From Burkholderiales bacterium (GTDB lineage Bacteria; Pseudomonadota; Gammaproteobacteria; Burkholderiales; Casimicrobiaceae), in contig JANXNI010000096.1 in NCBI GenBank assembly GCA_025354165.1, forward strand, positions 1 through 64,000: a stretch of 64,000 bases of DNA, read 5' to 3'. Made by a program: the position numbers and the translations under genes. Below, one piece after another: positions 1 to 64,000 of the stretch; position 1 is the first letter of the stretch; each line of letters opens with the position of its first letter. The notes under the pieces were generated by a model. It made no database searches. It worked only from the letters and a program-made list of their open reading frames with translations, and was not told where the DNA came from.

Positions 1-107
1 TTGCAGGTTCCGCAAAGCCTGGTCCAACTGCCGGCCACCGAGCGCTTGCGCGGGGTCGCCGTTTGTTGACGAAATTTGGCGATCTGGTTTGGATCGAGCA
101 TAGACAT
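1..107 (-). CDS. N-terminal fragment of an unidentified protein (partial)
   Basis: An open frame on the minus strand begins at ATG 107 and is still open at the window edge, giving only 35 codons. The start reads MSMLDPNQIAKF and is preceded by AGGG at about -8. The fragment is too short to identify. A second in-frame ATG lies two codons downstream. The coding call rests on an uninterrupted frame plus a plausible ribosome binding site. Confidence 0.35.
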   Translation of the reverse strand, partial: MSMLDPNQIAKFRQQTATPRKRSVAGSWTRLCGTC

Positions 108-237
108 CAACACCCTGAGTTACGCGCCCCGCACCTCAATCCTTTGCCCGGTCGCCAAGTCGTGTAAAACTACTTGAGGACGTCCAAAAGACCACTTTAG
201 AGTTGCAGAAAGCGTTGCATTTTCAACGGCCTATATT

Positions 238-660
238 ATGTCTCAAAAGCGAATTCTTTTCCACTCCAACGTCATCAAAAAGCCGCGAAAAGCTGACCAC
301 GGCTTCATCCTGCCACTGATTTTTGTGCTGTTGGCGCTAGGTATTCTGGGCGGACTCTACGGGCTGGTCGTATGGAAGTGGAGTTATTCCGACGGCGAGC
401 GCGCAGGTGTCGTGCAGAAATTCTCGCGCAAAGGCTGGGTCTGCAAAACGTGGGAAGGCGAGCTCAACATGGTGGTTCTCCCTGGTGCGTTGCCAGAAAA
501 GTTCTTTTTCACGGTTTGGGACGAATCCATCGCCAGCGCGATCAACCGTAACGTTGGCAAACGGGTGGCGCTGCATTACACCGAAAAAGTTGGACTGCCA
601 ACGAGCTGCTTCGGAGAAACACGCTACTACGTGCAGAAAGTATCGCCGCTTCCCGAATAA
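238..660 (+). CDS. Hypothetical single-pass membrane protein
   Basis: 140 residues. A basic N-terminus is followed by one hydrophobic segment (about residues 24-47). A soluble domain follows, containing the stretch GERAGVVQKFSRKGWVCKTW. I recall similar small anchored proteins in many Proteobacteria, but no function can be assigned. Two cysteines (in WVCKTW and TSCFG) may pair outside the membrane. The 3' end overlaps the 3' end of kdsB on the other strand by 34 bp, so the two transcripts converge. No clear ribosome binding site precedes ATG 238. Confidence 0.75.
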   Translation: MSQKRILFHSNVIKKPRKADHGFILPLIFVLLALGILGGLYGLVVWKWSYSDGERAGVVQKFSRKGWVCKTWEGELNMVVLPGALPEKFFFTVWDESIASAINRNVGKRVALHYTEKVGLPTSCFGETRYYVQKVSPLPE

Positions 661-1406
661 GCGGCCTTTAGCCGCTCATAGTCCTCCGGAGTGTCAATTC
701 CGGGCGGCAAAGCTTCCTGTACGACCGCCACCGCGATGCGAAAACCATGCGCCAGCGCGCGCAATTGCTCCAGCGCCTCATGCCGCTCTATCGCGGGGAT
801 CGAAAGCTGCGGAAAGCGCCTTAAAAAGCCCGCGCGATAGGCATACAGGCCAATGTGCCGGTATAACGGCAAGCCATCAGGAATCGAATCGATGCCTTCA
901 CGCCATATATCGCGCGCAAAAGGGATGGGTGCACGGCTGAAATACAGCGCTTCCCCCGTTTCGCTCATCACGCATTTCACAACATTCGGATTGGCCACAT
1001 CTGCGACATCGTGAATCGGGTGGCACAACGTAGCAATCGCTGCATTCGGTCTGGCGTCCAGCATGGCTGCGACCTGATCGATCACATTGGCCGGAATCAG
1101 CGGTTCATCACCTTGCACATTCACGATCACGGCATCGTCGGGCAAATTCAGCGCTGCCGCGACCTCGGACAGCCGATCCGTTCCCGTAGGATGATCGTTA
1201 CGCGTCATGACGCAAGCGACGCCGCTGTAGTCGCACGCCGCAGCGATGCGAGCATCGTCCGTCGCAACCAGCACACGCGCGGCATTCGACAGCATTGCCC
1301 GTTCGGCGACGCGCACCACCATCGGCTTTCCATCCAAATCAATGAGCGGTTTGCCGGGGAATCGGGTCGATGCATAACGGGCCGGAACGACGACGATAAA
1401 GCTCAT
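627..1406 (-). CDS. kdsB: 3-deoxy-manno-octulosonate cytidylyltransferase
   Basis: Activates Kdo with CTP to CMP-Kdo in the cytoplasm for lipopolysaccharide inner-core synthesis. The 259-residue product opens with MSFIVVVPARYASTRFPGKP (residues 1-20), the nucleotide-binding signature of the family, and has VQGDEPLI near residues 97-104. An upstream in-frame start (1463) would add 19 residues lying inside the neighbouring gene, so ATG 1406 is preferred. It follows the Trm112-like gene after 4 bp in the usual lpxK-Trm112-kdsB order and is probably cotranscribed with lpxK. Confidence 0.95.
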   Translation of the reverse strand: MSFIVVVPARYASTRFPGKPLIDLDGKPMVVRVAERAMLSNAARVLVATDDARIAAACDYSGVACVMTRNDHPTGTDRLSEVAAALNLPDDAVIVNVQGDEPLIPANVIDQVAAMLDARPNAAIATLCHPIHDVADVANPNVVKCVMSETGEALYFSRAPIPFARDIWREGIDSIPDGLPLYRHIGLYAYRAGFLRRFPQLSIPAIERHEALEQLRALAHGFRIAVAVVQEALPPGIDTPEDYERLKAAYSGSGDTFCT

Positions 1407-1410
1407 CGCA

Positions 1411-1599
1411 TCATGCCAAAGCTTCGGCCTCTTCGGCCGACAAGGGCCTCGCCTCTTCTTCAAGCATCACTGGAATACCTTCGCGAATCGGGTAGGCCAG
1501 ACGCGCTGATCGGGAGATCAACTCCTGATTTTTTTTGTCGTAAATCAGCGGCCCTTTGGTCACGGGGCAGACGAGAATTTCAAGCAGTTTGGGGTCCAT
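1411..1599 (-). CDS. Trm112/YcaR family protein (UPF0434)
   Basis: 62 residues starting [18 protein letters not shown], the usual opening of the bacterial Trm112-like family. Only one cysteine of a zinc-ribbon pair is visible, as in many proteobacterial members, so metal binding is doubtful. The start overlaps the end of lpxK by 20 bp and the stop lies 4 bp before kdsB, which indicates translational coupling in one operon. The molecular role of the bacterial family is not firmly established. Confidence 0.9.
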
Positions 1600-2659
1600 C
1601 GTTCAATTCTTGCGCATTTCCGACCAGAGACTCGGGCGCAGGGGCGTAAATCGCGCTCGCGTCGCGCACCAGCAGCAATAGTTTGCGTTTGGTTTCCGGA
1701 GCAAAATGCACTGACAGGGGCACCACCCACATGCGTCGATCGGCGAAGCTGCGGCACTTGGCGGCGTCTTTCTCTGTCATCAAAATTGCACGCTCGCCAA
1801 TCGCATCAAAATCCGATGATCGGAAGTTGTAGTGATCAGAAAATCCGAATAGCTGGCCCTGTACGCCCGCGCGTAGCAGCGCGTCGTAGAACTGTCGGGG
1901 GTTGGCGATACCAGCCACAATCGCAGGCCGCGATTGCGCAAACGTCGAAAGCGGTGTTTTGCGACCAGGCTCGATCAGCGCGTAAGCGTCGCCAAGCTTG
2001 CGCCGCACCACATGGTGATTGCCGTCCTTGTAGCCGCCGCTGGGCGTTATCCATGACGGCATCAGCCGCAACGCGCAATCACGGGCACGAGCGCGAGGCT
2101 CACGCAGCGGCCCAGCAGGCATGAGCTTGCCGTTGCCGTAGCGGCGCTCCGAACTAATCACTTCAATCTCAATATCGCGCATCAACGCGTAGTGTTGAAG
2201 GGCGTCGTCGGCGACCAGAATATTGACCTCAGGATGTTGCTCAAGGAGCGCCATCGCGGCGGCGACGCGGTCTGCGCACACGACCACTGGCACACCGAGG
2301 GCGAAGTGCAATAACGGCTCATCGCCTACATCCGACGCAATGGAGCGCACGGTCACGGTTCGCGGCTGCTTGGGGCTCACTGGATAGCCACGGCTGATGA
2401 TGCCAGGCCGGTACCCGGCTTGTTGCAGGCAACGAATAATGGCCTGCACCACCGGCGTTTTTCCAGCGCCGCCGACTACAACATTGCCGACCACGAGTAC
2501 TGGAACACCGGGATGTGAACGCGCCAGAATGCCACGGCTGTAAAGTTCGCGACGAACCGCGATCACCACACCATAAAGCGCGGAGAACGGCGTCAACAAA
2601 GTTGCCAACGGCGTTGCCGCTTTTGCCCACCACGTCTTTTCTAGCAGCGCGGAAAACAT
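1580..2659 (-). CDS. lpxK: Tetraacyldisaccharide 4'-kinase
   Basis: Phosphorylates the 4' position of the lipid A disaccharide at the inner membrane. The 359-residue protein has a hydrophobic N-terminal segment (about 15-36), a Walker A motif GGAGKT (63-68) and the family signature [12 protein letters not shown] near the middle. It lies upstream of the Trm112-like gene and kdsB and downstream of exbB-exbD on the same strand, the arrangement familiar from betaproteobacteria. The gap to exbD is about 50 bp. Confidence 0.95.
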
Positions 2660-2710
2660 TGACTGTCTTTTTCGGAGGATGAAAGCGATGTCGCGCAGAC
2701 GCCGGCGCGG

Positions 2711-3157
2711 CTATTTCGCTGGCGCGGTCGGCGTTTGCTGCCCGACGGGCGTCTGGGTAGCGAAAGTAATGTTCGGATACTGTGCCAGCCGCGCGGCTTC
2801 CATCACGTATACGACGTCCTGATGCTTCGCTGACGCATCGGCGTTGATGACGATAACGGGATCAGCGACACCCGCTGCGCCGTCCTTAAGCGCCTGCGCG
2901 AGGGCAGTCACAGTCGTGAACGTGAACACCTGCTTGTTAATCGCGTACTTGCCCGCCGCATCCACGCCGACGTTCACTTCCTTTGGCCGAGTTGTCTGCT
3001 TCTCGGCATCCGCCTCGGGGAGCGAAATTTTCAATTCCGTGAACTTGCTGTACGTTGTCGACGCCATCAAAAAGATAAGCACCACGAGCAGAACGTCGAT
3101 CAACGGGATGAAGTTGATCTCGGGCTCTTCACGGAAGCGACCTCGTCGGAAGTTCAC
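2711..3157 (-). CDS. exbD: ExbD/TolR family biopolymer transporter
   Basis: 148 residues: a short cytoplasmic N-terminus (FRRGRFREEPEINFIPLIDV), one transmembrane helix (about 20-40) with the membrane Asp of PLIDVLLVVLIF, and a periplasmic domain. With ExbB it forms a proton-driven motor that energises outer-membrane transport. Its start overlaps the exbB stop by 4 bp. No tonB or tolA is in the window, so ExbD-type and TolR-type function cannot be told apart; ExbD is favoured because of the lpxK neighbour. Confidence 0.9.
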   Translation of the reverse strand: MNFRRGRFREEPEINFIPLIDVLLVVLIFLMASTTYSKFTELKISLPEADAEKQTTRPKEVNVGVDAAGKYAINKQVFTFTTVTALAQALKDGAAGVADPVIVINADASAKHQDVVYVMEAARLAQYPNITFATQTPVGQQTPTAPAK

Positions 3158-3762
3158 TTCGCTCTATCCCCGTGCAGGATGTCCACCAGACGCGTCGCCT
3201 GCTGCTCCATCTCGATCAACAGCGAATCAACTTTGCCCCGGAAATAACGGTAGAACATCAAGGTCGGCACGGCCACGATAATGCCCATCGCGGTGTTGTA
3301 GAGCGCGACGGAAATCCCGTTCGCAAGCCGCGTCGGATCAACGCCCGCCGAGCCGGTGCTGCCGAAAATTTCGATCATCCCGATGATGGTGCCCAACAGG
3401 CCCATGAGCGGCGCCGCCGCAGAAATGGTGCCGATCGCATTCAGATATTTTTCAAGTCCGTAGCCAACGACGCTACCGGTTTCCTCAATCGCTTCTTTCA
3501 CGACCGGGCGCGGTGCCTTGATATTGGCCAGCCCCGCAGCGAGGATTTGCCCCATCGGCCCTTGGCCTGCGGTCAGATCTACCAGCTCCTGCGTCAAACC
3601 TTTTTTACGGTACTCGGCGATGACTTTGTCGACCAGCCCCGGCGGAATGATTTGCGTGCGCCGCAACGTCCACAATCGCTCAATAATGAGTGCCAAAGCA
3701 ACGACGGATACGATGATGAGCGGCCAGATGGGCCAGCCCGCCGCCTTGATAATGTCCCACAT
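3154..3762 (-). CDS. exbB: MotA/TolQ/ExbB proton channel family protein
   Basis: 202 residues with three transmembrane segments, near residues 9-28, 105-130 and 155-175. The region around GLLGTIIGMIEIF and VALYNTAMGIIVAVP is the proton-channel core of the family. It forms the channel of the ExbBD motor. It is first in the exbB-exbD-lpxK run, so its promoter should lie in the 253-bp gap upstream, which also carries a 120-bp dispersed repeat. Confidence 0.9.
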   Translation of the reverse strand: MWDIIKAAGWPIWPLIIVSVVALALIIERLWTLRRTQIIPPGLVDKVIAEYRKKGLTQELVDLTAGQGPMGQILAAGLANIKAPRPVVKEAIEETGSVVGYGLEKYLNAIGTISAAAPLMGLLGTIIGMIEIFGSTGSAGVDPTRLANGISVALYNTAMGIIVAVPTLMFYRYFRGKVDSLLIEMEQQATRLVDILHGDRAK

Positions 3763-3839
3763 GCAGGAAAGACTCGCGAAGAAGATTTAAAGCACAGTGT
3801 AACTCGCGATTTATGAAGTGGAAGCATCGCGTATCGCAA

Positions 3840-3959
3840 AACAGCTTTTTACTGGAACGCCCACTTCATTGGGGCTGGCAGCCGATATATTGGCTTATCG
3901 ACTTATGCCATTTCTGCCAATATGCCCCCGTATTGCGGTCATTTCAGCACAAAGCTGTT
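3840..3959. repeat. 120-bp palindromic dispersed repeat, copy R1
   Basis: Begins AACAGCTTTT and ends AAAGCTGTT. It aligns without gaps to the five other 120-bp copies in the window. Its centre reads TTATCGACTTAT, a variant of the GTCGAC centre of other copies. The right arm carries TGCCC and GCGGTCATTTCAG at the shared positions. It sits between the end of glnS and the start of exbB. Confidence 0.9.
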
Positions 3960-4015
3960 ATGCATCTAACTTCCCCGTCCGCCGATCAGCCGACCTTCAA
4001 GCGGTCTCGGACACG

Positions 4016-5758
4016 CTACGACGGCTTCCAGCCATCCTTCAACGTCACCGCGCGATTGAACACCAGCGCGCCGGGTTTCGAATCGATGCGATCTGGCGTG
4101 AAATAGCCGTTGCGTTCGAACTGGTAGCTCTCGTCCGCCTTGGCGTTCGCGAGCGACGGTTCGAGCCAGGCGTTGACTGATTTCAACGAATGCGGATTCA
4201 GATAGGTTCGGTAATCGCCTTCGCCCGAATCCGGGTTTTCGACGTTAAACAAGCGGTCATAGAGGCGCACTTCCGCCTGAATCCCGTCCACCTTGCTGAC
4301 CCAGTGAATCGCGCCCTTCACGTTGCGACCGCCGGTGCCGCTCTTGGTCGCGGCATCGTACGTCGCGAAGATCGTGGTGACGTTGCCTGCGGCGTCCTTC
4401 TCAATGCGCTCACATTTGATGATGAAGGCGTGACGCAAGCGCACCTCGGTGCCGGGTGCCAGACGGAAGAATCCTTTGACCGGGTTCTCCATGAAATCTT
4501 CGCGCTCGATGAACACTTCGCGTGCAAATTTAAAGTTGCGACGACCGCCGTTGTCATCATGGGGATTGACCGGGGCGGAGCAATCTTCGGTTTGACCGTC
4601 GGGATAGTTTTCGATCATCACGCGAACCGGGTCGAGCACCGCCATCGCCCGCCGGGCCGTGGCGTCAAGGTCATCACGCAACGCGCGCTCAAGATCGGCC
4701 ATGTCAATCCACTGATGCGCCTTCGACACCCCTGCGCGCTCGGCAAACAGCCGAATCGATCCCGGCGTGAAGCCGCGCCGACGCAGGCCCGCCAGCGTCA
4801 TCATGCGCGGGTCGTCCCAACCGCTAACGAGGCCGGTTTCAACCAGCTCCAGCAGCTTCCGTTTACTCATCACGGTGTAGCTCAAATTCAGCCGTGAAAA
4901 CTCGATTTGTTGCGGGCTCGGCGCGGGCAGTTTGCCGGTTTCAACGAGACGTTCCAGCACCCAGTCATAGAGCGGGCGATGCGCTTCAAATTCGAGCGTG
5001 CACAGGGAATGCGTGATGCGCTCGATGGCGTCGCTGATGCAATGCGTGTAGTCGTACATCGGATACACGCACCAAGCGTCGCCGGTGCGATGGTGTTCGG
5101 CGTGACGAATGCGATAAATCGCCGGGTCGCGCAGATTGATGTTGGGCGAGCCCATGTCCATCTTCAGGCGCAGAATGTGCGCTCCGTCGGCATGCAGCCC
5201 ACGCTTCATCTCATCGAACAGGCGCAGGTTTTCTTCGCTGCTGCGATCACGGAACGGCGAATTCTTTCCGGGCTCGACCAGCGTGCCACGATTGGCGCGA
5301 ATTTCATCGGCTGACTGGCTATCGACGTAGGCCAGACCGCGCTCAATGAAGTGCTGTGCGAATTCGTAGAGTTTGCCGAAATAGTCACTCGCGTAATAAA
5401 GATTTTCCGTAAACGAAAAGCCCAGCCACTCGACCATTTCCTTGATCGACTCTTCGTATTCAACGTCTTCTTTCACCGGATTGGTGTCGTCGAACCGCAA
5501 ATGACAAACGCCCGCATAGTCCTTTGCCAGGCCGAAGTTCAGGCAAATTGATTTGGCGTGACCGATGTGCAGATAACCGTTCGGCTCTGGTGGAAAGCGG
5601 GTAACGACTTTGCGGTTGTGTTTGCCGCTCAACTGGTCGGCATCGATGATCTGTCGAATGAAGTTCGAGGGTAATTTGTGTTCACCTTTGCCATCAACTG
5701 CCGTTTTCTTTACTTCAGTTTTAGCGTCGGTGGCTGCGCCCTGGGTCACGGAACTCAT
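4016..5758 (-). CDS. glnS: Glutaminyl-tRNA synthetase
   Basis: Charges tRNA-Gln with glutamine in the cytoplasm. The 580-residue class I synthetase has the HIGH motif in PEPNGYLHIGHAKS (HIGH at 64-67) and a KMSKS-type motif VMSKRK near residue 300. The C-terminal beta-barrel anticodon-binding region is complete. An N-terminal extension of about 30 polar residues precedes the conserved core. It is transcribed divergently from xseA across a 354-bp spacer and is probably monocistronic. Confidence 0.97.
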   Translation of the reverse strand: MSSVTQGAATDAKTEVKKTAVDGKGEHKLPSNFIRQIIDADQLSGKHNRKVVTRFPPEPNGYLHIGHAKSICLNFGLAKDYAGVCHLRFDDTNPVKEDVEYEESIKEMVEWLGFSFTENLYYASDYFGKLYEFAQHFIERGLAYVDSQSADEIRANRGTLVEPGKNSPFRDRSSEENLRLFDEMKRGLHADGAHILRLKMDMGSPNINLRDPAIYRIRHAEHHRTGDAWCVYPMYDYTHCISDAIERITHSLCTLEFEAHRPLYDWVLERLVETGKLPAPSPQQIEFSRLNLSYTVMSKRKLLELVETGLVSGWDDPRMMTLAGLRRRGFTPGSIRLFAERAGVSKAHQWIDMADLERALRDDLDATARRAMAVLDPVRVMIENYPDGQTEDCSAPVNPHDDNGGRRNFKFAREVFIEREDFMENPVKGFFRLAPGTEVRLRHAFIIKCERIEKDAAGNVTTIFATYDAATKSGTGGRNVKGAIHWVSKVDGIQAEVRLYDRLFNVENPDSGEGDYRTYLNPHSLKSVNAWLEPSLANAKADESYQFERNGYFTPDRIDSKPGALVFNRAVTLKDGWKPS

Positions 5759-6112
5759 TCGGGGTTCGACAATATCTATTTGTGCGGTTGCACATTGTAA
5801 CGATGCGCTTTTCTGCGCTCCAACGCACGTGCAGCAACACTTTGCAAATCAATATACGGGCCAACGCCACGTGCGGCACGTCTTTCACAAGCGAGAAAGT
5901 TGCCCACACTGATTGTGGATAACTCACCTGATAACTTCCCCGACGGCGCTCAAACCCGCATGCAATCGTGATGCGCTCTTGTGCTCGCTGACTGGACTAC
6001 AAAAAAGTAAACTCGATCAAGCACTTGCACCATTTTCTGCGCGTTTGCTGCCGATGACAACGGTCTTTCGCCAAGACAATTCTTAACCACACTTTTAGCC
6101 GCGAAAAAAATT
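5759..6112. other. glnS/xseA divergent intergenic region
   Basis: 354 bp without a convincing gene, presumably holding promoters for glnS (leftward) and xseA (rightward). The only notable site is a perfect DnaA-box match, TTATCCACA on the minus strand at 5914-5922. A weaker TTGCCCACA lies at 5900-5908 on the plus strand. One perfect box is not evidence for an origin. Several short inverted repeats are present, but none resembles a known RNA. Confidence 0.4.
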
Positions 6113-7471
6113 ATGTCTTGGACAGATAGCGCCGAAAACCTGAACACTGGCAGCAGCGAGCTGATTTCAGTCACGACGTTGCTGCAACGCGCAAAGTCAG
6201 CGCTGGAGCGGGCCTTGCCGCTGTGCTGGGTGACTGGCGAAATTTCCGGATTCAAACGCGCGGCGTCGGGCCATTGCTATTTCGATTTGAAGGACGACGC
6301 GGCGCAGATCGCCTGTGTGCTCTATCGCAATCGCGCGGCGCTGGTGGGATTTGAATTGAAAGACGGTGCGCAGGTGGAGCTGCGTCTGCGTCCTTCGATT
6401 TACGAACCGCGCGGCAGCTTGCAGTTTGCGGTCGAACAGGCGCGGCTCGCGGGCGTAGGGCGTTTGTACGAAGCGTTCTTGCGCTTGAAGGCGAAGCTGG
6501 AAGCAGAAGGCTTGTTTTCTGATGATTTGAAGCGTGAGCTACCCGCCTTCCCCAAGCGCATCGGCCTGATCACCTCGACGCAGGCGGCTGCGCTCGCCGA
6601 CATGCTGCGCGTGTTACGCGACCGCTGGCCGCTCGCTGGGGTGATCGTCTACCCAGCGACGGTGCAAGGCGCAAACGCACCGCGCGAATTGCTGTCCGCG
6701 CTCAACGCCGCCAACAAGCGCGCCGAATGCGACGTGCTCATCATCGGGCGCGGCGGTGGCAGCATCGAGGATCTATGGGCATTCAACGATGAAGCGCTGA
6801 CGCGAGCCGTGGCCGCATCCACGATTCCGATTGTGAGCGCAGTGGGGCACGAAACCGACTTTTCGCTGTGTGATTTTGCAGCCGACGTGCGCGCACCCAC
6901 GCCCACCGCGGCCGCCGCGCTGGTTTCCCCAGCGCGCGAGAGCCTGATGAATCACGTGTCCGCGCTTGAAGACGTTATCGCCGGTGCCGTACGGCGGTTG
7001 CTTGATCGATTCTGCGAGCGACTGGATCGCACAACGGATCGTCTGCTCGGCAGTCGCGCCTTGCTCGCGCCGTGGCGTGAGGCATTGCTGCGCAAGCAGT
7101 CCCGACTGCAGCGCGCATTCATGTCATTACAACCCGCGCAGCGCAGTCGTTTGACTGGATTGCAACAACGACTCATGCTGTCGTTGCAGCAATCGAGGGC
7201 ATCACAGGCGCGGGTGACGCGTTTGCAGCCGCGACTTGAGGCGGCGATTGCGGAGCACATCAATGATCAGCGCGTGCGCCTGCAAACCGCCGCCCAAGCA
7301 CTGCAGTTGCTTAACCCACAAAACGTGCTGGACCGTGGCTACGCGGTGGTGTTTGACCAATTGGGAAGCCTCGTTACCGACGTGGCGAATGTGACCAGGG
7401 GTTCAGCGCTGCGCATCCGCGTTCAGCGCGGCGAGATTGTGGCGGCAGTTACGGAGACGCGTAGCGACTGA
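6113..7471 (+). CDS. xseA: Exodeoxyribonuclease VII large subunit
   Basis: Catalytic subunit of the ATP-independent nuclease that degrades single-stranded DNA to oligonucleotides. The 452-residue protein has an N-terminal OB fold (about 15-110, including VTGEISGFKRAASGHCYFDL), the catalytic core with IGRGGGSIEDLWAFNDE and VGHETDFSLCDFAADVRAPT, and a long alpha-helical C-terminus. The small subunit gene xseB is not adjacent. Confidence 0.97.
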   Translation: MSWTDSAENLNTGSSELISVTTLLQRAKSALERALPLCWVTGEISGFKRAASGHCYFDLKDDAAQIACVLYRNRAALVGFELKDGAQVELRLRPSIYEPRGSLQFAVEQARLAGVGRLYEAFLRLKAKLEAEGLFSDDLKRELPAFPKRIGLITSTQAAALADMLRVLRDRWPLAGVIVYPATVQGANAPRELLSALNAANKRAECDVLIIGRGGGSIEDLWAFNDEALTRAVAASTIPIVSAVGHETDFSLCDFAADVRAPTPTAAAALVSPARESLMNHVSALEDVIAGAVRRLLDRFCERLDRTTDRLLGSRALLAPWREALLRKQSRLQRAFMSLQPAQRSRLTGLQQRLMLSLQQSRASQARVTRLQPRLEAAIAEHINDQRVRLQTAAQALQLLNPQNVLDRGYAVVFDQLGSLVTDVANVTRGSALRIRVQRGEIVAAVTETRSD

Positions 7472-7661
7472 CTTGCACTGGTTGCCGTGTTTTTAGAAGT
7501 CTTGCGCACCAAAATATCGCGCAATTCGAGCATTTTTCGCGGCATCTGTATGTTTTTATTGAAGCTTTCGCGAAATGGGTCAATCGTTCAAGAAACGCTT
7601 TGCATCAACATGCCAATGACATAACATCGTCGATGATGCGTCCGTTTTGGGAAGAATCTTG

Positions 7662-10067
7662 ATGATTAAGAAATATTGGTTAGCAACGTTGGCCTCCTGC
7701 GGGTTGCTCACGTCAGGCGTCACGCTGGCGGCCTGTCCGTTCAATGTTTCGGGTGATGCAGTGAGCGACTCACTGCGCGATGGCCTTCTCCTGGTGCGTT
7801 ATGCACAGGGCCAGCGCGGTGCTGCGCTAGTGGCCGGAACGACGGCAACGACACCCGCCGTCGAGAACTTCATTGCTGCCAACACGGCGGGGCTTGATGT
7901 CAACGGTAATGGCGTATTTGATATTGGCGATGCCGCCATCATTGCGCGTAACGTTTTTGGCTTCAGCTATCAGTCGTGGATGCCGGACGGTCAGGCTGGC
8001 GCCTACGCGACGCGTACCTCCCCTGCGCTGGTCAAGACTTTTGTGGATGCGGGCTGTGCCGCACCGGTGTTTGTTTCGCCGACCACCACCGACGCCGCCG
8101 ACGCTTCGCGGTTCCTGATTCAATCAACGTTTGGGCCAAGTCGGTCAGATATCGCGTCCTTCCTAGCTTTGGGCGCTGATCAGTCAGCCCGATCCAACGC
8201 CTGGATCGCCAGTCAGCTTACGACACCTCGCAGCGGATCGCATTTTCAGTATTTGGTGAACCGCAAGGCGGAATATGTGGCGGGTGCCGCGCCCGACTAC
8301 ACGTTCGGCAACAACATTACGCGTGAATCATTCTGGGGACAGGCGCTGACCAGTCCCGACCAGCTGCGGCAGCGGCTTGGTCTGGCGCTGTCGGAAGTGC
8401 TGGTGGTCTCCGAGTACGGCGGGTCTAACGATCCGTACGAGCTCGCAGCGTACCTGGATCTGCTCGCTGACAACGCATTCACCAACTATCGCGATCTGCT
8501 CTACAAAGTCGCGTTGTCGCCGGCAATGGGACGCTACCTGAGCCACCTGCGCAACGAGGGCAGCAGTACCAACCCGAACGAAAACTTCGCGCGCGAAATT
8601 CTGCAGCTCTTCGGTGTCGGTTTGTTCCGTCTAAATCAGGATGGCACACAGGCGCTGAACGCGGGCCAGCCGATTCCGACGTACGACGAGACGATGGTCA
8701 AGGGCTTCGCGCGCGTCTTCACCGGCTTCGCGTATGACGATCTCGTCTGCAAGGGCTTGGCACCGCCCTTGCCGGCCGCCTGCACCGATAGCACCTTCGG
8801 CGTACACCCCAACTGGTATTGGGAACCGAACCGTGATGATCTCGGCCCGAACGTACCTCCGGACGTGAACGGCTTTAAGCGACCCATGGTGCCGTACATT
8901 GGTCATCACAACAAGCTCACCAAACAGTTGATGACGTACAGCTACAGCGCGCCGGTCAACGCTGGAACGCCAGTCGCTGCCTGTACGAATGCAGTGGCCT
9001 TCGCCAGTGGCGCAGGTTTGGCCGTACTTGCCGCGCCGGTTGTCCCGGCGATCGACGAGGTAACCGGTGTCGTCATTCCAACTTCAGGCGGTGGCACCCG
9101 CACCAACCGCACCCAGGCCTATGACTCGCTCAACGCGGCCATTGACAACATCTTCTGTCATCCGAACGTCGGGCCGTTCATCAGCAATCACCTGATTCGC
9201 TTCTTCGTCACCTCGACGCCAAGCGACGCTTACGTCGGGCGCGTTACGGCTGCTTTCAACAACTCTGGCGGGATTCGCGGCGACATGAAAGCCGTGATCA
9301 CCGCAGTGCTGACCGACGTTGAAGCCACACCTTCCGGTGCAACATCGCCGACCAAGTTCGGCAAGCTCAAAGAGCCGATGCTTCGGCTGAGCGGCCTGTA
9401 TCGGGCGTTTAATACCCGGTCTTACTCCAGCCGCTACCGCATTGATGGACTAGACAGCCTTGAGTACGGCATCAATCAGGGGCCGTTGCAATCCCCTACG
9501 GTATTCAATTACTTCCATCCGGAGTTTGCTCCACCCGGCCCGATTGCCTCTGCAGGCGCGATTGGCCCTGAATTTGAAATTACTACGACGACCGCAATTG
9601 CAGCAACGCAGAACTATTTCGGCAGCATCGTCACCAGCAACAGCGGTAGCGCTGGCAACGCCTTCACCGACAATTTAATCGGTAACGGTGCCTGTAGCGT
9701 CGGCACTCTCAATGCGACTGATCCGAGCGCAGCTTCACGTCAGCATTGCATGTTTGGCAATCTTGAAGAACTGTTCGCCGTAAGCGCTGACTCATCGACC
9801 ATGTTTGACTACATAAATCTCGTGATGCTGGGTGGTTCGCTCAGCAGCACTAACAAGGCCGCGCTGGTGGCCGCCCTGGACGCCCCTGCAGCCTATCCAA
9901 CTACGGCCGTGCCAGTGTTGGTAACGACGCCGCCAAACTCCGCAACTACGGCACAGCTCAATACCTACAACAGTGCGCTTTCCAGTTGGCAGCAAAGAAG
10001 ACGTGATCGCGTCAAGGGCGCCCTCTGGCTCGCCGTGCATTCCCCTGAATTCCAGATTCAACGTTAG
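7662..10067 (+). CDS. Secreted DUF1800 family protein with N-terminal dockerin-like segment
   Basis: 801 residues. ATG 7662 is chosen over an upstream TTG because GGGAAG precedes it by about 8 bp and the product then starts with a signal peptide (MIKKYWLATLASCGLLTSG, cleavage near ALAAC). Residues about 28-110 contain two Ca-loop-like elements (DSLRDGLLLVRYAQGQRG and DVNGNGVFDIGD), resembling a dockerin domain. The rest is DUF1800, with FLIQSTFGPS and NENFAREILQLFGVGLF. It sits 11 bp upstream of a DUF1501 gene, a very common pairing. The family's biochemical function is not established; export to periplasm or surface is inferred. Confidence 0.85.
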   Translation: MIKKYWLATLASCGLLTSGVTLAACPFNVSGDAVSDSLRDGLLLVRYAQGQRGAALVAGTTATTPAVENFIAANTAGLDVNGNGVFDIGDAAIIARNVFGFSYQSWMPDGQAGAYATRTSPALVKTFVDAGCAAPVFVSPTTTDAADASRFLIQSTFGPSRSDIASFLALGADQSARSNAWIASQLTTPRSGSHFQYLVNRKAEYVAGAAPDYTFGNNITRESFWGQALTSPDQLRQRLGLALSEVLVVSEYGGSNDPYELAAYLDLLADNAFTNYRDLLYKVALSPAMGRYLSHLRNEGSSTNPNENFAREILQLFGVGLFRLNQDGTQALNAGQPIPTYDETMVKGFARVFTGFAYDDLVCKGLAPPLPAACTDSTFGVHPNWYWEPNRDDLGPNVPPDVNGFKRPMVPYIGHHNKLTKQLMTYSYSAPVNAGTPVAACTNAVAFASGAGLAVLAAPVVPAIDEVTGVVIPTSGGGTRTNRTQAYDSLNAAIDNIFCHPNVGPFISNHLIRFFVTSTPSDAYVGRVTAAFNNSGGIRGDMKAVITAVLTDVEATPSGATSPTKFGKLKEPMLRLSGLYRAFNTRSYSSRYRIDGLDSLEYGINQGPLQSPTVFNYFHPEFAPPGPIASAGAIGPEFEITTTTAIAATQNYFGSIVTSNSGSAGNAFTDNLIGNGACSVGTLNATDPSAASRQHCMFGNLEELFAVSADSSTMFDYINLVMLGGSLSSTNKAALVAALDAPAAYPTTAVPVLVTTPPNSATTAQLNTYNSALSSWQQRRRDRVKGALWLAVHSPEFQIQR

Positions 10068-10078
10068 GACGCACGATA

Positions 10079-11989
10079 ATGAATTTCAAAAGCTTCCAAC
10101 AACGTCGCGACTTCCTGAAGACCGCCACATCTGTAGCATTGGCCAGCGGCATCCCGACGCTCGACATACTGAACAACGTCGCGCTTGCGGCAGGCGGTAT
10201 CGAACCGTCATCAGTAGATTCCAACTACAAGGCGATCGTCTGCGTGTTCCTCTACGGAGGTCAGGACAACGCCAACATCCTGATCCCTTACCGCGACGGC
10301 GACGGAACGGGAACCACCGAATACAACCGTTATCGCGCAGGGCGTGCATTTACGCCAGCGTCAGGTACACCCGATCCACAAAACCAGACGACGACCAGCG
10401 GCGACTTGTCATACTCGAATGCGCAGCTTGCAGCGACCGCACTCAACGTAACCGTTGGTACGACAGACCCAGGCATCAATTCAGTTTTCACCAATCACAC
10501 CTACGGTCGCCGCTTCGCGCTGCACCCAAGCTATACCGAATTGGCCGCGCTTTACAACAGTGGAAAACTGGCCGTAGTCTCGAACGTGGGACCGCTAATC
10601 GCGCCGATTAGTCGTCAGGAGTGGTATCAAAGCACTGGCGTTCCACGTCCACTCAATCTGTACTCACATGATGACCAGCAAAAGGCGTGGATGAGCGGCA
10701 CGGCGGACAAAGCCGCCCCTGAACGCGGTATTGGTGGTCGTATTGCGGCGCACCCCAGCATTGCTCTCCTCAATTCAGGCGCGCAAGTGTCGACCCAGAT
10801 ATCTCTGGACGGCAGTAATACGTTCATGTTGGCCGACCCGGCCGGCCCGACCACAGCGATCGCGTATCAGGTAGGCTCCGGCTCTATTGGGCGCTTGCAA
10901 ACTACGACGACGACGCCGCCGGCAACACCCACTGTTTGCAACACCAGCAGCACGTTCATCACGGCCAATCCGACATCACCGTACTGCGTAGTCGGCGGCC
11001 CGATCAGGGTTAGCAACGGTTATACGGGCAACAGTACGATGTACAACGCGTTCCGAACGCGGGTGAGCAACGTGCCGGAAAACGTCTCGATCTATCATGA
11101 TCAGTGGCGCGCAACTATGGATCAGTCCGTCAAAACAGAGTCAGCAATCGCGGCTGCGTTCGTGAATTTTCCGCCTTCAGAAGATGTCGTTGCGCCGTTT
11201 GTCCCAATCATCGGTTCGGGCAACACGTACAACTATCTCGCAGCCGAACTTCGGATGGTCGCCGCACTTATTCGCGCCAGCGTGCAATTGGGCGTGGGCA
11301 ACAGCGCGCTGAAGCGGCAGATTTTCTTTGTTGGCATTGGCGGCTTTGACACACATGGCACTGAGTTCTGGGACAACAACCCAAGGATCAACACGCAGAT
11401 CAGCAAGGCAATCAACGCGTTCTGGACAGCAATGGGCAATGTGCAAGTCACCGGCTCGCCGGGAGCCACCGCGCAAAGCAAGGTCACGCTCATGACCATG
11501 ACCGACTTCGGGCGTACGCACGACTCGAATGGACAGGGTTGCGACCACGGTTGGGGTAGCCATCAGATCGTGCTGGGCGGGGCAGTCAAAGGCGGTGCGA
11601 TTTACGGCATGAATCACAATATTCAGGCCCCGGCGCAGGCGGCCGGTACGGTACCCTCTGCTGGCACATCAAGATACCTCGGCCAGGATGCAACAACGCG
11701 CGCCGACCTTTCGGCAGGGGCGGTGCCGCGAATCGGCATCCCGCCAGATCCGTACTCCGGCGCTACGACGGGGGGGGCCCGATGCGCTGGCCTCAATCAC
11801 GCTCTGAGCCGGGGCGAACTGCTAGCTACGACGTCCGGCGATGCCGTGATGGCAACCATCGCCAAATGGTTCGGCGTACCGATGCCGACGACGGCTGACG
11901 TGGACGCACTTTTCCCGACGCTGCGCGCTGCGCATCCAAATACTAACTGGACGACTGCTGACATGGGATTCATGATCCCCGGTGCTTGA
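10079..11989 (+). CDS. DUF1501 family exported protein
   Basis: 636 residues starting with a twin-arginine-like leader (RRDFLK at 9-14, then a hydrophobic stretch ending near ALAAG), which suggests folded export through Tat. DUF1501 proteins are distantly related to the sulfatase/alkaline-phosphatase fold. VGIGGFDTHGTEF and LMTMTDFGRTHDSNGQGCDH are the expected family segments, rich in His and Asp possible metal ligands. The RBS AGGA (10066-10069) overlaps the stop of the DUF1800 gene, so the two are probably cotranscribed. Substrate unknown. Confidence 0.88.
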   Translation: MNFKSFQQRRDFLKTATSVALASGIPTLDILNNVALAAGGIEPSSVDSNYKAIVCVFLYGGQDNANILIPYRDGDGTGTTEYNRYRAGRAFTPASGTPDPQNQTTTSGDLSYSNAQLAATALNVTVGTTDPGINSVFTNHTYGRRFALHPSYTELAALYNSGKLAVVSNVGPLIAPISRQEWYQSTGVPRPLNLYSHDDQQKAWMSGTADKAAPERGIGGRIAAHPSIALLNSGAQVSTQISLDGSNTFMLADPAGPTTAIAYQVGSGSIGRLQTTTTTPPATPTVCNTSSTFITANPTSPYCVVGGPIRVSNGYTGNSTMYNAFRTRVSNVPENVSIYHDQWRATMDQSVKTESAIAAAFVNFPPSEDVVAPFVPIIGSGNTYNYLAAELRMVAALIRASVQLGVGNSALKRQIFFVGIGGFDTHGTEFWDNNPRINTQISKAINAFWTAMGNVQVTGSPGATAQSKVTLMTMTDFGRTHDSNGQGCDHGWGSHQIVLGGAVKGGAIYGMNHNIQAPAQAAGTVPSAGTSRYLGQDATTRADLSAGAVPRIGIPPDPYSGATTGGARCAGLNHALSRGELLATTSGDAVMATIAKWFGVPMPTTADVDALFPTLRAAHPNTNWTTADMGFMIPGA

Positions 11990-12117
11990 CCCACAGCGCA
12001 TTCAGCTTGATGCGACGCCTGTCGACACGCGTCGTTGGCTGGCTCTCGAATCATTCATGCGCAGTCAGGTGACACAATACGAACACCAAAGCCACAGATG
12101 ATCGAGGAACGAGGTTG

Positions 12118-13644
12118 ATGCAGTACCGACACACAACGCTCTGGCGATCCACCGTTAAGGAGGGACTGCTCCCACTCACGTTGCTGTTACTGATTCTGAC
12201 GATGTCGACTGCAACTAGCACGTTGGCTCAGGACATCAATAACGGGCGAGCGCTCTACATCACTCCGCTCGTATCAGGGCAATTTAGTTGCAGCAATGGT
12301 CAGTGTCATGGCCCCAGCCCAGCCAATAACCAGAACGGCATTCAGATCGCCGCCGACGACCCGGGACGCATTGGTCTGGCCATCAGTCAGGTGGCACAGA
12401 TGGCATTCCTGAAAACTCATGTCACCGGCCCACAGCTCGCAGATCTGGCGGCGTACATCGGCAATCCCGGTGCTGTCACCGGAACTCCCTCCGCAACAGT
12501 GGCACCTTCTTCGCTGAGCTTCTCCTCGACGGTGGTCGGTAGCAGCGCAACGTCGCAGCAGTTCGCGATCAACAACACTGGCACCGCAGCACTCACCGTC
12601 AGTGCGGTCAGCAGCGACAACGCAGAATTCTCGCTGGTGAGCACCTGTGGCACGATTGCCGCCGGTGGCAGCTGTGGCGTGTCGGTTGGGTTCACACCCA
12701 CTGCCACTGGTGCGCGCAGCGGCACGATCACCGTCAGTCACAATGCCGCAGGCGGAACGAGCCTGGTGGCGTTGTCCGGCACCGGGGCAGTGGCCGCTGC
12801 GCCCGGTATCCAGATCGCGCCTTCGGCACTCGAATTTGGTTCGGTGCTGGTTGGTTCGTTTTCCGGCAGCTTACTAGTGTCGGTCAATAGCATGGGTACC
12901 GCGCCGCTCGTCATCACCGCGCTTTCCGATACCGGCACAAACTTTCCGCTATTGGGCGGGACGTGCACCGTCGGCGCGCCGATCACCGTCGGCACGAGCT
13001 GCACCGTTGCGCTGCGCTTTGTGCCGTCTGCGGTGGGCGCACAAAGTAAGACATTGAGCATCAGCCACAACGCGAACGCCCCTGCCGTCTCCGTCAATCT
13101 CACGGGGACGGGCACCACAGGCGGCACACCGACAGCGAAGACAATGGTTGAGTATTTGTATGCGCCGCTCAACTATTACTTCATCACGTCACGCGACGAC
13201 GACAAGACCGCGCTGGACAAGATTGCCGATTTTCAGCGAACGGGATTGAGTTTTCCGGTTTATGCGACGGAAGCAGCGGGCAGCAAAGCCATTTCCCGGT
13301 TTTACTTTGACAAGATTGCCGTGAACGGTTCGCGCGGCAGCCATTTCTATACGCTGCTCGATAGCGACAAAGCGGCACTCATTACGTTGAACCCAGGCAA
13401 TTTGGCGGCTCCACGATTACCATTCAATGAGGGTATCGATTCGTGGGCGTTTTTACCGGTCGTTTCCGGAACGGGCGGCTCCTGCGCAAGTGGACAAACG
13501 CCGGTGTATCGCCTGTTTCGGGGCAGCGTTCGCTTTCCTGACGATCCGAATCACCGCTTCACCACCAGCCTCGCAACGTACGATGCATTTGTTGCGCTCG
13601 GCTGGGATGGCGAGGGGGTGAATTTCTGTGTGCCGCAGCCGTAA
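12118..13644 (+). CDS. Secreted cytochrome c-like protein with ASH repeats and C-terminal DUF5648-type domain
   Basis: 508 residues, from ATG 12118 (AGGA 9 bp upstream). A signal anchor covers about residues 15-37. A small cytochrome c-like domain (40-115) has an unusual haem motif, C58-SNGQ-C63-H64 (CX4CH instead of CXXCH), and ends in a helix with GPQLADLAAYI. Two ASPM/SPD-2/Hydin-like beta domains follow (about 125-220 and 225-335). The C-terminus (about 345-508) has YFITSRDDD, HFYTLLDSD and EGVNFCVPQP and resembles DUF5648. It follows the DUF1501 gene and is probably part of the same exported set. Haem attachment is inferred. Confidence 0.8.
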   Translation: MQYRHTTLWRSTVKEGLLPLTLLLLILTMSTATSTLAQDINNGRALYITPLVSGQFSCSNGQCHGPSPANNQNGIQIAADDPGRIGLAISQVAQMAFLKTHVTGPQLADLAAYIGNPGAVTGTPSATVAPSSLSFSSTVVGSSATSQQFAINNTGTAALTVSAVSSDNAEFSLVSTCGTIAAGGSCGVSVGFTPTATGARSGTITVSHNAAGGTSLVALSGTGAVAAAPGIQIAPSALEFGSVLVGSFSGSLLVSVNSMGTAPLVITALSDTGTNFPLLGGTCTVGAPITVGTSCTVALRFVPSAVGAQSKTLSISHNANAPAVSVNLTGTGTTGGTPTAKTMVEYLYAPLNYYFITSRDDDKTALDKIADFQRTGLSFPVYATEAAGSKAISRFYFDKIAVNGSRGSHFYTLLDSDKAALITLNPGNLAAPRLPFNEGIDSWAFLPVVSGTGGSCASGQTPVYRLFRGSVRFPDDPNHRFTTSLATYDAFVALGWDGEGVNFCVPQP

Positions 13645-13653
13645 CGACAGCGT

Positions 13654-15606
13654 CTAAGGCAGTAACGCCTGCAAATTCGCTTCGATCGTTGCCGCATTGG
13701 CTGCGGTTGCACTGGCACCGCTAATCAGCGCAGCACCCCGAAGGTTAAGCAGATAACGCAACACCAGAAGCCCGTCAGTCGCCGCCTTGACGCTGGCGTC
13801 GCCGTCCACGTCGAGCGCGTTACCGAGCGCTGCGATGTAGCTTGCGATGGTCGTGGCGTTGCGCTCGGCGTTGGCACCGATGGCGCCAGCCGTCAATGCG
13901 GTATCGCGCACTCCCAACAGGTAGCGCAGCAACAGCACGCCGTCGGTTGCGGCGTCAAGAGTTCCGTCGTTATCAATATCGAGGCTCGGCACGAATGCGC
14001 CGGTGGCGAGCGTCGCCGTCAACGTGGCTGCGGTGGCAGGCGCGGTGTACGTATGAGTACGCAGGCCCGAGTCGGACCAGCTGCTGAAGCGATAACCGTT
14101 ACTACCGAGATTTTGATCGGGCGCGGTGATCGATAGCGCTGCGCCAACCGCCGTCGTCACGGCGAACGGTGTCGTGCGCAATGCGCCATTGACGTTGAGC
14201 CGCAGCCCCGAGGGCGCGGAGTTGAACGTGATGGCCACGGTATTGGTGTAGCTAATTTTTCGCAACTGGCCACCGCTGCCGTAGGTGGTGTAGAAGAGCG
14301 CCTGAGTGCTGCCATCCGGCGCGAAGGACATCGAGGTAGCACCGCCGGTCGTGGCGGGCGGACCGAGGAACGTGGTGGCGGTCGCAATCGGCGCCGTCGG
14401 CACACCCGTCGTGGGAATCATGAACAGGCTGTTGCACCCGTAGTCGGCGATAAGGTACTTTCCGTCGTATGCCGCTGGCCACACCCCATTGGGTACGAAC
14501 GCGCCACCGGTAATTGAGACGCAATTAGTCACGTCGAGGCCCTGCCCATTGGTGCGCCCATACGAAAAAACCGGATCGACCATTGAGAGCGGAGTTGGGT
14601 TGCATAAACCGGAGGTACTGTTCACGAGATTCGCCTCGCGACAATTCCAGCCGTAGTCAGCACCGGGCTGCAATTCGTCGACTTCTTCGCGGCCGCTCTG
14701 ACCGACATCATTGATATAGACACGGGTGCCCGTCGCGTTCGAATCCATCGTGAAGCGGAAAGGGTTCCTCAGGCCCCACGCGAAGGTCTCCTGACAATGA
14801 TTACCCACGGTGGTCGCGCCGGTGACGCTGCAGCGCCCGCTGGCTGCGCCAATGAATGGGTTATCCGACGGGATGCTTCCGGTGCGCGTGATGCGCAGAA
14901 TTTTTCCTGTCAGGACGTGGGTGTCGCGCGAGGCATCGTTACCACCACCGCTTCCGGGGCTGGTTCCGTTGTAATCGGTACCGCCGTCGCCGACGCTGAT
15001 GTACAGATAACCATCCTTGCCAAAATGCACGTCGCCCGCGTTGTGATTGCCGCCACGCGCTGGCATGCGATCCACCAGAACGACTTCGGTGGCAGGATCG
15101 ATGATGTCCGCATTGGCGACCGTGCCCAGCACAAAGCGTGAGACCCGATTCGCCCTACGATTAAACGCGGAATACGTGCCGACCGGCGTGCCGTCACCTG
15201 CGTTCGCTGCGGTGTAGTTTGGCCCGCTGCAGTCGGAGCCGTTGCGTGCGGTGTAGTACAGGTACACATACTTGTTCATGGCGAATTGCGGATCGACCGC
15301 GACGCCGAGCAGACCCGCTTCGCTGACGACGCAGATTTTCGGATTTACCGTGGAGGTGCCTGCGTCAAAGCTGAGCGCCGGCGTCGGCAGCAGCGCGCCG
15401 CTTTTATAAAGCCGCAGCGCGCCGGACTGGCTGGTAATGAGTATCCGACCATCCGACGTGAAGGCCATCGTGGTGGGCCCGCTCACAGCCGTCACCAGCG
15501 TGTCGGAGAACCCGGCGGGAAGTGCCTGCGCACAAATAACGGAAGGCGCAAACGCGGTCAGAGCTGCGAGCGCTGCCGCGAACAAGGGCATGTATCGTTT
15601 CGTCAT
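13654..15606 (-). CDS. Secreted glucose/sorbosone dehydrogenase-like (PQQ-type) protein with dockerin-like tail
   Basis: 650 residues with a signal peptide (cleavage near CAQA). Residues about 30-440 match the beta-propeller family of soluble PQQ-dependent aldose dehydrogenases: GLLGVAVDPQF, GGNHNAGDVHFGKDGYLY, FAWGLRNPFRF and DVGQSGREEVDEL. A beta-rich linker follows. The last about 110 residues carry two dockerin-like Ca motifs (DIDNDGTLDAATDGVLLLRY and DVDGDASVKAATDGLLVLRY). It converges with the cytochrome-like gene, only 9 bp between the two stops. The actual sugar substrate is unknown. Confidence 0.85.
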   Translation of the reverse strand: MTKRYMPLFAAALAALTAFAPSVICAQALPAGFSDTLVTAVSGPTTMAFTSDGRILITSQSGALRLYKSGALLPTPALSFDAGTSTVNPKICVVSEAGLLGVAVDPQFAMNKYVYLYYTARNGSDCSGPNYTAANAGDGTPVGTYSAFNRRANRVSRFVLGTVANADIIDPATEVVLVDRMPARGGNHNAGDVHFGKDGYLYISVGDGGTDYNGTSPGSGGGNDASRDTHVLTGKILRITRTGSIPSDNPFIGAASGRCSVTGATTVGNHCQETFAWGLRNPFRFTMDSNATGTRVYINDVGQSGREEVDELQPGADYGWNCREANLVNSTSGLCNPTPLSMVDPVFSYGRTNGQGLDVTNCVSITGGAFVPNGVWPAAYDGKYLIADYGCNSLFMIPTTGVPTAPIATATTFLGPPATTGGATSMSFAPDGSTQALFYTTYGSGGQLRKISYTNTVAITFNSAPSGLRLNVNGALRTTPFAVTTAVGAALSITAPDQNLGSNGYRFSSWSDSGLRTHTYTAPATAATLTATLATGAFVPSLDIDNDGTLDAATDGVLLLRYLLGVRDTALTAGAIGANAERNATTIASYIAALGNALDVDGDASVKAATDGLLVLRYLLNLRGAALISGASATAANAATIEANLQALLP

Positions 15607-15675
15607 TGCCGGAATTTATGCCGATGGCATGATAAGTGCAAGGAAAATTCGGCATAGGTGACGTCGAAAAAATTA

Positions 15676-15805
15676 ACAGCTTTTCGACAAATTGTTCTAT
15701 GACGACCAATGCATAGGGGTGACATCAATAATAGACTGCAAGTCGACTTTATAGTTAATCGTCGATCAGCCCATATGCAATAGCGCTTCCACTATAAAGC
15801 TGTTG
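15676..15805. repeat. Palindromic dispersed repeat, copy R2 (130-bp variant)
   Basis: Starts AACAGCTTTT and ends AAAGCTGTT, with GCAAGTCGACTTT inside. The right arm from the GTCGAC centre is 60 bp, as in the 120-bp copies. The left arm is 10 bp longer than in the other copies. It lies in the divergent region between the sugar-dehydrogenase-like gene and phoH. Confidence 0.85.
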
Positions 15806-16075
15806 CTCTGCCTGTAGCGAAAACCCAACGATTTTCGGCATCTGAACGGCACTGCTGCAAACCCATCGTGTCCCACTGGCAAACATCGCTACATTAACGT
15901 CTTGGCACTAGCCGAATGCAATTGGTAATTTCACTTCTCCGCAGTCGCGTGACACGCTGTCTGCCCCCGCTGCCAACGCTCGCAAACCTGCGAGCGCCTT
16001 CGTGACCGCGCTTTCTCCGAGTATGCCGGTGCCCGCCCCTTCCTCCTCCGCTCCTCCTCGTTCATAAGGAAATTC
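15806..16075. other. Upstream region of phoH
   Basis: With R2 this forms a 469-bp divergent intergenic stretch (15607-16075). No gene or RNA was recognised. Promoters for both flanking genes must lie here, but no convincing -35/-10 pair was seen. AAGGAA at about 16067-16072 serves as RBS for the PhoH gene. Confidence 0.4.
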
Positions 16076-17518
16076 ATGACGCAATCCAAGTCGCGTGTCG
16101 TCTCCATAAATTCGCGCTCAGCAAAAACCAAGTCAGCGCCCACCAAATTGTTCGTGCTCGATACCAACGTCATGATGCACGATCCGACGTCACTGTACCG
16201 ATTTGAAGAACACGACATCTTTCTGCCGATCTGCACGCTTGAAGAGTTGGATAACAATAAAAAAGGCACGCTCGAAGTCAACCGCAACGCGCGTCAGGCT
16301 TCGCGATTTCTGGACGAACTGGTCAAAGGATTCGACGACCAGATTGCCGATGGCATTCCACTGACCACCGCGTCTGGCGGTGCAGCGACGGGTCGACTGT
16401 TCTTGCAAACTGAGCCGCTGTCGGTACAACTGCCGTCGTCATTCGCCGCCGGAAAAGCCGATAACGAAATCATCGCGGTCTGTCTGCACCTGCGCAAGAA
16501 AGATCCGAAGCGTCATGTGGCGCTGGTATCCAAAGACATCAATATGCGCATCAAAGCGCGCGCATTAAACGTCGACGCGCAGGACTACTACAACGACAAA
16601 GTGCTGGAGGATTCCGATCTCCTATACACCGGCATGACCGAGCTGCCAAAGGACTTCTGGGAGAAGCACAGCAAGGGCGTCGAAAGCTGGCAACAAGGTG
16701 GCTCGACCTTCTACAAAATCAGCGGGCCGGCCGTGGCGAAGATGCTCGTGAACGAGTTTGTCTACACCGAGGTCGATACGCCGTTTTATGCACGCGTGAT
16801 CGCCATCGAAGGCAAGATCGCCACGTTGCAAACGCTTCGTGATTTTGGTCATCACAAAAATTCCGTGTGGGGCATCACCGCACGTAACCGCGAACAGAAT
16901 TTCGCGCTCAATCTGCTGATGAATCCCGACATCGATTTCGTCACACTGATCGGTCAGGCGGGCACTGGCAAGACGCTGTTGACGCTGGCAGCGGGCCTGC
17001 AATTGACGCTCGATCAGAAGATATACAACGAAATTATCATGACCCGGGTGACGGTGCCGGTCGGCGAAGATATTGGCTTTTTGCCGGGCACCGAAGAAGA
17101 AAAAATGACTCCCTGGATGGGCGCACTGGAGGACAACCTCGAAGTGCTCATGGGTGCCGATAAAGAAGCCGGCGAATGGGGTCGGGCAGCCGGTAATGAT
17201 TTGATCCGTTCGCGCGTAAAAGTGAAGAGCCTGAACTTCATGCGCGGCCGCACGTTCCTCAACAAGCTGCTCATCATCGACGAGGCGCAAAATCTGACGC
17301 CGAAGCAGATGAAGACGCTCATCACGCGTGCAGGCCCCGGAACCAAAGTGGTCTGTCTCGGCAACATCGCGCAGATCGACACACCGTACCTGTCTGAAGG
17401 CTCCTCCGGCCTGACCTACGTGGTGGATCGGCTCAAAGGCTGGGCGCACGGCGGACACGTCACGCTACAACGCGGCGAGCGGTCTCGATTAGCGGATTAC
17501 GCTGCAGAAGTTCTTTGA
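16076..17518 (+). CDS. PhoH family ATPase with N-terminal PIN domain
   Basis: 480 residues. The N-terminal PIN nuclease domain (about 23-160) begins LFVLDTNVMMHDP with the first acidic residue at D29. The C-terminal PhoH ATPase domain has Walker A GQAGTGKTLL near residue 300 and Walker B LLIIDEAQNLTPKQMK. PIN-PhoH fusions (PhoH2 type) are ribonuclease/RNA-helicase-like proteins in characterised relatives. A start 66 bp before a TctC gene on the same strand makes cotranscription possible but not required. Confidence 0.92.
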   Translation: MTQSKSRVVSINSRSAKTKSAPTKLFVLDTNVMMHDPTSLYRFEEHDIFLPICTLEELDNNKKGTLEVNRNARQASRFLDELVKGFDDQIADGIPLTTASGGAATGRLFLQTEPLSVQLPSSFAAGKADNEIIAVCLHLRKKDPKRHVALVSKDINMRIKARALNVDAQDYYNDKVLEDSDLLYTGMTELPKDFWEKHSKGVESWQQGGSTFYKISGPAVAKMLVNEFVYTEVDTPFYARVIAIEGKIATLQTLRDFGHHKNSVWGITARNREQNFALNLLMNPDIDFVTLIGQAGTGKTLLTLAAGLQLTLDQKIYNEIIMTRVTVPVGEDIGFLPGTEEEKMTPWMGALEDNLEVLMGADKEAGEWGRAAGNDLIRSRVKVKSLNFMRGRTFLNKLLIIDEAQNLTPKQMKTLITRAGPGTKVVCLGNIAQIDTPYLSEGSSGLTYVVDRLKGWAHGGHVTLQRGERSRLADYAAEVL

Positions 17519-17583
17519 AACAAACCGGGCGTGGCGTCCGGTTGACCTCATACACTGGGCCCGAAGCAACAAGGAGGCTTAGC

Positions 17584-18549
17584 ATGAAACAGAAATTATT
17601 CGCCGTACTGGGTGCGGCCGCTGTGATTGGCGCCGTGGTCGCGTTGACCACCAACACGGCGTTCGCGCAATTCCCGGATAAAGCCATCAACTACATCATC
17701 CCTTTTGTGCCGGGTGGGGAGAGCGATATTGCCGCGCGTCTGCAAGGCAAAGTCGCGGTCAAGTTCACCGGCAAGGATTTCATCGTACAAAACAAGCCGG
17801 GTGCTGGTGGCGCGTTGGCGTGGGCTCAAGTCAACAATCTGCCGGGTGATGGCTACAGCATCGTCGGCAGCAACCTGCCGCATCTCATCCTGCAGCCGCT
17901 CGAAGGGGTAGTGCAATACAAGACAGACGATATCGTCAACGTATTCTTCTTTCACTATACGCCGGATGCTCTCGTCGTCGCGGCCGATTCGCCGTACAAA
18001 ACGTTCGCCGATCTGGTAGCTGCGGCAAAAGCAGATCCCGGTAAATTGACCATTGCCGGCAGCGGTACCAACTCAGCTAACCACATGGCTTTTCAGCGGC
18101 TCGAAGTTCAGGGCAAACTGAAGATGACCTACGTGCCGTTCAAGGGTACAGGGGATCTGACTACGGCCGTGATCGGCAAACACGTCGACGCCGCGCTGAC
18201 CTACCCAACCTTTGCTGTAATGAACAGAGAGAAAACGCGCATGTTGGCGGTTGCCACGCCCAAGCGGTTGCCGCAATTTCCGAATACGCCTACGTTCAAA
18301 GAGCTTGGCTTTGACTGGGTGGACGGTGCCTATCGCGGTATTGCAGTTCCAAAATCGACGCCCGAGCCGATCCGCAAGCAGCTATCGGATCTCTTCCTCA
18401 AAATCAACAATGACCCCGAGCACCGCAAGCAAATGCAGGACAACGGCTACGAGCAGATCGACATTACGTACGATCAGGTTCCCGAATTCATGAAAAAGCG
18501 CGTGGCAGAAACCATGCCGCTGGCGAAGCAAATGGGACTCGTAAAGTAG
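17584..18549 (+). CDS. Tripartite tricarboxylate transporter (Bug/TctC) substrate-binding protein
   Basis: 321 residues. ATG 17584 is set by a strong AAGGAGG (17571-17577) and gives a signal peptide MKQKLFAVLGAAAVIG, cleaved near TAFAQ. The mature protein has the Bug signature IIPFVPGGESDIAAR and the ligand-loop region NKPGAGGALAWAQV. It should bind a small carboxylate in the periplasm. No tctA/tctB is adjacent, as for most Bug proteins of betaproteobacteria, so the substrate cannot be inferred. Confidence 0.92.
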   Translation: MKQKLFAVLGAAAVIGAVVALTTNTAFAQFPDKAINYIIPFVPGGESDIAARLQGKVAVKFTGKDFIVQNKPGAGGALAWAQVNNLPGDGYSIVGSNLPHLILQPLEGVVQYKTDDIVNVFFFHYTPDALVVAADSPYKTFADLVAAAKADPGKLTIAGSGTNSANHMAFQRLEVQGKLKMTYVPFKGTGDLTTAVIGKHVDAALTYPTFAVMNREKTRMLAVATPKRLPQFPNTPTFKELGFDWVDGAYRGIAVPKSTPEPIRKQLSDLFLKINNDPEHRKQMQDNGYEQIDITYDQVPEFMKKRVAETMPLAKQMGLVK

Positions 18550-18583
18550 TCTCACAGAGACTTCACCGGACCGCCCTCACAGA

Positions 18584-18703
18584 TACAGCTTTTTAGTACA
18601 AGTGCCGCTGCAAAGGGGTTACGCACCCCTTTAAGCGTTAGTTAACTTTCGCTAAAATAGCGCCCTCGTCCATATAAAGTAGGGCATTCACAGAAAAGCT
18701 GTT
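18584..18703. repeat. 120-bp palindromic dispersed repeat, copy R3
   Basis: Begins TACAGCTTTT and ends AAAAGCTGTT, exactly 120 bp. The centre reads TTAGTTAACTTT in register with the GTCGAC centres elsewhere. The left arm contains a strong hairpin, AAAGGGGT/ACCCCTTT. It lies between the convergent ends of the TctC gene and the second ParA-like gene, where it could also act as a bidirectional transcription barrier. Confidence 0.88.
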
Positions 18704-18751
18704 GTGGTATTCGACCGGTTTCGCGTGCGACACCATGCGCCCACTTGCGGG

Positions 18752-19456
18752 CTAAGCGATCTGCACAACGCCTGGTTGGACTGCAACGTCAACAGCCGTT
18801 TCCGGCACTCCCGCAGTTCGCGACCGATTCAACTGCTCGCGAATCCAGTTCACAAGAGGAAGCCACGCTTCAATCTGATTCTCGGTGCGTGATGCTGGCA
18901 AATCGTAAATGGACACGCCATCGCGCGCGCACTGAGGATAAACCACGCTGTCCGGAACGAACATCACGACCGGCAGGCCGCTACGCTTGAAGAAATTGTT
19001 CAACTCTTGCGCCATACGAGTACGACTATCGGTACGGCTACCAACCATTCCAATCGCGACTTTGCCAGATTGCACGTTCGGGTCGGCGTGTAATTTGATC
19101 AAAAATTTAGCCGTCGCTTCGATGTCAAACACCGAAGGATTCACCGGCACCAGAACGCAATTCGCACGCGACAAAAGATAGGTCCGATCAGCCCGCCGCA
19201 AGCGTGCGTGCGTGTCGATCACCATCCACTGCGGCGCAAAGGTTCGCAGCTCTTCCATGTCGGTCTGTTCGTTCCACGACATGATTTTCGGCAACATTCC
19301 GGGGCGCCGCGACAGCCAATTGGTGGCCGATTGCTGCTTGTCAAGATCCATGATCACAACGCGCTGCTTGGTCGAGGCGAGCATCCCGGCGATATTGGTG
19401 CTGAGCGTGGATTTCCCGGCTCCGCCTTTTGGATTAGCGACAAGTATGGTGAACAT
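18752..19456 (-). CDS. ParA/MinD-like ATPase (second of tandem pair)
   Basis: 234 residues from ATG 19456, which gives MFTILVANPKGGAGKST directly; the longer frame is rejected because the same motif starts the neighbour. The deviant Walker A KGGAGKST is near residues 10-17. The segment QWMVIDTHARLRRADR occupies the place where ParA proteins usually have D-T/A-P-A-G, so the switch motif is altered here. No ParB or parS-like neighbour is present. It follows its paralogue after 17 bp and is probably cotranscribed with it. Confidence 0.85.
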   Translation of the reverse strand: MFTILVANPKGGAGKSTLSTNIAGMLASTKQRVVIMDLDKQQSATNWLSRRPGMLPKIMSWNEQTDMEELRTFAPQWMVIDTHARLRRADRTYLLSRANCVLVPVNPSVFDIEATAKFLIKLHADPNVQSGKVAIGMVGSRTDSRTRMAQELNNFFKRSGLPVVMFVPDSVVYPQCARDGVSIYDLPASRTENQIEAWLPLVNWIREQLNRSRTAGVPETAVDVAVQPGVVQIA

Positions 19457-19473
19457 GCGGGAAGTGTATCGTC

Positions 19474-20148
19474 CTAACGGTGCACTGCCGGAGCGTGTTG
19501 AGTCGAGCCAGCTTTGGCAGCGACACGCTGTTGCAACCAGTGAAAAATCGGCGGCCAGTCTGACCACGCCTCTTCGGCGCGCGAACGCGGTAAATCAAAA
19601 ATAGAAAGCCCGTCGCGCGCAGCATGCACGTATAACTGCGAGTCGCGCACATGAGAAATTACGTCAAGCGACAACGGGGACAAAAAATCATCGAGATCGG
19701 ATGCGGCGACGGTGCGACCATCAACCTTCGAGCCCACAATTGCGACGGCTCGCTTGCCATCCTTCACCGGTTTCAAAGCGGCCAATTCGGTCAGAAAATC
19801 GGCCGTCGCTTCAAAATCAAATGTCGACGTCGACACTGGCACCAACACGGCGTCAGCCGCTTTGACCAACTCCGCCAGCTCCGCGCCGTGAACACCGGCA
19901 GGCGCATCGATGACCATCCACTGCGGCGCGTAGTCACGAATGATTTTGCTATCGGTATCAGGCAGTGCGCCGCGAACCTCAGGAAAGCCGCGGGGCCGCC
20001 GCGTCAGCCAGCGTGCAGCGGAGCGCTGCCGATCGCGATCAAAGACAACCACACGTTGGCGTTTGCCCGCCAGATACGCCGCCAGCGTCGTGGCAATCGT
20101 CGTCTTGCCCGAGCCGCCTTTTGGATTGGCTACAAGTACCGTAAACAT
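19474..20148 (-). CDS. ParA/MinD-like ATPase (first of tandem pair)
   Basis: 224 residues from ATG 20148, with GGAGG 11-12 bp upstream. Residues 1-20 carry the deviant Walker A motif KGGSGKTT. QWMVIDAPAGVHGAEL is the expected second acidic motif. It shares the opening (M-F-T-V/I-LVANPKGG), the DLPxSRxE C-terminal region and overall length with the downstream gene, so the pair arose by tandem duplication. The cargo is unknown. Confidence 0.87.
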   Translation of the reverse strand: MFTVLVANPKGGSGKTTIATTLAAYLAGKRQRVVVFDRDRQRSAARWLTRRPRGFPEVRGALPDTDSKIIRDYAPQWMVIDAPAGVHGAELAELVKAADAVLVPVSTSTFDFEATADFLTELAALKPVKDGKRAVAIVGSKVDGRTVAASDLDDFLSPLSLDVISHVRDSQLYVHAARDGLSIFDLPRSRAEEAWSDWPPIFHWLQQRVAAKAGSTQHAPAVHR

Positions 20149-20239
20149 TGCGCTCAAGCCTCCGGCTCCTCACATGATGAGCCGCAGTATAGGGCAGGAA
20201 TCGTGCATAAAAGCCGTCGCCACGCGCCTTAGGCGGCAA

Positions 20240-22225
20240 CTAGGGGCGATTCAGCGATTTCTTCAGAAAAGCCTCAAACCGGGTGTAGAACTCGACCCGG
20301 TTTTCAAGCTTGGCGTAGCCATGCCCCTCGGCAGACTTGACCATCCATTCGTAAGGTTTGCCAAGTTTTTCGAGTGCATCGCGCATGCGTTCACCGTGAA
20401 TGATCGGCACCCGGCGGTCCTCGCCGCCATAGGCCATGAACACCGGCATTTTGATCTTGTCGGCATTTTGGGCTGGCGAAGTCGCGCGCAACTGCGCCTT
20501 GTCGCGGTCAGCGTCGCCCACCATGATTGGCAACAGAAAACGATTGAAATCACTATCGCTGCTATCCGACCAGGTTACGGTGTGGAAAAGCTGCAAATCA
20601 GTCACGCCGACGTAGTTGCCCGCGCACTGAAACAGATCAGGTGTTTTCACCAATGCCTGCATCGCTGCGTAACCGCCATAGCTCGCGCCGTAAATGCACA
20701 TGCGCTTGGGATCGGCGATGCCCTGCTTCACCGCCCACAGTGCTGTATCAGTAATGTCATCCTGCATCGCAAGGCCCCATTGCTTGAAGCTCGCAAGCAG
20801 ATGCTTCAAACCAAGGCCGGTCGTACCACGAAAATTCGGCTGGATCACAGCGTAGCCGCGCGATGCAAAGAACTGCGCTTCCGCCTCCCATCCCCAACTT
20901 GTCAGCGGCACCCACGGCCCGCCATGCGCAATCACGAGCAGTGGCAACGATTTTGGCGGCACACCGCGCGGCAAAGTGAGCACGGCCGAAAGCGGTAAAT
21001 CATCACGCGCCGAAAATTTGACCACGCGCGATTCAGCCATCATGGCAGGCTTGATCCACGGCCTCGAATCAATCAGGAATTCCAGCTTGCGGGTGCGGAA
21101 ATCGAACAAATAAACCGTACCGGGATTGCGATCCGAATACGAAAATACCAGCATGCGCTTCGTCTGATCAGGGGGTAGAAAGCGGTTGACGGCGTTGGGC
21201 AGCGCGCGATCTACCTCGCGCTGTAACGCAGCCCAGGAATCATCGAGCCACGTCATGGCGTAGCGCTCGCCGACCGACGTCGCGCCCACCAATTTCTTCG
21301 ACACCGGATCGAATACGGCAGCGGTCATGTCGTAGTCGTCGCGGCTAGCGAGCACCTGCTGCAACTGGCCCCGCTCATCCAGACGAATGACGGCGTTGGT
21401 CATCCGCGAATTTGCCAATGCAGCCGCAGAACGATCTCGCGGGCCAAAGCCGATCAGACTGCCGTCATAACCCACCGCCGACACCCAGTTCGCAGGCTCG
21501 CGGAAATCGCCGTCGAAGGTGGTCGTCCACGGCGACTTCTCCTCGCGTCGATAGAACTGCTTGACCTGCGTGCCCTTCGTCGAATAGGCCGCGCGCGGTC
21601 GCCCTTCCTGATCCAGCGCCCAGGCCTGCACGTCACCAGGATTGTCATAGCTCAGTAGCGTTTTACGCGCTGTCCGTGTGTTAATACGATAGACATCGCT
21701 GCTATCAAAATTACGCTCGTTCGAGGCAACGATTAAATCGTCCGAGCCGTCTGCCAGCGTCGTCATCACCCGTGTGTAACGCGGACGCAGCTGAAGCGCG
21801 GCGCCATCGCCCAAAGGTAGCGCGAGCCGCCGTGCATTGGTTGCATCACGATCGATCGCGAACAGACCACCGGTACGCCACGGGTTGATGGTACCTGCGG
21901 GGTCGTAAACATTGCCAGTCACAAACGCCAGACGCTGTGAATTCACCCAATGAAATTCGACGATGTCCGCATCCGGAACGGTGGCAACCATCGAGGATGT
22001 TCGCTTCTCAAGGTCGATCACTGCGAGGCCAAGGCGCGAGCCGCTATTCGCCAGAAAACCCAGATAGTTTCCGTCGGGCGAAAGGGCTGGCCGCAATACG
22101 TCAGGAAGACGAAAAAAGTCCGTCGCGGGAATAGTCGATGAAGCGGGCAAAGTCTGCGCCGACGCATTTGTAATGTGCGCGCCCAGAAAAAACGCGAGCC
22201 ACGCGAATGAAAGCAGAATCCTCAT
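20240..22225 (-). CDS. S9 family (prolyl oligopeptidase-type) serine peptidase
   Basis: 661 residues from ATG 22225, which opens a signal peptide (MRILLSFAWLAFFLGAHI, cleavage near ASAQ); the longer frame runs into a region with no RBS. The N-terminal beta-propeller covers about residues 30-400. The C-terminal alpha/beta hydrolase has the nucleophile in GASYGGYAA, the Asp in YGGEDRRVP and the His in AEGHGYAK. Likely a secreted or periplasmic aminopeptidase/oligopeptidase. A 107-bp gap separates it from the response-regulator gene upstream. Confidence 0.9.
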   Translation of the reverse strand: MRILLSFAWLAFFLGAHITNASAQTLPASSTIPATDFFRLPDVLRPALSPDGNYLGFLANSGSRLGLAVIDLEKRTSSMVATVPDADIVEFHWVNSQRLAFVTGNVYDPAGTINPWRTGGLFAIDRDATNARRLALPLGDGAALQLRPRYTRVMTTLADGSDDLIVASNERNFDSSDVYRINTRTARKTLLSYDNPGDVQAWALDQEGRPRAAYSTKGTQVKQFYRREEKSPWTTTFDGDFREPANWVSAVGYDGSLIGFGPRDRSAAALANSRMTNAVIRLDERGQLQQVLASRDDYDMTAAVFDPVSKKLVGATSVGERYAMTWLDDSWAALQREVDRALPNAVNRFLPPDQTKRMLVFSYSDRNPGTVYLFDFRTRKLEFLIDSRPWIKPAMMAESRVVKFSARDDLPLSAVLTLPRGVPPKSLPLLVIAHGGPWVPLTSWGWEAEAQFFASRGYAVIQPNFRGTTGLGLKHLLASFKQWGLAMQDDITDTALWAVKQGIADPKRMCIYGASYGGYAAMQALVKTPDLFQCAGNYVGVTDLQLFHTVTWSDSSDSDFNRFLLPIMVGDADRDKAQLRATSPAQNADKIKMPVFMAYGGEDRRVPIIHGERMRDALEKLGKPYEWMVKSAEGHGYAKLENRVEFYTRFEAFLKKSLNRP

Positions 22226-22332
22226 TAGCTTAAGTGTCCACCAAGCAACCGGTTCCACATGCGCCGATGCGACGAATGACGAGGCGCTTGGACAGAACAC
22301 GAATGCGCTGTGCCGGAGCCAGTGGAACAACC

Positions 22333-23109
22333 TTACATCTGCTTAAACAGATGAAAAAAATGTCGGCTTACGCCAATTTTTTCGTTCGATCCACGCAGCA
22401 CGATGGAGTGCTTTTCAACGCCATCGCGGGTGATTTTTGCAATGCGGCGCACGTTGACAATGGCACCACGATGAACTTGCCAGAAAATTTCAGGGTCGAG
22501 TCCGCCGGTCAATTCTTTCAGCGGCGTTCGAATTAGTACGTCCTCTGTGTCGGTGACGACGCGGGTGTATTTGGTGTCTGACTGAAAAAAAATCACGTCA
22601 TCAATCGGGAACATACGTACATCCTGCCCGACCAGTGCCTTGATCCACTTGATTCGCTCCGCTGTATTGGGCTCGCGACTGCTGATCAGATGCGCCACCG
22701 GCGTGACATCGTCAGGCGGCACATCGGCGCTATCGAGCAGTCGTTGCAGCGTCACCGCAAGCCGATCTTCCTCGATGGGCTTTAACAAATAGTCCACCGC
22801 ACCACGCTCAAAGGCCTCTATCGCGAATTGATCGTAGGCCGTGCAAAAAACAATCTTTGCGCCATCGCCAATTTCAGTAGCCACCTCAAGCCCGGACTTC
22901 ACGGGCATGCGAATGTCCAGAAAGCAGACATCGGGCTCGGTCGCAGCATATTGCGCCAATGCATCCTCACCGTTAACCGCCTCGGCAACAACCTCAAACG
23001 AGTTCATATGCAACCCAAGCAGCTCGCGCATACGTTCGCGCATCAGCGGTTCGTCATCGGCAAACAGACAGCGAATTTTTTCCATTTTTTCGGTTCGACT
23101 CTGGTTCAT
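22333..23109 (-). CDS. LytTR family response regulator
   Basis: 258 residues. Receiver domain (about 10-125) with the acidic pair DDE and phospho-acceptor in CFLDIRMPVKSG, then a LytTR DNA-binding domain (about 155-255, FPIDDVIFFQSDTKYTRVV and FWQVHRGAIVNVRRI). Its ATG overlaps the histidine-kinase stop by 4 bp, so kinase and regulator are translationally coupled partners. An alternative start 8 codons in (MEKIRC) also fits. Target genes are not evident. Confidence 0.92.
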   Translation of the reverse strand: MNQSRTEKMEKIRCLFADDEPLMRERMRELLGLHMNSFEVVAEAVNGEDALAQYAATEPDVCFLDIRMPVKSGLEVATEIGDGAKIVFCTAYDQFAIEAFERGAVDYLLKPIEEDRLAVTLQRLLDSADVPPDDVTPVAHLISSREPNTAERIKWIKALVGQDVRMFPIDDVIFFQSDTKYTRVVTDTEDVLIRTPLKELTGGLDPEIFWQVHRGAIVNVRRIAKITRDGVEKHSIVLRGSNEKIGVSRHFFHLFKQM

Positions 23110-24179
23110 ATTTTCCGGGGAATGGTCAAGGTGGCAATGCAGCCGTGCGGCGTATTTTGCGTGAGTTTGACGTGTGCATCAGCCCCGTAAGTCGCCTGCA
23201 AACGCTGCGCAATGTTCGACAAGCCAAGGCCGCCACCGGTTTCGCTGCTCTCCATGCTAGTGAGCCCCACACCCGTATCGCACACCGAAATCACGACGCT
23301 GTTGCCTGCAAGCACGGCTCGCACATCGACGCGCCCACCGGAAGCGGCAGGTTCAACGCCGTGCTTGATCGCGTTCTCCACTAGCGTCATCACGAGCGCT
23401 GGAGGCAATTCGAAATCCGCAACCTCCGGGTCGGCATGCACGGCAAAAGTCAGCCGCTCTCCCATACGCGTCTGCATGATTGATAGATAAGCCGCGACCT
23501 GCTCCAGCTCACGTTTCAGCGCGCCGCGATCTTCACGCATTGACGGAATCGACATGCGCAAGAAGCGAACCAGATGCCCAATCAATTTTGCCGCGTCGGG
23601 CGCGCCCTTTTGCGATAGCTGTTGAGCGGACGCGAGTGTATTGAACAAAAAGTGGGGCTCGATCTGAGCCTGCAAAAGACGCAAACGAGTTTCAGTTAAT
23701 TGTCGCTGAACATCGCTCTCGTTGATTTCCACGGACAGTCGCTTATTGGCAATCGCCAACCGTTGCGCACGCAAATACACGATGGCCGCAGCAATCGCAG
23801 CGTACAAAAGTCCGGCAGAAAGGCCCGCAACAAGCGTCGCCTGAAAGCGCAAATAGAACGTCTGTCGCAGATCGTTGCCATAGTAACGATCCAGCGTTGC
23901 ACCGATCAAAATGGCGATAAACACAGCCGCGATTGGCGCTGAAACTGCGATGTGAATCAGCTTTCGTGCAAGGCTCGCATTCGGCGACAACACCGGAATG
24001 ATCGCCAGACCAATTAGAAAGAAAAGTACATTGAGCGCGGGCCACGCCTCAATAAATGCGATGTCAGGAACAACCCAGGCAGCAAGCACCGCCAGCAGTA
24101 AAGCCGCTGGTACCGACAGGAATAACCAGCGCCAGTGACGCGGCAATTCGGCGGTAGTCGTGCGGCGGTCTTGCGGCAT
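23106..24179 (-). CDS. LytS/YehU-type sensor histidine kinase
   Basis: 357 residues from ATG 24179 (MPQDRRTTT). The N-terminal half has four or more hydrophobic segments (about 15-155) without an obvious periplasmic sensor domain. The His_kinase motif QAQIEPHFLFNTL includes the phospho-accepting His. The HATPase part shows LVENAIKHGVEP and GGLGLSNIAQRL. It starts 20 bp after pit and overlaps the LytTR regulator. Confidence 0.9.
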   Translation of the reverse strand: MPQDRRTTTAELPRHWRWLFLSVPAALLLAVLAAWVVPDIAFIEAWPALNVLFFLIGLAIIPVLSPNASLARKLIHIAVSAPIAAVFIAILIGATLDRYYGNDLRQTFYLRFQATLVAGLSAGLLYAAIAAAIVYLRAQRLAIANKRLSVEINESDVQRQLTETRLRLLQAQIEPHFLFNTLASAQQLSQKGAPDAAKLIGHLVRFLRMSIPSMREDRGALKRELEQVAAYLSIMQTRMGERLTFAVHADPEVADFELPPALVMTLVENAIKHGVEPAASGGRVDVRAVLAGNSVVISVCDTGVGLTSMESSETGGGLGLSNIAQRLQATYGADAHVKLTQNTPHGCIATLTIPRKI

Positions 24180-24199
24180 CGTTCGTATGTGTATCTGCG

Positions 24200-25207
24200 C
24201 TAGAAAACCTGACGCCCTGCCCACCAGGCAATTGCCGCGATAAACGCCGACGCTGGAATCGTCAAAACCCAGGCCCAGACAATATTGCCAGCCAGACCCC
24301 AGCGGACGGCCGATAATTTTCTCGCCGCACCGACGCCAACAATCGCGCCGGTAATCGTATGAGTTGTAGACACGGGAATGCCGAAACTCGACGCGATAAA
24401 CAGGGTAATCGCGCCGCCCGTCTCAGCGGCAAAGCCACCGACCGGTTTCAGCTTGGTGATCTTCTGTCCCATCGTTTTGACGATGCGCCATCCACCAAAT
24501 AAAGTGCCCAGTGAAATCGCCAGATAACAGGAGATTACGACCCAGTACGGTAGCGTTTTCGGGTCATTCGTGGCCATGCCCGCAGTGATCAACAGCAACC
24601 AGATGATGCCCATCGTTTTCTGCGCATCGTTGCTGCCGTGACCCAGGCTATAGAGCGCGCAGGAGACCAGCTGTCCGCGCCGAAACCATTTGTCAACACC
24701 CCAGGGGGTACTGCGCCGAAACGCCCACGAAATCATGAGCAATATCAGTGCGCCAAACGCGAACCCCATCGCGGGAGACAACAGGATAAACAGAACTGTT
24801 TTCCCGATGGCGGCACCATTGAGCGCACCCGTACCTGCTTTCGCGACAGTTGCCCCCATCACGCCACCGATCAGCGCGTGCGACGACGACGATGGAATGC
24901 CGTAGAACCAGGTGATGATGTTCCAGGCGATGGCCCCTACCAGCGCGCCGAAAATGACGTGATAGTCCACCACGTGCGGATCGACCATGCTGCCGATTGT
25001 GGCGGCAACGTGAAGGCCAAATATCCCGAGCGCAAGAAAGTTAAAGCACGCGGCCCAGAGGACGGCCTGCCCCGGCTTCAGCACACCCGTTGAAACAATG
25101 GTGGCAATGGCGTTGGCGGCATCGTGAAAGCCGTTCATGAAATCGAACGCTATCGCGAGCGCGACCAGAAGGACGATGACCCAAAGGGCGGTGGCGGTAA
25201 TGTTCAT
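24200..25207 (-). CDS. pit: Low-affinity inorganic phosphate transporter (Pit family)
   Basis: 335 residues, about 10 transmembrane helices. Two internally repeated PHO-4 signatures are visible: FMNGFHDAANAIATIV (residues about 23-38) and LGHGSNDAQKTMGII. Imports phosphate, probably as a metal-phosphate complex with protons. It lies 21 bp downstream of a DUF47/PhoU-like gene, the usual partner arrangement. Confidence 0.93.
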   Translation of the reverse strand: MNITATALWVIVLLVALAIAFDFMNGFHDAANAIATIVSTGVLKPGQAVLWAACFNFLALGIFGLHVAATIGSMVDPHVVDYHVIFGALVGAIAWNIITWFYGIPSSSSHALIGGVMGATVAKAGTGALNGAAIGKTVLFILLSPAMGFAFGALILLMISWAFRRSTPWGVDKWFRRGQLVSCALYSLGHGSNDAQKTMGIIWLLLITAGMATNDPKTLPYWVVISCYLAISLGTLFGGWRIVKTMGQKITKLKPVGGFAAETGGAITLFIASSFGIPVSTTHTITGAIVGVGAARKLSAVRWGLAGNIVWAWVLTIPASAFIAAIAWWAGRQVF

Positions 25208-25228
25208 GACGAATCGGTCGACGAAGGC

Positions 25229-25867
25229 TTACGCGTTCTCGATGACAATACCCTGCATCACATTGGCTACATCCTCGCAGCGATCCGTCACCGTTTCCAG
25301 CAGCTCGTATATCGCCTTCATCTTGATCAACTGTATGGCATCGCGCTCAGTGCGAAAGAGTTTCGAAATCGCGCTGCGCATCACGTGATCAGCATCCGAT
25401 TCGAGGCGATCAATTTCCTCGCAAATTTTGAGAATGGTCGCTGCGTTTTCCATGTTGGAAAGCAGCACAACGGCCGACTTAACGCGTTCGCAACATTGCA
25501 GGCACAACTCCGCCAGCTGCTTTGCCTCGGGAGGCACGGCCTTGATGTCATACAGCGACACCGACTCCGCCGCGTCCTGCATCAGGTCGAGCACGTCGTC
25601 CATATTCGAGATGAGCTGATGGATCTCTTCGCGATCCAGCGGCGTGATGAATGTTTTGTGTAGCAGCTGGATTGTCTCGCGGGTGTAGTTGTCACCGCGT
25701 TTTTCGATTGCATCAATCGCGTTGGCGTGGTCGCGCAAATCGGTTGCACCTTCGCCAAGCGCGTTCATCAAAGCAACCAGCTCCTTGCCGCCTTCGACGA
25801 TTTCATGCGCATGCAAATTAAACAGCTCGAAAAAGCGGCCTTCCGTGGGCATGAAGCGACCAAACAT
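25229..25867 (-). CDS. DUF47 family PhoU-like phosphate transport regulator
   Basis: 212 residues, all alpha-helical in appearance, with the two PhoU-like repeats: EKRGDNYTRETIQLLHKTFITPLDREEIHQL (quoted region spans about residues 57-87; core EKRGDNYTRET) and DRLESDADHVMRSAIS. Members of this family are encoded beside Pit transporters and are thought to control them. Same strand as pit with a 21-bp gap, so an operon is very likely. Confidence 0.92.
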   Translation of the reverse strand: MFGRFMPTEGRFFELFNLHAHEIVEGGKELVALMNALGEGATDLRDHANAIDAIEKRGDNYTRETIQLLHKTFITPLDREEIHQLISNMDDVLDLMQDAAESVSLYDIKAVPPEAKQLAELCLQCCERVKSAVVLLSNMENAATILKICEEIDRLESDADHVMRSAISKLFRTERDAIQLIKMKAIYELLETVTDRCEDVANVMQGIVIENA

Positions 25868-25906
25868 ACGCGTTCCCCGTCATAATTGTTGCGGCGATTC
25901 TAGCGG

Positions 25907-26974
25907 TCAACCCCGAATCACTATCGTTTCCCCGTATTCGTCAATCAGGTCGGCGAGCTTTCGGATGGTCAGCGGTGCCGAGCCTTCCGCTTTGTTGTTG
26001 ACAATCACATAAGCGTCCTGATCATGGTCGACCGCTTCCTTGACTAGCTGCGCGACTTGCGCGCGCCCCTCGGGGTCTTCATCGACGAGCGCATTAAACG
26101 GCGCGTAGCGCTCTTTCGCCTCTTCATATTTGAAGCCTGAGTGCAAGCTCCAGCGGATCACGAGTGGCGCTCGTCCTGATTCTCGCCAATAGCGCGCTTG
26201 CTCTGTAGCGGTCGGCATGCGCGCATGTATGGCGATGCAGTGGGTTGCAGGGCCGGCGCATAGCGCAGCCAGATAGTCGTCGGTCAACAGCTCCGGATCG
26301 CGCACTTCTACCGCGTAAAACGCGGCCCCTGAGAGAACAGGCAGCGCCACCAGAAACTCTGCGAGTGCATCTGCAAAGCGCGCTGGTGAACGGGTAAAAC
26401 GCGGCCCCAGCGGCGGAAATTGAAACACCAGCGGCCCACACATTTCAGCCAGCCCACGCGTCGCAGGTAGTACAAACTGAGCCGTAGCAAGACTCGCATT
26501 CAGAAACGCGTCGTTATCCGACCACCGCCCATCCTCGCTACGCAGTCGCGGCCCAGTGAACAGCATCGGCGCTTTGACCAGAAAGCGAAACCCCGGAGAC
26601 ACCGCTCTCGCTTGCGTCGCGTAGGTACGAAAGTCCGCCTCGCCAATGGGTGCATAAAACGTGCGATCGAGGCCGACGGTTCGGAGCAACGGATGCACTG
26701 CATAGGCGGGCAACCCGCGCTTGGCCAACGCCGTGTCCGAGTACAGCGAGGCATAGACCAGATTCGTCCAACCCGGATAACTCCACGACGAAGTGCCGAG
26801 GCGCACATGGGGCGGTAGACGCGTAGCCACGTCGGCAACGCAACGGTCGACAACGAACGGTTCAACGCGCTCGGTTTTCGCGCTTTTTTTCGCTACGGAT
26901 TTGGTATCGCCGTCGCCCGCCGGTCGCGGTACCGGTAACGGTTCCCCGAAAAGATCAAACTGGTCGCTACTCAT
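25907..26974 (-). CDS. DUF72 domain-containing protein
   Basis: 355 residues. After a polar N-terminus (about 1-55) the DUF72 TIM-barrel-like domain begins at LGTSSWSYPGWTNLVY. Family hallmarks include DRTFYAPI, FRFLVKAP and a C-terminal VIVNNKAEGSAP. The function of DUF72 is not known. It sits upstream of the DUF47-pit pair on the same strand with a 39-bp gap, so it may share a transcript. Confidence 0.88.
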   Translation of the reverse strand: MSSDQFDLFGEPLPVPRPAGDGDTKSVAKKSAKTERVEPFVVDRCVADVATRLPPHVRLGTSSWSYPGWTNLVYASLYSDTALAKRGLPAYAVHPLLRTVGLDRTFYAPIGEADFRTYATQARAVSPGFRFLVKAPMLFTGPRLRSEDGRWSDNDAFLNASLATAQFVLPATRGLAEMCGPLVFQFPPLGPRFTRSPARFADALAEFLVALPVLSGAAFYAVEVRDPELLTDDYLAALCAGPATHCIAIHARMPTATEQARYWRESGRAPLVIRWSLHSGFKYEEAKERYAPFNALVDEDPEGRAQVAQLVKEAVDHDQDAYVIVNNKAEGSAPLTIRKLADLIDEYGETIVIRG

Positions 26975-27018
26975 GCCTCGTTTTGCTACGGACTACCTGT
27001 GCGCCACGGGCGGTATCG

Positions 27019-27693
27019 CTATTCATAGTGCGGCGGCGGATACCGCTTCGTCGGTTCGGCTTTCGGCACCAGCTCCAGCTTCGCCTCGATCACCTGCACA
27101 TTACTCGAATCCATCTTGACGCGACGCGGGCCGCTCGGCGTGACCTGACCCGGAATCAGCACGCTCGGATGCGTGACATAAACGTCGTATTCGCCTGCAG
27201 GTACCCCCTCGATCACGGCTGACCCCGCACGGCTCGTCTTGCCAAACCAGGGGCTGTCAACGACGTAGATATGGGCGCTCATCCAGTCATGAATCAGGCA
27301 TTGCAGCGTGACCAGCCCGACTTTGTCCATCAAGACAGGTTCTGGCTCTTTGCGCGTGTAGACCTTGAACTCAAAAGCGCTGGGGCCCGACAGCACCTTC
27401 AAGTGATGTTCGCTACGATCCCTGTTGGGAAATCGCATGCGTGTTCCCGCCTGCACCACCGAGACAAAAGGCTCAAACTTGAACATCTGCTGCTCCACGA
27501 CCGCTGAAGCGTTCGCCGATACCGCAGGTGTGCTGCCGCCCACCGGGATCGCGTAAATCACCGCATTGGGCACCGGATTACCATTACGATCCTTGACTTG
27601 TGCAACCAGCGTGCCCGCCGGAGCGGGTGCGGAGGCAGTCACCATCGCGACCAGCGCGATCAAGCCGATGGAAGCAAAAAATCGATGTGACAC
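27019..27693 (-). CDS. Periplasmic cupredoxin-like protein (methylamine utilisation-type annotation)
   Basis: 224 residues from GTG 27693, chosen because GGGAG lies 7 bp upstream and a signal peptide (MSHRFFASIGLIALVAMV) follows. The cupredoxin-like region (about 30-150) has FPNRDRSEHHLKV and VTLQCLIHDWMSAHIYVVD. His, Cys, His and Met are placed like type-1 copper ligands. The C-terminal part resembles a carboxypeptidase-regulatory-like beta fold (GSAVIEGVPAGEYDVYV). Copper binding is inferred. No mau-type neighbours are present, so a methylamine role is not supported. Confidence 0.8.
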   Translation of the reverse strand: MSHRFFASIGLIALVAMVTASAPAPAGTLVAQVKDRNGNPVPNAVIYAIPVGGSTPAVSANASAVVEQQMFKFEPFVSVVQAGTRMRFPNRDRSEHHLKVLSGPSAFEFKVYTRKEPEPVLMDKVGLVTLQCLIHDWMSAHIYVVDSPWFGKTSRAGSAVIEGVPAGEYDVYVTHPSVLIPGQVTPSGPRRVKMDSSNVQVIEAKLELVPKAEPTKRYPPPHYE

Positions 27694-27751
27694 GCGAAGT
27701 CTCCCGGAGGTAATGTGTACCAATGACGGAATCTACGTTAACTTTGCAGTC

Positions 27752-28213
27752 ATGTCATCAGTCATTTGGCGTATTGCCAGCATCCCGGTCGTCGCCGCGT
27801 TAGCCCGCACCGTCAAAGTGCTGTGGGTGCTGCCTGTAAGCCTCTGTGCACTGCCACTGCTGCCGTTTGCAGTCTGGCGTGCGCGTTGGCGTGTATGCGA
27901 CAGCGTGCTCGAAATCAGCAGCCCGGCGCTGGCATGGTTTCTGCGCGGCCCGTGGTTTCGCGTGATGAGTGGGGGCGAAGGTTTCGCTGCCGCGACTATC
28001 GGTCATGTCATTGTCGCCCGCGACCCCCAGTGCTTGGATCGCTGCCGCGTGCATGAACACGTCCATGTTCGCCAGTGCGAGCGCTGGGGGGTGCTGTTTC
28101 CGCTGGTGTACGTGTTGGCCGGGCTGTACGCGGCGATCAAAGCCAAACACTGGGACGCGTACTACTGGAACAATGTATTCGAACGCGAGGCGCGGGCTGC
28201 AGAGGCGCGATAA
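27752..28213 (+). CDS. Hypothetical membrane protein with HEXXH-like motif
   Basis: 153 residues from ATG 27752. Two hydrophobic stretches (about 15-45) are followed by a soluble part. The sequence CRVHEHVHVRQCERWG contains HEHVH, matching the HEXXH zinc-protease pattern. A terminal hydrophobic segment (LFPLVYVLAGLYAAIKA) follows. Related small proteins are widespread in betaproteobacteria without a known role. Upstream ATGs in frame lie inside the divergent cupredoxin gene and were not used. RBS is poor. Confidence 0.65.
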   Translation: MSSVIWRIASIPVVAALARTVKVLWVLPVSLCALPLLPFAVWRARWRVCDSVLEISSPALAWFLRGPWFRVMSGGEGFAAATIGHVIVARDPQCLDRCRVHEHVHVRQCERWGVLFPLVYVLAGLYAAIKAKHWDAYYWNNVFEREARAAEAR

Positions 28214-28235
28214 ATGTTTCTTTTCAACTTACTGC

Positions 28236-28640
28236 ATGTCTGACACATCGCCCCTGCAATCATCGGTGCTCCAGTCACCGGCCGACGGCATGCTGATTGA
28301 CGCGATTACGCGCACGCTACAAGCAGAAGCGTCTGCCCGTGCCGGTGTCCTACTCCAGCTGGTACGCGAGATAGAAGCCTACATTTCAGCGCGACCGCAA
28401 GAACGGGCCTGGACTTGTACGATCTGGACGGCTACCGACGGCGCACGCGTCTTTCGCGGCGGCGTCGGGCATTCACTGGTAATTGATGGTGCAGGCCGAC
28501 TCTGGCAGGCACGCAGCTATGAAGACTTTGTGACGACCTACACCATTGCTGACGGTCGTTGCGACATCGCGACGCTGACACCGTTGTATGAGCAGATGCG
28601 GCCATACCGGGCGAATGCGCGTTGCTGGGATGTCAACTGA
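28236..28640 (+). CDS. Hypothetical protein
   Basis: 134 residues from ATG 28236 (MSDTSPLQSS), 22 bp after the preceding gene on the same strand. Mixed alpha/beta composition, no signal or membrane segment, no motif I recognise. A possible ligand-like region is TDGARVFRGGVGHSLVIDG. The longer in-frame extension is rejected since it lies fully inside the upstream gene in another frame. It converges with rimO. Confidence 0.6.
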   Translation: MSDTSPLQSSVLQSPADGMLIDAITRTLQAEASARAGVLLQLVREIEAYISARPQERAWTCTIWTATDGARVFRGGVGHSLVIDGAGRLWQARSYEDFVTTYTIADGRCDIATLTPLYEQMRPYRANARCWDVN

Positions 28641-28698
28641 CGGACGACCATTCCTGCCGGTTAGTCGACCGAAGCAACCGCGTCAATTTGATGAATCG

Positions 28699-30075
28699 CT
28701 AGTCGTCGTCGCGTTCGTAGCCGGGCAACACCGCAATCAAATCATGCTCAGTCGTTTCGACAACGGTGACTTTCACGATATCGCCGACCTTGAGCGAATC
28801 GGCCTTTTGCACATGCACCATGCCGTCGATTTCCGGTGCGTCGGCCCATGAGCGGGCAACGGCGATGTCGTCCTGAATGTCGTCGACGATCACCTCAATT
28901 TCGCGGCCGATTTTGGCACGCAGACGAGCCTCAGAAATTTCGGCCTGGATTTCCATGAATCGCTGGCGGCGTTCTTCTTTCACTTCATCCGGCAACGCCC
29001 CCGGAAGATCGTTGGCCGTCGCGCCATCAACCGGCGAATAGGCGAAGCAGCCCACGCGATCTAGCTGCGCCTCTTGCAGGAAATCCAGCAACTCTTCAAA
29101 CTCAGCCTCTGTCTCGCCAGGAAAACCGACGATGAACGTGGAGCGAATCGTCAGATCAGGACAAGCCGCGCGCCACGCCTGAATGCGCTCGATGTTTTTC
29201 TCGCCGCTCGCGGGGCGTTTCATGAGCTTCAAAATTCGCTGATTGGCGTGCTGGAACGGTACGTCGAGATACGGCAATACGCGTCCGCCTGATGCCAGCG
29301 TGGATTGCGCCATCAGTGGAATCACATTGTCAACGCTCGGGTACGGATAGACGTAATGCATGCGCGTCCACACGCCCAGCGAACCCAGCGCTTCAGCGAG
29401 TTCGAGCATGCGTGTTTTGACGGGTTTACCGTTGACGAAATCGGTTCGGTACTTCACATCGACGCCATAGGCCGACGTGTCCTGCGAAATCACCAGCAGC
29501 TCTTTGACGCCTGATTTCACCAGCGACTCCGCTTCGCGCATGACTTCGCCGATCGGTCGGCTCACGAGATCGCCCCGCATCGACGGGATGATGCAGAAGC
29601 TGCAACGATGATTGCAGCCTTCGCTTATTTTCAGATACGCGTAATGTTTTGGCGTGAGCTTGACGCCGTGGTCGGGTACGAGATCGATAAATTTGTTGTG
29701 CGGCTTTGGCAGGTGCAGATGCACCGCATCCATCACCTCATTCGGCGCATGCGGGCCGGTGACGGCGAGCACTTTCGGATGAATGTTGCGAATGAAATCG
29801 CCATCCTGTTTCGCGCCGAGACAACCGGTGACGATCACCTTGCCGTTCTCGGCCAAAGCTTCGCCGATGGCGTCTAACGATTCAGCCACAGCGTCATCGA
29901 TAAAGCCGCAGGTGTTGACCACCACGAGGTCCGCGTCAGCGTAATCGCCGACGGTTTCATAACCCTCGGCTTTGAGGCGCGTGAGCACCTGTTCGCTATC
30001 GACGAGCGCTTTCGGGCAGCCGAGCGAGACGAAGCCGACTTTGGGGGAGGAAACTGATGCTGTTGCGGTGTTCAT
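28699..30075 (-). CDS. rimO: Ribosomal protein S12 methylthiotransferase
   Basis: Radical-SAM enzyme that methylthiolates the conserved Asp of ribosomal protein S12. The 458-residue protein has the N-terminal UPF0004 domain with three Fe-S cysteines ([27 protein letters not shown]), the radical-SAM motif [11 protein letters not shown], and a C-terminal TRAM domain. It follows phaR on the same strand after 43 bp; that gap contains a short GGTCGC/GCGACC inverted repeat. Confidence 0.96.
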
Positions 30076-30118
30076 AATGCTGAGGTCGCGACCGACTCAG
30101 CGACCGCCTTAAATTGAA

Positions 30119-30715
30119 TTACTTCTTCTCGCCCGGAAAACCCGGAAACGCGAAGCCTGGAAAAAACTGTTTGGTGCTCTCCTGCATCTTTTGCTGCATG
30201 TCGAGAAACATCTTGCTTGATTGCTCAAGATAGTTGCCCATCACACCCTGCATCGCCGGGGCTTGTGTGGCCATGAATTGCTGCCACGCGTCGGAACCCA
30301 CCTTCGTCGCGTCGCCGCCAGCGCCGCCCTGCATGGTGCCGCCCTGATCGGTAATCTTCTTCTGAAAATCCATGAAGGCGCGTACGTTCTGCTCGAACAA
30401 TCCACCGACCACGCCCTGCATGGCACCGCCGTAAAAGCGGATCATCTGTGCGAGCATTTCGTTTGAGAACATCGGCACCCCGGCAGCTTCTTCTTCGAGA
30501 ATGATTTGCAGCAAGATGGCGCGCGTCAGCTCGTCGTTGGTTTTGGCATCGCGCACCTGAAACGGCGTGTTCTCGACCACCATTTGTCGAACGTCTGTCA
30601 AAGTGATGTAGCCACTCGTCGCGGTATCGTAGAGCCGACGATTCGGGTACTTTTTGATGATGCGCATCGCTGAGCGTGCGCCGCGTGCGGCGCTTGAAGC
30701 GGCTTTGGTTGCCAT
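30119..30715 (-). CDS. phaR: Polyhydroxyalkanoate synthesis repressor PhaR
   Basis: 198 residues. The N-terminal PHB/PHA accumulation regulator DNA-binding domain (about 17-80) has the signature RIIKKYPNRRLYDTATSGYI. Then comes the PHB-associated region with FYGGAMQGVVGGLFEQNVRAFMD-like helices (about 110-135). The C-terminus is Gln/Met-rich and probably contacts PHB granules. In studied relatives PhaR represses phasin genes and is titrated off DNA by PHB. The phasin gene lies divergently just upstream, with matching inverted repeats in the shared spacer. Confidence 0.94.
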   Translation of the reverse strand: MATKAASSAARGARSAMRIIKKYPNRRLYDTATSGYITLTDVRQMVVENTPFQVRDAKTNDELTRAILLQIILEEEAAGVPMFSNEMLAQMIRFYGGAMQGVVGGLFEQNVRAFMDFQKKITDQGGTMQGGAGGDATKVGSDAWQQFMATQAPAMQGVMGNYLEQSSKMFLDMQQKMQESTKQFFPGFAFPGFPGEKK

Positions 30716-30738
30716 CTGGGTTATCCGTTATTTGTGCA

Positions 30739-30765
30739 GTGCGCAATTGTAGTGCAGCGGAAAGC
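30739..30765. promoter_or_regulatory. Candidate PhaR operator near the phaR start
   Basis: TGTGCAGTGCGCA followed by TAGTGCAGCGG, about 25-50 bp upstream of the phaR ATG. TGC/GCA half-sites resemble those in the two sites before the phasin gene. PhaR autorepression is known in relatives; here it is inferred from sequence likeness only. Confidence 0.45.
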
Positions 30766-30880
30766 CTTTCTGAATGCGGGTTACACCGGAGTTGCGCTGC
30801 TCGCCTCGTACACGCCCGCCGACGCGGGCCTTGCGCACGAGCACATCGTTTCAATTCATATTTTGCAGTCACAACTCTAA

Positions 30881-30899
30881 TATGCTGCACCGCAACAAA
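30881..30899. promoter_or_regulatory. Candidate PhaR operator upstream of the phasin promoter
   Basis: TATGCTGCACCGCAACAAA contains TGC(N)GCA-type dyads like the downstream site (shared GCAACA). It ends about 7 bp upstream of the putative -35 element. Confidence 0.45.
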
Positions 30900-30905
30900 A
30901 TGTAC

Positions 30906-30934
30906 TTGACTTGTCATGTGCGCACCCCTAACAT
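30906..30934 (+). promoter_or_regulatory. Putative sigma70 promoter of the phasin gene
   Basis: TTGACT (30906-30911) and TAACAT (30929-30934) are separated by 17 bp. The predicted start near 30941 falls inside the next TGC-rich operator. This is the only good -35/-10 pair in the phaR/phasin spacer. Confidence 0.55.
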
Positions 30935-30938
30935 TCAA

Positions 30939-30957
30939 TTTGTGCGCTGCAACATAA
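30939..30957. promoter_or_regulatory. Candidate PhaR operator at the phasin transcription start
   Basis: TTTGTGCGCTGCAACATAA overlaps the predicted transcription start. Its TGTGCGCTGCAACA core matches the style of the other two sites. Binding here would block initiation, consistent with PhaR repression of phasins in relatives. Confidence 0.5.
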
Positions 30958-31029
30958 GTTTGATTGGCGGCTCACCCCTCTGACTACGCAAACTTAATTG
31001 CCCAAACTCTTTACCAAAGGAAATACATC

Positions 31030-31563
31030 ATGATCCCAATGTTCGAACAAGCCGCTGAAATGAACCGCGCTTACCTTGCCAACATGCTTAAAGGCGTTGA
31101 CGCTGCTGTTGCTTACAGCACCAAAGCATCTGCTTTCGGCGTTAAAGCTGTGAACGATTTCGCTGCTTCGACTGCTGCTGATCTGCACGCACTTGCTGCT
31201 GTCAAAACGCCTCAGGACCTCGTTCCTTTGCGCGCCAAGCAAATGGAAGAAAAAGCTGAGTGGGCAACCACCACGGGCCGTCAAGCACTCGACATGATCT
31301 CTTCGGCTCAAACCGAAGCCATGCAATTTGCTGAAGCCCAAGCTGCTGACGCTGCCAAGGTCTTCACTGCAAACATCGACAAGCTCGCCAAAAGCGCCCC
31401 ACAAGGCGTTCCTGGTGCTGAGTACGCCATGTCCGCAATGAAAGCTGGCGTTGAAACGTCAATGGCTGCTTTCGAAACCGTTGCCAAAGCAACCAAAGAA
31501 GGCGTTGAATACGCCGGTACGCAAGTTAAAGCAGCTTCTAAAGCTGCTCCAAAGCGTAAGTAA
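31030..31563 (+). CDS. phaP: Phasin family protein (PHA granule-associated)
   Basis: 177 residues from ATG 31030, set by AAAGGA 8 bp upstream. An amphipathic alpha-helical protein starting MIPMFEQAAEMNRAY, rich in Ala/Lys, without signal peptide; the Ala/Lys-rich C-terminus ends SKAAPKRK. Phasins coat intracellular polyhydroxyalkanoate granules and control their size. It is divergent from phaR with candidate operators between, and is followed by a strong terminator. Codon use is noticeably biased towards GCT, consistent with high expression. Confidence 0.92.
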   Translation: MIPMFEQAAEMNRAYLANMLKGVDAAVAYSTKASAFGVKAVNDFAASTAADLHALAAVKTPQDLVPLRAKQMEEKAEWATTTGRQALDMISSAQTEAMQFAEAQAADAAKVFTANIDKLAKSAPQGVPGAEYAMSAMKAGVETSMAAFETVAKATKEGVEYAGTQVKAASKAAPKRK

Positions 31564-31587
31564 TATTTAATTACGCTTGCGAACAAG

Positions 31588-31619
31588 CGCCCGAGCTGGA
31601 AACCAGCCGGGCGTTTTTT
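31588..31619 (+). terminator. Intrinsic terminator of the phasin gene
   Basis: The stem CGCCCG-A-GCTGG / CCAGC-C-GGGCG with an AAA loop is followed by six T residues. It begins 25 bp after the phasin stop codon. Confidence 0.9.
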
Positions 31620-31649
31620 CGTGCGACACCGAATCCAGAGGGATGGTGC

Positions 31650-31806
31650 CGATCCTACCCAATCAGGTAGTACCGCGCCGCCCTTCGTCATGAGACGCTA
31701 CACGTGTCCTCTGTGACGATGACTCAAGGTCCGCGCCCCCTCCTCCGAAAAAGCGACCTTGATGTCCCTTGAGCCCGCATGGCTTGCCCTGCGGGCTTTT
31801 TCTTTT
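31650..31806 (+). ncRNA. Candidate small RNA with C-rich anti-SD loop
   Basis: No ORF explains this stretch, yet it ends in its own terminator (31772-31806). A perfect stem, CAAGGTC (31725-31731) / GACCTTG (31755-31761), encloses a 23-nt loop with CCCCCTCCTCC (31736-31746), complementary to Shine-Dalgarno sequences. C-rich loops of this sort define several families of trans-acting small RNAs in alpha- and betaproteobacteria. The 5' end is not defined; the start given is a guess. The phasin terminator upstream suggests an independent transcript. Confidence 0.5.
31772..31806 (+). terminator. Intrinsic terminator of the candidate small RNA
   Basis: AGCCCGC (31772-31778) pairs with GCGGGCT (31791-31797) and is followed by TTTTCTTTTT. 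It lies 150 bp beyond the phasin terminator, with no coding gene between. Confidence 0.8.
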
Positions 31807-31906
31807 TGCTGATAACGCGCCACCTGCCATCTTAATCGGCGGGTCGGAACCCAGCATCTACGTTTGCCACGGATTTTCTGCGTTTATAAACCCGGCTTAG
31901 TGAGCA

Positions 31907-32026
31907 ATCAGCTTTTCAATGAAAGTACCATTTCACATGGGCTAGAAGCGCAATTAATGGAAAGTCAACATTTGCCATAATCAACCGGCAGACCCTTATC
32001 AGCCGTCATTTCCTAGTCAAGCTGTA
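31907..32026. repeat. 120-bp palindromic dispersed repeat, copy R4
   Basis: Starts ATCAGCTTTT and ends CAAGCTGTA, exactly 120 bp, with GAAAGTCAACATTT at the centre and CATGGGCTA in the left arm. The right end overlaps the last codons and stop of the convergent tctC gene (stop at 32013-32015), so the element supplies the C-terminal residues of that protein. Confidence 0.88.
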
Positions 32027-32972
32027 TGCCCAAACGCTTGATGATTGCGCCCCACTTCTTCATGTCGGCGTCGAGCACAGCCCTGAACGCGGCGGAGGTT
32101 CCGCCGCCGGGAGCCATGCCTGCAGCGACGAGGCGCTCGCGAATCGCGGGGTCAGCGAGCACGACGTTGACGTCGGCATTAATCTTGGCGACGATATCAG
32201 CGGGCATCGACGAGGGGCCGAACAGGCCGTTCCATGCGACGGCTTCAAACCCTTTCACTGATTCCGAAATGCTCGGCAATTCTTTGAGCGAGTCAAAGCG
32301 CCCGGCGCTGGTCACAGCGATCTGACGAATGCGGCCGTTTTGCACAAACGGCGCGATGCCGGACGCGACGGCAAACAGCAACTGGGTGTCGCCATTTGCG
32401 GTTGAGAGCGCCGCCGGAGGCGAGCCGTTAAAGGGAATGTGCTGCGCGTCAAAGCCTGCTTCGGATTTGAACAGCTCCATCGCCAGATGCGACGACGAGC
32501 CATTGCCGACGCTCGCGTACGACAGCTTGCCCGGATTGGCCTTGGCGTAGGCCACGAGGTCTGCCACCGACTTGATCGGCAGGGTCGCATTGACCGCGAG
32601 CACGTTCGGCTGCGTGGTCGTGATGACGATGGGTACAAGGTCCTTCACCACGTCATACGGCATCTTCTTGTACAGGAAAGGGCCGTAAGCCGTAGGCCCA
32701 GGAAAGCCGATGGCAATCGTGTGGTTGTCGGTCGATTTCGCTGCGGCGTCAACGCCGATCATTCCGCCTGCGCCCGGCTTCGGATCAACCACAACGGGTT
32801 GCCCCCATTTGATGCTGAGCTTGTCACCCAGTACCCGGGCCACGAAGTCCAGCGACGAACCGGCCGGTGCCGGCACGACGATACGCACGGGTTTGGTCGG
32901 CCATGATTGGGCGAAAGTGACGGTTGAAACGGCGGCTGCGACAAGCGCGGAGATCAGGTTGCGGGTTTTCAT
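32013..32972 (-). CDS. Bug/TctC substrate-binding protein, last gene of the box/TTT run
   Basis: 319 residues from ATG 32972, opening a signal peptide (MKTRNLISALVAAAVSTVTF, cleavage near FAQS). Bug hallmarks are IVVPAPAGSSLDFVAR and PKPGAGGMIG. It is last in the run tctB-tctA-boxC-boxB-boxA-tctC, 85 bp after boxA, so it is the likely binding partner of the TctAB pair at the other end; an aromatic acid such as benzoate is an inferred ligand. The C-terminal codons lie in repeat R4. The longer upstream frame is rejected because it lacks an RBS and would hide the leader. Confidence 0.92.
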   Translation of the reverse strand: MKTRNLISALVAAAVSTVTFAQSWPTKPVRIVVPAPAGSSLDFVARVLGDKLSIKWGQPVVVDPKPGAGGMIGVDAAAKSTDNHTIAIGFPGPTAYGPFLYKKMPYDVVKDLVPIVITTTQPNVLAVNATLPIKSVADLVAYAKANPGKLSYASVGNGSSSHLAMELFKSEAGFDAQHIPFNGSPPAALSTANGDTQLLFAVASGIAPFVQNGRIRQIAVTSAGRFDSLKELPSISESVKGFEAVAWNGLFGPSSMPADIVAKINADVNVVLADPAIRERLVAAGMAPGGGTSAAFRAVLDADMKKWGAIIKRLGIQLD

Positions 32973-33057
32973 GGGTGCGGCGGGGTGATGCGATAAGGTG
33001 CTAAGCGTAGCGCAATGCGGGAGAGGGGACGTTCTCCATCCCGCCGTTTTAGGTGGG

Positions 33058-34290
33058 TCAGTAAGTCTCCAGATGCAGACGCCCTTCGCGCCTGAAAATC
33101 TGATGAAGCGCCAGCCAGTCGAGCCCGTTCGTAACCGCCGTGTCACGCAGCGCGTCAAGCACGCCCGCTTCCATGCCTTTCAGGCCGCACACGTAAATAT
33201 GCGTGTTGTCGTCTTTCAACAATTTGGCGACCTCGTCTGTACGCTCCCGCATCACATCCTGCACATAGCGTTTGGGCTGATTCACCGCGCGCGAAAACGC
33301 AAAGTTGATGTCAATAAAATCTTTCGGCAGGTTCATCAGCGGCCCGAAATACGGCAGCTCCTGCTGCGACCGCGCGCCGAAGAAAAGCATGAGCTTGCCG
33401 GCGTTGTCCCTGCCCGCAAGACGCAGGCGGCGACGACGCTCGGTCATCGCACGCATCGGTGCGCTGCCGGTTCCGGTGCAAATCATCAGGATGTGGCTCG
33501 GCGCGCTGTTCGGCATCAGGAAGGTCGAACCAAACGGACCGATCACCTGAACCACGTCGCCTTTTTTCAGATCACAGACGTAGTTCGACGCGACGCCGCG
33601 AACTGGTTTGCCGTCATAATCAGTCGTGACGCGCTTCACCGTGAGTGAGACGTTGTTGTAACCGGGTCGCTCGCCATCGCGCGGGTTGGCGATGGAGTAC
33701 TGGCGGGCATGATGCGCGCGGCCCTGCGCGTCGACACCGGGCGGTATGATGCCCAGTGACTGCCCTTCAAGCACCGGAAAATTCGCGCTGCCGAAATCAA
33801 GCACGATGTGATGGGTATCGCTCTCGGTGCCGAGTTGGGTCACGCGGAAATTGCCGCTAACTGTCGCACTGATGAAGTTCTTGATGCCGTGGAGATTGAC
33901 TGTCGGTTGCGACGCCGACGCCGGAGCAACGACCGAACCGAGGCTCACGTCAGCGGCGTTGGTTTGAAGCTCGCCGCCACCGTTGTTGTCGAGCAAAGCA
34001 ACGGCGTCAACCGGCAAATCCGCCAGCGGAATTTCTTTCGGCAATTCGTCCCAGGTCAACTGATCGGCAGTGGGATACGCCGCCACCCGCAACACCGTCC
34101 GCCAGTTGTCAATCGAGCCGGTCGGACACGGCGAAATACAGGCCATACAGTGATTGCAGATGTCCGCATCGACCACGTAATTGCGCGAATCATGCGTGAT
34201 CGCATCAACCGGGCAGGTGTCTTCGCAGGTGTTGCAGCGAATGCAGATTTCGGGATCGATCAGATGTTGTTTGAGGACTTCTGTGGTCAT
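33058..34290 (-). CDS. boxA: Benzoyl-CoA 2,3-epoxidase subunit A (reductase)
   Basis: 410 residues from ATG 34290 ([10 protein letters not shown]). An N-terminal 2[4Fe-4S] ferredoxin domain (about 10-65) has [12 protein letters not shown] and [13 protein letters not shown] ferredoxin-NADP reductase-like FAD/NADPH module follows, with [11 protein letters not shown] and [13 protein letters not shown]. Transfers electrons from NADPH to BoxB for aerobic epoxidation of benzoyl-CoA. It lies 121 bp downstream of boxB; the gap contains a GTAGGGTGGGCA-type inverted repeat. Confidence 0.96.
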
Positions 34291-34321
34291 GGTTTGTTCC
34301 GCTCCCGCTGCGGGAGCGTTC

Positions 34322-34390
34322 GTAGGGTGGGCACCCGTGCCCACGTAATTTGCGACACGATTAACGGTGGGCAGAGGCTGCCCACCCTAC
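34322..34390. repeat. GTAGGGTGGGCA-type inverted repeat, copy 1
   Basis: GTAGGGTGGGCA (34322-34333) pairs with TGCCCACCCTAC (34379-34390). Further GGGCA/TGCCC dyads lie inside. Related sequences occur at 53808 and 55652. It lies between boxB and boxA and may influence the relative amounts of the two subunits. Short GGGTGGGCA-like palindromes of this kind are common in proteobacterial intergenic DNA. Confidence 0.75.
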
Positions 34391-34411
34391 CCGTAAGACC
34401 TGTGCTTCTGC

Positions 34412-35842
34412 CTAATTAAACCGCACGTAATCAAAATCTGCTGGCTGACGGTTGATGCCCATCACAGGCGGCGCAATCCAGTTGGCGAATTTGCCCGGTT
34501 CGACGACGCGGTGCATGAGCGATGCGACAAAGGCGCGATCTTCAACCGAGGGCAGCCAGTGCTTCTCGTTCGCGGCAAATTCGACCTCAGACACCACGCG
34601 CCCGTCGGGGCTGATTTTCACGCCGGCGAGCATTCCAATTTTCCGATTGAACGCCTTGTGCGGCACGGTCAAACGGAAGGCAATTCCGGCCTTCTCCAGC
34701 ACCTTGTTCCAGCGCCCGACGCCGCCGACCGAGTCCTTGATGTAGTCGTCGCGCAGCACTTCATTGAGACCATTCAACATCGGAACCTGCCGCTCGATGA
34801 GCGTATCGTTTTGAACGGCGAGCACGCCGTAAGTCTGACCCTGCAGTTGGTGGTCATCCGCGCGCTTGGTCTCTTCAAAACGCCCTTTTAAACCAGAGTT
34901 ATAGAAGATCGCCGCATTGCTTGATTCGTCGGCACCGAAGAGATCAATCGTGACGCTATAGTGAAAATTCAGGTAGCGCTGAATCGTGTCCAGATCGATC
35001 ACGCCAGCGGCGCGAATCTTTGCGGGATCGTCGGTTTTCAATTCGTTCATCACAGCGGCGGTGCGCGCGATGACGCGTGAAATTCCGCTCTCGCCAACGA
35101 ACATGTGATGCGCCTCTTCGGTGAGCATAAATTTCGTGGTGCGCGCGAGCGGATCAAATGCGCTTTCAGCCAGCGCGCAGAGTTGAAATTTGCCGTCGCG
35201 ATCGGTGAAATACGTAAACATGAAAAACGCTAGCCAGTCCGGCGTTTTTTCGTTGAATGCGCCCAGAATGCGCGGATTGTCGGCGTCGCCGGAGTTGCGT
35301 TGTAGCAACGCATCGGCCTCTTCGCGACCGTCGCGACCGAAATGTTTATGCAGCAGATAAACCATCGCCCACAAATGGCGGCCCTCTTCCACATTGATCT
35401 GAAAGAGGTTCCGCAAGTCATACATTGACGGCGCGGTAAGACCCAAATGACGCTGCTGTTCAACCGATGCCGGCTCCGTGTCACCCTGCGTGACGATGAT
35501 GCGTCGCAAATTCGCGCGATGCTCGCCCGGCACGTCTTGCCACGCCGCTTCGCCTTTGTGCTCGCCGAAACCAATCGTGCGGCCTTCTTCCTTTGGGTTC
35601 ATGAAAATGCCCCAACGGTAGTCCGGCATTTTGACGTGACCAAACTGCGCCCATCCGCCCGGATCGACACTCACCGCCGTGCGCAAATACACGTCGTGTT
35701 GCATCGCGCCTTCGGGCCCCATGTCGTTCCACCACGAGAGATAGTTCGGCTGCCAGTGCTCAAGCGCACGTTGCAGCGCCTTGTCTTCGGACAGGTTGAC
35801 GTTGTTGGGGATTTTGTCGCTGTAGTTGATGCCAGTTTGCAT
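34412..35842 (-). CDS. boxB: Benzoyl-CoA 2,3-epoxidase subunit B (di-iron oxygenase)
   Basis: 476 residues. Oxygenase component that epoxidises benzoyl-CoA using O2 and electrons from BoxA. Two di-iron ligand motifs of E-x-x-H type are visible: NVEEGRHLW near residue 150 and LTEEAHHMFVGE near residue 240. The start ATG has AGGAAG 5 bp upstream. Length and the N-terminal IPNNVNLSEDKALQRALE region fit the family. Downstream of boxC by 54 bp, same transcript. Confidence 0.97.
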   Translation of the reverse strand: MQTGINYSDKIPNNVNLSEDKALQRALEHWQPNYLSWWNDMGPEGAMQHDVYLRTAVSVDPGGWAQFGHVKMPDYRWGIFMNPKEEGRTIGFGEHKGEAAWQDVPGEHRANLRRIIVTQGDTEPASVEQQRHLGLTAPSMYDLRNLFQINVEEGRHLWAMVYLLHKHFGRDGREEADALLQRNSGDADNPRILGAFNEKTPDWLAFFMFTYFTDRDGKFQLCALAESAFDPLARTTKFMLTEEAHHMFVGESGISRVIARTAAVMNELKTDDPAKIRAAGVIDLDTIQRYLNFHYSVTIDLFGADESSNAAIFYNSGLKGRFEETKRADDHQLQGQTYGVLAVQNDTLIERQVPMLNGLNEVLRDDYIKDSVGGVGRWNKVLEKAGIAFRLTVPHKAFNRKIGMLAGVKISPDGRVVSEVEFAANEKHWLPSVEDRAFVASLMHRVVEPGKFANWIAPPVMGINRQPADFDYVRFN

Positions 35843-35896
35843 GGGTACTTCCTAAAAATCTAGATGCGCTGAAAAAAAACGTGAAGCGTCCGGTGA

Positions 35897-37612
35897 CTAA
35901 ACGCGATTGAAATCAAACTGGGATTTTTCGCCCTTGCCGTAGAGCTTCAGCGCGCCTTTTTCACCCACCGCGTTGGGCCGCTGGAAAATCCAGTTTTGCC
36001 AGGCGGTGAGACGACCGAAGATTCGGGTGACCATGTTCTCGGTGCCGTTGAAACGCAGGTTCGCTTCCATGCCAGTGAGCGCATCCGGCGACATTGCGGC
36101 ACGCTCCTCTAATGCGATACGAACTTCGTCTGTCCAGTCGATGTCGTCCGGCGCTGAAGTAACAAGGCCCAACGCGAACGCTGCATCGGCATCCAGCTGC
36201 ATTCCCGCCTTCGCGCGAACCGCTTCAACGGCAGGCACTTCTTCGTAAAAGCGACGCGCCAGCCGCGACTGTCCGGTTGCCATCGGGAACAAGCCAAAGT
36301 TCACGTCCGACACCGTTATCTTGGGTGCCCTATCTGCGTCGTCAGGCAGCGCGAGCATGTAAGTACGGTCGCAGGCAAGCGCAAGTTCGAGCAAGCTGCC
36401 AGCGAAGCATGATTCCGATTCGATCAGCGCAAACAGACTACGCGAGGACACATCGATACGCGAAAAGGTGCGCCGGATGAGACCGATCGTTTCCCGGACA
36501 AGCCAGTGATCTTTGTGCTTCATCAGCACTGCGTCGCTCGCCAAAACCGCAGCCGCATCGCCCTCGGTTTTCAGAATCCAGGTGCCGACGTCCACCTCGT
36601 TGGTGCGCATCGAAAGAATCGCGTCATCCAGCTCACGCGCCATCGCAAGCGGCCACCAATTCACACCTGCAGCTTCGATGCCTTGAATGCTGTCGGGCTG
36701 CTTGCCTGTCGGCGCTTTCATCGTGAACGTAGCGTTCCGTTTCGCGCGATCTATCTCAACGGTGACGTTGGCATAGCGCAATGCGTACGGCTCATCCTTG
36801 CGTTCAACGCGCGTAAGTGAAACGCCTTTGCCATCGGCAGGACGATCACTGCCCGCAGCCAATTGCAGCGCGCGTTCACGAACTCGCCCTGCAAACACAG
36901 CAGGCTTCGCGATGTCATCAACCAGCCGCCAGTCCTTCGCTTTTTGTCCCCGCACACCTTCGGTCGTGGTGCAGAAAATGTCGGCCAGATCGTGGCGCAC
37001 GTGACGCTTGTCGGTGACGCGTGTCAATCCACCCGTGCCGGGCAATACGCCGAGCAAAGGCACCTCAGGCAATGAGACCGACGACGAGCGATCATCGATC
37101 AACAAAATCTCATCACACGCCAGCGCAAGCTCATAACCACCGCCAGCGCACGCGCCATTCACGGCAGCCAAAAACTTGAGCCCGGAATATTGACTCGAAT
37201 CCTCCAACCCGTTGCGCGTTTCGTTCGTGAATTTGCAGAAGTTCACTTTCCATCCGTGGCTTGACACGCCAAGCATGAAAATATTCGCACCCGAGCAAAA
37301 AATACGATCTCGCGCGCTGGTCACCACGACGGTGCGCACTTCGGGGTGCTCGAAGCGAACGCGATTGACTGCGTCGTGCAGCTCAATGTCGACGCCAAGG
37401 TCATAGCTATTGAGCTTCAACTTGTAGCCAGGTTTAAGGCCTGCGTTTTCGTCAACGTTCATTGAGAGCGTCGCGACCACATCGTCGAACGCGAGCGACC
37501 AGTGGCGATAACTTGACGGCTCGGTGCGATAGTCTATGTTGCCATTTGCCGAGGTAACTGTCTTAGGCGTACCCTCTGATAATTCAATCTCGCTCGCGCT
37601 GGCAACATTCAT
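35897..37612 (-). CDS. boxC: Benzoyl-CoA-dihydrodiol lyase (2,3-epoxybenzoyl-CoA dihydrolase)
   Basis: 571 residues, about twice the length of a normal crotonase, as expected for BoxC. Two crotonase-like halves are recognisable: NGACAGGGYELALACDEILL near residue 150, and a second region with ESESCFAGSLLELALACDRTY. Opens the epoxide ring hydrolytically and releases formate from carbon 2 to give the semialdehyde CoA ester. AGGAGA lies 6 bp before ATG 37612. It is the first box gene after tctA (149 bp gap). Confidence 0.97.
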   Translation of the reverse strand: MNVASASEIELSEGTPKTVTSANGNIDYRTEPSSYRHWSLAFDDVVATLSMNVDENAGLKPGYKLKLNSYDLGVDIELHDAVNRVRFEHPEVRTVVVTSARDRIFCSGANIFMLGVSSHGWKVNFCKFTNETRNGLEDSSQYSGLKFLAAVNGACAGGGYELALACDEILLIDDRSSSVSLPEVPLLGVLPGTGGLTRVTDKRHVRHDLADIFCTTTEGVRGQKAKDWRLVDDIAKPAVFAGRVRERALQLAAGSDRPADGKGVSLTRVERKDEPYALRYANVTVEIDRAKRNATFTMKAPTGKQPDSIQGIEAAGVNWWPLAMARELDDAILSMRTNEVDVGTWILKTEGDAAAVLASDAVLMKHKDHWLVRETIGLIRRTFSRIDVSSRSLFALIESESCFAGSLLELALACDRTYMLALPDDADRAPKITVSDVNFGLFPMATGQSRLARRFYEEVPAVEAVRAKAGMQLDADAAFALGLVTSAPDDIDWTDEVRIALEERAAMSPDALTGMEANLRFNGTENMVTRIFGRLTAWQNWIFQRPNAVGEKGALKLYGKGEKSQFDFNRV

Positions 37613-37761
37613 TCAAGTCTCCTGAATTCAAGCAACAGACGAGAAAATCCTCGCTGTATTTATCCCGTCGCCGTCGTGAAGGCTGGCACCAACAGCTTGC
37701 CGACATTTCACGGAACGGCGACGTTTCCAAGTTTCAACCGTCAGATTGCAGTATCAACTCT

Positions 37762-39333
37762 TCAGTGCGCTTTTTCAGCGGGATGCGAGTCACCGGTCAA
37801 TCCTTTGACCAAAGAGGCCTGAAGCGATTGGTCGCCCTCAATAATGTGGTTCGGCGCTTTTCTCAGCGCTCGTATGAACGAGAAAATCTGCCAGATAGTC
37901 AATGCGGCGATAGCACTAAGGAGCGTTGCGCTGATAGGGCGAGTGGCGAAGACGCTGAAACTGCCACGGCTCAAAAGCATGGCTCGGCGGAAATTCTCTT
38001 CGAGCATCGGACCCAAAATGAAGCCCAACAAGAGCGGTGCCGCCTCCATATCAAGCCGCAAGAAAATGTAGCCAATAAAGCCGAACACGCAGGTCGTGTA
38101 AATGTCTTGCAGATTGTTGTTGATACTGTAGGTTCCGATGCAGCAAAAGAAGAGAATTGCCGGGAACAAAACGGTGTACGGAATCTTGAAAATCGACAGC
38201 CAATATTTCACCATCGGAACGTTGATGATCAGAAGGAAACAGTTGCCGACCCACATACTCGCAACGAGTCCCCAAAACAGATCCGGGTGACTTGCAATCA
38301 TGTTCGGTCCGGGCTGAATACCTTTGACGATGAAGGCCGCCATCATCAAGGCCATCACCGCATTTTCGGGTATGCCAATGGCCATCAGCGGGATAAAACT
38401 GGTGCGAGCCGCTGCTTCATCGGCCGCTGCCTGTCCGGCCACACCTTCGATGACGCCGGTGCCGATTTCGTCTTTGTATTTACTGAGTTTTTTGTCGACG
38501 GCATAGGCTGCGAATTGAGCCATCGTGGGACCGCCGCCGGGCATGATGCCGAGGATTGATCCAACGACACTGCCCCGGAGCGCGCTGGGGATGATGCGCT
38601 TGAACTCGGGCCAGGTCGGCATGAGTTTGATCACGCCGTTAAACGGCGTAAGCACGTTTTTGTTGTCCAGATTCTTCATCACCTCGGCAATGCCAAAGCA
38701 GCCCAACGCGATGCTGATCAAGCCAATGCCGTCGCTCAGAGCTGGCACGTCCATTGTGTAGCGAGGCATGCCGCTATTCACGTCCGTACCCACCGAGCCG
38801 AGCAGCACGCCGACCATAGCCATGGCCAGACCATTGAGCAAGCTGCCTGAGCTGACAAAGCTCACACAGAAGAAACCCAACAGCATCAGCGCACAGTAAT
38901 CAGCAGGCCCGAACAGGAAACCAACCTCACCCAGCGGCACCGCCAATGTCGACAGCACCACGATGGCGACCGTGCCGCCGATAAAGCTCGAAACACCGGC
39001 GGTAAACAACGCTAGTCCGGTCTGGCCTTTCAGCGTCATCTGATACCCGTCGATGCAGGCAACAATGCTGCTCGCATGAGGGATTTTCATCGTGATCGCG
39101 CTGACACTGTCACCGTACTGCGCACCGTAATAAATGCCCGCGAGCATGATGATTGCCCCGCCCGTGGGGATGGAATACGTTAGCGGAAGCAACAGGCTAA
39201 TCGTTGATAGTGGTCCTAGACCGGGAAGCATGCCGATAAGCGTGCCAACGGAGCATCCTAATGCGCAGTACATTAGATTGCTAAGCGTGAGTGCGTGCTC
39301 AAACCCGAACGCGAGGTTATGTAGGGTTTCCAT
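37762..39333 (-). CDS. tctA: Tripartite tricarboxylate transporter large membrane subunit
   Basis: 523 residues with about 12 hydrophobic helices. The N-terminal GTLIGMLPGLGPLSTISLLL and the later IMPGGGPTMAQFAAYAVDK are the two conserved G-rich TctA signatures. It forms the transport channel with TctB. Its ATG shares a base with the tctB stop (TAATG), so they are coupled. Position immediately upstream of boxC suggests it imports a substrate for this pathway. Confidence 0.94.
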   Translation of the reverse strand: METLHNLAFGFEHALTLSNLMYCALGCSVGTLIGMLPGLGPLSTISLLLPLTYSIPTGGAIIMLAGIYYGAQYGDSVSAITMKIPHASSIVACIDGYQMTLKGQTGLALFTAGVSSFIGGTVAIVVLSTLAVPLGEVGFLFGPADYCALMLLGFFCVSFVSSGSLLNGLAMAMVGVLLGSVGTDVNSGMPRYTMDVPALSDGIGLISIALGCFGIAEVMKNLDNKNVLTPFNGVIKLMPTWPEFKRIIPSALRGSVVGSILGIMPGGGPTMAQFAAYAVDKKLSKYKDEIGTGVIEGVAGQAAADEAAARTSFIPLMAIGIPENAVMALMMAAFIVKGIQPGPNMIASHPDLFWGLVASMWVGNCFLLIINVPMVKYWLSIFKIPYTVLFPAILFFCCIGTYSINNNLQDIYTTCVFGFIGYIFLRLDMEAAPLLLGFILGPMLEENFRRAMLLSRGSFSVFATRPISATLLSAIAALTIWQIFSFIRALRKAPNHIIEGDQSLQASLVKGLTGDSHPAEKAH

Positions 39334-39761
39334 TAGTAGAGCGGCAACTGAAGACCGAGGAGATACTTGAACGCAAAAGCCACTGCGATCAAACCCACTG
39401 AAATCTTGATGTTTCGAATGACCGAGTAGGACGTTCCCGCGTAGGTAGTACTAAACACCAGAAAAACGATGGCCACGAGCATGTTGATGTGCTCAGAAAT
39501 GAGCGCAAAGCCAGCCAGACCCACAAGCACAAGAATCATGCTCTTTACGTTGTAATTCAACGGAACTGGTGCGACAAAGTGCGAGCGCACCAAAGTGGCC
39601 GCACCAACGAAAAATAACAGCGAGCTGACAATGAGCGGCACCAGACCAGGCCCCGCTCGACTCAATTGACCTAATGGATACGTCAGCGCGATGCCCCCAA
39701 ATAAGAGCGCAATGGCCATGAGCAGTAGACCTCTAACGAAGTTTCGATTCGTCAAATTCAT
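39333..39761 (-). CDS. tctB: Tripartite tricarboxylate transporter small membrane subunit
   Basis: 142 residues with four hydrophobic segments, typical of TctB. GAAGG lies 8 bp before ATG 39761. First gene of the tctBA-boxCBA-tctC run. The region upstream (to boxR) carries ATGCATT/TTGCG and AAAATGCA words also found before the benzoate-CoA ligase gene, which points to shared control by BoxR. Confidence 0.9.
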   Translation of the reverse strand: MNLTNRNFVRGLLLMAIALLFGGIALTYPLGQLSRAGPGLVPLIVSSLLFFVGAATLVRSHFVAPVPLNYNVKSMILVLVGLAGFALISEHINMLVAIVFLVFSTTYAGTSYSVIRNIKISVGLIAVAFAFKYLLGLQLPLY

Positions 39762-40154
39762 TTATGTGCCTTCAGAAAATGGCCAATGTGGCCGTTGTTC
39801 GAGTGAGCAAGCAAGCAAGTCATCGTATCTCCTTGAGTTTGCCCTCGGCTCAGCTGGATACATCATGGGTACGCAGACCGTCGGGGGTTTACGATCATTG
39901 TATGGAGCCAGACGCACAATTAGCTGTCGCACTTCACCTTTAAGACACTCACGCGCAATTCATAGCCTAGACGCAACTTCCCGGACTTCATGCAAATAAA
40001 AAGTTGACTCTTGATCGTTCCCGGAAACCGTTTCGCAAGCCCTAAGGGGCGCCAACAATAAAGCCTTCGCTCCATGCGCCTACTCGTATAGAAAAACAAC
40101 CACAAAGTGAATTATTATGCATTTTTTGCGATGCGTCAACCCGTAAAATGCACT
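39762..40154. other. Leader/promoter region of the tctBA-box run
   Basis: 393 bp without a recognisable gene. It should hold the promoter for tctBA-boxCBA-tctC. The only structured part is the upstream end, where TGCA-containing words cluster (see the operator entry). Short open frames here have no homology that I can recognise and no RBS. Confidence 0.5.
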
Positions 40155-40156
40155 TT
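40117..40156. promoter_or_regulatory. Candidate BoxR operator upstream of tctB
   Basis: ATGCATTTTTTGCG (40117-40130) is followed by ATGCG and then AAAATGCACTTT (40145-40156), which reaches the boxR stop codon. The same words (ATGCATT-N-TTGCG, AAAATGC) occur in the boxR/benzoate-CoA ligase spacer. Operators of BoxR/BzdR regulators in studied bacteria contain TGCA half-sites. Binding is inferred. Confidence 0.45.
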
Positions 40157-41099
40157 ACCGCGTATTTTGTAGTTCTGGCAGCTTGCTGCGGACCATTGCG
40201 AGCAATGCCTTAAAACACTGTTCGAGCGTTTTCCCTGTCGTATCGAAACCAACGTCCGCTTTGCCATAAAACGCAGTCCGCCCGGCGAGAATCCGCTTGA
40301 GATCCTCCATTGCTTCGCTGCCGCCTCCGGTGCCGCCCGCGGCTGGCCCGCCGCTCGCCGCTATCGGTCGCAAATCGCCCTGCGCGATCACGCGATTCAT
40401 GTGCTCCTCAGGCGTTGCCTTGAGCCAAACGGTGAAACAGTTTGCCAGCATCAGGTTGAAGGTAGAGGCGTCGGAGACGATGCCGCCCGGAGTCGCAATT
40501 ACGGCGTCGGGATAGAGCTGCAAAGTCTCTTCCAGCGCACGCCGTTCGTAACGGCGATAGGCATTCGCCCCGAGCAGATTGTGAATCTCGGCGAGACCAC
40601 AGCCAGAGACGCGCTCAATCTCGCGATTCAACTCGACAAACGCAACATCCAGCGCCTTAGCCAGACGCGCGCCCAGCGAAGATTTGCCCGCGCCGCGCAA
40701 ACCGATCAAAGCAATGTGTCGCGAGCGTGCCGATTGCGTGCCCGCTTCGCCATAAATTTCAGACAACGCAACGCGCCCGCGCCGCAATTCGTCGTCACTG
40801 CGATGACGCAGCAAATCGCGGATCAACAGCCATTCCGGCGAGGCCGTTGTTTCGTCGCCGAGCAACTCCGCAAGTTGACTGTCCAGCGCACTCGCAACCT
40901 GGCGCAGGATCAGCACCGAGGCGTTACCCACGCCGCCTTCCAGGCTCGCCAGATGACGCTCCGATACGTCAGAGGCCAGCGCAAGATCGCGCCGTGTGAG
41001 CCCCTTGCGAGCGCGCAGCGAGCGCACCCGTTCGCCCAAAGCAACCAGAAACGGATCGCGCTCGCCTGCGCTCACGATCTCAGGCTCAGCGCGACGCAT
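40155..41099 (-). CDS. boxR: BoxR/BzdR-type transcriptional regulator of benzoate degradation
   Basis: 314 residues with an N-terminal Xre-type helix-turn-helix (about 20-80, TRRDLALASDVSERHLASLE), a linker, and a C-terminal shikimate kinase-like domain with Walker A GLRGAGKSSLG (about 133-143). In relatives the kinase-like domain senses benzoyl-CoA, which relieves repression. It contains an unusual Gly/Ala-rich insertion (GPAAGGTGGGSEA) in the kinase-like part. Divergent from the benzoate-CoA ligase gene, with candidate operators between. Confidence 0.93.
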   Translation of the reverse strand: MRRAEPEIVSAGERDPFLVALGERVRSLRARKGLTRRDLALASDVSERHLASLEGGVGNASVLILRQVASALDSQLAELLGDETTASPEWLLIRDLLRHRSDDELRRGRVALSEIYGEAGTQSARSRHIALIGLRGAGKSSLGARLAKALDVAFVELNREIERVSGCGLAEIHNLLGANAYRRYERRALEETLQLYPDAVIATPGGIVSDASTFNLMLANCFTVWLKATPEEHMNRVIAQGDLRPIAASGGPAAGGTGGGSEAMEDLKRILAGRTAFYGKADVGFDTTGKTLEQCFKALLAMVRSKLPELQNTR

Positions 41100-41165
41100 A
41101 TGCCAAGTCCTTGCCGCGCCAAACCGGATACAAACAGGAGCAACTCATTGGGCGAATCAGCATAA

Positions 41166-41209
41166 ATGCATTATATTGCGTATTCTAAAAATGCGTTATT
41201 AAGCATTTT
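41166..41209. promoter_or_regulatory. Candidate BoxR operators between boxR and the benzoate-CoA ligase gene
   Basis: ATGCATTATATTGCG (41166-41180) is followed by an inverted repeat AAAATGC-N8-GCATTTT (41188-41194 / 41203-41209). A further AAATGC occurs at 41215-41220. The composition is locally AT-rich, as expected for the divergent promoter. Confidence 0.5.
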
Positions 41210-41256
41210 CACGTAAATGCCAGCAGAGTTCAATCAACACGCGCAAGGACATCGCA

Positions 41257-42867
41257 ATGACAGCCACCACTCGCGCCGCCATCATTCCACCGCCGGAGCG
41301 ATTCAATTTTGCGCAGCACTTGCTTGAGTTGAACGCCGGGCGCGGCGAAAAGATTGCCTATATCGATGATTACGGCACCTTGAGTTATGCAGCACTTGAA
41401 GATCGTGTGCGGCGTTGCGCGGCAGCACTCACCGCAATGGGAATTCGCCGCGACGAGCGCATTCTCTTGCTCATGCACGACTGCAACGATTGGCCCGTTA
41501 TTTTCCTGGGCGCGCTCTACGCGGGCGTCGTGCCGGTTGCCGTCAACACACTGCTCACGGCTGACGATTACGCCTACATGCTGGCGCACAGCCGCGCGCG
41601 AGCCGCGTTTGTGTCACCGGCGTTGATGCCGACCTTGCTTGCGGCAAAGCAACGGAGCACCCACTACTTAAAGGAAATCATTTGCACGGGCACGAGTGCC
41701 TGCAACATTGCCGACGGTATCGCTATAGGTCACGCGCTGGAGGTACTGCTCTCCAGTCAGAGTCCAGCCAATCACCCCGCAGACACTGCCGCCGACGAAC
41801 CCGGTTTCTGGCTCTACTCATCCGGCTCGACGGGACGCCCGAAAGGCACGGTTCATACGCATGGCAATTTGTACTGGACGGCAGAGCTTTACGCGAAACC
41901 CGTGCTTGGGTTGACGGAAGCGGACACCTGTTTCTCCGCAGCAAAACTATTCTTCGCATATGGCCTGGGCAATGCGCTGACGTTTCCATTGTCGGTCGGT
42001 GCCACCACGATTTTGATGGCCGGGCGGCCTACGCCGGACGCCTGCTTCAAGCGATTCACCACGCTTAAGCCGACCGTATTTTTCGGCGCACCGACCGGCT
42101 TCGCAGGCATGCTCGCTTCCCCAAATTTGCCCTCGCGAGAGCAGGTCGCGCTGCGCATGTGCTCCTCGGCAGGCGAGGCTTTGCCACGCGAAATCGGTGA
42201 GAAATTCTCCGCCCGATTCGGCGCGGAAATCATCGACGGCATTGGTTCCACTGAAATGCTGCATATCTTTTTGTCGAACCGTCCGGGGGACGTGCGTTAC
42301 GGCACTACGGGCAAAGCGGTGCCCGGTTACGCGGTCGAACTGCGCGATGAAAACGGTACCCTGCTCACGGATAGCGATGAGGTCGGCGATCTCTACATCA
42401 ACGGCCCTTCGTCGGCGCTTTTGTACTGGGGCGACCGCACGAAAACAAACGAAACATTTCGCGGCGCATGGACGAAGAGTGGTGACAAGTATTTCCGTGA
42501 TGGCGATGGCTATTACGTCTACGCCGGGCGCAGCGATGACATGCTCAAAGTGAGCGGGCAATACGTGTCACCATTTGAAGTTGAATCTACGCTCATGCAG
42601 CACGCGGCAGTGCTCGAATCAGCCGTCATTGGCGTCGAAGACGGGAGCGGGCTCACGCGATCCAAAGCGTTTGTTGTATTAAAGGACGCGTCAACAGCAA
42701 GCGATGCGCTGGCCGATGAATTGAAAGCGTTCGTCAAGGCAAGACTCGCCCCGCACAAATATCCGCGCCAGCTAGATTTTGTGCCAGAGTTGCCGAAAAC
42801 GGCGACCGGAAAAATTCAGCGCTTTCGCTTGCGTGAGCAAGAGAAATCGCGCGCGCCAAATTCATGA
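41257..42867 (+). CDS. bclA: Benzoate-CoA ligase
   Basis: 536-residue AMP-forming ligase that activates benzoate to benzoyl-CoA, the entry step of the box pathway. Motifs: ATP-binding YSSGSTGRPKG near residue 190, DGIGSTEMLH (the A5-type motif near 328), YAGRSDDMLKVSGQYVSP, and the catalytic Lys in PKTATGKIQR near the C-terminus. Start is supported by AAGGA 7 bp upstream. Substrate assignment rests on sequence resemblance to benzoate ligases plus the surrounding box genes; 2-aminobenzoate or other aryl acids cannot be excluded. Confidence 0.93.
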   Translation: MTATTRAAIIPPPERFNFAQHLLELNAGRGEKIAYIDDYGTLSYAALEDRVRRCAAALTAMGIRRDERILLLMHDCNDWPVIFLGALYAGVVPVAVNTLLTADDYAYMLAHSRARAAFVSPALMPTLLAAKQRSTHYLKEIICTGTSACNIADGIAIGHALEVLLSSQSPANHPADTAADEPGFWLYSSGSTGRPKGTVHTHGNLYWTAELYAKPVLGLTEADTCFSAAKLFFAYGLGNALTFPLSVGATTILMAGRPTPDACFKRFTTLKPTVFFGAPTGFAGMLASPNLPSREQVALRMCSSAGEALPREIGEKFSARFGAEIIDGIGSTEMLHIFLSNRPGDVRYGTTGKAVPGYAVELRDENGTLLTDSDEVGDLYINGPSSALLYWGDRTKTNETFRGAWTKSGDKYFRDGDGYYVYAGRSDDMLKVSGQYVSPFEVESTLMQHAAVLESAVIGVEDGSGLTRSKAFVVLKDASTASDALADELKAFVKARLAPHKYPRQLDFVPELPKTATGKIQRFRLREQEKSRAPNS

Positions 42868-43652
42868 GCGAACTCGTCCACGCCGAAGTTTCGGGCCGTG
42901 CGTTCGACATCGAATACGCGTACGTCGGCAGCGACAATCTGCGCGCGCCGCTGATCGTCTTCTTGCACGAAGGCTTGGGATCGGTGGCGATGTGGCGGGA
43001 CTTTCCGCAGACACTGTGCGCCGCCATAGGTGCGCGTGGGCTCGTGTATTCGCGGCCCGGTTATGGTCGATCTACGTCGCGCACGGCTGATGAGCGTTGG
43101 AGCATTGACTTCATGCATGTGCAGGCGCGCGATATCTTGCCGACATTGCTTCGCGCGCTGAATATTGATACACCACCGTGGCTTTTTGGCCACAGCGACG
43201 GCGGATCAATCGCGCTGATTCACGCAGCGATTTTCCCGAACGACGTCAGAGGTGTGATTGCGCTCGCGCCGCATCTGTTCGTCGAGGACGTTACCGTCAC
43301 TAGCATCGAAAAAACTCGCGAGGCTTATTTAACGACGCCGCTCAAATCAAAACTTGCGCGCTTTCACCACGACGTCGATTCCGCCTTCTGGGGCTGGAAC
43401 GATATCTGGCTCGATCCGGCGTTTCGCGCTTGGAATATCGAAGCACTGTTGCCGCAGATCATCTGCCCGATACTCGCGATACAGGGCATAGACGACATAT
43501 ACGGAACGATGACGCAGATTGATTGCATCGCAGCCGCTTTGACTGGAGCGCAATTGCTGAAGCTAGATCAATGTGGTCATTCGCCATACCGCGATCAGCC
43601 GGGCGCTGTGATTAATGCGACGCGAACATTTATCGCGGCGCAGCAGCCGTAG
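42864..43652 (+). CDS. Alpha/beta hydrolase of the benzoate cluster
   Basis: 262 residues with the nucleophile elbow GHSDGGS (near residue 110), an Asp in IQGIDDIYGT and the catalytic His in QCGHSPYRD. The N-terminal FLHEGLGSVAMWRDFP forms the oxyanion region. It overlaps bclA by 4 bp (ATGA), so it is translated with it. Similar hydrolases accompany box clusters in other bacteria; hydrolysis of a CoA thioester or lactone by-product is a guess. Confidence 0.88.
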   Translation: MSELVHAEVSGRAFDIEYAYVGSDNLRAPLIVFLHEGLGSVAMWRDFPQTLCAAIGARGLVYSRPGYGRSTSRTADERWSIDFMHVQARDILPTLLRALNIDTPPWLFGHSDGGSIALIHAAIFPNDVRGVIALAPHLFVEDVTVTSIEKTREAYLTTPLKSKLARFHHDVDSAFWGWNDIWLDPAFRAWNIEALLPQIICPILAIQGIDDIYGTMTQIDCIAAALTGAQLLKLDQCGHSPYRDQPGAVINATRTFIAAQQP

Positions 43653-43862
43653 TAGATACAGATCGCGCCGTTTACTCGCAACAATTTTCAGACTACAGAG
43701 AACATCAAAATCACGACCGTGCCGCCGCTGGATCACCACCCCGGACCAAAAAAGGCTAGACCGCCACGCTGGCATTCACAACCGTTTCATGCAACGCTTT
43801 CCCGGATCACGATGCAGGCAAACAGCAAGGCCGTGCCTGCGCATCACGCGGACGCCACAAAA

Positions 43863-44282
43863 TCACTTCGAGTAATCGTAGAGGGGCTTGCCCTTGTCGA
43901 CGACGTGCACTGTGAACAATTTCAGCGGAGCGTCGCTGACAACCTTGAAACCACCGTGCTTGACGTCACGCAAGTTCAGCAGCGTGGCGCCGGTTGCCAG
44001 CGTGATTGGATCCTTGCCGGGAACCTGCACCGATGCGCCCTGCACCACATACGCCGCTTCGATTCCGTGATGCAGGTGCAGCTCAATCGCCTCGCCTTTT
44101 TTATACTCACCGATCGAAGCGATGACCTCCATACCGGGCGCACCGGTCAGATCGGATCGCTTTTGCTCCATACGTTGCGGTGAATCGTTCGCAGTCATCG
44201 TCTGCGCAACGAGCCCGGTGACGAGTCCTCCACCAAAAATAATAAGTCCGGTCAGCCAACGAAATGTCGTGATCCTGTTCAT
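43863..44282 (-). CDS. Exported small cupin-domain protein
   Basis: 139 residues from ATG 44282 with GGGAGG 6 bp upstream. An N-terminal hydrophobic segment (about 9-28, GLIIFGGGLVTGLVAQTM) is a signal peptide or anchor. The single cupin domain has the metal-binding first motif ELHLHHGIEAAYVVQG (two to three His and a Glu) and KHGGFKVV in the second. Convergent with the hydrolase gene. Function unknown. Confidence 0.82.
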   Translation of the reverse strand: MNRITTFRWLTGLIIFGGGLVTGLVAQTMTANDSPQRMEQKRSDLTGAPGMEVIASIGEYKKGEAIELHLHHGIEAAYVVQGASVQVPGKDPITLATGATLLNLRDVKHGGFKVVSDAPLKLFTVHVVDKGKPLYDYSK

Positions 44283-44452
44283 CTGAACCTCCCTGATGCG
44301 AAATGCACCGTAAGCGCAGTATGCACCGCGCATTGAATGGCGGTCAAGGACGCAGTAGGGATCGCATGCGCTGCTTTCGCACTGCCGGTAACACGATAGC
44401 CTCGACTGGCAAAGTACAACGGGCGAGGAATTACTCTATTGTCACGTCCGCA

Positions 44453-46099
44453 TCACTCAATCGCTGCCGCCGAATGCGCCTTCGCCCGCAACGCAAATTT
44501 CTGTATCTTCCCGGTTGACGTTTTCGGTAATTCGCCAAACACAATCTGCTTTGGCACTTTGAAACGTGCGAGTGCGGTTCGGCAAAAAACAATGATTTCG
44601 TCTGCGCTTGCGCTCTGGCCCGGCTTCAATTCAATGAAGGCGCACGGCACTTCGCCCCATTTCTCATCAGGCTGCGCGACGACTGCGGCGAACATCACCG
44701 CGGGATGTTTGTGCAGCACATCCTCAACCTCAATCGAGGAAATGTTCTCACCGCCGGAGATGATGATGTCCTTGCTGCGATCCTTGATTTTTATGTAGCC
44801 GTCGGGCTGCACGACGGCCAGATCGCCGGTATGAAACCAGCCACCAGCAAAAGCCTCCTGCGTCGCGGTGGTGTTCTTCAGATAGCCCTTCATCACCACG
44901 TTGCCGCGAAAGAAAATCTCGCCCATCGTTTCGCCGTCGGCGGGCACCTCCAGCATCGTCGCTGGATCGAGCACGCGCACGGCTTCCTGAAGGGGATAGG
45001 CCACGCCCTGACGACCGTTCATTCGCGCCCGCTCCTCGACCGACAGCGCTGCCCACGATGCTTGTTTGGCGCACACGGCGGCCGGGCCATAGGTTTCGGT
45101 GAGTCCGTACACGTGCGTCAGATCAATGCCCGCCGCTTCGCAACCCTCGATCACTGCGGCCGGTGGTGCGGCTCCGGCGATGAGCCCTGCTACGGTGTGC
45201 GTGATGCCGTCGCGCAGTGCGACCGGCGCGTTGATAAGCATGCTGTACACAATCGGCGCACCGCACATATGCGTCACGCGATGCTCGCGCACGAGCGGAA
45301 AAATTAGCGCTGGATCGACTCGCCGCAAGCAAACATTGGTGCCGGCAATCAATGCGATAGTCCACGGGAAACACCAGCCGTTGCAGTGAAACATCGGCAG
45401 TGTCCACAGGTACGTCGCATGGTGCGGCAAACTCCACGAGATTACGTTGCTCGCCGCGTTCAGATACGCGCCGCGATGATGAGTGACCACGCCCTTGGGA
45501 TTACCCGTCGTGCCTGAGGTGTAGTTGAGCGCAATGGCATCCCATTCGTCGTGCGGCAATTGCCATGCGTAGTTCGCGTCACCGCTTGCGAGAAACTCCT
45601 CGTAGTTGATGCTTCCGAGATGCTTGCCAACGGGCGCACTGGCATCCTCCACCTCGACGACGAAAGGCGCTGCGTCACCGAGCAGCGCAAGCGCCTTTTC
45701 GACGACAGCGGAGTATTCGCGATCCGTGAGCAACACTTTTGCCTCGCCATGTTGCAGCATGAAAGCAATGGCTTCGGCGTCGAGCCGTGTGTTCAGCGTG
45801 TTGAGCACAGCGCCGGACATGGGAATCCCAAAATGCACTTCAAACATCGCGGGCACATTGGGCAACATCACCGCCACGGTGTCGCCTCTGGCAACGCCAT
45901 GCGCTGCGAGCGCCGAAGCAAGGCGGCGGCTGCGCGAGTATGTTTCACGCCAGGTTTGCCGACGCTCGCCGTAGATCACGGCCAGTGCTTCGGGATACAC
46001 ATGCGCGGCGCGCTCAATGTATGACAGCGGCGAGAGTGCCACGAAATTCGCTGCGTTTTTTTCGAGGCCGATATCGTAGTGATTCGATGGGTGTTGCAT
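44453..46099 (-). CDS. AMP-forming acyl-CoA synthetase
   Basis: 548 residues from ATG 46099, supported by GGAGA 6 bp upstream; the longer frame reaches into repeat R5 and is rejected. Motifs: YTSGTTGNPKG (P-loop), YGLTETYGP, WFHTGDLAV and the catalytic Lys in PKTSTGKIQK. The overall pattern is closest to medium-chain/AlkK-like and dimethylsulfoniopropionate-type ligases, for which substrates are varied. It is not adjacent to other fatty-acid genes, so the substrate stays open. Confidence 0.9.
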   Translation of the reverse strand: MQHPSNHYDIGLEKNAANFVALSPLSYIERAAHVYPEALAVIYGERRQTWRETYSRSRRLASALAAHGVARGDTVAVMLPNVPAMFEVHFGIPMSGAVLNTLNTRLDAEAIAFMLQHGEAKVLLTDREYSAVVEKALALLGDAAPFVVEVEDASAPVGKHLGSINYEEFLASGDANYAWQLPHDEWDAIALNYTSGTTGNPKGVVTHHRGAYLNAASNVISWSLPHHATYLWTLPMFHCNGWCFPWTIALIAGTNVCLRRVDPALIFPLVREHRVTHMCGAPIVYSMLINAPVALRDGITHTVAGLIAGAAPPAAVIEGCEAAGIDLTHVYGLTETYGPAAVCAKQASWAALSVEERARMNGRQGVAYPLQEAVRVLDPATMLEVPADGETMGEIFFRGNVVMKGYLKNTTATQEAFAGGWFHTGDLAVVQPDGYIKIKDRSKDIIISGGENISSIEVEDVLHKHPAVMFAAVVAQPDEKWGEVPCAFIELKPGQSASADEIIVFCRTALARFKVPKQIVFGELPKTSTGKIQKFALRAKAHSAAAIE

Positions 46100-46192
46100 G
46101 GTTTCTCCTTGCGGCATATTTTTTTGCTGACGGGCAATGCTTGCTATGAGCGGTGTCTGAGCCATCCGCAAAAGCGGCGGCATAGTTGCCAA

Positions 46193-46312
46193 TCAGCTTT
46201 TTCGCAGAACCCATACTGAACATGGGCCAATCGATTATTAGAAGCTAAGTCGACATTTAGAATAATTTGATCCGAGCCCAATTGAAATGGTGCTTTCATG
46301 GAAAAGCTGATA
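46193..46312. repeat. 120-bp palindromic dispersed repeat, copy R5
   Basis: Starts ATCAGCTTTTT and ends AAAAGCTGAT, a perfect 10-bp terminal inverted repeat. It contains CATGGGCCA, CTAAGTCGACATTT (centre) and GAGCCC at positions shared by the family. It is the best-preserved copy together with R6. It lies between the divergent acyl-CoA synthetase and binding-protein genes, in a 413-bp spacer (46100-46512) where nothing else is recognisable. Confidence 0.92.
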
Positions 46313-46512
46313 ACCAGAAGCGCATTACCGATGATGATACCCACGACCTGAAACAACGATAACCGAGACGCGGATCCGCGCGTTGATGCGGGTCAAGGAG
46401 CGAGGTGTGTTGTGAGGCGAAATTCGACGGGCTCGCAATGCGCCAAGCGCCGTCGGACGCCGAAGCCCCATACGGTCTAGCATGCATTGCTCAATCAACG
46501 ATTTTCACTGTC

Positions 46513-48312
46513 ATGCCGCTCGCGATTTTCCGACTGCGTTCGTTACTACTCGTCACCACCTTCTTATTGCCGTGTGTCAACCCACAGGCTGCGGACGCCA
46601 ACAAAACCCTGCGCCTTTCGACTTCCACCGCCGAAACCAGCTACGACAACGCGTTTGCCTCCGATGAGGTGTCCCAGACAATCACCGAGCGCATTATCGA
46701 GCCGATGTTGGGGTACCACTACCTCGCGCGTCCGGCGAAACTGGTGCCGCGCACGCTGGAAGCTTTGCCGACGATCAGCGACAAGGGCGCGACGTTTCTC
46801 TGCAAAGTGCAAAAGGGAATCTACTTCGCCGACGACGCCGCGTTCAAGGGCGCGCCGCGCGAGCTGACGGCGGCGGACTACGCGTATTCACTCAAACGCC
46901 TGCTCGATCCGCAGGTGAAATCGCCGTGGCTCTTTCTCGTTGAAGGCAAGATCGTCGGTGGCGACGAAGCGCGCGCAGCGGCAACGAAGACCGGCAAGTT
47001 TGACTATGACACGCCGCTCGCAGGCCTTGAAGTCGTGGATCGCTACACGCTGCGCATCCGCCTCAAGGTCCCGGACTACAACTTCGCCTACATGCTCGCC
47101 ATGCCGAGCACGGGCGCAAGCGCGCGCGAAGTCGTGGACTCCTACGGACAAGACATCGGCAGTCATCCGGTCGGCACCGGTGCCTATCAGCTCTTGCGTA
47201 GCGAGTATCAGCGCGGCAGCAAAACGGTGCTCGTAGCCAATCCGTCTTACCGCAAGCAAACGTGGGACTGGACGTCCGACGCGCCGGAGGATCAGGCGCT
47301 GATCACGGCAATGCAGGGCAAACCGGTGCCCGCCGTTGGTCGCATTGAGGTTTACGCGATTGAGGAAGGTCAAGCGATGTGGCTCGCATTTTTGTCGGGT
47401 CAGCACGACTATCTGCCGATCCTGCCGGCATCAATGTCAAACGTCGCAAAAACTGACGGAAAACTCAAGCCGGAATACGCAAAACAGGGCCTTCGCATGT
47501 TCCCGCGTATGAAACCGAACGTCTGGTACACGATGTTCAACATGACCGATGCGACGATGGGCGGCTACTCGCTCGACAAGATCGCGCTGCGCCGCGCGAT
47601 CTCGTTCGGCTATCCGCTGGACGAACAGATTCGCATCGTGTTTCAGGGCGATGGCATTGCGGCAAAAGGCATCACGCCGCCAGGCGTCGTTGGTTACGAT
47701 GCGAAGCGCCCGCGCGCTCATCAATACGATCCCGAGATGGCACGCGCCCTGCTCGATCGCTTTGGCTACAAAGACCGCGACGGCGACGGCTACCGCGAGA
47801 TGCCCGATGGCTCACCGCTGACGATTCCGTACATTGCGCGCACGTCGGGCGTCGAGCGGCAGCTCGCAGAACTCTGGAAGAAATCGATGGACGCAATCGG
47901 CATTCGCATCGCCGTCGAAACGCAAAAAACGCCGGACATGCGTAAGGCGGCGCGCCTCGGTCAGGCCAAGATGACGCGCGAAGGCTGGAACGCCGACTAC
48001 CCCGACGCCGAGAACTTCTTCCAGATGCTGATCAGCGCCACGGCGCAAACAGGCGGCGAAAACTACGCGCGCTTCCAGCTCAAAGACATGGATCAGCGTT
48101 ATGCCAAAGTGCACGCCATGCCCGACGGCCCGGAACGCAACCGGCTGATTCTTGAAATGGAGGATATCGTCAAGTACTACGCCCCGTGGATCGCTCCGTG
48201 GCACGACGTGCAGTATTACGTCGAGCAGCCGTGGTTTATCGGCTACAAGCAACACCCGATTGAGCATGACATGTGGGAATACCTGGATCTTCAGGAGCGA
48301 TCACCGAAATAA
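46513..48312 (+). CDS. ABC-type extracellular solute-binding protein, family 5 (peptide-type)
   Basis: 599 residues from ATG 46513, giving a leader MPLAIFRLRSLLLVTTFLL cleaved near PQAADA. The SBP_bac_5 domain fills the rest, with KGIYFADDAAFKG, DYAYSLKRLLDP and VPRTLEALPTISDKG. It should deliver a peptide-like or other ligand to an ABC importer, but no permease or ATPase gene lies nearby, so it is orphaned in this window. Upstream ATGs in the same frame lack an RBS. Confidence 0.88.
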   Translation: MPLAIFRLRSLLLVTTFLLPCVNPQAADANKTLRLSTSTAETSYDNAFASDEVSQTITERIIEPMLGYHYLARPAKLVPRTLEALPTISDKGATFLCKVQKGIYFADDAAFKGAPRELTAADYAYSLKRLLDPQVKSPWLFLVEGKIVGGDEARAAATKTGKFDYDTPLAGLEVVDRYTLRIRLKVPDYNFAYMLAMPSTGASAREVVDSYGQDIGSHPVGTGAYQLLRSEYQRGSKTVLVANPSYRKQTWDWTSDAPEDQALITAMQGKPVPAVGRIEVYAIEEGQAMWLAFLSGQHDYLPILPASMSNVAKTDGKLKPEYAKQGLRMFPRMKPNVWYTMFNMTDATMGGYSLDKIALRRAISFGYPLDEQIRIVFQGDGIAAKGITPPGVVGYDAKRPRAHQYDPEMARALLDRFGYKDRDGDGYREMPDGSPLTIPYIARTSGVERQLAELWKKSMDAIGIRIAVETQKTPDMRKAARLGQAKMTREGWNADYPDAENFFQMLISATAQTGGENYARFQLKDMDQRYAKVHAMPDGPERNRLILEMEDIVKYYAPWIAPWHDVQYYVEQPWFIGYKQHPIEHDMWEYLDLQERSPK

Positions 48313-48535
48313 GATACGCCCCCAGCGCGACGCTGTCGCTATCCAGAACGCGCCTCCGTCCATACGGAACCGCAAATTTGTAGTAAGGGGATGATCATGC
48401 CGCACCGTCCTGGCTCGACAATTTATGTATTTCGGGTGGTCCGCAATTCGAACGACACCTACTGACGACCCCAAATAGCTGGACGGATCGGCGGTACGTC
48501 CGATAGATGCGACGACGAAGAACGACTTTGTGCGC

Positions 48536-49483
48536 TCAGTCCAGCATCGGTGGTGCCTCACGCAAACCCGCAGACGTCCCCGAAAACTGCGCCACTGCAA
48601 CACCACCCAATGTGAGCGCTGCACCGGCGATTTTGATCGTCGTGTAATGCTCGCCCGCGAACGCCCACGCGACGAGCCCGGCCACAGGCGGCATCAAGTA
48701 CATCAGCGGCGCGGTGCGTGCCACGCCGCGCACCGCGTTGATCCAGCCCCACAACAGCCAGCCCATGAACGCGGAAATAAGCACGCCGAAAACGATGCCC
48801 GCCCAAACGCCGGGAGGCACCTCCTTCCAATCAATGGCGAGCCCAGCGCTTGAGGCGAACAGCACGATGGGAACGCTGCCGATGAGCGTGGCGTAGGTCA
48901 TGGTGACGACAGTGCCGAGGCGCTCGATGACGGGCTTGGATGCGACGGTGTAATACGAGAAGAAGCTCGCAGCAATGAGCAAAAACAGATCGCCACCCGA
49001 GGCCGTCCAGTTGCCGGCAAGCAACTTGTCCGAGAGAAAAACGAGCACACCCGCGAATGCGATGGCCACTCCTATCAACTGCGCGCGCTTCAATGGCTCG
49101 ATACCCATCAATCGCAGAATCAGCAGCGTGAAAATCGGGCCGCACGCGAGGATCAGCGAGCTTGAAAACGCGGTCGACCAGTGAATCCCATAACAAACCA
49201 TGCCGACGTGCAACGTGTGCCCGACGATGCCCAGCCGCGCCAGCGCCCAAAAGTCGCTTCGGGATACGCGCGGCCAATGCGTGCCATAGCGATGCAGCAG
49301 CAAAACGACGGCGCAGGCGGGCATGATGAGGTAGCGCACAAACAAAAATCCGCCTGGTCCAGTGACGGTGTAGACGTATTTTTGTACAGTGAAATTAACG
49401 CCCCAGATCACGATCAGCGTGAGTGCAGCGGCGAGAGCGAGGGCGGAGCGCTTGGCTTTCGCTTCGCGTGATGGGTGCTGCAT
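48536..49483 (-). CDS. EamA/DMT superfamily transporter
   Basis: 315 residues with ten hydrophobic helices and two EamA repeats (about 15-145 and 160-300). The first helix has IWGVNFTVQKYV and the second repeat PLMYLMPPVAGLVAWAFAGE, the usual DMT signature. Likely exports a metabolite or amino acid. Convergent with the solute-binding protein gene across 223 bp that contain no gene. Confidence 0.88.
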   Translation of the reverse strand: MQHPSREAKAKRSALALAAALTLIVIWGVNFTVQKYVYTVTGPGGFLFVRYLIMPACAVVLLLHRYGTHWPRVSRSDFWALARLGIVGHTLHVGMVCYGIHWSTAFSSSLILACGPIFTLLILRLMGIEPLKRAQLIGVAIAFAGVLVFLSDKLLAGNWTASGGDLFLLIAASFFSYYTVASKPVIERLGTVVTMTYATLIGSVPIVLFASSAGLAIDWKEVPPGVWAGIVFGVLISAFMGWLLWGWINAVRGVARTAPLMYLMPPVAGLVAWAFAGEHYTTIKIAGAALTLGGVAVAQFSGTSAGLREAPPMLD

Positions 49484-49563
49484 GTTGGCGGAAATTTTAA
49501 GCGGCGACCACGCGCTCCGTGATTAGCGCCTCGCTTTTTCCGTACAACCGACCAAACAGCAGA

Positions 49564-50298
49564 CTAAGATGACGCCAACGGCGTCTGCATGTCCGCTTCG
49601 TAGCGCGCCCTGGTTTCCGCATTGGGCGGATAAAGTCCGGGCAGCGGCACACCAAGATCAACCTGGCGCATGATCCACGCTTCGAAGCGCTCTTGCTCCG
49701 GCGCGTGCGCGATGACGTCGTCGAGGAAGTCCGATGGAATCAGCACGGCGCCGTCATCGTCAACCACGATCACGTCGCCCGGAAACACGGCCACACCGCC
49801 GCAGGCAACCGGCTGCTGCCACGCGACGAATGTCAGGCCCGCCACCGATGGCGGCGACGCGACGCCGTTGCACCACACCGGCAACCCGGTGCCAAGCACG
49901 CCTGCGACGTCGCGTACCACGCCATCGGTGACGAGCGCGGCGACGCCGCGTTTGGCCATGCGAGCACACAAAATGTCGCCGAAAATCCCGGCATCAGTCA
50001 CGCCCATCGCGTCGACCACGGCAATGCAGCCCGAAGGCATGTCCTCAATCGCGGCACGCGTTGAAATCGGCGACCCCCACGACGCGGGCGTTGCCAAATC
50101 CTCACGCGCGGGGACGAAACGCAACGTGAATGCGCGCCCGACCAATCGCGGTTGGCCGGTGCGCAAGGGTTTAGTGCCGCGCAGCCACACGTTGCGCAAT
50201 CCTTTTTTCAGGAGGATCGTGGTGAGCGTGGCGGTGGTCACTTGCGAGAGGATCGCAACGACCTGGGGGTCGAGCTGCATGTTGATCGATTGCGTCAT
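49564..50298 (-). CDS. RraA-like / HMG aldolase family protein
   Basis: 244 residues. The RraA/4-hydroxy-4-methyl-2-oxoglutarate aldolase fold shows in VVDAMGVTDAGIFGDILCARMAKRG and the RGVAALVTDGVVRDVAGV segment (Arg/Asp for substrate and metal). It is longer than E. coli RraA (about 160), as in the aldolase-like 'ribonuclease activity regulator' group. The neighbouring TctC gene lies 138 bp upstream on the same strand, an arrangement often seen for carboxylate catabolism. A catabolic aldolase or decarboxylase role is more likely than RNase E control. Confidence 0.85.
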   Translation of the reverse strand: MTQSINMQLDPQVVAILSQVTTATLTTILLKKGLRNVWLRGTKPLRTGQPRLVGRAFTLRFVPAREDLATPASWGSPISTRAAIEDMPSGCIAVVDAMGVTDAGIFGDILCARMAKRGVAALVTDGVVRDVAGVLGTGLPVWCNGVASPPSVAGLTFVAWQQPVACGGVAVFPGDVIVVDDDGAVLIPSDFLDDVIAHAPEQERFEAWIMRQVDLGVPLPGLYPPNAETRARYEADMQTPLASS

Positions 50299-50404
50299 GG
50301 GCGTCGGAAGATTATTGATTTATGAGCAGCACGAATCGGTTTGGAGTGTGCATCAGATTGGCACTCGGATTGCGTTAATTCAATCGCCGACATCCGCGAA
50401 TTTG

Positions 50405-50428
50405 CCGGTGCCTGACATCAGACACCGG
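50405..50428. other. Hairpin between a TctC gene and the RraA-like gene
   Basis: CCGGTG-C-CTGA / TCAG-A-CACCGG forms a compact stem 8 bp downstream of the tctC stop (reading leftward). There is no T-run, so it may stabilise mRNA or attenuate rather than terminate. Confidence 0.5.
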
Positions 50429-50435
50429 TGATCGG

Positions 50436-51413
50436 TCAATCCGCTTTTGCGCCGGAATCTTTCACCACTTTGACCCACTTCGCGATTTCGCGATTTTGAT
50501 AGGCAGCGAGCTCGTCCGGCGTGCTGCCCACCGGGTCCAGGCCGCTGTCGGTAAGGCGTTTGGTGACCTCGGGGCTTTTGAGAATTTTGCGCACTTCTGC
50601 CTGCAATTTGTCGATGATCGGCTTCGGCGTGTGGGCCGGCGCAAACAGCGCGAACCAGCTCACCGCTTCAAACCCCGGCAAACCGGATTCGGCAATCGTC
50701 GGGATGTCCGGCGCAGCGGGCGAACGGGTGCTGCTGGTCACGCCCAAGGCGCGCAGCTTGCCGTCGCGTACGAGCGCGAGGCTCGACGGCATGTTGTCAA
50801 ACATCATGGTGACTCGTCCGCCGACCACGTCAGGAATCGCGGTCGCGCGCCCTTTATACGGGATGTGGATCATGTCGATTCCGGTCATCGTTTTGAACAG
50901 TTCGCCGGAGACGTGAATCGACGTGCCCGAGCCGCTGGAGGCAAAGGTCATCTTGCCCTCCTTCTTGCCAAGCGCGATGAAATCCTTCAAGTTTTTTGCC
51001 GGCACATCGTTGTTGATCACCAGCATGTTCGGCGTCGTCGCGAGCAGGGTAATCGGCGTGAAATCCTTGACCATGTCGTACGGCATTTTTGAATACAGCG
51101 CGCCGTTGATCGAGTGCGTGCCCACGGTACCGACGACAAGGGTGTAGCCGTCCGGCGGTGATTTGGCTACGAAGTCAGCGCCTAGATTTCCCCCCGCGCC
51201 TGGCTTGTTGTCCACGATCACCGGCTGGCCCCAGGCCGCTGTCAGCCGCTCGCCGAGAATTCGCGCCAAAATATCCGGCGCTCCTCCTGGAGTGAAGGTC
51301 ACTACGATTTTCATCGGCTTGTCGGGGAATGTGGCAGCGCCGGTTTGGGCGAACGCGTGGCCGCTAAGCGCAATCATCGCCGACACAACGAGCGATCTGA
51401 GATGGTGTTTCAT
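50436..51413 (-). CDS. Bug/TctC substrate-binding protein
   Basis: 325 residues from ATG 51413, set by AGGAGGA about 6 bp upstream, with a leader MKHHLRSLVVSAMIALSGHA cleaved near AFAQ. Hallmarks: IVVTFTPGGAPDILAR and DNKPGAGGNLGADFVAK. Binds a small carboxylate. Upstream of the RraA-like gene on the same strand, so both may act on the same acid; no tctAB nearby. Confidence 0.92.
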   Translation of the reverse strand: MKHHLRSLVVSAMIALSGHAFAQTGAATFPDKPMKIVVTFTPGGAPDILARILGERLTAAWGQPVIVDNKPGAGGNLGADFVAKSPPDGYTLVVGTVGTHSINGALYSKMPYDMVKDFTPITLLATTPNMLVINNDVPAKNLKDFIALGKKEGKMTFASSGSGTSIHVSGELFKTMTGIDMIHIPYKGRATAIPDVVGGRVTMMFDNMPSSLALVRDGKLRALGVTSSTRSPAAPDIPTIAESGLPGFEAVSWFALFAPAHTPKPIIDKLQAEVRKILKSPEVTKRLTDSGLDPVGSTPDELAAYQNREIAKWVKVVKDSGAKAD

Positions 51414-51530
51414 ACAAGTCCTCCTAAGGTGACGCGATAGTAGCCACGACGCAGCGCAACATGACCTTCGGCGTGTCACTTCGTCGGCGATTGAATGCGG
51501 TTTCGCCGCTCACTGCGAAGTTCCTAAACA

Positions 51531-51650
51531 ATCAGCTTTTGGCTGTAGCCCACGTTTCTTATGGGCTAGCTCTAACAATCTGCTAAAGTCGATTTGTGAA
51601 CTTTTGTGCGTGTAGCCCTTAATAAGTGGTCGTTTCACGCAAAAGCTGAG
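51531..51650. repeat. 120-bp palindromic dispersed repeat, copy R6
   Basis: Starts ATCAGCTTTT and ends AAAAGCTGAG. GGGCTA (positions 33-38) and its mirror TAGCCC (83-88) are both intact. CTAAAGTCGATTT is at the centre. It lies in the divergent spacer between tctC and the Mrr-like gene. Confidence 0.92.
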
Positions 51651-51947
51651 CGTTTCAACAGAAGTGCAAGTCGTGTTTTTTGCGCGTTCCAGATTGAGCG
51701 CCAAAAGCGGAGACTGAATGACGTCGTCGGTCGCGGACGAGATGTGCGATGGTGGCGTCTGGGCGCGGGTGGGGGTGGTGGAGGATTGCCGGACGAGTTC
51801 GCCATTGAAGCCAATGGCGATGCAGCGATCAGGGTCAATGAGATGACCGTTTTGCGACTTTGCGCTGACAATCGGCGAAATCTGTCGCACAATGGCGACT
51901 TGATCAGTTTTGTCCTACTTTGGACAGCCGCAGACTCCTAATTCCCG
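51651..51947. other. Spacer upstream of the Mrr-like gene
   Basis: 297 bp without a convincing gene. A plus-strand open frame (51606-51941) crosses it, but it begins inside repeat R6, has a Gly-run of low complexity and no RBS. A minus-strand frame is Pro/Arg-rich. I call neither. Confidence 0.4.
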
Positions 51948-52532
51948 ATGCCGAAGTTTTTGTCTTCAATCATTGATGCTCTGCGCAGCCTGCCGCTGTG
52001 GGCGGGCGGATTGTTGGTGTTTTTTCTCGGACTGATCATCTGGCTTTTGCGCCTGCGCACGCGGGATTTGCGCCGTGCGCGCGCGGTGTCGCCGAACTTG
52101 ATGATCGCGCCGCTGACGTCGTTGTCGCGACAACAGTTTGACATGCTGCTGACACAGGCGTTTCGTCAGCGCGGCTACGTGATCGGCGAGATCGCCACGG
52201 GCCAACGGTCGGCTCAGGGCACGGCCGATTTGGTATTGCGCAAGTCGGGCGAATATTTTCTGGTTCACAGCAAGGCCTGGCGCGTGGCTTTGGTTGAGGT
52301 CACTGCGGTTCGCGAACTTGATCATGCCATGCGCGCTCAGCGGGCGGCGGGCGGGTTCGTCGTCACCAGCGGCAGCTTCACGCGCGAGGCGATGGGTTTC
52401 GCCAGTGGTCGCAAGATTCAGCTAATTGACGGTCGAACATTGCGCGAAATGCTCAACGATACGGCGGGGATGCCGACCGGCGTGCCAAGCGTGGTTTCGC
52501 TGGGCCCGACCACGATGAGTAAACAGGCTTAG
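51948..52532 (+). CDS. Membrane-anchored Mrr_cat/restriction-endonuclease-like protein
   Basis: 194 residues. One N-terminal transmembrane helix (about 15-36) is followed by a basic stretch and a restriction endonuclease-like fold (about 60-165). The core shows LLTQAFRQRGYVIGEI, GTADLVLRKSGEYFLVHSKAW (D in ADLV, K in HSKAW as the D...(E/Q)xK pattern) and GGFVVTSGSF. The Glu/Gln usually before x-K is replaced by His. No methylase or specificity subunit is adjacent. A housekeeping membrane nuclease is more likely than restriction. Confidence 0.78.
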   Translation: MPKFLSSIIDALRSLPLWAGGLLVFFLGLIIWLLRLRTRDLRRARAVSPNLMIAPLTSLSRQQFDMLLTQAFRQRGYVIGEIATGQRSAQGTADLVLRKSGEYFLVHSKAWRVALVEVTAVRELDHAMRAQRAAGGFVVTSGSFTREAMGFASGRKIQLIDGRTLREMLNDTAGMPTGVPSVVSLGPTTMSKQA

Positions 52533-52561
52533 AAATCCCCGTGCGCGGCAATTCGCGCTGG

Positions 52562-52681
52562 TACAGCATTTTCTTGTAATGACGCCTGCACCGAGGCTAG
52601 ATGTGTAAAAGCCACTAAGTCGACACATCGTATTTATGGCCTTTCGCCCTTTATAAGCGGTGATTTCGTTGAAAAGCTGAT
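52562..52681. repeat. 120-bp palindromic dispersed repeat, copy R7
   Basis: Starts TACAGCATTTT and ends AAAAGCTGAT, with CACTAAGTCGACA at the centre and GAGGCTA in the left arm. Exactly 120 bp. It lies between two rightward genes, only about 30 bp after the Mrr-like stop. The remaining spacer to 52847 holds GGAAAG/TTTTCC and GCCTC/GAGGC dyads but no recognised promoter. Confidence 0.9.
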
Positions 52682-52847
52682 GGGCTGGCAAAACTCAAAC
52701 TATTCATATTTTTCGCGAGAATGCCCGCAGCGCAATTCGCGCCGGAAAGTATTTTCCGAAGGTTTAACCCCTTTCTCCCGGCTGCTTCGTTTCAATCATC
52801 ACCCGCCTCATTTCGAGGCAACGGATTGAAGCTTGAAGGAGCCCACC

Positions 52848-53762
52848 ATGTTGTTGCAAAAGTCGCTTTTCACCGCTGTGGTGGCCGCCACGGCCTTCGC
52901 CGCTACCGCGTCGATGGACGCCTCCGCCATTGGCCGTCTCGCCGACGTCACGGTCACCGACCGCAGCAGCGGGCAGACGCTGCCGGTTTACTTCGCCAAG
53001 GGCGAATACTGGGTCGCCGGAACGCCGGGCGCGAAGTATTCAGTGTCGGTGGCAAACGCCTCGGGCGCTCGCATTCTGGCGGTAATGTCGGTCGATGGCG
53101 TCAATGTGTTGAACGGTGAAACCGCTGGCATCGAGCAATCGGGCTATGTGTTCAACGCGTATCAGCGCTACGACGTAAACGGCTGGCGCAAAAGCAATTC
53201 CGAAGTGGCCGCGTTTGAATTTGTCGCTTCGCCGGCGTCGTACGCCGAGCGTACCGGTCGTCCGGCGAACGTCGGGGTGATCGGCGTGGCGTTGTTCAAA
53301 GAGCGCGTGTATCAGCCGCCGGTCAGCGTGACGCCGCCCTATCGGCCTTACTACGACAACCGCAAATCCGCCCCCTACGGAGCTAATGACGGGGCAGCAG
53401 ATTCGGCAGCGGCGACGGGTTCGGCGCAGAGTCGACCAGCACCGGCGGCACCAGCGTCAGCAGCAGCTGCTCAATCGCAAGCCGGTGAATATGGCGGATT
53501 GGCGAAGCGCGCTGAAGCAGCCCCGGAAATGCGCGAAAAGCTCGGCACAGGCCACGGTGAACGCGAATATTCGCAAGTGTCGAATACAGCGTTTAATCGC
53601 GCGCAGTCGAGCCCCAACGAAACGATCAGCATTCGCTATGACAGCCGCGAAAACCTCGTATCGATGGGGATCATTCAGCCGTACGACTCATGGGGAGTGA
53701 AACCCCGCCCGTTCCCGAATAGCCTCGGGTTTGTGCCGGATCCACCACGCTACTGGCGCTAG
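52848..53762 (+). CDS. Secreted protein of unknown function
   Basis: 304 residues from ATG 52848 (AAGGAG 6 bp upstream), with a leader MLLQKSLFTAVVAATAFAAT cleaved near ASAI. The N-terminal domain (about 30-160) is beta-rich (VTDRSSGQTLPVYFAKGEYW, FNAYQRYDVNGWRKS). A Pro/Ala-rich linker (about 170-215) and a charged C-terminal segment ending DPPRYWR follow. It precedes an ECF sigma and anti-sigma-like pair on the same strand, so it may be their target or a sensor partner. No family name recognised. Confidence 0.8.
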   Translation: MLLQKSLFTAVVAATAFAATASMDASAIGRLADVTVTDRSSGQTLPVYFAKGEYWVAGTPGAKYSVSVANASGARILAVMSVDGVNVLNGETAGIEQSGYVFNAYQRYDVNGWRKSNSEVAAFEFVASPASYAERTGRPANVGVIGVALFKERVYQPPVSVTPPYRPYYDNRKSAPYGANDGAADSAAATGSAQSRPAPAAPASAAAAQSQAGEYGGLAKRAEAAPEMREKLGTGHGEREYSQVSNTAFNRAQSSPNETISIRYDSRENLVSMGIIQPYDSWGVKPRPFPNSLGFVPDPPRYWR

Positions 53763-53807
53763 GTTGGTTTGATCGTGTTCCTTCGATCCCTTGGCAAGAA
53801 GGAGCCC

Positions 53808-53861
53808 GTAGGGCGGGCACTGTCCACCTTGTGAAGTAGCGGCGGGCAGTGCCCGCTCTGC
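53808..53861. repeat. GTAGGGTGGGCA-type inverted repeat, copy 2
   Basis: GTAGGGCGGGCACTG (53808-53822) is followed by GCGGGCAGTGCCCGC. It lies just before the ECF sigma gene and resembles the element at 34322. Confidence 0.65.
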
Positions 53862-53892
53862 GCATTGGGGGCCATGCGGCGATAATCGTTGC

Positions 53893-54492
53893 ATGCCTGC
53901 CGCACAAACTTCAACCGAGGAAACCACCGACGAAGCGTTGATGCAAGCATTCGCGCGAGGCAATATGAACGCGTTCGAACAGCTCTATGACCGGCATGAA
54001 ACGGGTGTCTGGCGCTTCGTGTTCCGCTGTGTGCAGAACAACGCGGTGACCGATGATCTGGTGCAGGAACTGTGGTTCTCGGTGACGCGCTCGGCCGCTG
54101 GCTACGAGCCCACGGCCAAATTCAAAACATGGCTCTTCACGATGGCGCGCAACCGCGTCATTGACCATGTACGCACCGCCAAAAATCACGCCAGCATTGA
54201 CGCAGAAAACGAGGAAGGCGAATCGATGTTCTCTGATCTTGCCGCTGAATCACGTCTGGGCCCGATGCGCCAGGTGAGCTCGCGCGAGCAGGCCAAAGCG
54301 TTGCTCGATGCCATTGAGCAATTGCCCGAGGATCAGCGCGAGGCGTTTTTGTTGCAGGCTGAAGGCGACATGAGCGTCGAGGAAATTGCGGTTGCCATCG
54401 GCGTCACATTCGAGACCGCGAAGAGCCGCTTGCGTTATGCCAGAAACAAACTGAAAACACTGCTCGCAGATTTCGCGGAGGTGTCAGCATGA
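53893..54492 (+). CDS. ECF sigma factor (RNA polymerase sigma-70 family)
   Basis: 199 residues. Sigma region 2 (about 25-95, AFEQLYDRHETGVWRFVFR, DDLVQELWFSV, FKTWLFTMARNRVIDHVR) and region 4 (about 135-195, QLPEDQREAFLLQAEGDMSVEEIAVAIGV, AKSRLRYARNKL). Lacks sigma 3 and 1, as ECF factors do. Its stop overlaps the next gene by 4 bp (ATGA), fitting an anti-sigma partner. No good RBS is seen before ATG 53893. Confidence 0.93.
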   Translation: MPAAQTSTEETTDEALMQAFARGNMNAFEQLYDRHETGVWRFVFRCVQNNAVTDDLVQELWFSVTRSAAGYEPTAKFKTWLFTMARNRVIDHVRTAKNHASIDAENEEGESMFSDLAAESRLGPMRQVSSREQAKALLDAIEQLPEDQREAFLLQAEGDMSVEEIAVAIGVTFETAKSRLRYARNKLKTLLADFAEVSA

Positions 54493-55649
54493 GTTCGTCA
54501 CACACTGACGAGCGGATTGACCCGCTGATCGATGCTTATCGGCAAGCCAGCGAGCTTGAGGCGCAAAACTCGGGCGCACGGCCAAGTGCGGCGTTGCGTG
54601 CCGCCGTTCTCGCCCATGCGCGCGTGGTCGCGCAATCGGTCGCCACGGACGAACCGAAACTTGCCGTGAGCGACGCAGTTCGCGCCACGCCTGCAGCCAA
54701 TGAGTCGAGGCCGATCTGGCGCATTGCGGCCGGTGTCGTGCTAGGCGTGGTCGGACTCTGGGTTTACCAACTCACGCGCCCCGGCAGCATCGACGAGGCC
54801 AATGTCGCGGTGCTGTCCGCACCCCAGAACGCGAAAGCGACCGCAGCTGAATCGGCGGTTGCCGCTGCTGCGCCAGTTGCGTCGGTTGCAGCGGGAGCCT
54901 CTGGTGCGGTCGGACCCGCCCGCTCTGCGGCCGTTGCTGCGCCCGCGCAACAGAAAACCGCTGTCGCCGCCGCTACGTCGTCGAAAGCTGCAACCGGCCC
55001 GCGAGATACATCCGCCCGCGAGCGCCTGAGTGCGACGAGCACCAGCGCGGGCGTTATGGGCCCACGCGATGGCGTTGTCGACGCCGCCCGCAGCGACCCT
55101 AGCGTCGCGCTGGCAAAGGCGGATGCACCTGCGACGCGAGCAGAGCAAGCATCACAGGCAGCAGGGCCAACTGCGGTGGCGGTCACGGTGGCGCCTGTTG
55201 CCGCCGCAACGACTTCGGCTATCCCGGAGGCTGGCGCTTCGGAGCCGCTCGGTGAAACGATCGTTGCATCCGCCGAGATGCGTAAGGCCACACGCCCTAG
55301 CGCAGTGGCGCGCGCGCCCGCAGTCGTAGCAGCGCCGCCCAATGCGTTTCCGGCAACCGGGTCAGGCGCGATGGCCGCTGCCGCACCGCCACCCGCGGCA
55401 CCAGCAGCGAGCCCGCAGGCGGCAGCCGCTGGTGGTAACGCGGCGATGCGTCAAGGCATCGCAAGTACGGCCGAAGCAGCTATGTTTAGCGCCATTCGCA
55501 TCGGAAACGTAAACGCCTTCCGCGCGGCATTCGCGCGCGGCGCAAACGTCAACGCCCGCGACGAAGCCGGTCGCAGCGCGCTACAAATTGCACGTGAACG
55601 CAACGATGCAGATATGGTGAAAGCGCTGGAATCGGCGGGAGCAAAGTAA
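54489..55649 (+). CDS. Anti-sigma-like membrane protein with C-terminal ankyrin repeats
   Basis: 386 residues. The cytoplasmic N-terminus (1-75, IDPLIDAYRQASELEAQ) has the look of an anti-sigma domain. A single transmembrane helix lies at about 78-97 (IAAGVVLGVVGLWVYQL). A very long Ala/Pro-rich low-complexity region (about 105-320) leads to about 55 C-terminal residues forming ankyrin-type repeats (AIRIGNVNAFRAAFARGANV, NARDEAGRSALQIARERND). Overlap with the ECF sigma gene makes it the probable regulator; anti-sigma activity itself is inferred. Confidence 0.75.
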   Translation: MSSSHTDERIDPLIDAYRQASELEAQNSGARPSAALRAAVLAHARVVAQSVATDEPKLAVSDAVRATPAANESRPIWRIAAGVVLGVVGLWVYQLTRPGSIDEANVAVLSAPQNAKATAAESAVAAAAPVASVAAGASGAVGPARSAAVAAPAQQKTAVAAATSSKAATGPRDTSARERLSATSTSAGVMGPRDGVVDAARSDPSVALAKADAPATRAEQASQAAGPTAVAVTVAPVAAATTSAIPEAGASEPLGETIVASAEMRKATRPSAVARAPAVVAAPPNAFPATGSGAMAAAAPPPAAPAASPQAAAAGGNAAMRQGIASTAEAAMFSAIRIGNVNAFRAAFARGANVNARDEAGRSALQIARERNDADMVKALESAGAK

Positions 55650-55651
55650 CC

Positions 55652-55670
55652 GTAGGGTGGGAACTGCCCG
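55652..55670. repeat. GTAGGGTGGGCA-type inverted repeat, copy 3 (short)
   Basis: GTAGGGTGGGAACTGCCCG, a shortened relative of the elements at 34322 and 53808, directly after the ankyrin-protein stop and between convergent genes. Confidence 0.5.
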
Positions 55671-55704
55671 TCTGGCGACCTAACCAAGCAGGCTGCCAGC
55701 AACG

Positions 55705-56937
55705 TCAAAGCGTCACAAACATAGCCACCACAGCGACCGCCATCACCGCAGTCGCCAACCACCCGAGCCAGCGCAACCGTTTGCCGATGCGAAACTGGCC
55801 CATCACGCGCTCGCTGGTGCCGAGCAGCATCATCACAATCATGATCGGCAACGCGATCACGCCGTTGATCACCGCGCTCCAGAACAACGCTTTAATCGGG
55901 TCAATCGGCATGAAATTGAGCACGACACCGCCGACGGTCGCAAGCGCGATGATGCCGTAAAACTCTTTCGCTTCTAGTAGTTTTTTATCGAGCCCCGAGC
56001 CCCAGTCGAAGCATTCAACCACCGCGTAGGCCGCCGATCCTGCGAGAACAGGCACAGCCAGCATACCGGTGCCAATGATGCCCAGGCTGAACAGCAAAAA
56101 CGCGAAATTCCCGGCGAGCGGTCGCAGCGCTTCTGCGGCTTGCGCCGACGTTTGAATATCGGTGATACCTGCTTTGTGTAGCGTCGCTGCCGCGCTCAGA
56201 ATAATGAAGAACGCGACGAGATTCGAAAACCCCATTCCGATGTACGTATCAATGCGAATTCGCTTGAGATGCGTGCGTGCGACCTCCGGTGCAATCTTCT
56301 CACCCGCATCGTGCACGCTGCGCAAATCTTCCATCTCCTGCGCGGCTTGCCAGAAGAAAAGATACGGGCTGATGGTGGTGCCAAATACGGCCACAATCAT
56401 CATGATGCTGTCGCGATTCAGATCGAGTTTAGGCCACACGATGCGCGTCGCGACTTCCGTCCACGGCACCTCAATCGTAAACGCCACGGCGACGTAGGAA
56501 AGCAACGCCAACGTCAGCCACTTTAGATAGCGGACGTAGTTCTGGTACGGAATGAAGACCTGCAGCACCAGGCACAACAGGCCAAAGGTGACGGAGTAAA
56601 CGTGCGCTGAACCACCCAGAAGTAAAAACAACGCCTCGCCCATCGCAGCGATATCGGCCGCGATGTTGATCGTATTGGCCAGCACCAGCAGACCTACGAT
56701 GGAGTACAGCACTGCCTTCGGGTATTCCACCTTGATGTTGGCCGCGAGCCCTCTTCCCGTCAGGCAACCCAACCGCGCGCTGACCATCTGAATGCCCGAC
56801 ATCAGCGGGTACGTGAAGATCATCGTCCACAACATGCCAAAGCCAAATTGGGCGCCCGCCTGCGAGTAAGTGGCGATACCACTGGGATCATCATCCGCAG
56901 CGCCAGTGATCAGGCCCGCGCCAAGTTTTTCGAGCAT
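55705..56937 (-). CDS. Nramp-family metal ion transporter (variant motif)
   Basis: 410 residues, about 11 transmembrane helices. The first helix carries DPSG (17-20) in AADDDPSGIATYSQAG, in place of the canonical DPGN. The TM6 motif, canonically MPH, corresponds to ISPY in FGTTISPYLFFWQAAQE. The family transports divalent metals by proton coupling. The altered motifs place it in a divergent branch, so Mn/Fe selectivity should not be assumed; Mg or another cation is possible. Starts at ATG 56937. Confidence 0.82.
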   Translation of the reverse strand: MLEKLGAGLITGAADDDPSGIATYSQAGAQFGFGMLWTMIFTYPLMSGIQMVSARLGCLTGRGLAANIKVEYPKAVLYSIVGLLVLANTINIAADIAAMGEALFLLLGGSAHVYSVTFGLLCLVLQVFIPYQNYVRYLKWLTLALLSYVAVAFTIEVPWTEVATRIVWPKLDLNRDSIMMIVAVFGTTISPYLFFWQAAQEMEDLRSVHDAGEKIAPEVARTHLKRIRIDTYIGMGFSNLVAFFIILSAAATLHKAGITDIQTSAQAAEALRPLAGNFAFLLFSLGIIGTGMLAVPVLAGSAAYAVVECFDWGSGLDKKLLEAKEFYGIIALATVGGVVLNFMPIDPIKALFWSAVINGVIALPIMIVMMLLGTSERVMGQFRIGKRLRWLGWLATAVMAVAVVAMFVTL

Positions 56938-57031
56938 CGGTGTTTCGCCTTAAAGTTAGCGACAATTGTTGAGCAATTGTGGCCCATAGCGACTGACCGT
57001 ACTCTGACTTATAGCTACCTTGGACGGCTTG

Positions 57032-57685
57032 CTAAAGCACAGCGCCCAGCACGTTGATGAAAAACGCCACGATCATCAGGTTGAAGGTAAACGAGATTAG
57101 CCCATGCAGCAGTGCCAGGCGGCGCATAGCGCGGGTGTTGATGGTGACGTCGGAGACTTGCGAGGTCATGCCGAGCACGTAGCTGAAGTACATGAAATCT
57201 AGGTAGTCCGGCGGATGGACGCCGGGGAAATTGAAGACCGGTTCATCGCCCTTTTTTGCGTACTTGCGGTAGTAGCAATGCGCATAGTGAAACCCGAATC
57301 GCGCATGCATCAGAAGCCACGATAGGGCAATGGTGGTAACCGCGAGCAGGATGTGCACGAGCCGCGCAGAAAATGGTTGTTCTTTTGACGTCGACAGCAG
57401 AAAGGCGATCGCAACCAGACTGATCGCCGCGCTCACAATGACGGTCACCAGCATCAGCGAACTGCTCTGATCCTGTTCGGCGACGCTGGTTTGTGTTTCA
57501 CGATGATTCGCACGATAAACGCAGAACCACGCCAGCCCCAAATTGGTCGCGGCCAGAACACACCAGCCCATCAACGCAGACTCGATGAGCGGTCGCCAGA
57601 TTGACAACACGGCAAAAAGCGGCAGTCCAACGCATGCGGACAGCGCGAGCCGCTTCGCGGCGTTGCTACGCTTGACCCAGGACAT
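57032..57685 (-). CDS. DUF1345 family membrane protein
   Basis: 217 residues from ATG 57685 (a TTG three codons upstream is in frame but less likely). Five hydrophobic segments; the region LLMHARFGFHYAHCYYRK is the family signature. Also conserved is DYLDFMYFSYVLGMTSQVSDV. Function unknown. Follows the hydroxybutyrate dehydrogenase gene by 15 bp on the same strand and may be cotranscribed. Confidence 0.85.
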   Translation of the reverse strand: MSWVKRSNAAKRLALSACVGLPLFAVLSIWRPLIESALMGWCVLAATNLGLAWFCVYRANHRETQTSVAEQDQSSSLMLVTVIVSAAISLVAIAFLLSTSKEQPFSARLVHILLAVTTIALSWLLMHARFGFHYAHCYYRKYAKKGDEPVFNFPGVHPPDYLDFMYFSYVLGMTSQVSDVTINTRAMRRLALLHGLISFTFNLMIVAFFINVLGAVL

Positions 57686-57700
57686 TGCTGTCAAGGGGTG

Positions 57701-58483
57701 TTACTGCATATGCCAGCCGTGGCTGACAGTGATGGATTGGCCGGTGAGCGCGTTCGACGGAAAGCCCGCCAAAAATATTGCGGTCTCGGCAACATCGGCT
57801 ACGGTGGTGAATTCGCCGTCGACGGTGTCTTTGAGCATGACGTTTTTTATAACCTCGGCTTCGCTTATGCCCAGGGATTTTGCCTGTTCCGGAATTTGTT
57901 TTTCGACGAGCGGCGTGCGCACGAATCCAGGGCAAATGACGTTCGCGCGAATGTTGTCTTTTGCGCCTTCCTTGGCGACCACTTTGGCGAGGCCGATCAG
58001 GCCATGTTTAGCAGTGACGTACGGGGCTTTGAGTGGAGAGGCTTCGTGTGAATGCACCGAACCCATGTAGATGATGCTTCCGCCCTTGCCGGAGGCGATC
58101 ATCGCTCGCATGCAGGCGCGCGTAGTGAGGAACGCGCCGTCAGCGTGAATCGCCATCAGCCGCTTCCAGTCCTCGTATTTCAGTTCAACGATAGCGCTGA
58201 TAATTTGAATACCCGCATTACTGATCAACACATCGACCGTGCCGTAGGCAGCGACTACGGCCGCGACACCGGCATCGACCTGCGCTTCATCGGTCACGTT
58301 CATGGCGACGGCCATCGCCGTGCCGCCCGACGCGGTGATCTCGGCGGCTGTAGCCGTTGCCGCATCAAGCGCGAGGTCGGCGATGACCACCTTTGCGCCT
58401 TCGCGTGCGAATTCGACAGCAATTTCTTTACCGATACCGCTTGCGGCGCCGGTGATGATGGCTACTTTATTTTGCAAGTGCAT
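57701..58483 (-). CDS. bdhA: 3-hydroxybutyrate dehydrogenase
   Basis: 260-residue short-chain dehydrogenase. Rossmann motif TGAASGIG (11-18), catalytic Ser-Tyr-Lys with Y155 and K159 (YVTAKH), and a C-terminal HGWHMQ ending typical of 3-hydroxybutyrate dehydrogenases. Interconverts 3-hydroxybutyrate and acetoacetate with NAD+. It follows acetoacetate decarboxylase and patatin genes, a PHB-mobilisation-related grouping seen in Burkholderiales. Confidence 0.95.
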   Translation of the reverse strand: MHLQNKVAIITGAASGIGKEIAVEFAREGAKVVIADLALDAATATAAEITASGGTAMAVAMNVTDEAQVDAGVAAVVAAYGTVDVLISNAGIQIISAIVELKYEDWKRLMAIHADGAFLTTRACMRAMIASGKGGSIIYMGSVHSHEASPLKAPYVTAKHGLIGLAKVVAKEGAKDNIRANVICPGFVRTPLVEKQIPEQAKSLGISEAEVIKNVMLKDTVDGEFTTVADVAETAIFLAGFPSNALTGQSITVSHGWHMQ

Positions 58484-58596
58484 GTTTAATTCCTGTTAGT
58501 CCGATTGTGTGTAGAGTAGGCCTCTTGTGCCCACGCGCCGGTCAACTAAAAATTGAGGTGTACGGAGCGCATTGAGATCAAAACGCCTACCAACGA

Positions 58597-59340
58597 TTAC
58601 CGCTTCGCCAGATAGTCAAAAGCGACCGTGCCTAATGGCAGCGTCAAATCGGCGATGATGTGAACGGTGGAGAGCACTTCGAGCACCGGCAAATCCGCCA
58701 CCGGAGCCAGCGCATGATCGCGCAGATCAAGCGCGCCAGGACCGCTCCATGCGCCCTTCACGGTAATGTCGGTGAGCGCGTATTGCACGAGCTCGCAAAT
58801 GCGCGCGCTGCCATCGACGTGCGGAATGATTTTGAGCAAAAAACTCGGCGTAGCCATACTCTTGGCGACCACTTCCCGGTCAAGCGCCTTGTGCTTGAAA
58901 CCCATCGTGCCAGTCGCCACGCGGAAGTCGCTGTAGTCGAGCGTGCCCATCAAGGTGTCCTTGTGAACACGCAGCTCCGGATCGCCCAGTTTTTTTGGGA
59001 ACCCCCAGAGTTCGCGGCCTGCGGCAATCGGTGGATGATCATTCAGATACATGCTGTGAACATAGCCACCTGCCACGCCATCAAGCGTCACCGGAATCAC
59101 CTGCCCCGATTCGCAGTAATGGCCGAATCCCGTTGAGTCGGGCATGTTGATGAACTCATACTTAACCACGGGCTCGGCAAGCTTCAGCGGGGCCGGGATC
59201 AGCGCCTCAAGCAGCTTCGGATCAGTGCGATAAGTGATGATCAGGTATTCGCGATCAACGAAGCGATAAGGCCCCGGTGGATACGCCGGGTTATGCATCG
59301 GCATCGCGAAAGCGTTTTTTCTGATGTCGTCTTCAGTCAT
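58597..59340 (-). CDS. adc: Acetoacetate decarboxylase family protein
   Basis: 247 residues. The Schiff-base lysine lies in [13 protein letters not shown] (K116/K117), as in clostridial enzymes, and [12 protein letters not shown] is the conserved neighbour. Converts acetoacetate to acetone and CO2. Located between patatin and 3-hydroxybutyrate dehydrogenase genes (gaps 13 and 113 bp), so it works on the same C4 ketone-body pool. In some bacteria the family has other substrates. Confidence 0.93.
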
Positions 59341-59353
59341 GGGTAGCTCGCCC

Positions 59354-60478
59354 TTATTCCTGCGCTAGTTCGTGAATGATGAGACCCGCGTGCGGCGGCA
59401 ACGGTTGCAGCCACGCTTCGTGCGAAAGCGCTCGCAGCGCGTCGTGGCGCCCGGCATGCCAACGCCCGTCGACGCTCTCCGAGTTGAAATCAATGTCTTT
59501 GAACGTATCCTCGCCTTCGCGCGCCTTCAAAATCAAATGCACTACATTCACCGTACGATCGTGGCCCATCGCGATCAGGTGGGCCAGAGCGTCTCGCTTC
59601 TTCGACCCGGCTGGCAGCTCGCGACTCAAAGCGCGGATCGCGCGTTGCAAATTCTGAATGCGCTGTTGACTCTCAAGCTGCTCCATGCTGCGGCTTGCGT
59701 ATTGAATGCTTTTGTAGCGCGCCATCGCCTCACTGATACAGGTGGGCGCTGACTCCGTGGGATCCCACACGTCGACCATGAAACAGAGCGCATCTTCATC
59801 GCTGTGGTCGCGCAGAAATACGTCAAGCGGCGAGTTGGAATAGATACCACCGTCCCAGTAGTAGCGCCCGTCAATTTCAATCGCAGGAAAACCCGGTGGC
59901 AGCGCGCCGCTAGCCATGATGTGCTCCGGCGTAATGGGTGCCTTTTGCCGATGACTGTCGAACAATTTGACCTGTCCGTTTTCAACATCCACCGCGCAGA
60001 CAGTAAGCCGCGTGCGTTTGCTGTTGAGATAATCGAAGTCCACGTAGCGCTCGAGCGTGGCCTTGAGCGGAGAGGTGTCGTAAAAACTGGTCTCAACAAT
60101 CGGTCGTGTCTGGTGCAAGTCCCACAATGCTCCCGAGCGCGGAGTGAAAAAACCGGGCACGCCGTTGGTGATTGTGTTGCTGGTCGCCGCAGACTGGGAA
60201 GCCGTTTGCAGCCAGGGCATCCACATGAGCCATGACGGCGGCAGATCTGGCGTCGAACTGGACAAACTTTCCCAAAGTGCGCGTAATTTGGCAACACGCT
60301 TCTCGGGTGGATTGCCAGCGATCACCGCGCCGTTAATCGCACCAATCGAGGTGCCGATTACCCAATCGACGTCGACCTTCCCGTGACTCAGCGCATCGAA
60401 GACACCAGCCTGATAAGCACCGAGCGCACCGCCTCCCTGCAAAATCAGAACGGTGCGTTGACGCTTTTTCATCGCCAT
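59354..60478 (-). CDS. Patatin-like phospholipase/acyl hydrolase
   Basis: 374 residues. Oxyanion hole [11 protein letters not shown] near residues 15-25, nucleophile S44 in GTSIGAING, and catalytic Asp in [11 protein letters not shown] near residue 208. Followed by a helical C-terminal domain typical of the DUF3734-bearing group. First gene of the patatin-adc-bdhA group. Possible role: hydrolysis of a lipid or PHB-associated ester; unproven. Confidence 0.9.
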
Positions 60479-60512
60479 TGGGTCGCGACGAAGCGGACGT
60501 CAGGACTCATCA

Positions 60513-61046
60513 TCAAGCGGAGTTTTTCATTCCGTTCGCCATCTTGGCCATAGCAATGGCGAGCGCGGCACCGCCGAGCGTCTTGATGAGACCCGTGTGC
60601 TGCGCATAGAACGAGCTCATCTGATCCACCACCCCAGGTGAATGCTGCTCGGCGTGCGTCGCGATTTGTGCCACTTGATCGGGCGTTAGCGTGTTCAATT
60701 GCTCGGGCGTGGGATTGGTCGTGACCGTGCCGCCGCTGCCCATCAGGTTGGACAGCGCCCCACTCGACGACAGGGCGGCGATCGCTGCGGGTGTGAGGCT
60801 CGCGAGCAGCGTGCTCATCATGCCCGATTGCTGTTGCGAATTGCCGTTACCAAACAACTGACCAACCATTTGTCCGAACGGAGGCGTCTGGTCGGAACGA
60901 AAAGCGGCCGACAAGCCGTCGGTCAGTAACCCACCCGGCGCGCTTTGCGCTACCTGCTGAAAGTGATCTTCTGCCTGCGCCGTGTTCGAGTTCGAACCGG
61001 TGCCACCGAGATACTGCTGAAGCAGTCCACCAAAATCAAATGCCAT
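60513..61046 (-). CDS. Hypothetical Gln/Ser/Gly-rich protein
   Basis: 177 residues starting MAFDFGGLLQQYLGG, with AGGAG 9 bp upstream. Low-complexity Gly/Asn/Gln stretches, an Ala/Ser helix (TLLASLTPAAIAALSSS), and a hydrophobic C-terminal helix (IKTLGGAALAIAMAKMANGMK). Similar uncharacterised proteins exist in betaproteobacteria. Gap of 12 bp to a GlsB/YeaQ gene upstream on the same strand. No function can be assigned. Confidence 0.7.
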   Translation of the reverse strand: MAFDFGGLLQQYLGGTGSNSNTAQAEDHFQQVAQSAPGGLLTDGLSAAFRSDQTPPFGQMVGQLFGNGNSQQQSGMMSTLLASLTPAAIAALSSSGALSNLMGSGGTVTTNPTPEQLNTLTPDQVAQIATHAEQHSPGVVDQMSSFYAQHTGLIKTLGGAALAIAMAKMANGMKNSA

Positions 61047-61058
61047 AATGTGCTGCTC

Positions 61059-61310
61059 CTATGAGTTGTTTTTGGTGACGAGGTGATAAATCACCAGCAG
61101 AATTACAGAGCCAATGATGGCTGCAATGAACCCCGCAAAATGACCGGGTTTATAAAGACCCAGAGCCTGCCCAAGATACGTGGCACCAATCGAGCCCGCA
61201 ATCCCTAACACTGCGGTCATAAAAAAACCGGCAGGGCCCTTACCGGGAGTGATCATTTTTGCGATCATGCCCGCAAAAAATCCGATGACGATAGTCCAGA
61301 CAATTTCCAT
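61059..61310 (-). CDS. GlsB/YeaQ/YmgE family stress response membrane protein
   Basis: 83 residues from ATG 61310 (AGAGGTG upstream); the longer frame adds 68 unrelated residues. Three hydrophobic helices with GFFAGMIAKMITPGKGPAGF, the family's characteristic loop. These are small transglycosylase-associated proteins often induced by stress. Upstream of the Gln/Ser/Gly-rich gene. Confidence 0.88.
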   Translation of the reverse strand: MEIVWTIVIGFFAGMIAKMITPGKGPAGFFMTAVLGIAGSIGATYLGQALGLYKPGHFAGFIAAIIGSVILLVIYHLVTKNNS

Positions 61311-61627
61311 AAAGTGCACCTCTATAGGGCGTTCGAATTGAACGCGTTGCTTTACGATCTTATTGTGTTGAGGCTCACTGACCGCCCGCTGACCAAGGGC
61401 GAACGCGCTTGCATCGGCGCGATCGCAGGATAAAAGCAGTAGCCCTGACGCAGATTTGCTTGCACCGAAATCTTTGCTAGCCCAGCTCGAGGCGCACGTG
61501 GGGCGTGAACGCACAAAGGAGAACGCAGCTTGCCTGCATGAGGACTGGGAGCGGTTTCGGGCAGTGCTTCTACACGCGAACCGCAGCGATCACCCGCGCG
61601 CAGTCCATCATCGCCGCTGAAGTTACC
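61311..61627. other. Spacer between GlsB-like gene and the repeat protein
   Basis: 317 bp. The GlsB promoter must lie on the left side. On the plus strand 61393-61620 stays open for 75 codons with codon use resembling a gene, ending 7 bp before the repeat-protein stop. It has no start codon with an RBS, so it may be a decayed gene remnant; not called. Confidence 0.35.
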
Positions 61628-64000
61628 TCACGGCGGTGCCAAGTCCAGCTGAATGGAAGCCGTGGCATCGATGCAGTTGGTCGGAACACCGGACTCACAC
61701 AATCGATAGTTAATGGTGTAAAGCCCCGTCGGTGTCGCTGGATTGATTGAAATCACGCCCGCAGAATTCACAATGAAATTGATGTCAGCCGATGAATAAA
61801 CGGCTGTTACCGGCGTGACTGCCACCCCTTTGAGCATGTCGTTTGTACTCAGGTTGAACGTATTGACGCCGGAAAATTTGTAGAGCTGAATCAAGCCGTC
61901 ATCTACTGCCACTACCGAAATCGGTACCGTAATCGTGACGCTGACCGGCCCGCTACAAGGAGCATTCCCCACCGTCCGACAGATGCTGTAGGTCGCTGTT
62001 TGGGTGGTACCACCGGGCGCGTTTGCCGCCAGTGTGAGCAGGCCTCCGACCTGACTCAAGTATGCGCTGCCGGTGGTGAACGTCACCGTCACCACACTCG
62101 AATCCGGTGAGCCGCCATTTAGGCTGTCATTGGACAGTAGATTGAGCGTGCCGCCCGGACTCAGAGTCGCTGCGTCAGCGACCGCATTGATGGTGCTTGG
62201 TGCTGAAATCGTGAAGCCGACGGTCGCGCTGCATAAGGTGTTGGCCGGACTCTGGCAGATGCTGTAGGTACCCATGTGCATAGTGCCGGGAGGGGCGACT
62301 GGCGACAACGTAACCAGACCGCCCGCTTGCGATAGCAGCTCACTTGAAGTCTGGAAAGTGACCGTGACCTGGCTTGATAGCGGTACCGCCCCGTTGAGGC
62401 TGTCATTCGCTAGCAGATTGAAGGTGCCGCCCGGGAGGACGGTGGCGGTATCGGCTACCGCAGTAATTGCGCCAGGCACTGTGATAGTTACGGCTACGTT
62501 CGCGCTGCACAGGGTGTTGGCCGGGCTCTGGCAAATGCCGTAAGTGGCGGTTTGCGTGCTGCCTGGAGGAGCCCCCGCTGCCAGACTCAGCACCCCTCCC
62601 ACCTGAGTGAGATAAGCGCTCGCTGTATTAAACGTTACGGTGACTTGTGCCGCTAGTGGCACTGCCCCATTAAGGCTGTCGTTGGCTAGAAGATCAAGCG
62701 TTCCGCCAGGATTCAGCGTGGCGCTGTCCGCCAGCGCAATGATGGTGCCCGGTACGGTAATGGTGACACTGACGGTAGCACTGCACAGCGTATTCGCCGG
62801 GCTCTGGCAGATACTGTAGGTCGCTGTTTGCGTACTGCCCGCAGGCGCGCCTGCAGCCAGTGTCAGTAAGCCGCCTGACTGACTGAGATAGGCGCTGGCC
62901 GTATTGAACGTCACGGTGACTTGTGCAGGTAGCGGAGCAGCACCGTTGAGACTGTCGTTGGCGAGAAGGTTAAGCGTGCCACCAGCGCTTAGCGTAGCCG
63001 TGTCCGCGACTGCTGCGATCGCGCTCGGTACATTGATAGTCACGTTGACGACAGCGCTGCAAGGCGTATTTACCGGAATCCGACAAATGCTGTAAGTCGC
63101 GCTTTGTGTGCTGCCCGCAGGCGCTCCTGCAGCGAGTGTCAGAAGTCCACCATTCTGACTGAGATAGGCGCTTGCCGTGTTGAAGGTCACCGTGACTTGC
63201 GCGGCTAGTGGAGCGGCGCCATTGAGGCTGTCGTTGGCGAGCAGATTGAGTGTGCCGCCGGGGCTCAGTGTGGCGGTGTCGGCGACCGCTGCGATGGTGC
63301 TCGACACGGTGACGATCACGTTCACAGTCGAGCTACAGAGCGTGTTCGCTGGACTCTGGCAAATACCGTACGTGGCGGTTTGCGTGCTGCCTGCAGGAGC
63401 ACCGGCGGCGAGTGTCAGCACGCCCCCCGCCTGAGTGAGATAGGCGCTAGTTGTGTTGAAAGTGACGGTGACCTGAGAGGCCAGCGGTGCCGCACCGTTA
63501 AGACTATCGTTGGCAAGCAGATTAAGCGTGCCGCCGGGGTTGAGTGTCGCGGCATCTGCCACAGCAGTGATGGCAGAGATTGCGCCGGGCACCGTAATCG
63601 TTATCGGGACGACCCCGCTGCAATTAGCGCTGACCGAGCGCTCGCAGAGGCGATAGCTGGCGATTTGTGTCGTGCCCACTGGCGTCGCCGATGAGACCGT
63701 CAGTACGCCACCCGCCTCACTCAGGTAGACGCTGTTCGAATTGAAAATTAATGTTACTTGCGCCGCCGTCGGGACGGCGCCGTTCATTTCGTCGTTAGCC
63801 AGCAAATTGAGTGTGCGTCCCGGTGCCAGCGAGGCGAAATCGGCCGTGGCGATAACGCGCGAGGTAACGGCAATCGTCACGGACGCTGTAGCGCTACAGA
63901 TCGTGTTGTCAGCCGCCGCGCAAAGCGTGTAGCTAGCTGATTGCGTGGTTCCACGCGGGGCAATTGCGGCGAGCGTAAGCAGGCCGTCGGTCTGGGTGAG
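61628..64000 (-). CDS. Giant tandem-repeat Ig-like surface protein (C-terminal part; N-terminus beyond window)
   Basis: At least 790 residues; the frame stays open to the window edge, so the GTG at 63880 is not the start. It is built of about 92-residue beta-rich units with ADTATLSPGGTLNLLANDSL and QVTVTFNTASAYLSQ. Seven complete units, a partial one at the edge and a divergent terminal unit are visible. Units end in paired cysteines (SICQSPANTLCSA), probably a disulfide. The unit resembles bacterial Ig/cadherin-like domains of secreted adhesins. No C-terminal anchor or secretion signal is evident before the stop. Substrate or partner unknown. Confidence 0.85.
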   Translation of the reverse strand, partial: LTQTDGLLTLAAIAPRGTTQSASYTLCAAADNTICSATASVTIAVTSRVIATADFASLAPGRTLNLLANDEMNGAVPTAAQVTLIFNSNSVYLSEAGGVLTVSSATPVGTTQIASYRLCERSVSANCSGVVPITITVPGAISAITAVADAATLNPGGTLNLLANDSLNGAAPLASQVTVTFNTTSAYLTQAGGVLTLAAGAPAGSTQTATYGICQSPANTLCSSTVNVIVTVSSTIAAVADTATLSPGGTLNLLANDSLNGAAPLAAQVTVTFNTASAYLSQNGGLLTLAAGAPAGSTQSATYSICRIPVNTPCSAVVNVTINVPSAIAAVADTATLSAGGTLNLLANDSLNGAAPLPAQVTVTFNTASAYLSQSGGLLTLAAGAPAGSTQTATYSICQSPANTLCSATVSVTITVPGTIIALADSATLNPGGTLDLLANDSLNGAVPLAAQVTVTFNTASAYLTQVGGVLSLAAGAPPGSTQTATYGICQSPANTLCSANVAVTITVPGAITAVADTATVLPGGTFNLLANDSLNGAVPLSSQVTVTFQTSSELLSQAGGLVTLSPVAPPGTMHMGTYSICQSPANTLCSATVGFTISAPSTINAVADAATLSPGGTLNLLSNDSLNGGSPDSSVVTVTFTTGSAYLSQVGGLLTLAANAPGGTTQTATYSICRTVGNAPCSGPVSVTITVPISVVAVDDGLIQLYKFSGVNTFNLSTNDMLKGVAVTPVTAVYSSADINFIVNSAGVISINPATPTGLYTINYRLCESGVPTNCIDATASIQLDLAPP
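62121..63776. repeat. 276-bp in-frame tandem DNA repeats
   Basis: Equivalent positions in the repeat gene (AGRCTGTC-like word) fall at 62121, 62397, 62673, 62949, 63225 and 63501, an exact 276-bp period. The next unit (toward 63785) is about 9 bp longer because of a three-residue insertion. Neighbouring units share long stretches, so copy number may vary by recombination. Confidence 0.85.

What the first reader, a model, noticed from the sequence alone, without database searches (positions are those of the whole stretch)
3840..52681. Family of seven dispersed intergenic palindromic elements, six exactly 120 bp
Copies at 3840, 15676, 18584, 31907, 46193, 51531 and 52562 share ends CAGCTTTT...AAAAGCTG. 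They also share a central GTCGAC (variants TATCGAC, GTTAAC, GTCAAC), the word GGGCTA in the left arm and its mirror TAGCCC in the right arm, and a right-arm consensus like GGTCATTTCA. Six copies align with no gaps over 120 columns, with the palindrome centre exactly between columns 60 and 61. The seventh is 130 bp with its extra 10 bp in the left arm, one DNA turn. The fixed length with diverged sequence suggests selection on geometry, as in a binding platform, a cruciform or a structured RNA, or a MITE burst. I know of no named family (ERIC, REP/BIME, Correia, NEMIS) with these ends.
Basis: seen in the sequence. Interest (0 to 1): 0.85.

Follow-up and report, generated by a model that had tools for sequence, protein, structure and literature searches.

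The report
Evenly spaced 116-bp DNA docking platforms
A group of betaproteobacteria known mostly from environmental DNA carries hundreds of mirror-symmetric 116-base DNA elements between its genes, spaced more evenly than chance and kept in place while their sequence drifts, which looks more like a built-in scaffold for the chromosome than a jumping element.

Summary
The window holds seven copies; an estimated 400-530 lie in the genome. The family is in 16 of 17 genomes of the genus (E<=0.001) and 0 of 47 others of the family (E<=1e-4). The core is 116 bp: 71 of 96 sampled copies fit it and align without gaps. The arms do not covary, so a cruciform or structured RNA is disfavoured. Among those 71, no pair looks recently copied, no consistent target duplication is seen, and 1 of 20 RAYT loci has a copy nearby, so a MITE burst or REPIN is disfavoured. 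Ten copies shared with the nearest species keep 86.5% identity at consensus positions but 41% at free ones. Two features were not in the finding: even spacing (mean 8.7 kb, CV 0.57; 0 of 1000 random intergenic placements in each of six controls; weaker or mixed in three other species) and an ~11-bp A/T rhythm outside the ends in 3 of 4 species. Best reading: a genus-specific nucleoprotein platform organising or supercoiling the chromosome. The protein is unknown.

The parts
3842..3957 (.). element 1, 116 bp; between glnS-like gene (4016-5758 -) and MotA/TolQ/ExbB-family gene (3154-3762 -); absent from the same place in G001
15677..15802 (.). element 2, 126 bp, left arm 68 and right arm 58; between GSDH-family gene (13654-15606 -) and PhoH/PIN gene (16076-17518 +); similarly long left arm in G001, G006, G009, G013
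18586..18701 (.). element 3, 116 bp; convergent intergenic, between a TctC-family gene (17515-18549 +) and a ParA/MipZ-like gene (18752-19567 -)
31909..32024 (.). element 4, 116 bp; its last 12 bases overlap the 3' end of a TctC-family ORF (32013-33158 -)
46194..46309 (.). element 5, 116 bp; divergent intergenic, AMP-binding gene (44453-46192 -) and SBP_bac_5 gene (46405-48312 +)
51533..51648 (.). element 6, 116 bp; between a TctC-family gene (50436-51479 -) and an Mrr-like endonuclease gene (51948-52532 +)
52564..52679 (.). element 7, 116 bp; just downstream of the Mrr-like gene

Best explanation
Each copy is a double-stranded, dyad-symmetric protein docking platform. Shown: a 116-118 bp core with a central TCGA dyad and conserved CAGCTTTT ends, with a weaker second dyad about 33 bp (three helical turns) to each side; about five helical turns of A/T-phased DNA outside each end, in three of four species examined; intergenic placement; spacing more even than chance in the own genome, with few or no close neighbours in the others; retention in place while free positions nearly saturate; arm words that differ by species. 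Inferred: a protein or complex specific to this genus binds the core and wraps or bends roughly 240 bp, and the array of sites (one per about 9-15 kb) serves chromosome organisation, for example pinning supercoil tips, holding topological-domain borders, or loading a topoisomerase or SMC-type machine. The protein is not identified.
For: No arm covariation: 59.9% of 3976 cells paired against 60.7% in shuffles, covariation score 0.178 against 0.187 (71 copies), and 0.515 against 0.509 in 28 copies of a second species. Purifying selection in place: 10 positional orthologue pairs, 307 of 355 identical at high-information positions against 179 of 436 at low-information ones. Long-arm form: phoH copy with a 68-70 bp left arm in G000, G001, G006, G009, G013, although 1 of 76 measurable copies in the own sample has arms of 58 and 68. 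Spacing: G000 CV 0.572 against 0.857-0.886, 0 of 1000 in each of six intergenic controls; G013 CV 0.665 against 0.936 for uniform placement, p=0.015; G005 0 of 52 gaps below 4 kb against 24% expected. Phased flanks: period 11.0, 11.5 and 10.8 in G000, G001, G005 over 4-60 bp outside the ends, each above all 300 phase-scrambled controls. 0 of 90 placed elements overlap a predicted gene by more than 40 bp; convergent, divergent and tandem gaps are all used.
Against: No binding protein was found: gyrase-CTD, H-NS and HU/IHF family counts do not track the elements. In G005 the overall CV is not below random (1.02), owing to large gaps including one of 105 kb without a detected element. G001 CV (0.68, 36 gaps) is within the 1-99% range of uniform placement. 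G013 flanks show no significant rhythm (p=0.28). Inside the core the best period depends on the stretch analysed (9.5-9.75 bp over the whole half, 7.25 bp over 17-63 bp from the centre). The second dyads are weak (z 2.1 in G000, with other centres at 1.6-1.9). Sites are gained or lost between G000 and G001. At phoH some genomes have an ordinary-length candidate (G015, G007). Single copies fold more stably as RNA than shuffles (mean z -2.63, 45 of 71 below -2), which a palindromic consensus explains but which does not by itself exclude RNA. Periodicity in bacteria need not mean bending (title and abstract start of PMC7537859 in the listing). Nothing is known about expression or occupancy.
Confidence: 0.5

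Rival explanations
1. Dispersed sites of a very large gene-regulatory regulon: a multi-subunit transcription regulator (wrapping; Lrp-like geometry is recalled, not tested) binds next to hundreds of operons.
For: Intergenic, dyad-symmetric, weak phased sub-dyads about 33 bp apart; median 126 bp from predicted gene starts.
Against: 24 of 90 placed copies lie between convergent genes, where no promoter is expected, and 3' ends are closer (median 35 bp); even spacing is not predicted.
Confidence: 0.2
2. Strong DNA gyrase (or topoisomerase IV) sites: the central dyad is cut, the arms and flanks wrap the C-terminal domains.
For: E. coli gyrase has a symmetric ~130-bp motif with a 10.75-bp GC rhythm on both sides and enrichment in BIME-2 (PMC6379681, passages and section 23). 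Elements sit near gene 3' ends.
Against: Gyrase's motif is degenerate, whereas parts of CAGCTTTT, GGGCTA and TCGA are near-invariant here. The rhythm inside the core is not 10.75 bp. GyrA C-terminal repeats are as in the rest of the family (found in 16 of 17 genus genomes and 44 of 47 others), while the elements were found in one genus only.
Confidence: 0.12
3. Old relics of a transposon or REPIN-like mobile element (joined ends of a lost element).
For: High copy number, inverted ends, genus-limited spread, presence or absence between species; G016 (no elements) and G009 (11 weak places) also lack Y1 transposases, although G010, with few matches, has three.
Against: No consistent target duplication; the closest of 71 copies are no more alike at free positions than chance (0.59 against 0.60); consensus kept in place; 1 of 20 Y1-transposase loci examined has an element within 500 bp; even spacing.
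Confidence: 0.12
4. Structured RNA, terminator or cruciform.
For: Single copies fold better than shuffles (mean z -2.63).
Against: No covariation in 71 or 28 copies, 0 consensus pairs, no Rfam match in the window.
Confidence: 0.03
5. Recombination or cassette site (attC-like) or a long DNA-uptake mark.
For: Large insertions or deletions occur in 5 of 8 alignment gaps with an element against 9 of 37 without; some close pairs enclose accessory genes (Mrr, PIN, lectin).
Against: Small numbers; both prefer intergenic DNA; no arm covariation as in attC (attC features recalled); spacing of kilobases, not of cassettes.
Confidence: 0.03

Closest known systems
BIME-2/REP elements as gyrase sites (E. 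coli)
   Same: Intergenic, many copies, proposed role in genome organisation
   Different: REPs are 20-40 bp palindromes (abstract start of PMC3733652), hairpin-forming; here no stem covariation, no RAYT neighbour beyond 1 of 20 loci, 116-bp core, even spacing
Gyrase motif and strong gyrase sites (PMC6379681, passages and section 23)
   Same: Symmetric, ~120-130 bp, flanks with helical A/T rhythm
   Different: Here near-invariant words, a rhythm reaching beyond 65 bp from the centre, found in one genus only
Curvature-pinned plectonemes (PMC6301789, abstract and outline seen)
   Same: Phased DNA that could position supercoil tips
   Different: No dedicated repeat family or core binding site is described in the abstract
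Beta-proteobacterial repeat element BRE (PMC3110155, section 14 read)
   Same: Dispersed intergenic repeat in betaproteobacteria, sometimes at conserved loci
   Different: BRE is 75-91 bp, 69% GC, oriented, at most 29 copies, often in tandem; this element is 116 bp, A/T-richer than its genome, symmetric, in hundreds, not in tandem. Sequences were not aligned
MITE-like intergenic repeats such as RU-1, 127 bp (abstract start of PMC2759123; identity with ERIC is recalled)
   Same: Length class, intergenic
   Different: Here no sign of recent copying and selection in place; the ERIC consensus itself was not compared
Sequence-specific chromosome sites such as matS and parS (recalled)
   Same: Dispersed palindromic sites read by a dedicated protein
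   Different: Those are ~13-16 bp (recalled); here 116 bp plus phased flanks and even spacing

Membership tests
REP/REPIN | hairpin-forming arms with compensatory change | tested here: not met
REP/REPIN | element beside a RAYT (Y1) transposase gene | tested here: not met
   1 of 20 chosen loci within 500 bp (several of the 20 were cut short by contig ends); 43 of 64 family genomes have such genes
MITE | target-site duplication | tested here: not met
   68 copies, offsets 0-5 on each side: no repeat length stands out; the best of 36 offset pairs is 4 of 68 for 3 bp (expected 0.6%)
MITE | recently copied, near-identical members | tested here: not met
   71 copies: max identity at 44 free positions 0.59, shuffled-column max 0.60 on average
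MITE | autonomous transposon with the same ends | not tested
DNA gyrase strong site | symmetric ~130-bp footprint with ~10.75-bp flanking GC rhythm | tested here: inconclusive
   10.8-11.5 bp rhythm outside the core in 3 of 4 species; other periods inside
DNA gyrase strong site | cleavage by gyrase in vivo | not testable with these tools
   needs Topo-Seq
Rfam RNA families | covariance-model match at gathering score | tested here: not met
   0 in window
BRE (PMC3110155) | 75-91 bp, ~69% GC, tandem copies | tested here: not met
   core 116 bp, 41-49% GC in the seven window copies, dispersed; paper section read
ERIC/IRU | ERIC consensus | not tested
   consensus not available from any call

The most novel reading that the evidence does not exclude
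A bacterial chromosome scaffold written in DNA: hundreds of ~240-bp wrapping signals (a 116-bp symmetric core plus helically phased flanks) set roughly every 9 kb, read by an unknown genus-specific protein whose recognition code drifts between species while the sites follow, marking supercoil domains along the whole chromosome.
Probability: 0.3. Interest if true: 0.95.

Novelty: categorically new. Interest (0 to 1): 0.85.

Why it matters
How bacterial supercoil domains are bounded, and whether their borders are encoded in DNA, is a long-standing open question. Here is a candidate set of sites with a readable anatomy, even spacing and natural gain and loss between species, so domain borders could be predicted from sequence and tested. 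The family also looks like a natural experiment in co-evolution: the arm words differ by species (GGGGCTA in G000, GGTCnTT in G013, GGGCG in G009) while ends and centre stay, apparently without recopying.

Tried and rejected
Hairpin/cruciform, MITE with target duplication (18), recent copying or gene conversion (65), REPIN/RAYT (51, 54), Rfam (3), phage carriage (one search gave two IMG/VR stretches; neither is matched by any of three profiles at E<=0.01, so I take them as chance hits), gyrase-CTD / H-NS / HU-IHF copy number as a correlate (81-83), cassette site (69, 71-73; weak). A profile search of 80 named loci, nearly all betaproteobacterial (1.36 Mb; L016 and L017 appear to belong to genomes of this genus), gave no hit at E<=1. 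G002 gave only weak matches: 12 rows in 8 loci at E<=10, best 1.5e-4, and profiles built elsewhere found one or none in its first 100 kb (where some steps failed for lack of hits); its consensus was not resolved. In one search six of the 14 phoH loci were aligned on the wrong strand; one search replaces it. The first read of PMC3110155 failed on a short search term and was repeated.
Full report
WHAT IS THERE. The seven copies of the finding are real and are the only ones the profile finds in the window at E<=1. The fixed unit is 116 bp from CAGCTTTT to AAAAGCTG, usually bordered by A/T on both sides. The genome (G000, 4.72 Mb in 97 contigs) holds 91 places with both ends exact, against 0 for the reversed pattern. 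In a sample of 849,200 bases (window plus 40 stretches) a profile finds 96 elements at 21 bits or more (lowest 21.0, 26.1, 29.6), and the next matches are at about 12 bits. The sample came from contigs known to hold exact copies, so I scale in two ways: by density about 530, by the ratio of exact-ended copies (21 of 96 in the sample, 91 in the genome) about 415. 71 of 96 are exactly 116 bp by the end search; these 71 align without a gap. The other 25 (mutated ends, other lengths, edges) were left out of the logo and covariation counts. With centre and both ends recognisable (76 of 96), 65 have arms of 58 and 58.

WHO HAS IT. A sequence-only model of the 71 copies (R1) finds matches in 16 of 17 genomes of the genus at E<=0.001 (at most 150 candidates scored per genome) and, at E<=1e-4 with stricter filters, in 0 of 47 other genomes of the family. 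G016 has none, G009 11 places at E<=0.01, and G010 only 10 rows. By contig name, length and match position two members correspond to named MAGs: G008 to JAGNQL01 (Burkholderiales bacterium Go_SlAct_bin_239) and G011 to READ01 (Betaproteobacteria bacterium PH2015_03U_57_24). Arm words differ by species: GGGGCTA in G000, GGTCnTT with 59-bp arms in G013, GGGCG in G009 (read by eye); ends and central TCGA stay. G002 has only weak, divergent matches.

NOT A HAIRPIN. If the arms paired in one strand, mirror positions would covary. They do not: 59.9% of 3976 cells pair against 60.7% after shuffling, and the covariation score is 0.178 against 0.187; RNAalifold predicts no pair; G013 gives 0.515 against 0.509. 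Single copies do fold better than dinucleotide shuffles (mean z -2.63), as a palindromic consensus would. The strongest dependencies within an arm are between neighbours (for example positions 19-21 and 45-46); between arms the top pairs are off the mirror positions and weaker or of doubtful meaning. The consensus has a main dyad at 58.5 and weak ones at 25.5 and 91.5 (z 2.1 in G000; 3.1 for the equivalents in G013; other centres reach 1.6-2.1), 33 bp apart.

NOT A RECENT MOBILE ELEMENT. No target-duplication length stands out in 68 copies. Of 71 copies, the two most similar share 59% of free positions, what shuffled columns give (0.60). Ten positional orthologues between G000 and G001 keep 307 of 355 high-information positions, 213 of 340 middle and 179 of 436 low-information ones; paralogues give 82%, 47% and 32%. 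The coding anchors printed are 76-85% identical. So free positions are near saturation while consensus and length are held. The pairs were picked by eye from synteny blocks, and three of them lie just outside the aligned blocks. There is turnover: by the gap comparisons five elements are only in G000 (3842, 18586 at the site of a 7.7-kb insertion, C19 33657, C55 14362, C53 13794) and three only in G001. In the two such sites shown as alignments the whole gap differs, not exactly 116 bp. Of the other nine genomes examined there, G005 may have a still longer left arm (74), G005, G012 and G014 match the profile only in one half, G015 and G007 have profile matches of ordinary length, and G002, G003, G011 and G016 give 6-7 mismatches. 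The simplest reading is that one helical turn was gained once and kept in part of the genus, but this is not proven.

SPACING. In G000 85 gaps between neighbours average 8.7 kb with CV 0.57; uniform placement gives 0.93 (0.78-1.10). Six controls that place the same number of elements in random intergenic gaps give 0.857-0.886, with 0 of 1000 runs as even. Gaps below 4 kb are 15% against about 36%. G013 (35 elements): CV 0.665 against 0.936 for uniform placement, p=0.015. G001: 0.68, not outside the uniform range with 36 gaps. G005 (54 elements in 800 kb): mean 14.5 kb, 0 of 52 gaps below 4 kb against 24% expected, but CV 1.02 because of long gaps, one of 105 kb. The intergenic-placement control was run for G000 only. 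Some close pairs in G000 enclose accessory genes.

FLANKS. A/T content outside the ends oscillates in register with the element: pooled maxima near 2, 9-10, 20, 32, 43 and 54 bp outside. Over 4-60 bp the best period is 11.0 (G000, 81 elements), 11.5 (G001, 31) and 10.8 bp (G005, 42), each above all 300 phase-scrambled controls; G013 (32) is not significant (p=0.28). Pooled over 367 flanks, the signal is also above most controls at 60-120 (p=0.006) and all 500 at 120-200 bp, but single species beyond 60 bp are mixed. Inside the core the best period is 9.5-9.75 bp over the half element and 7.25 bp over 17-63 bp. A rhythm outside the core is what DNA wrapped or bent round a bound complex would show; bending itself was not computed.

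PLACEMENT. None of 90 placed elements overlaps a predicted gene by more than 40 bp; six at edges were not placed (home-made gene finder with uncertain starts). By gap type, 24 of 107 convergent, 22 of 106 divergent and 43 of 462 tandem gaps hold one; median distance is 35 bp to 3' ends and 126 bp to 5' ends.

MECHANISM. Shown: a double-stranded, dyad-symmetric site without sign of recent copying, under selection in place, with helical-phase features outside the core, spread more evenly than chance in the own genome. Inferred: a genus-specific complex binds and wraps it, and the array organises the chromosome. The closest working analogues are the E. coli gyrase motif (130 bp, symmetric, 10.75-bp GC rhythm; PMC6379681, passages and section 23) and curvature-pinned plectonemes (PMC6301789, abstract). 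It is not filed under gyrase sites: cleavage is untestable here, and GyrA C-terminal repeats occur through the family while the elements were found in one genus. Gyrase-CTD, H-NS and HU/IHF family counts do not follow the elements.

NOVELTY. The listings held nothing alike in the open-access library; subscription papers are not held. The betaproteobacterial repeat BRE (PMC3110155, section 14 read) differs in length, composition, copy number and tandem arrangement. The rating 'categorically new' rests on the combination of features; the function is inferred.

Noticed in passing
window 51533-52679: Two elements only 916 bp apart enclose an Mrr-like restriction endonuclease gene; some other close pairs or clusters in the genome lie beside PIN toxin, lectin and reverse-transcriptase genes.
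   Followed up: partly
window 17515-18549, 32013-33158, 50436-51479: Three genes for TctC-type periplasmic binding proteins among the ten window proteins scanned.
   Followed up: no
L195-L214 (G005 1-400000), 110331-215434: A 105-kb stretch of ordinary GC content without a detected element in an otherwise covered chromosome stretch.
   Followed up: no
G000 and family genomes: H-NS family genes are patchy: 6 of 17 genus genomes and 1 of 47 others have a match.
   Followed up: no
L174 756-872, L164 623-734, L165 634-747, L168 2635-2746, L161 627-740, L169 1317-1430: An element also lies near the second PhoH-like gene in several genomes of the genus.
   Followed up: no
L126 6745-10809: A 1354-aa ORF with reprolysin-like metallopeptidase domains next to a cluster of elements with eroded ends.
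   Followed up: no
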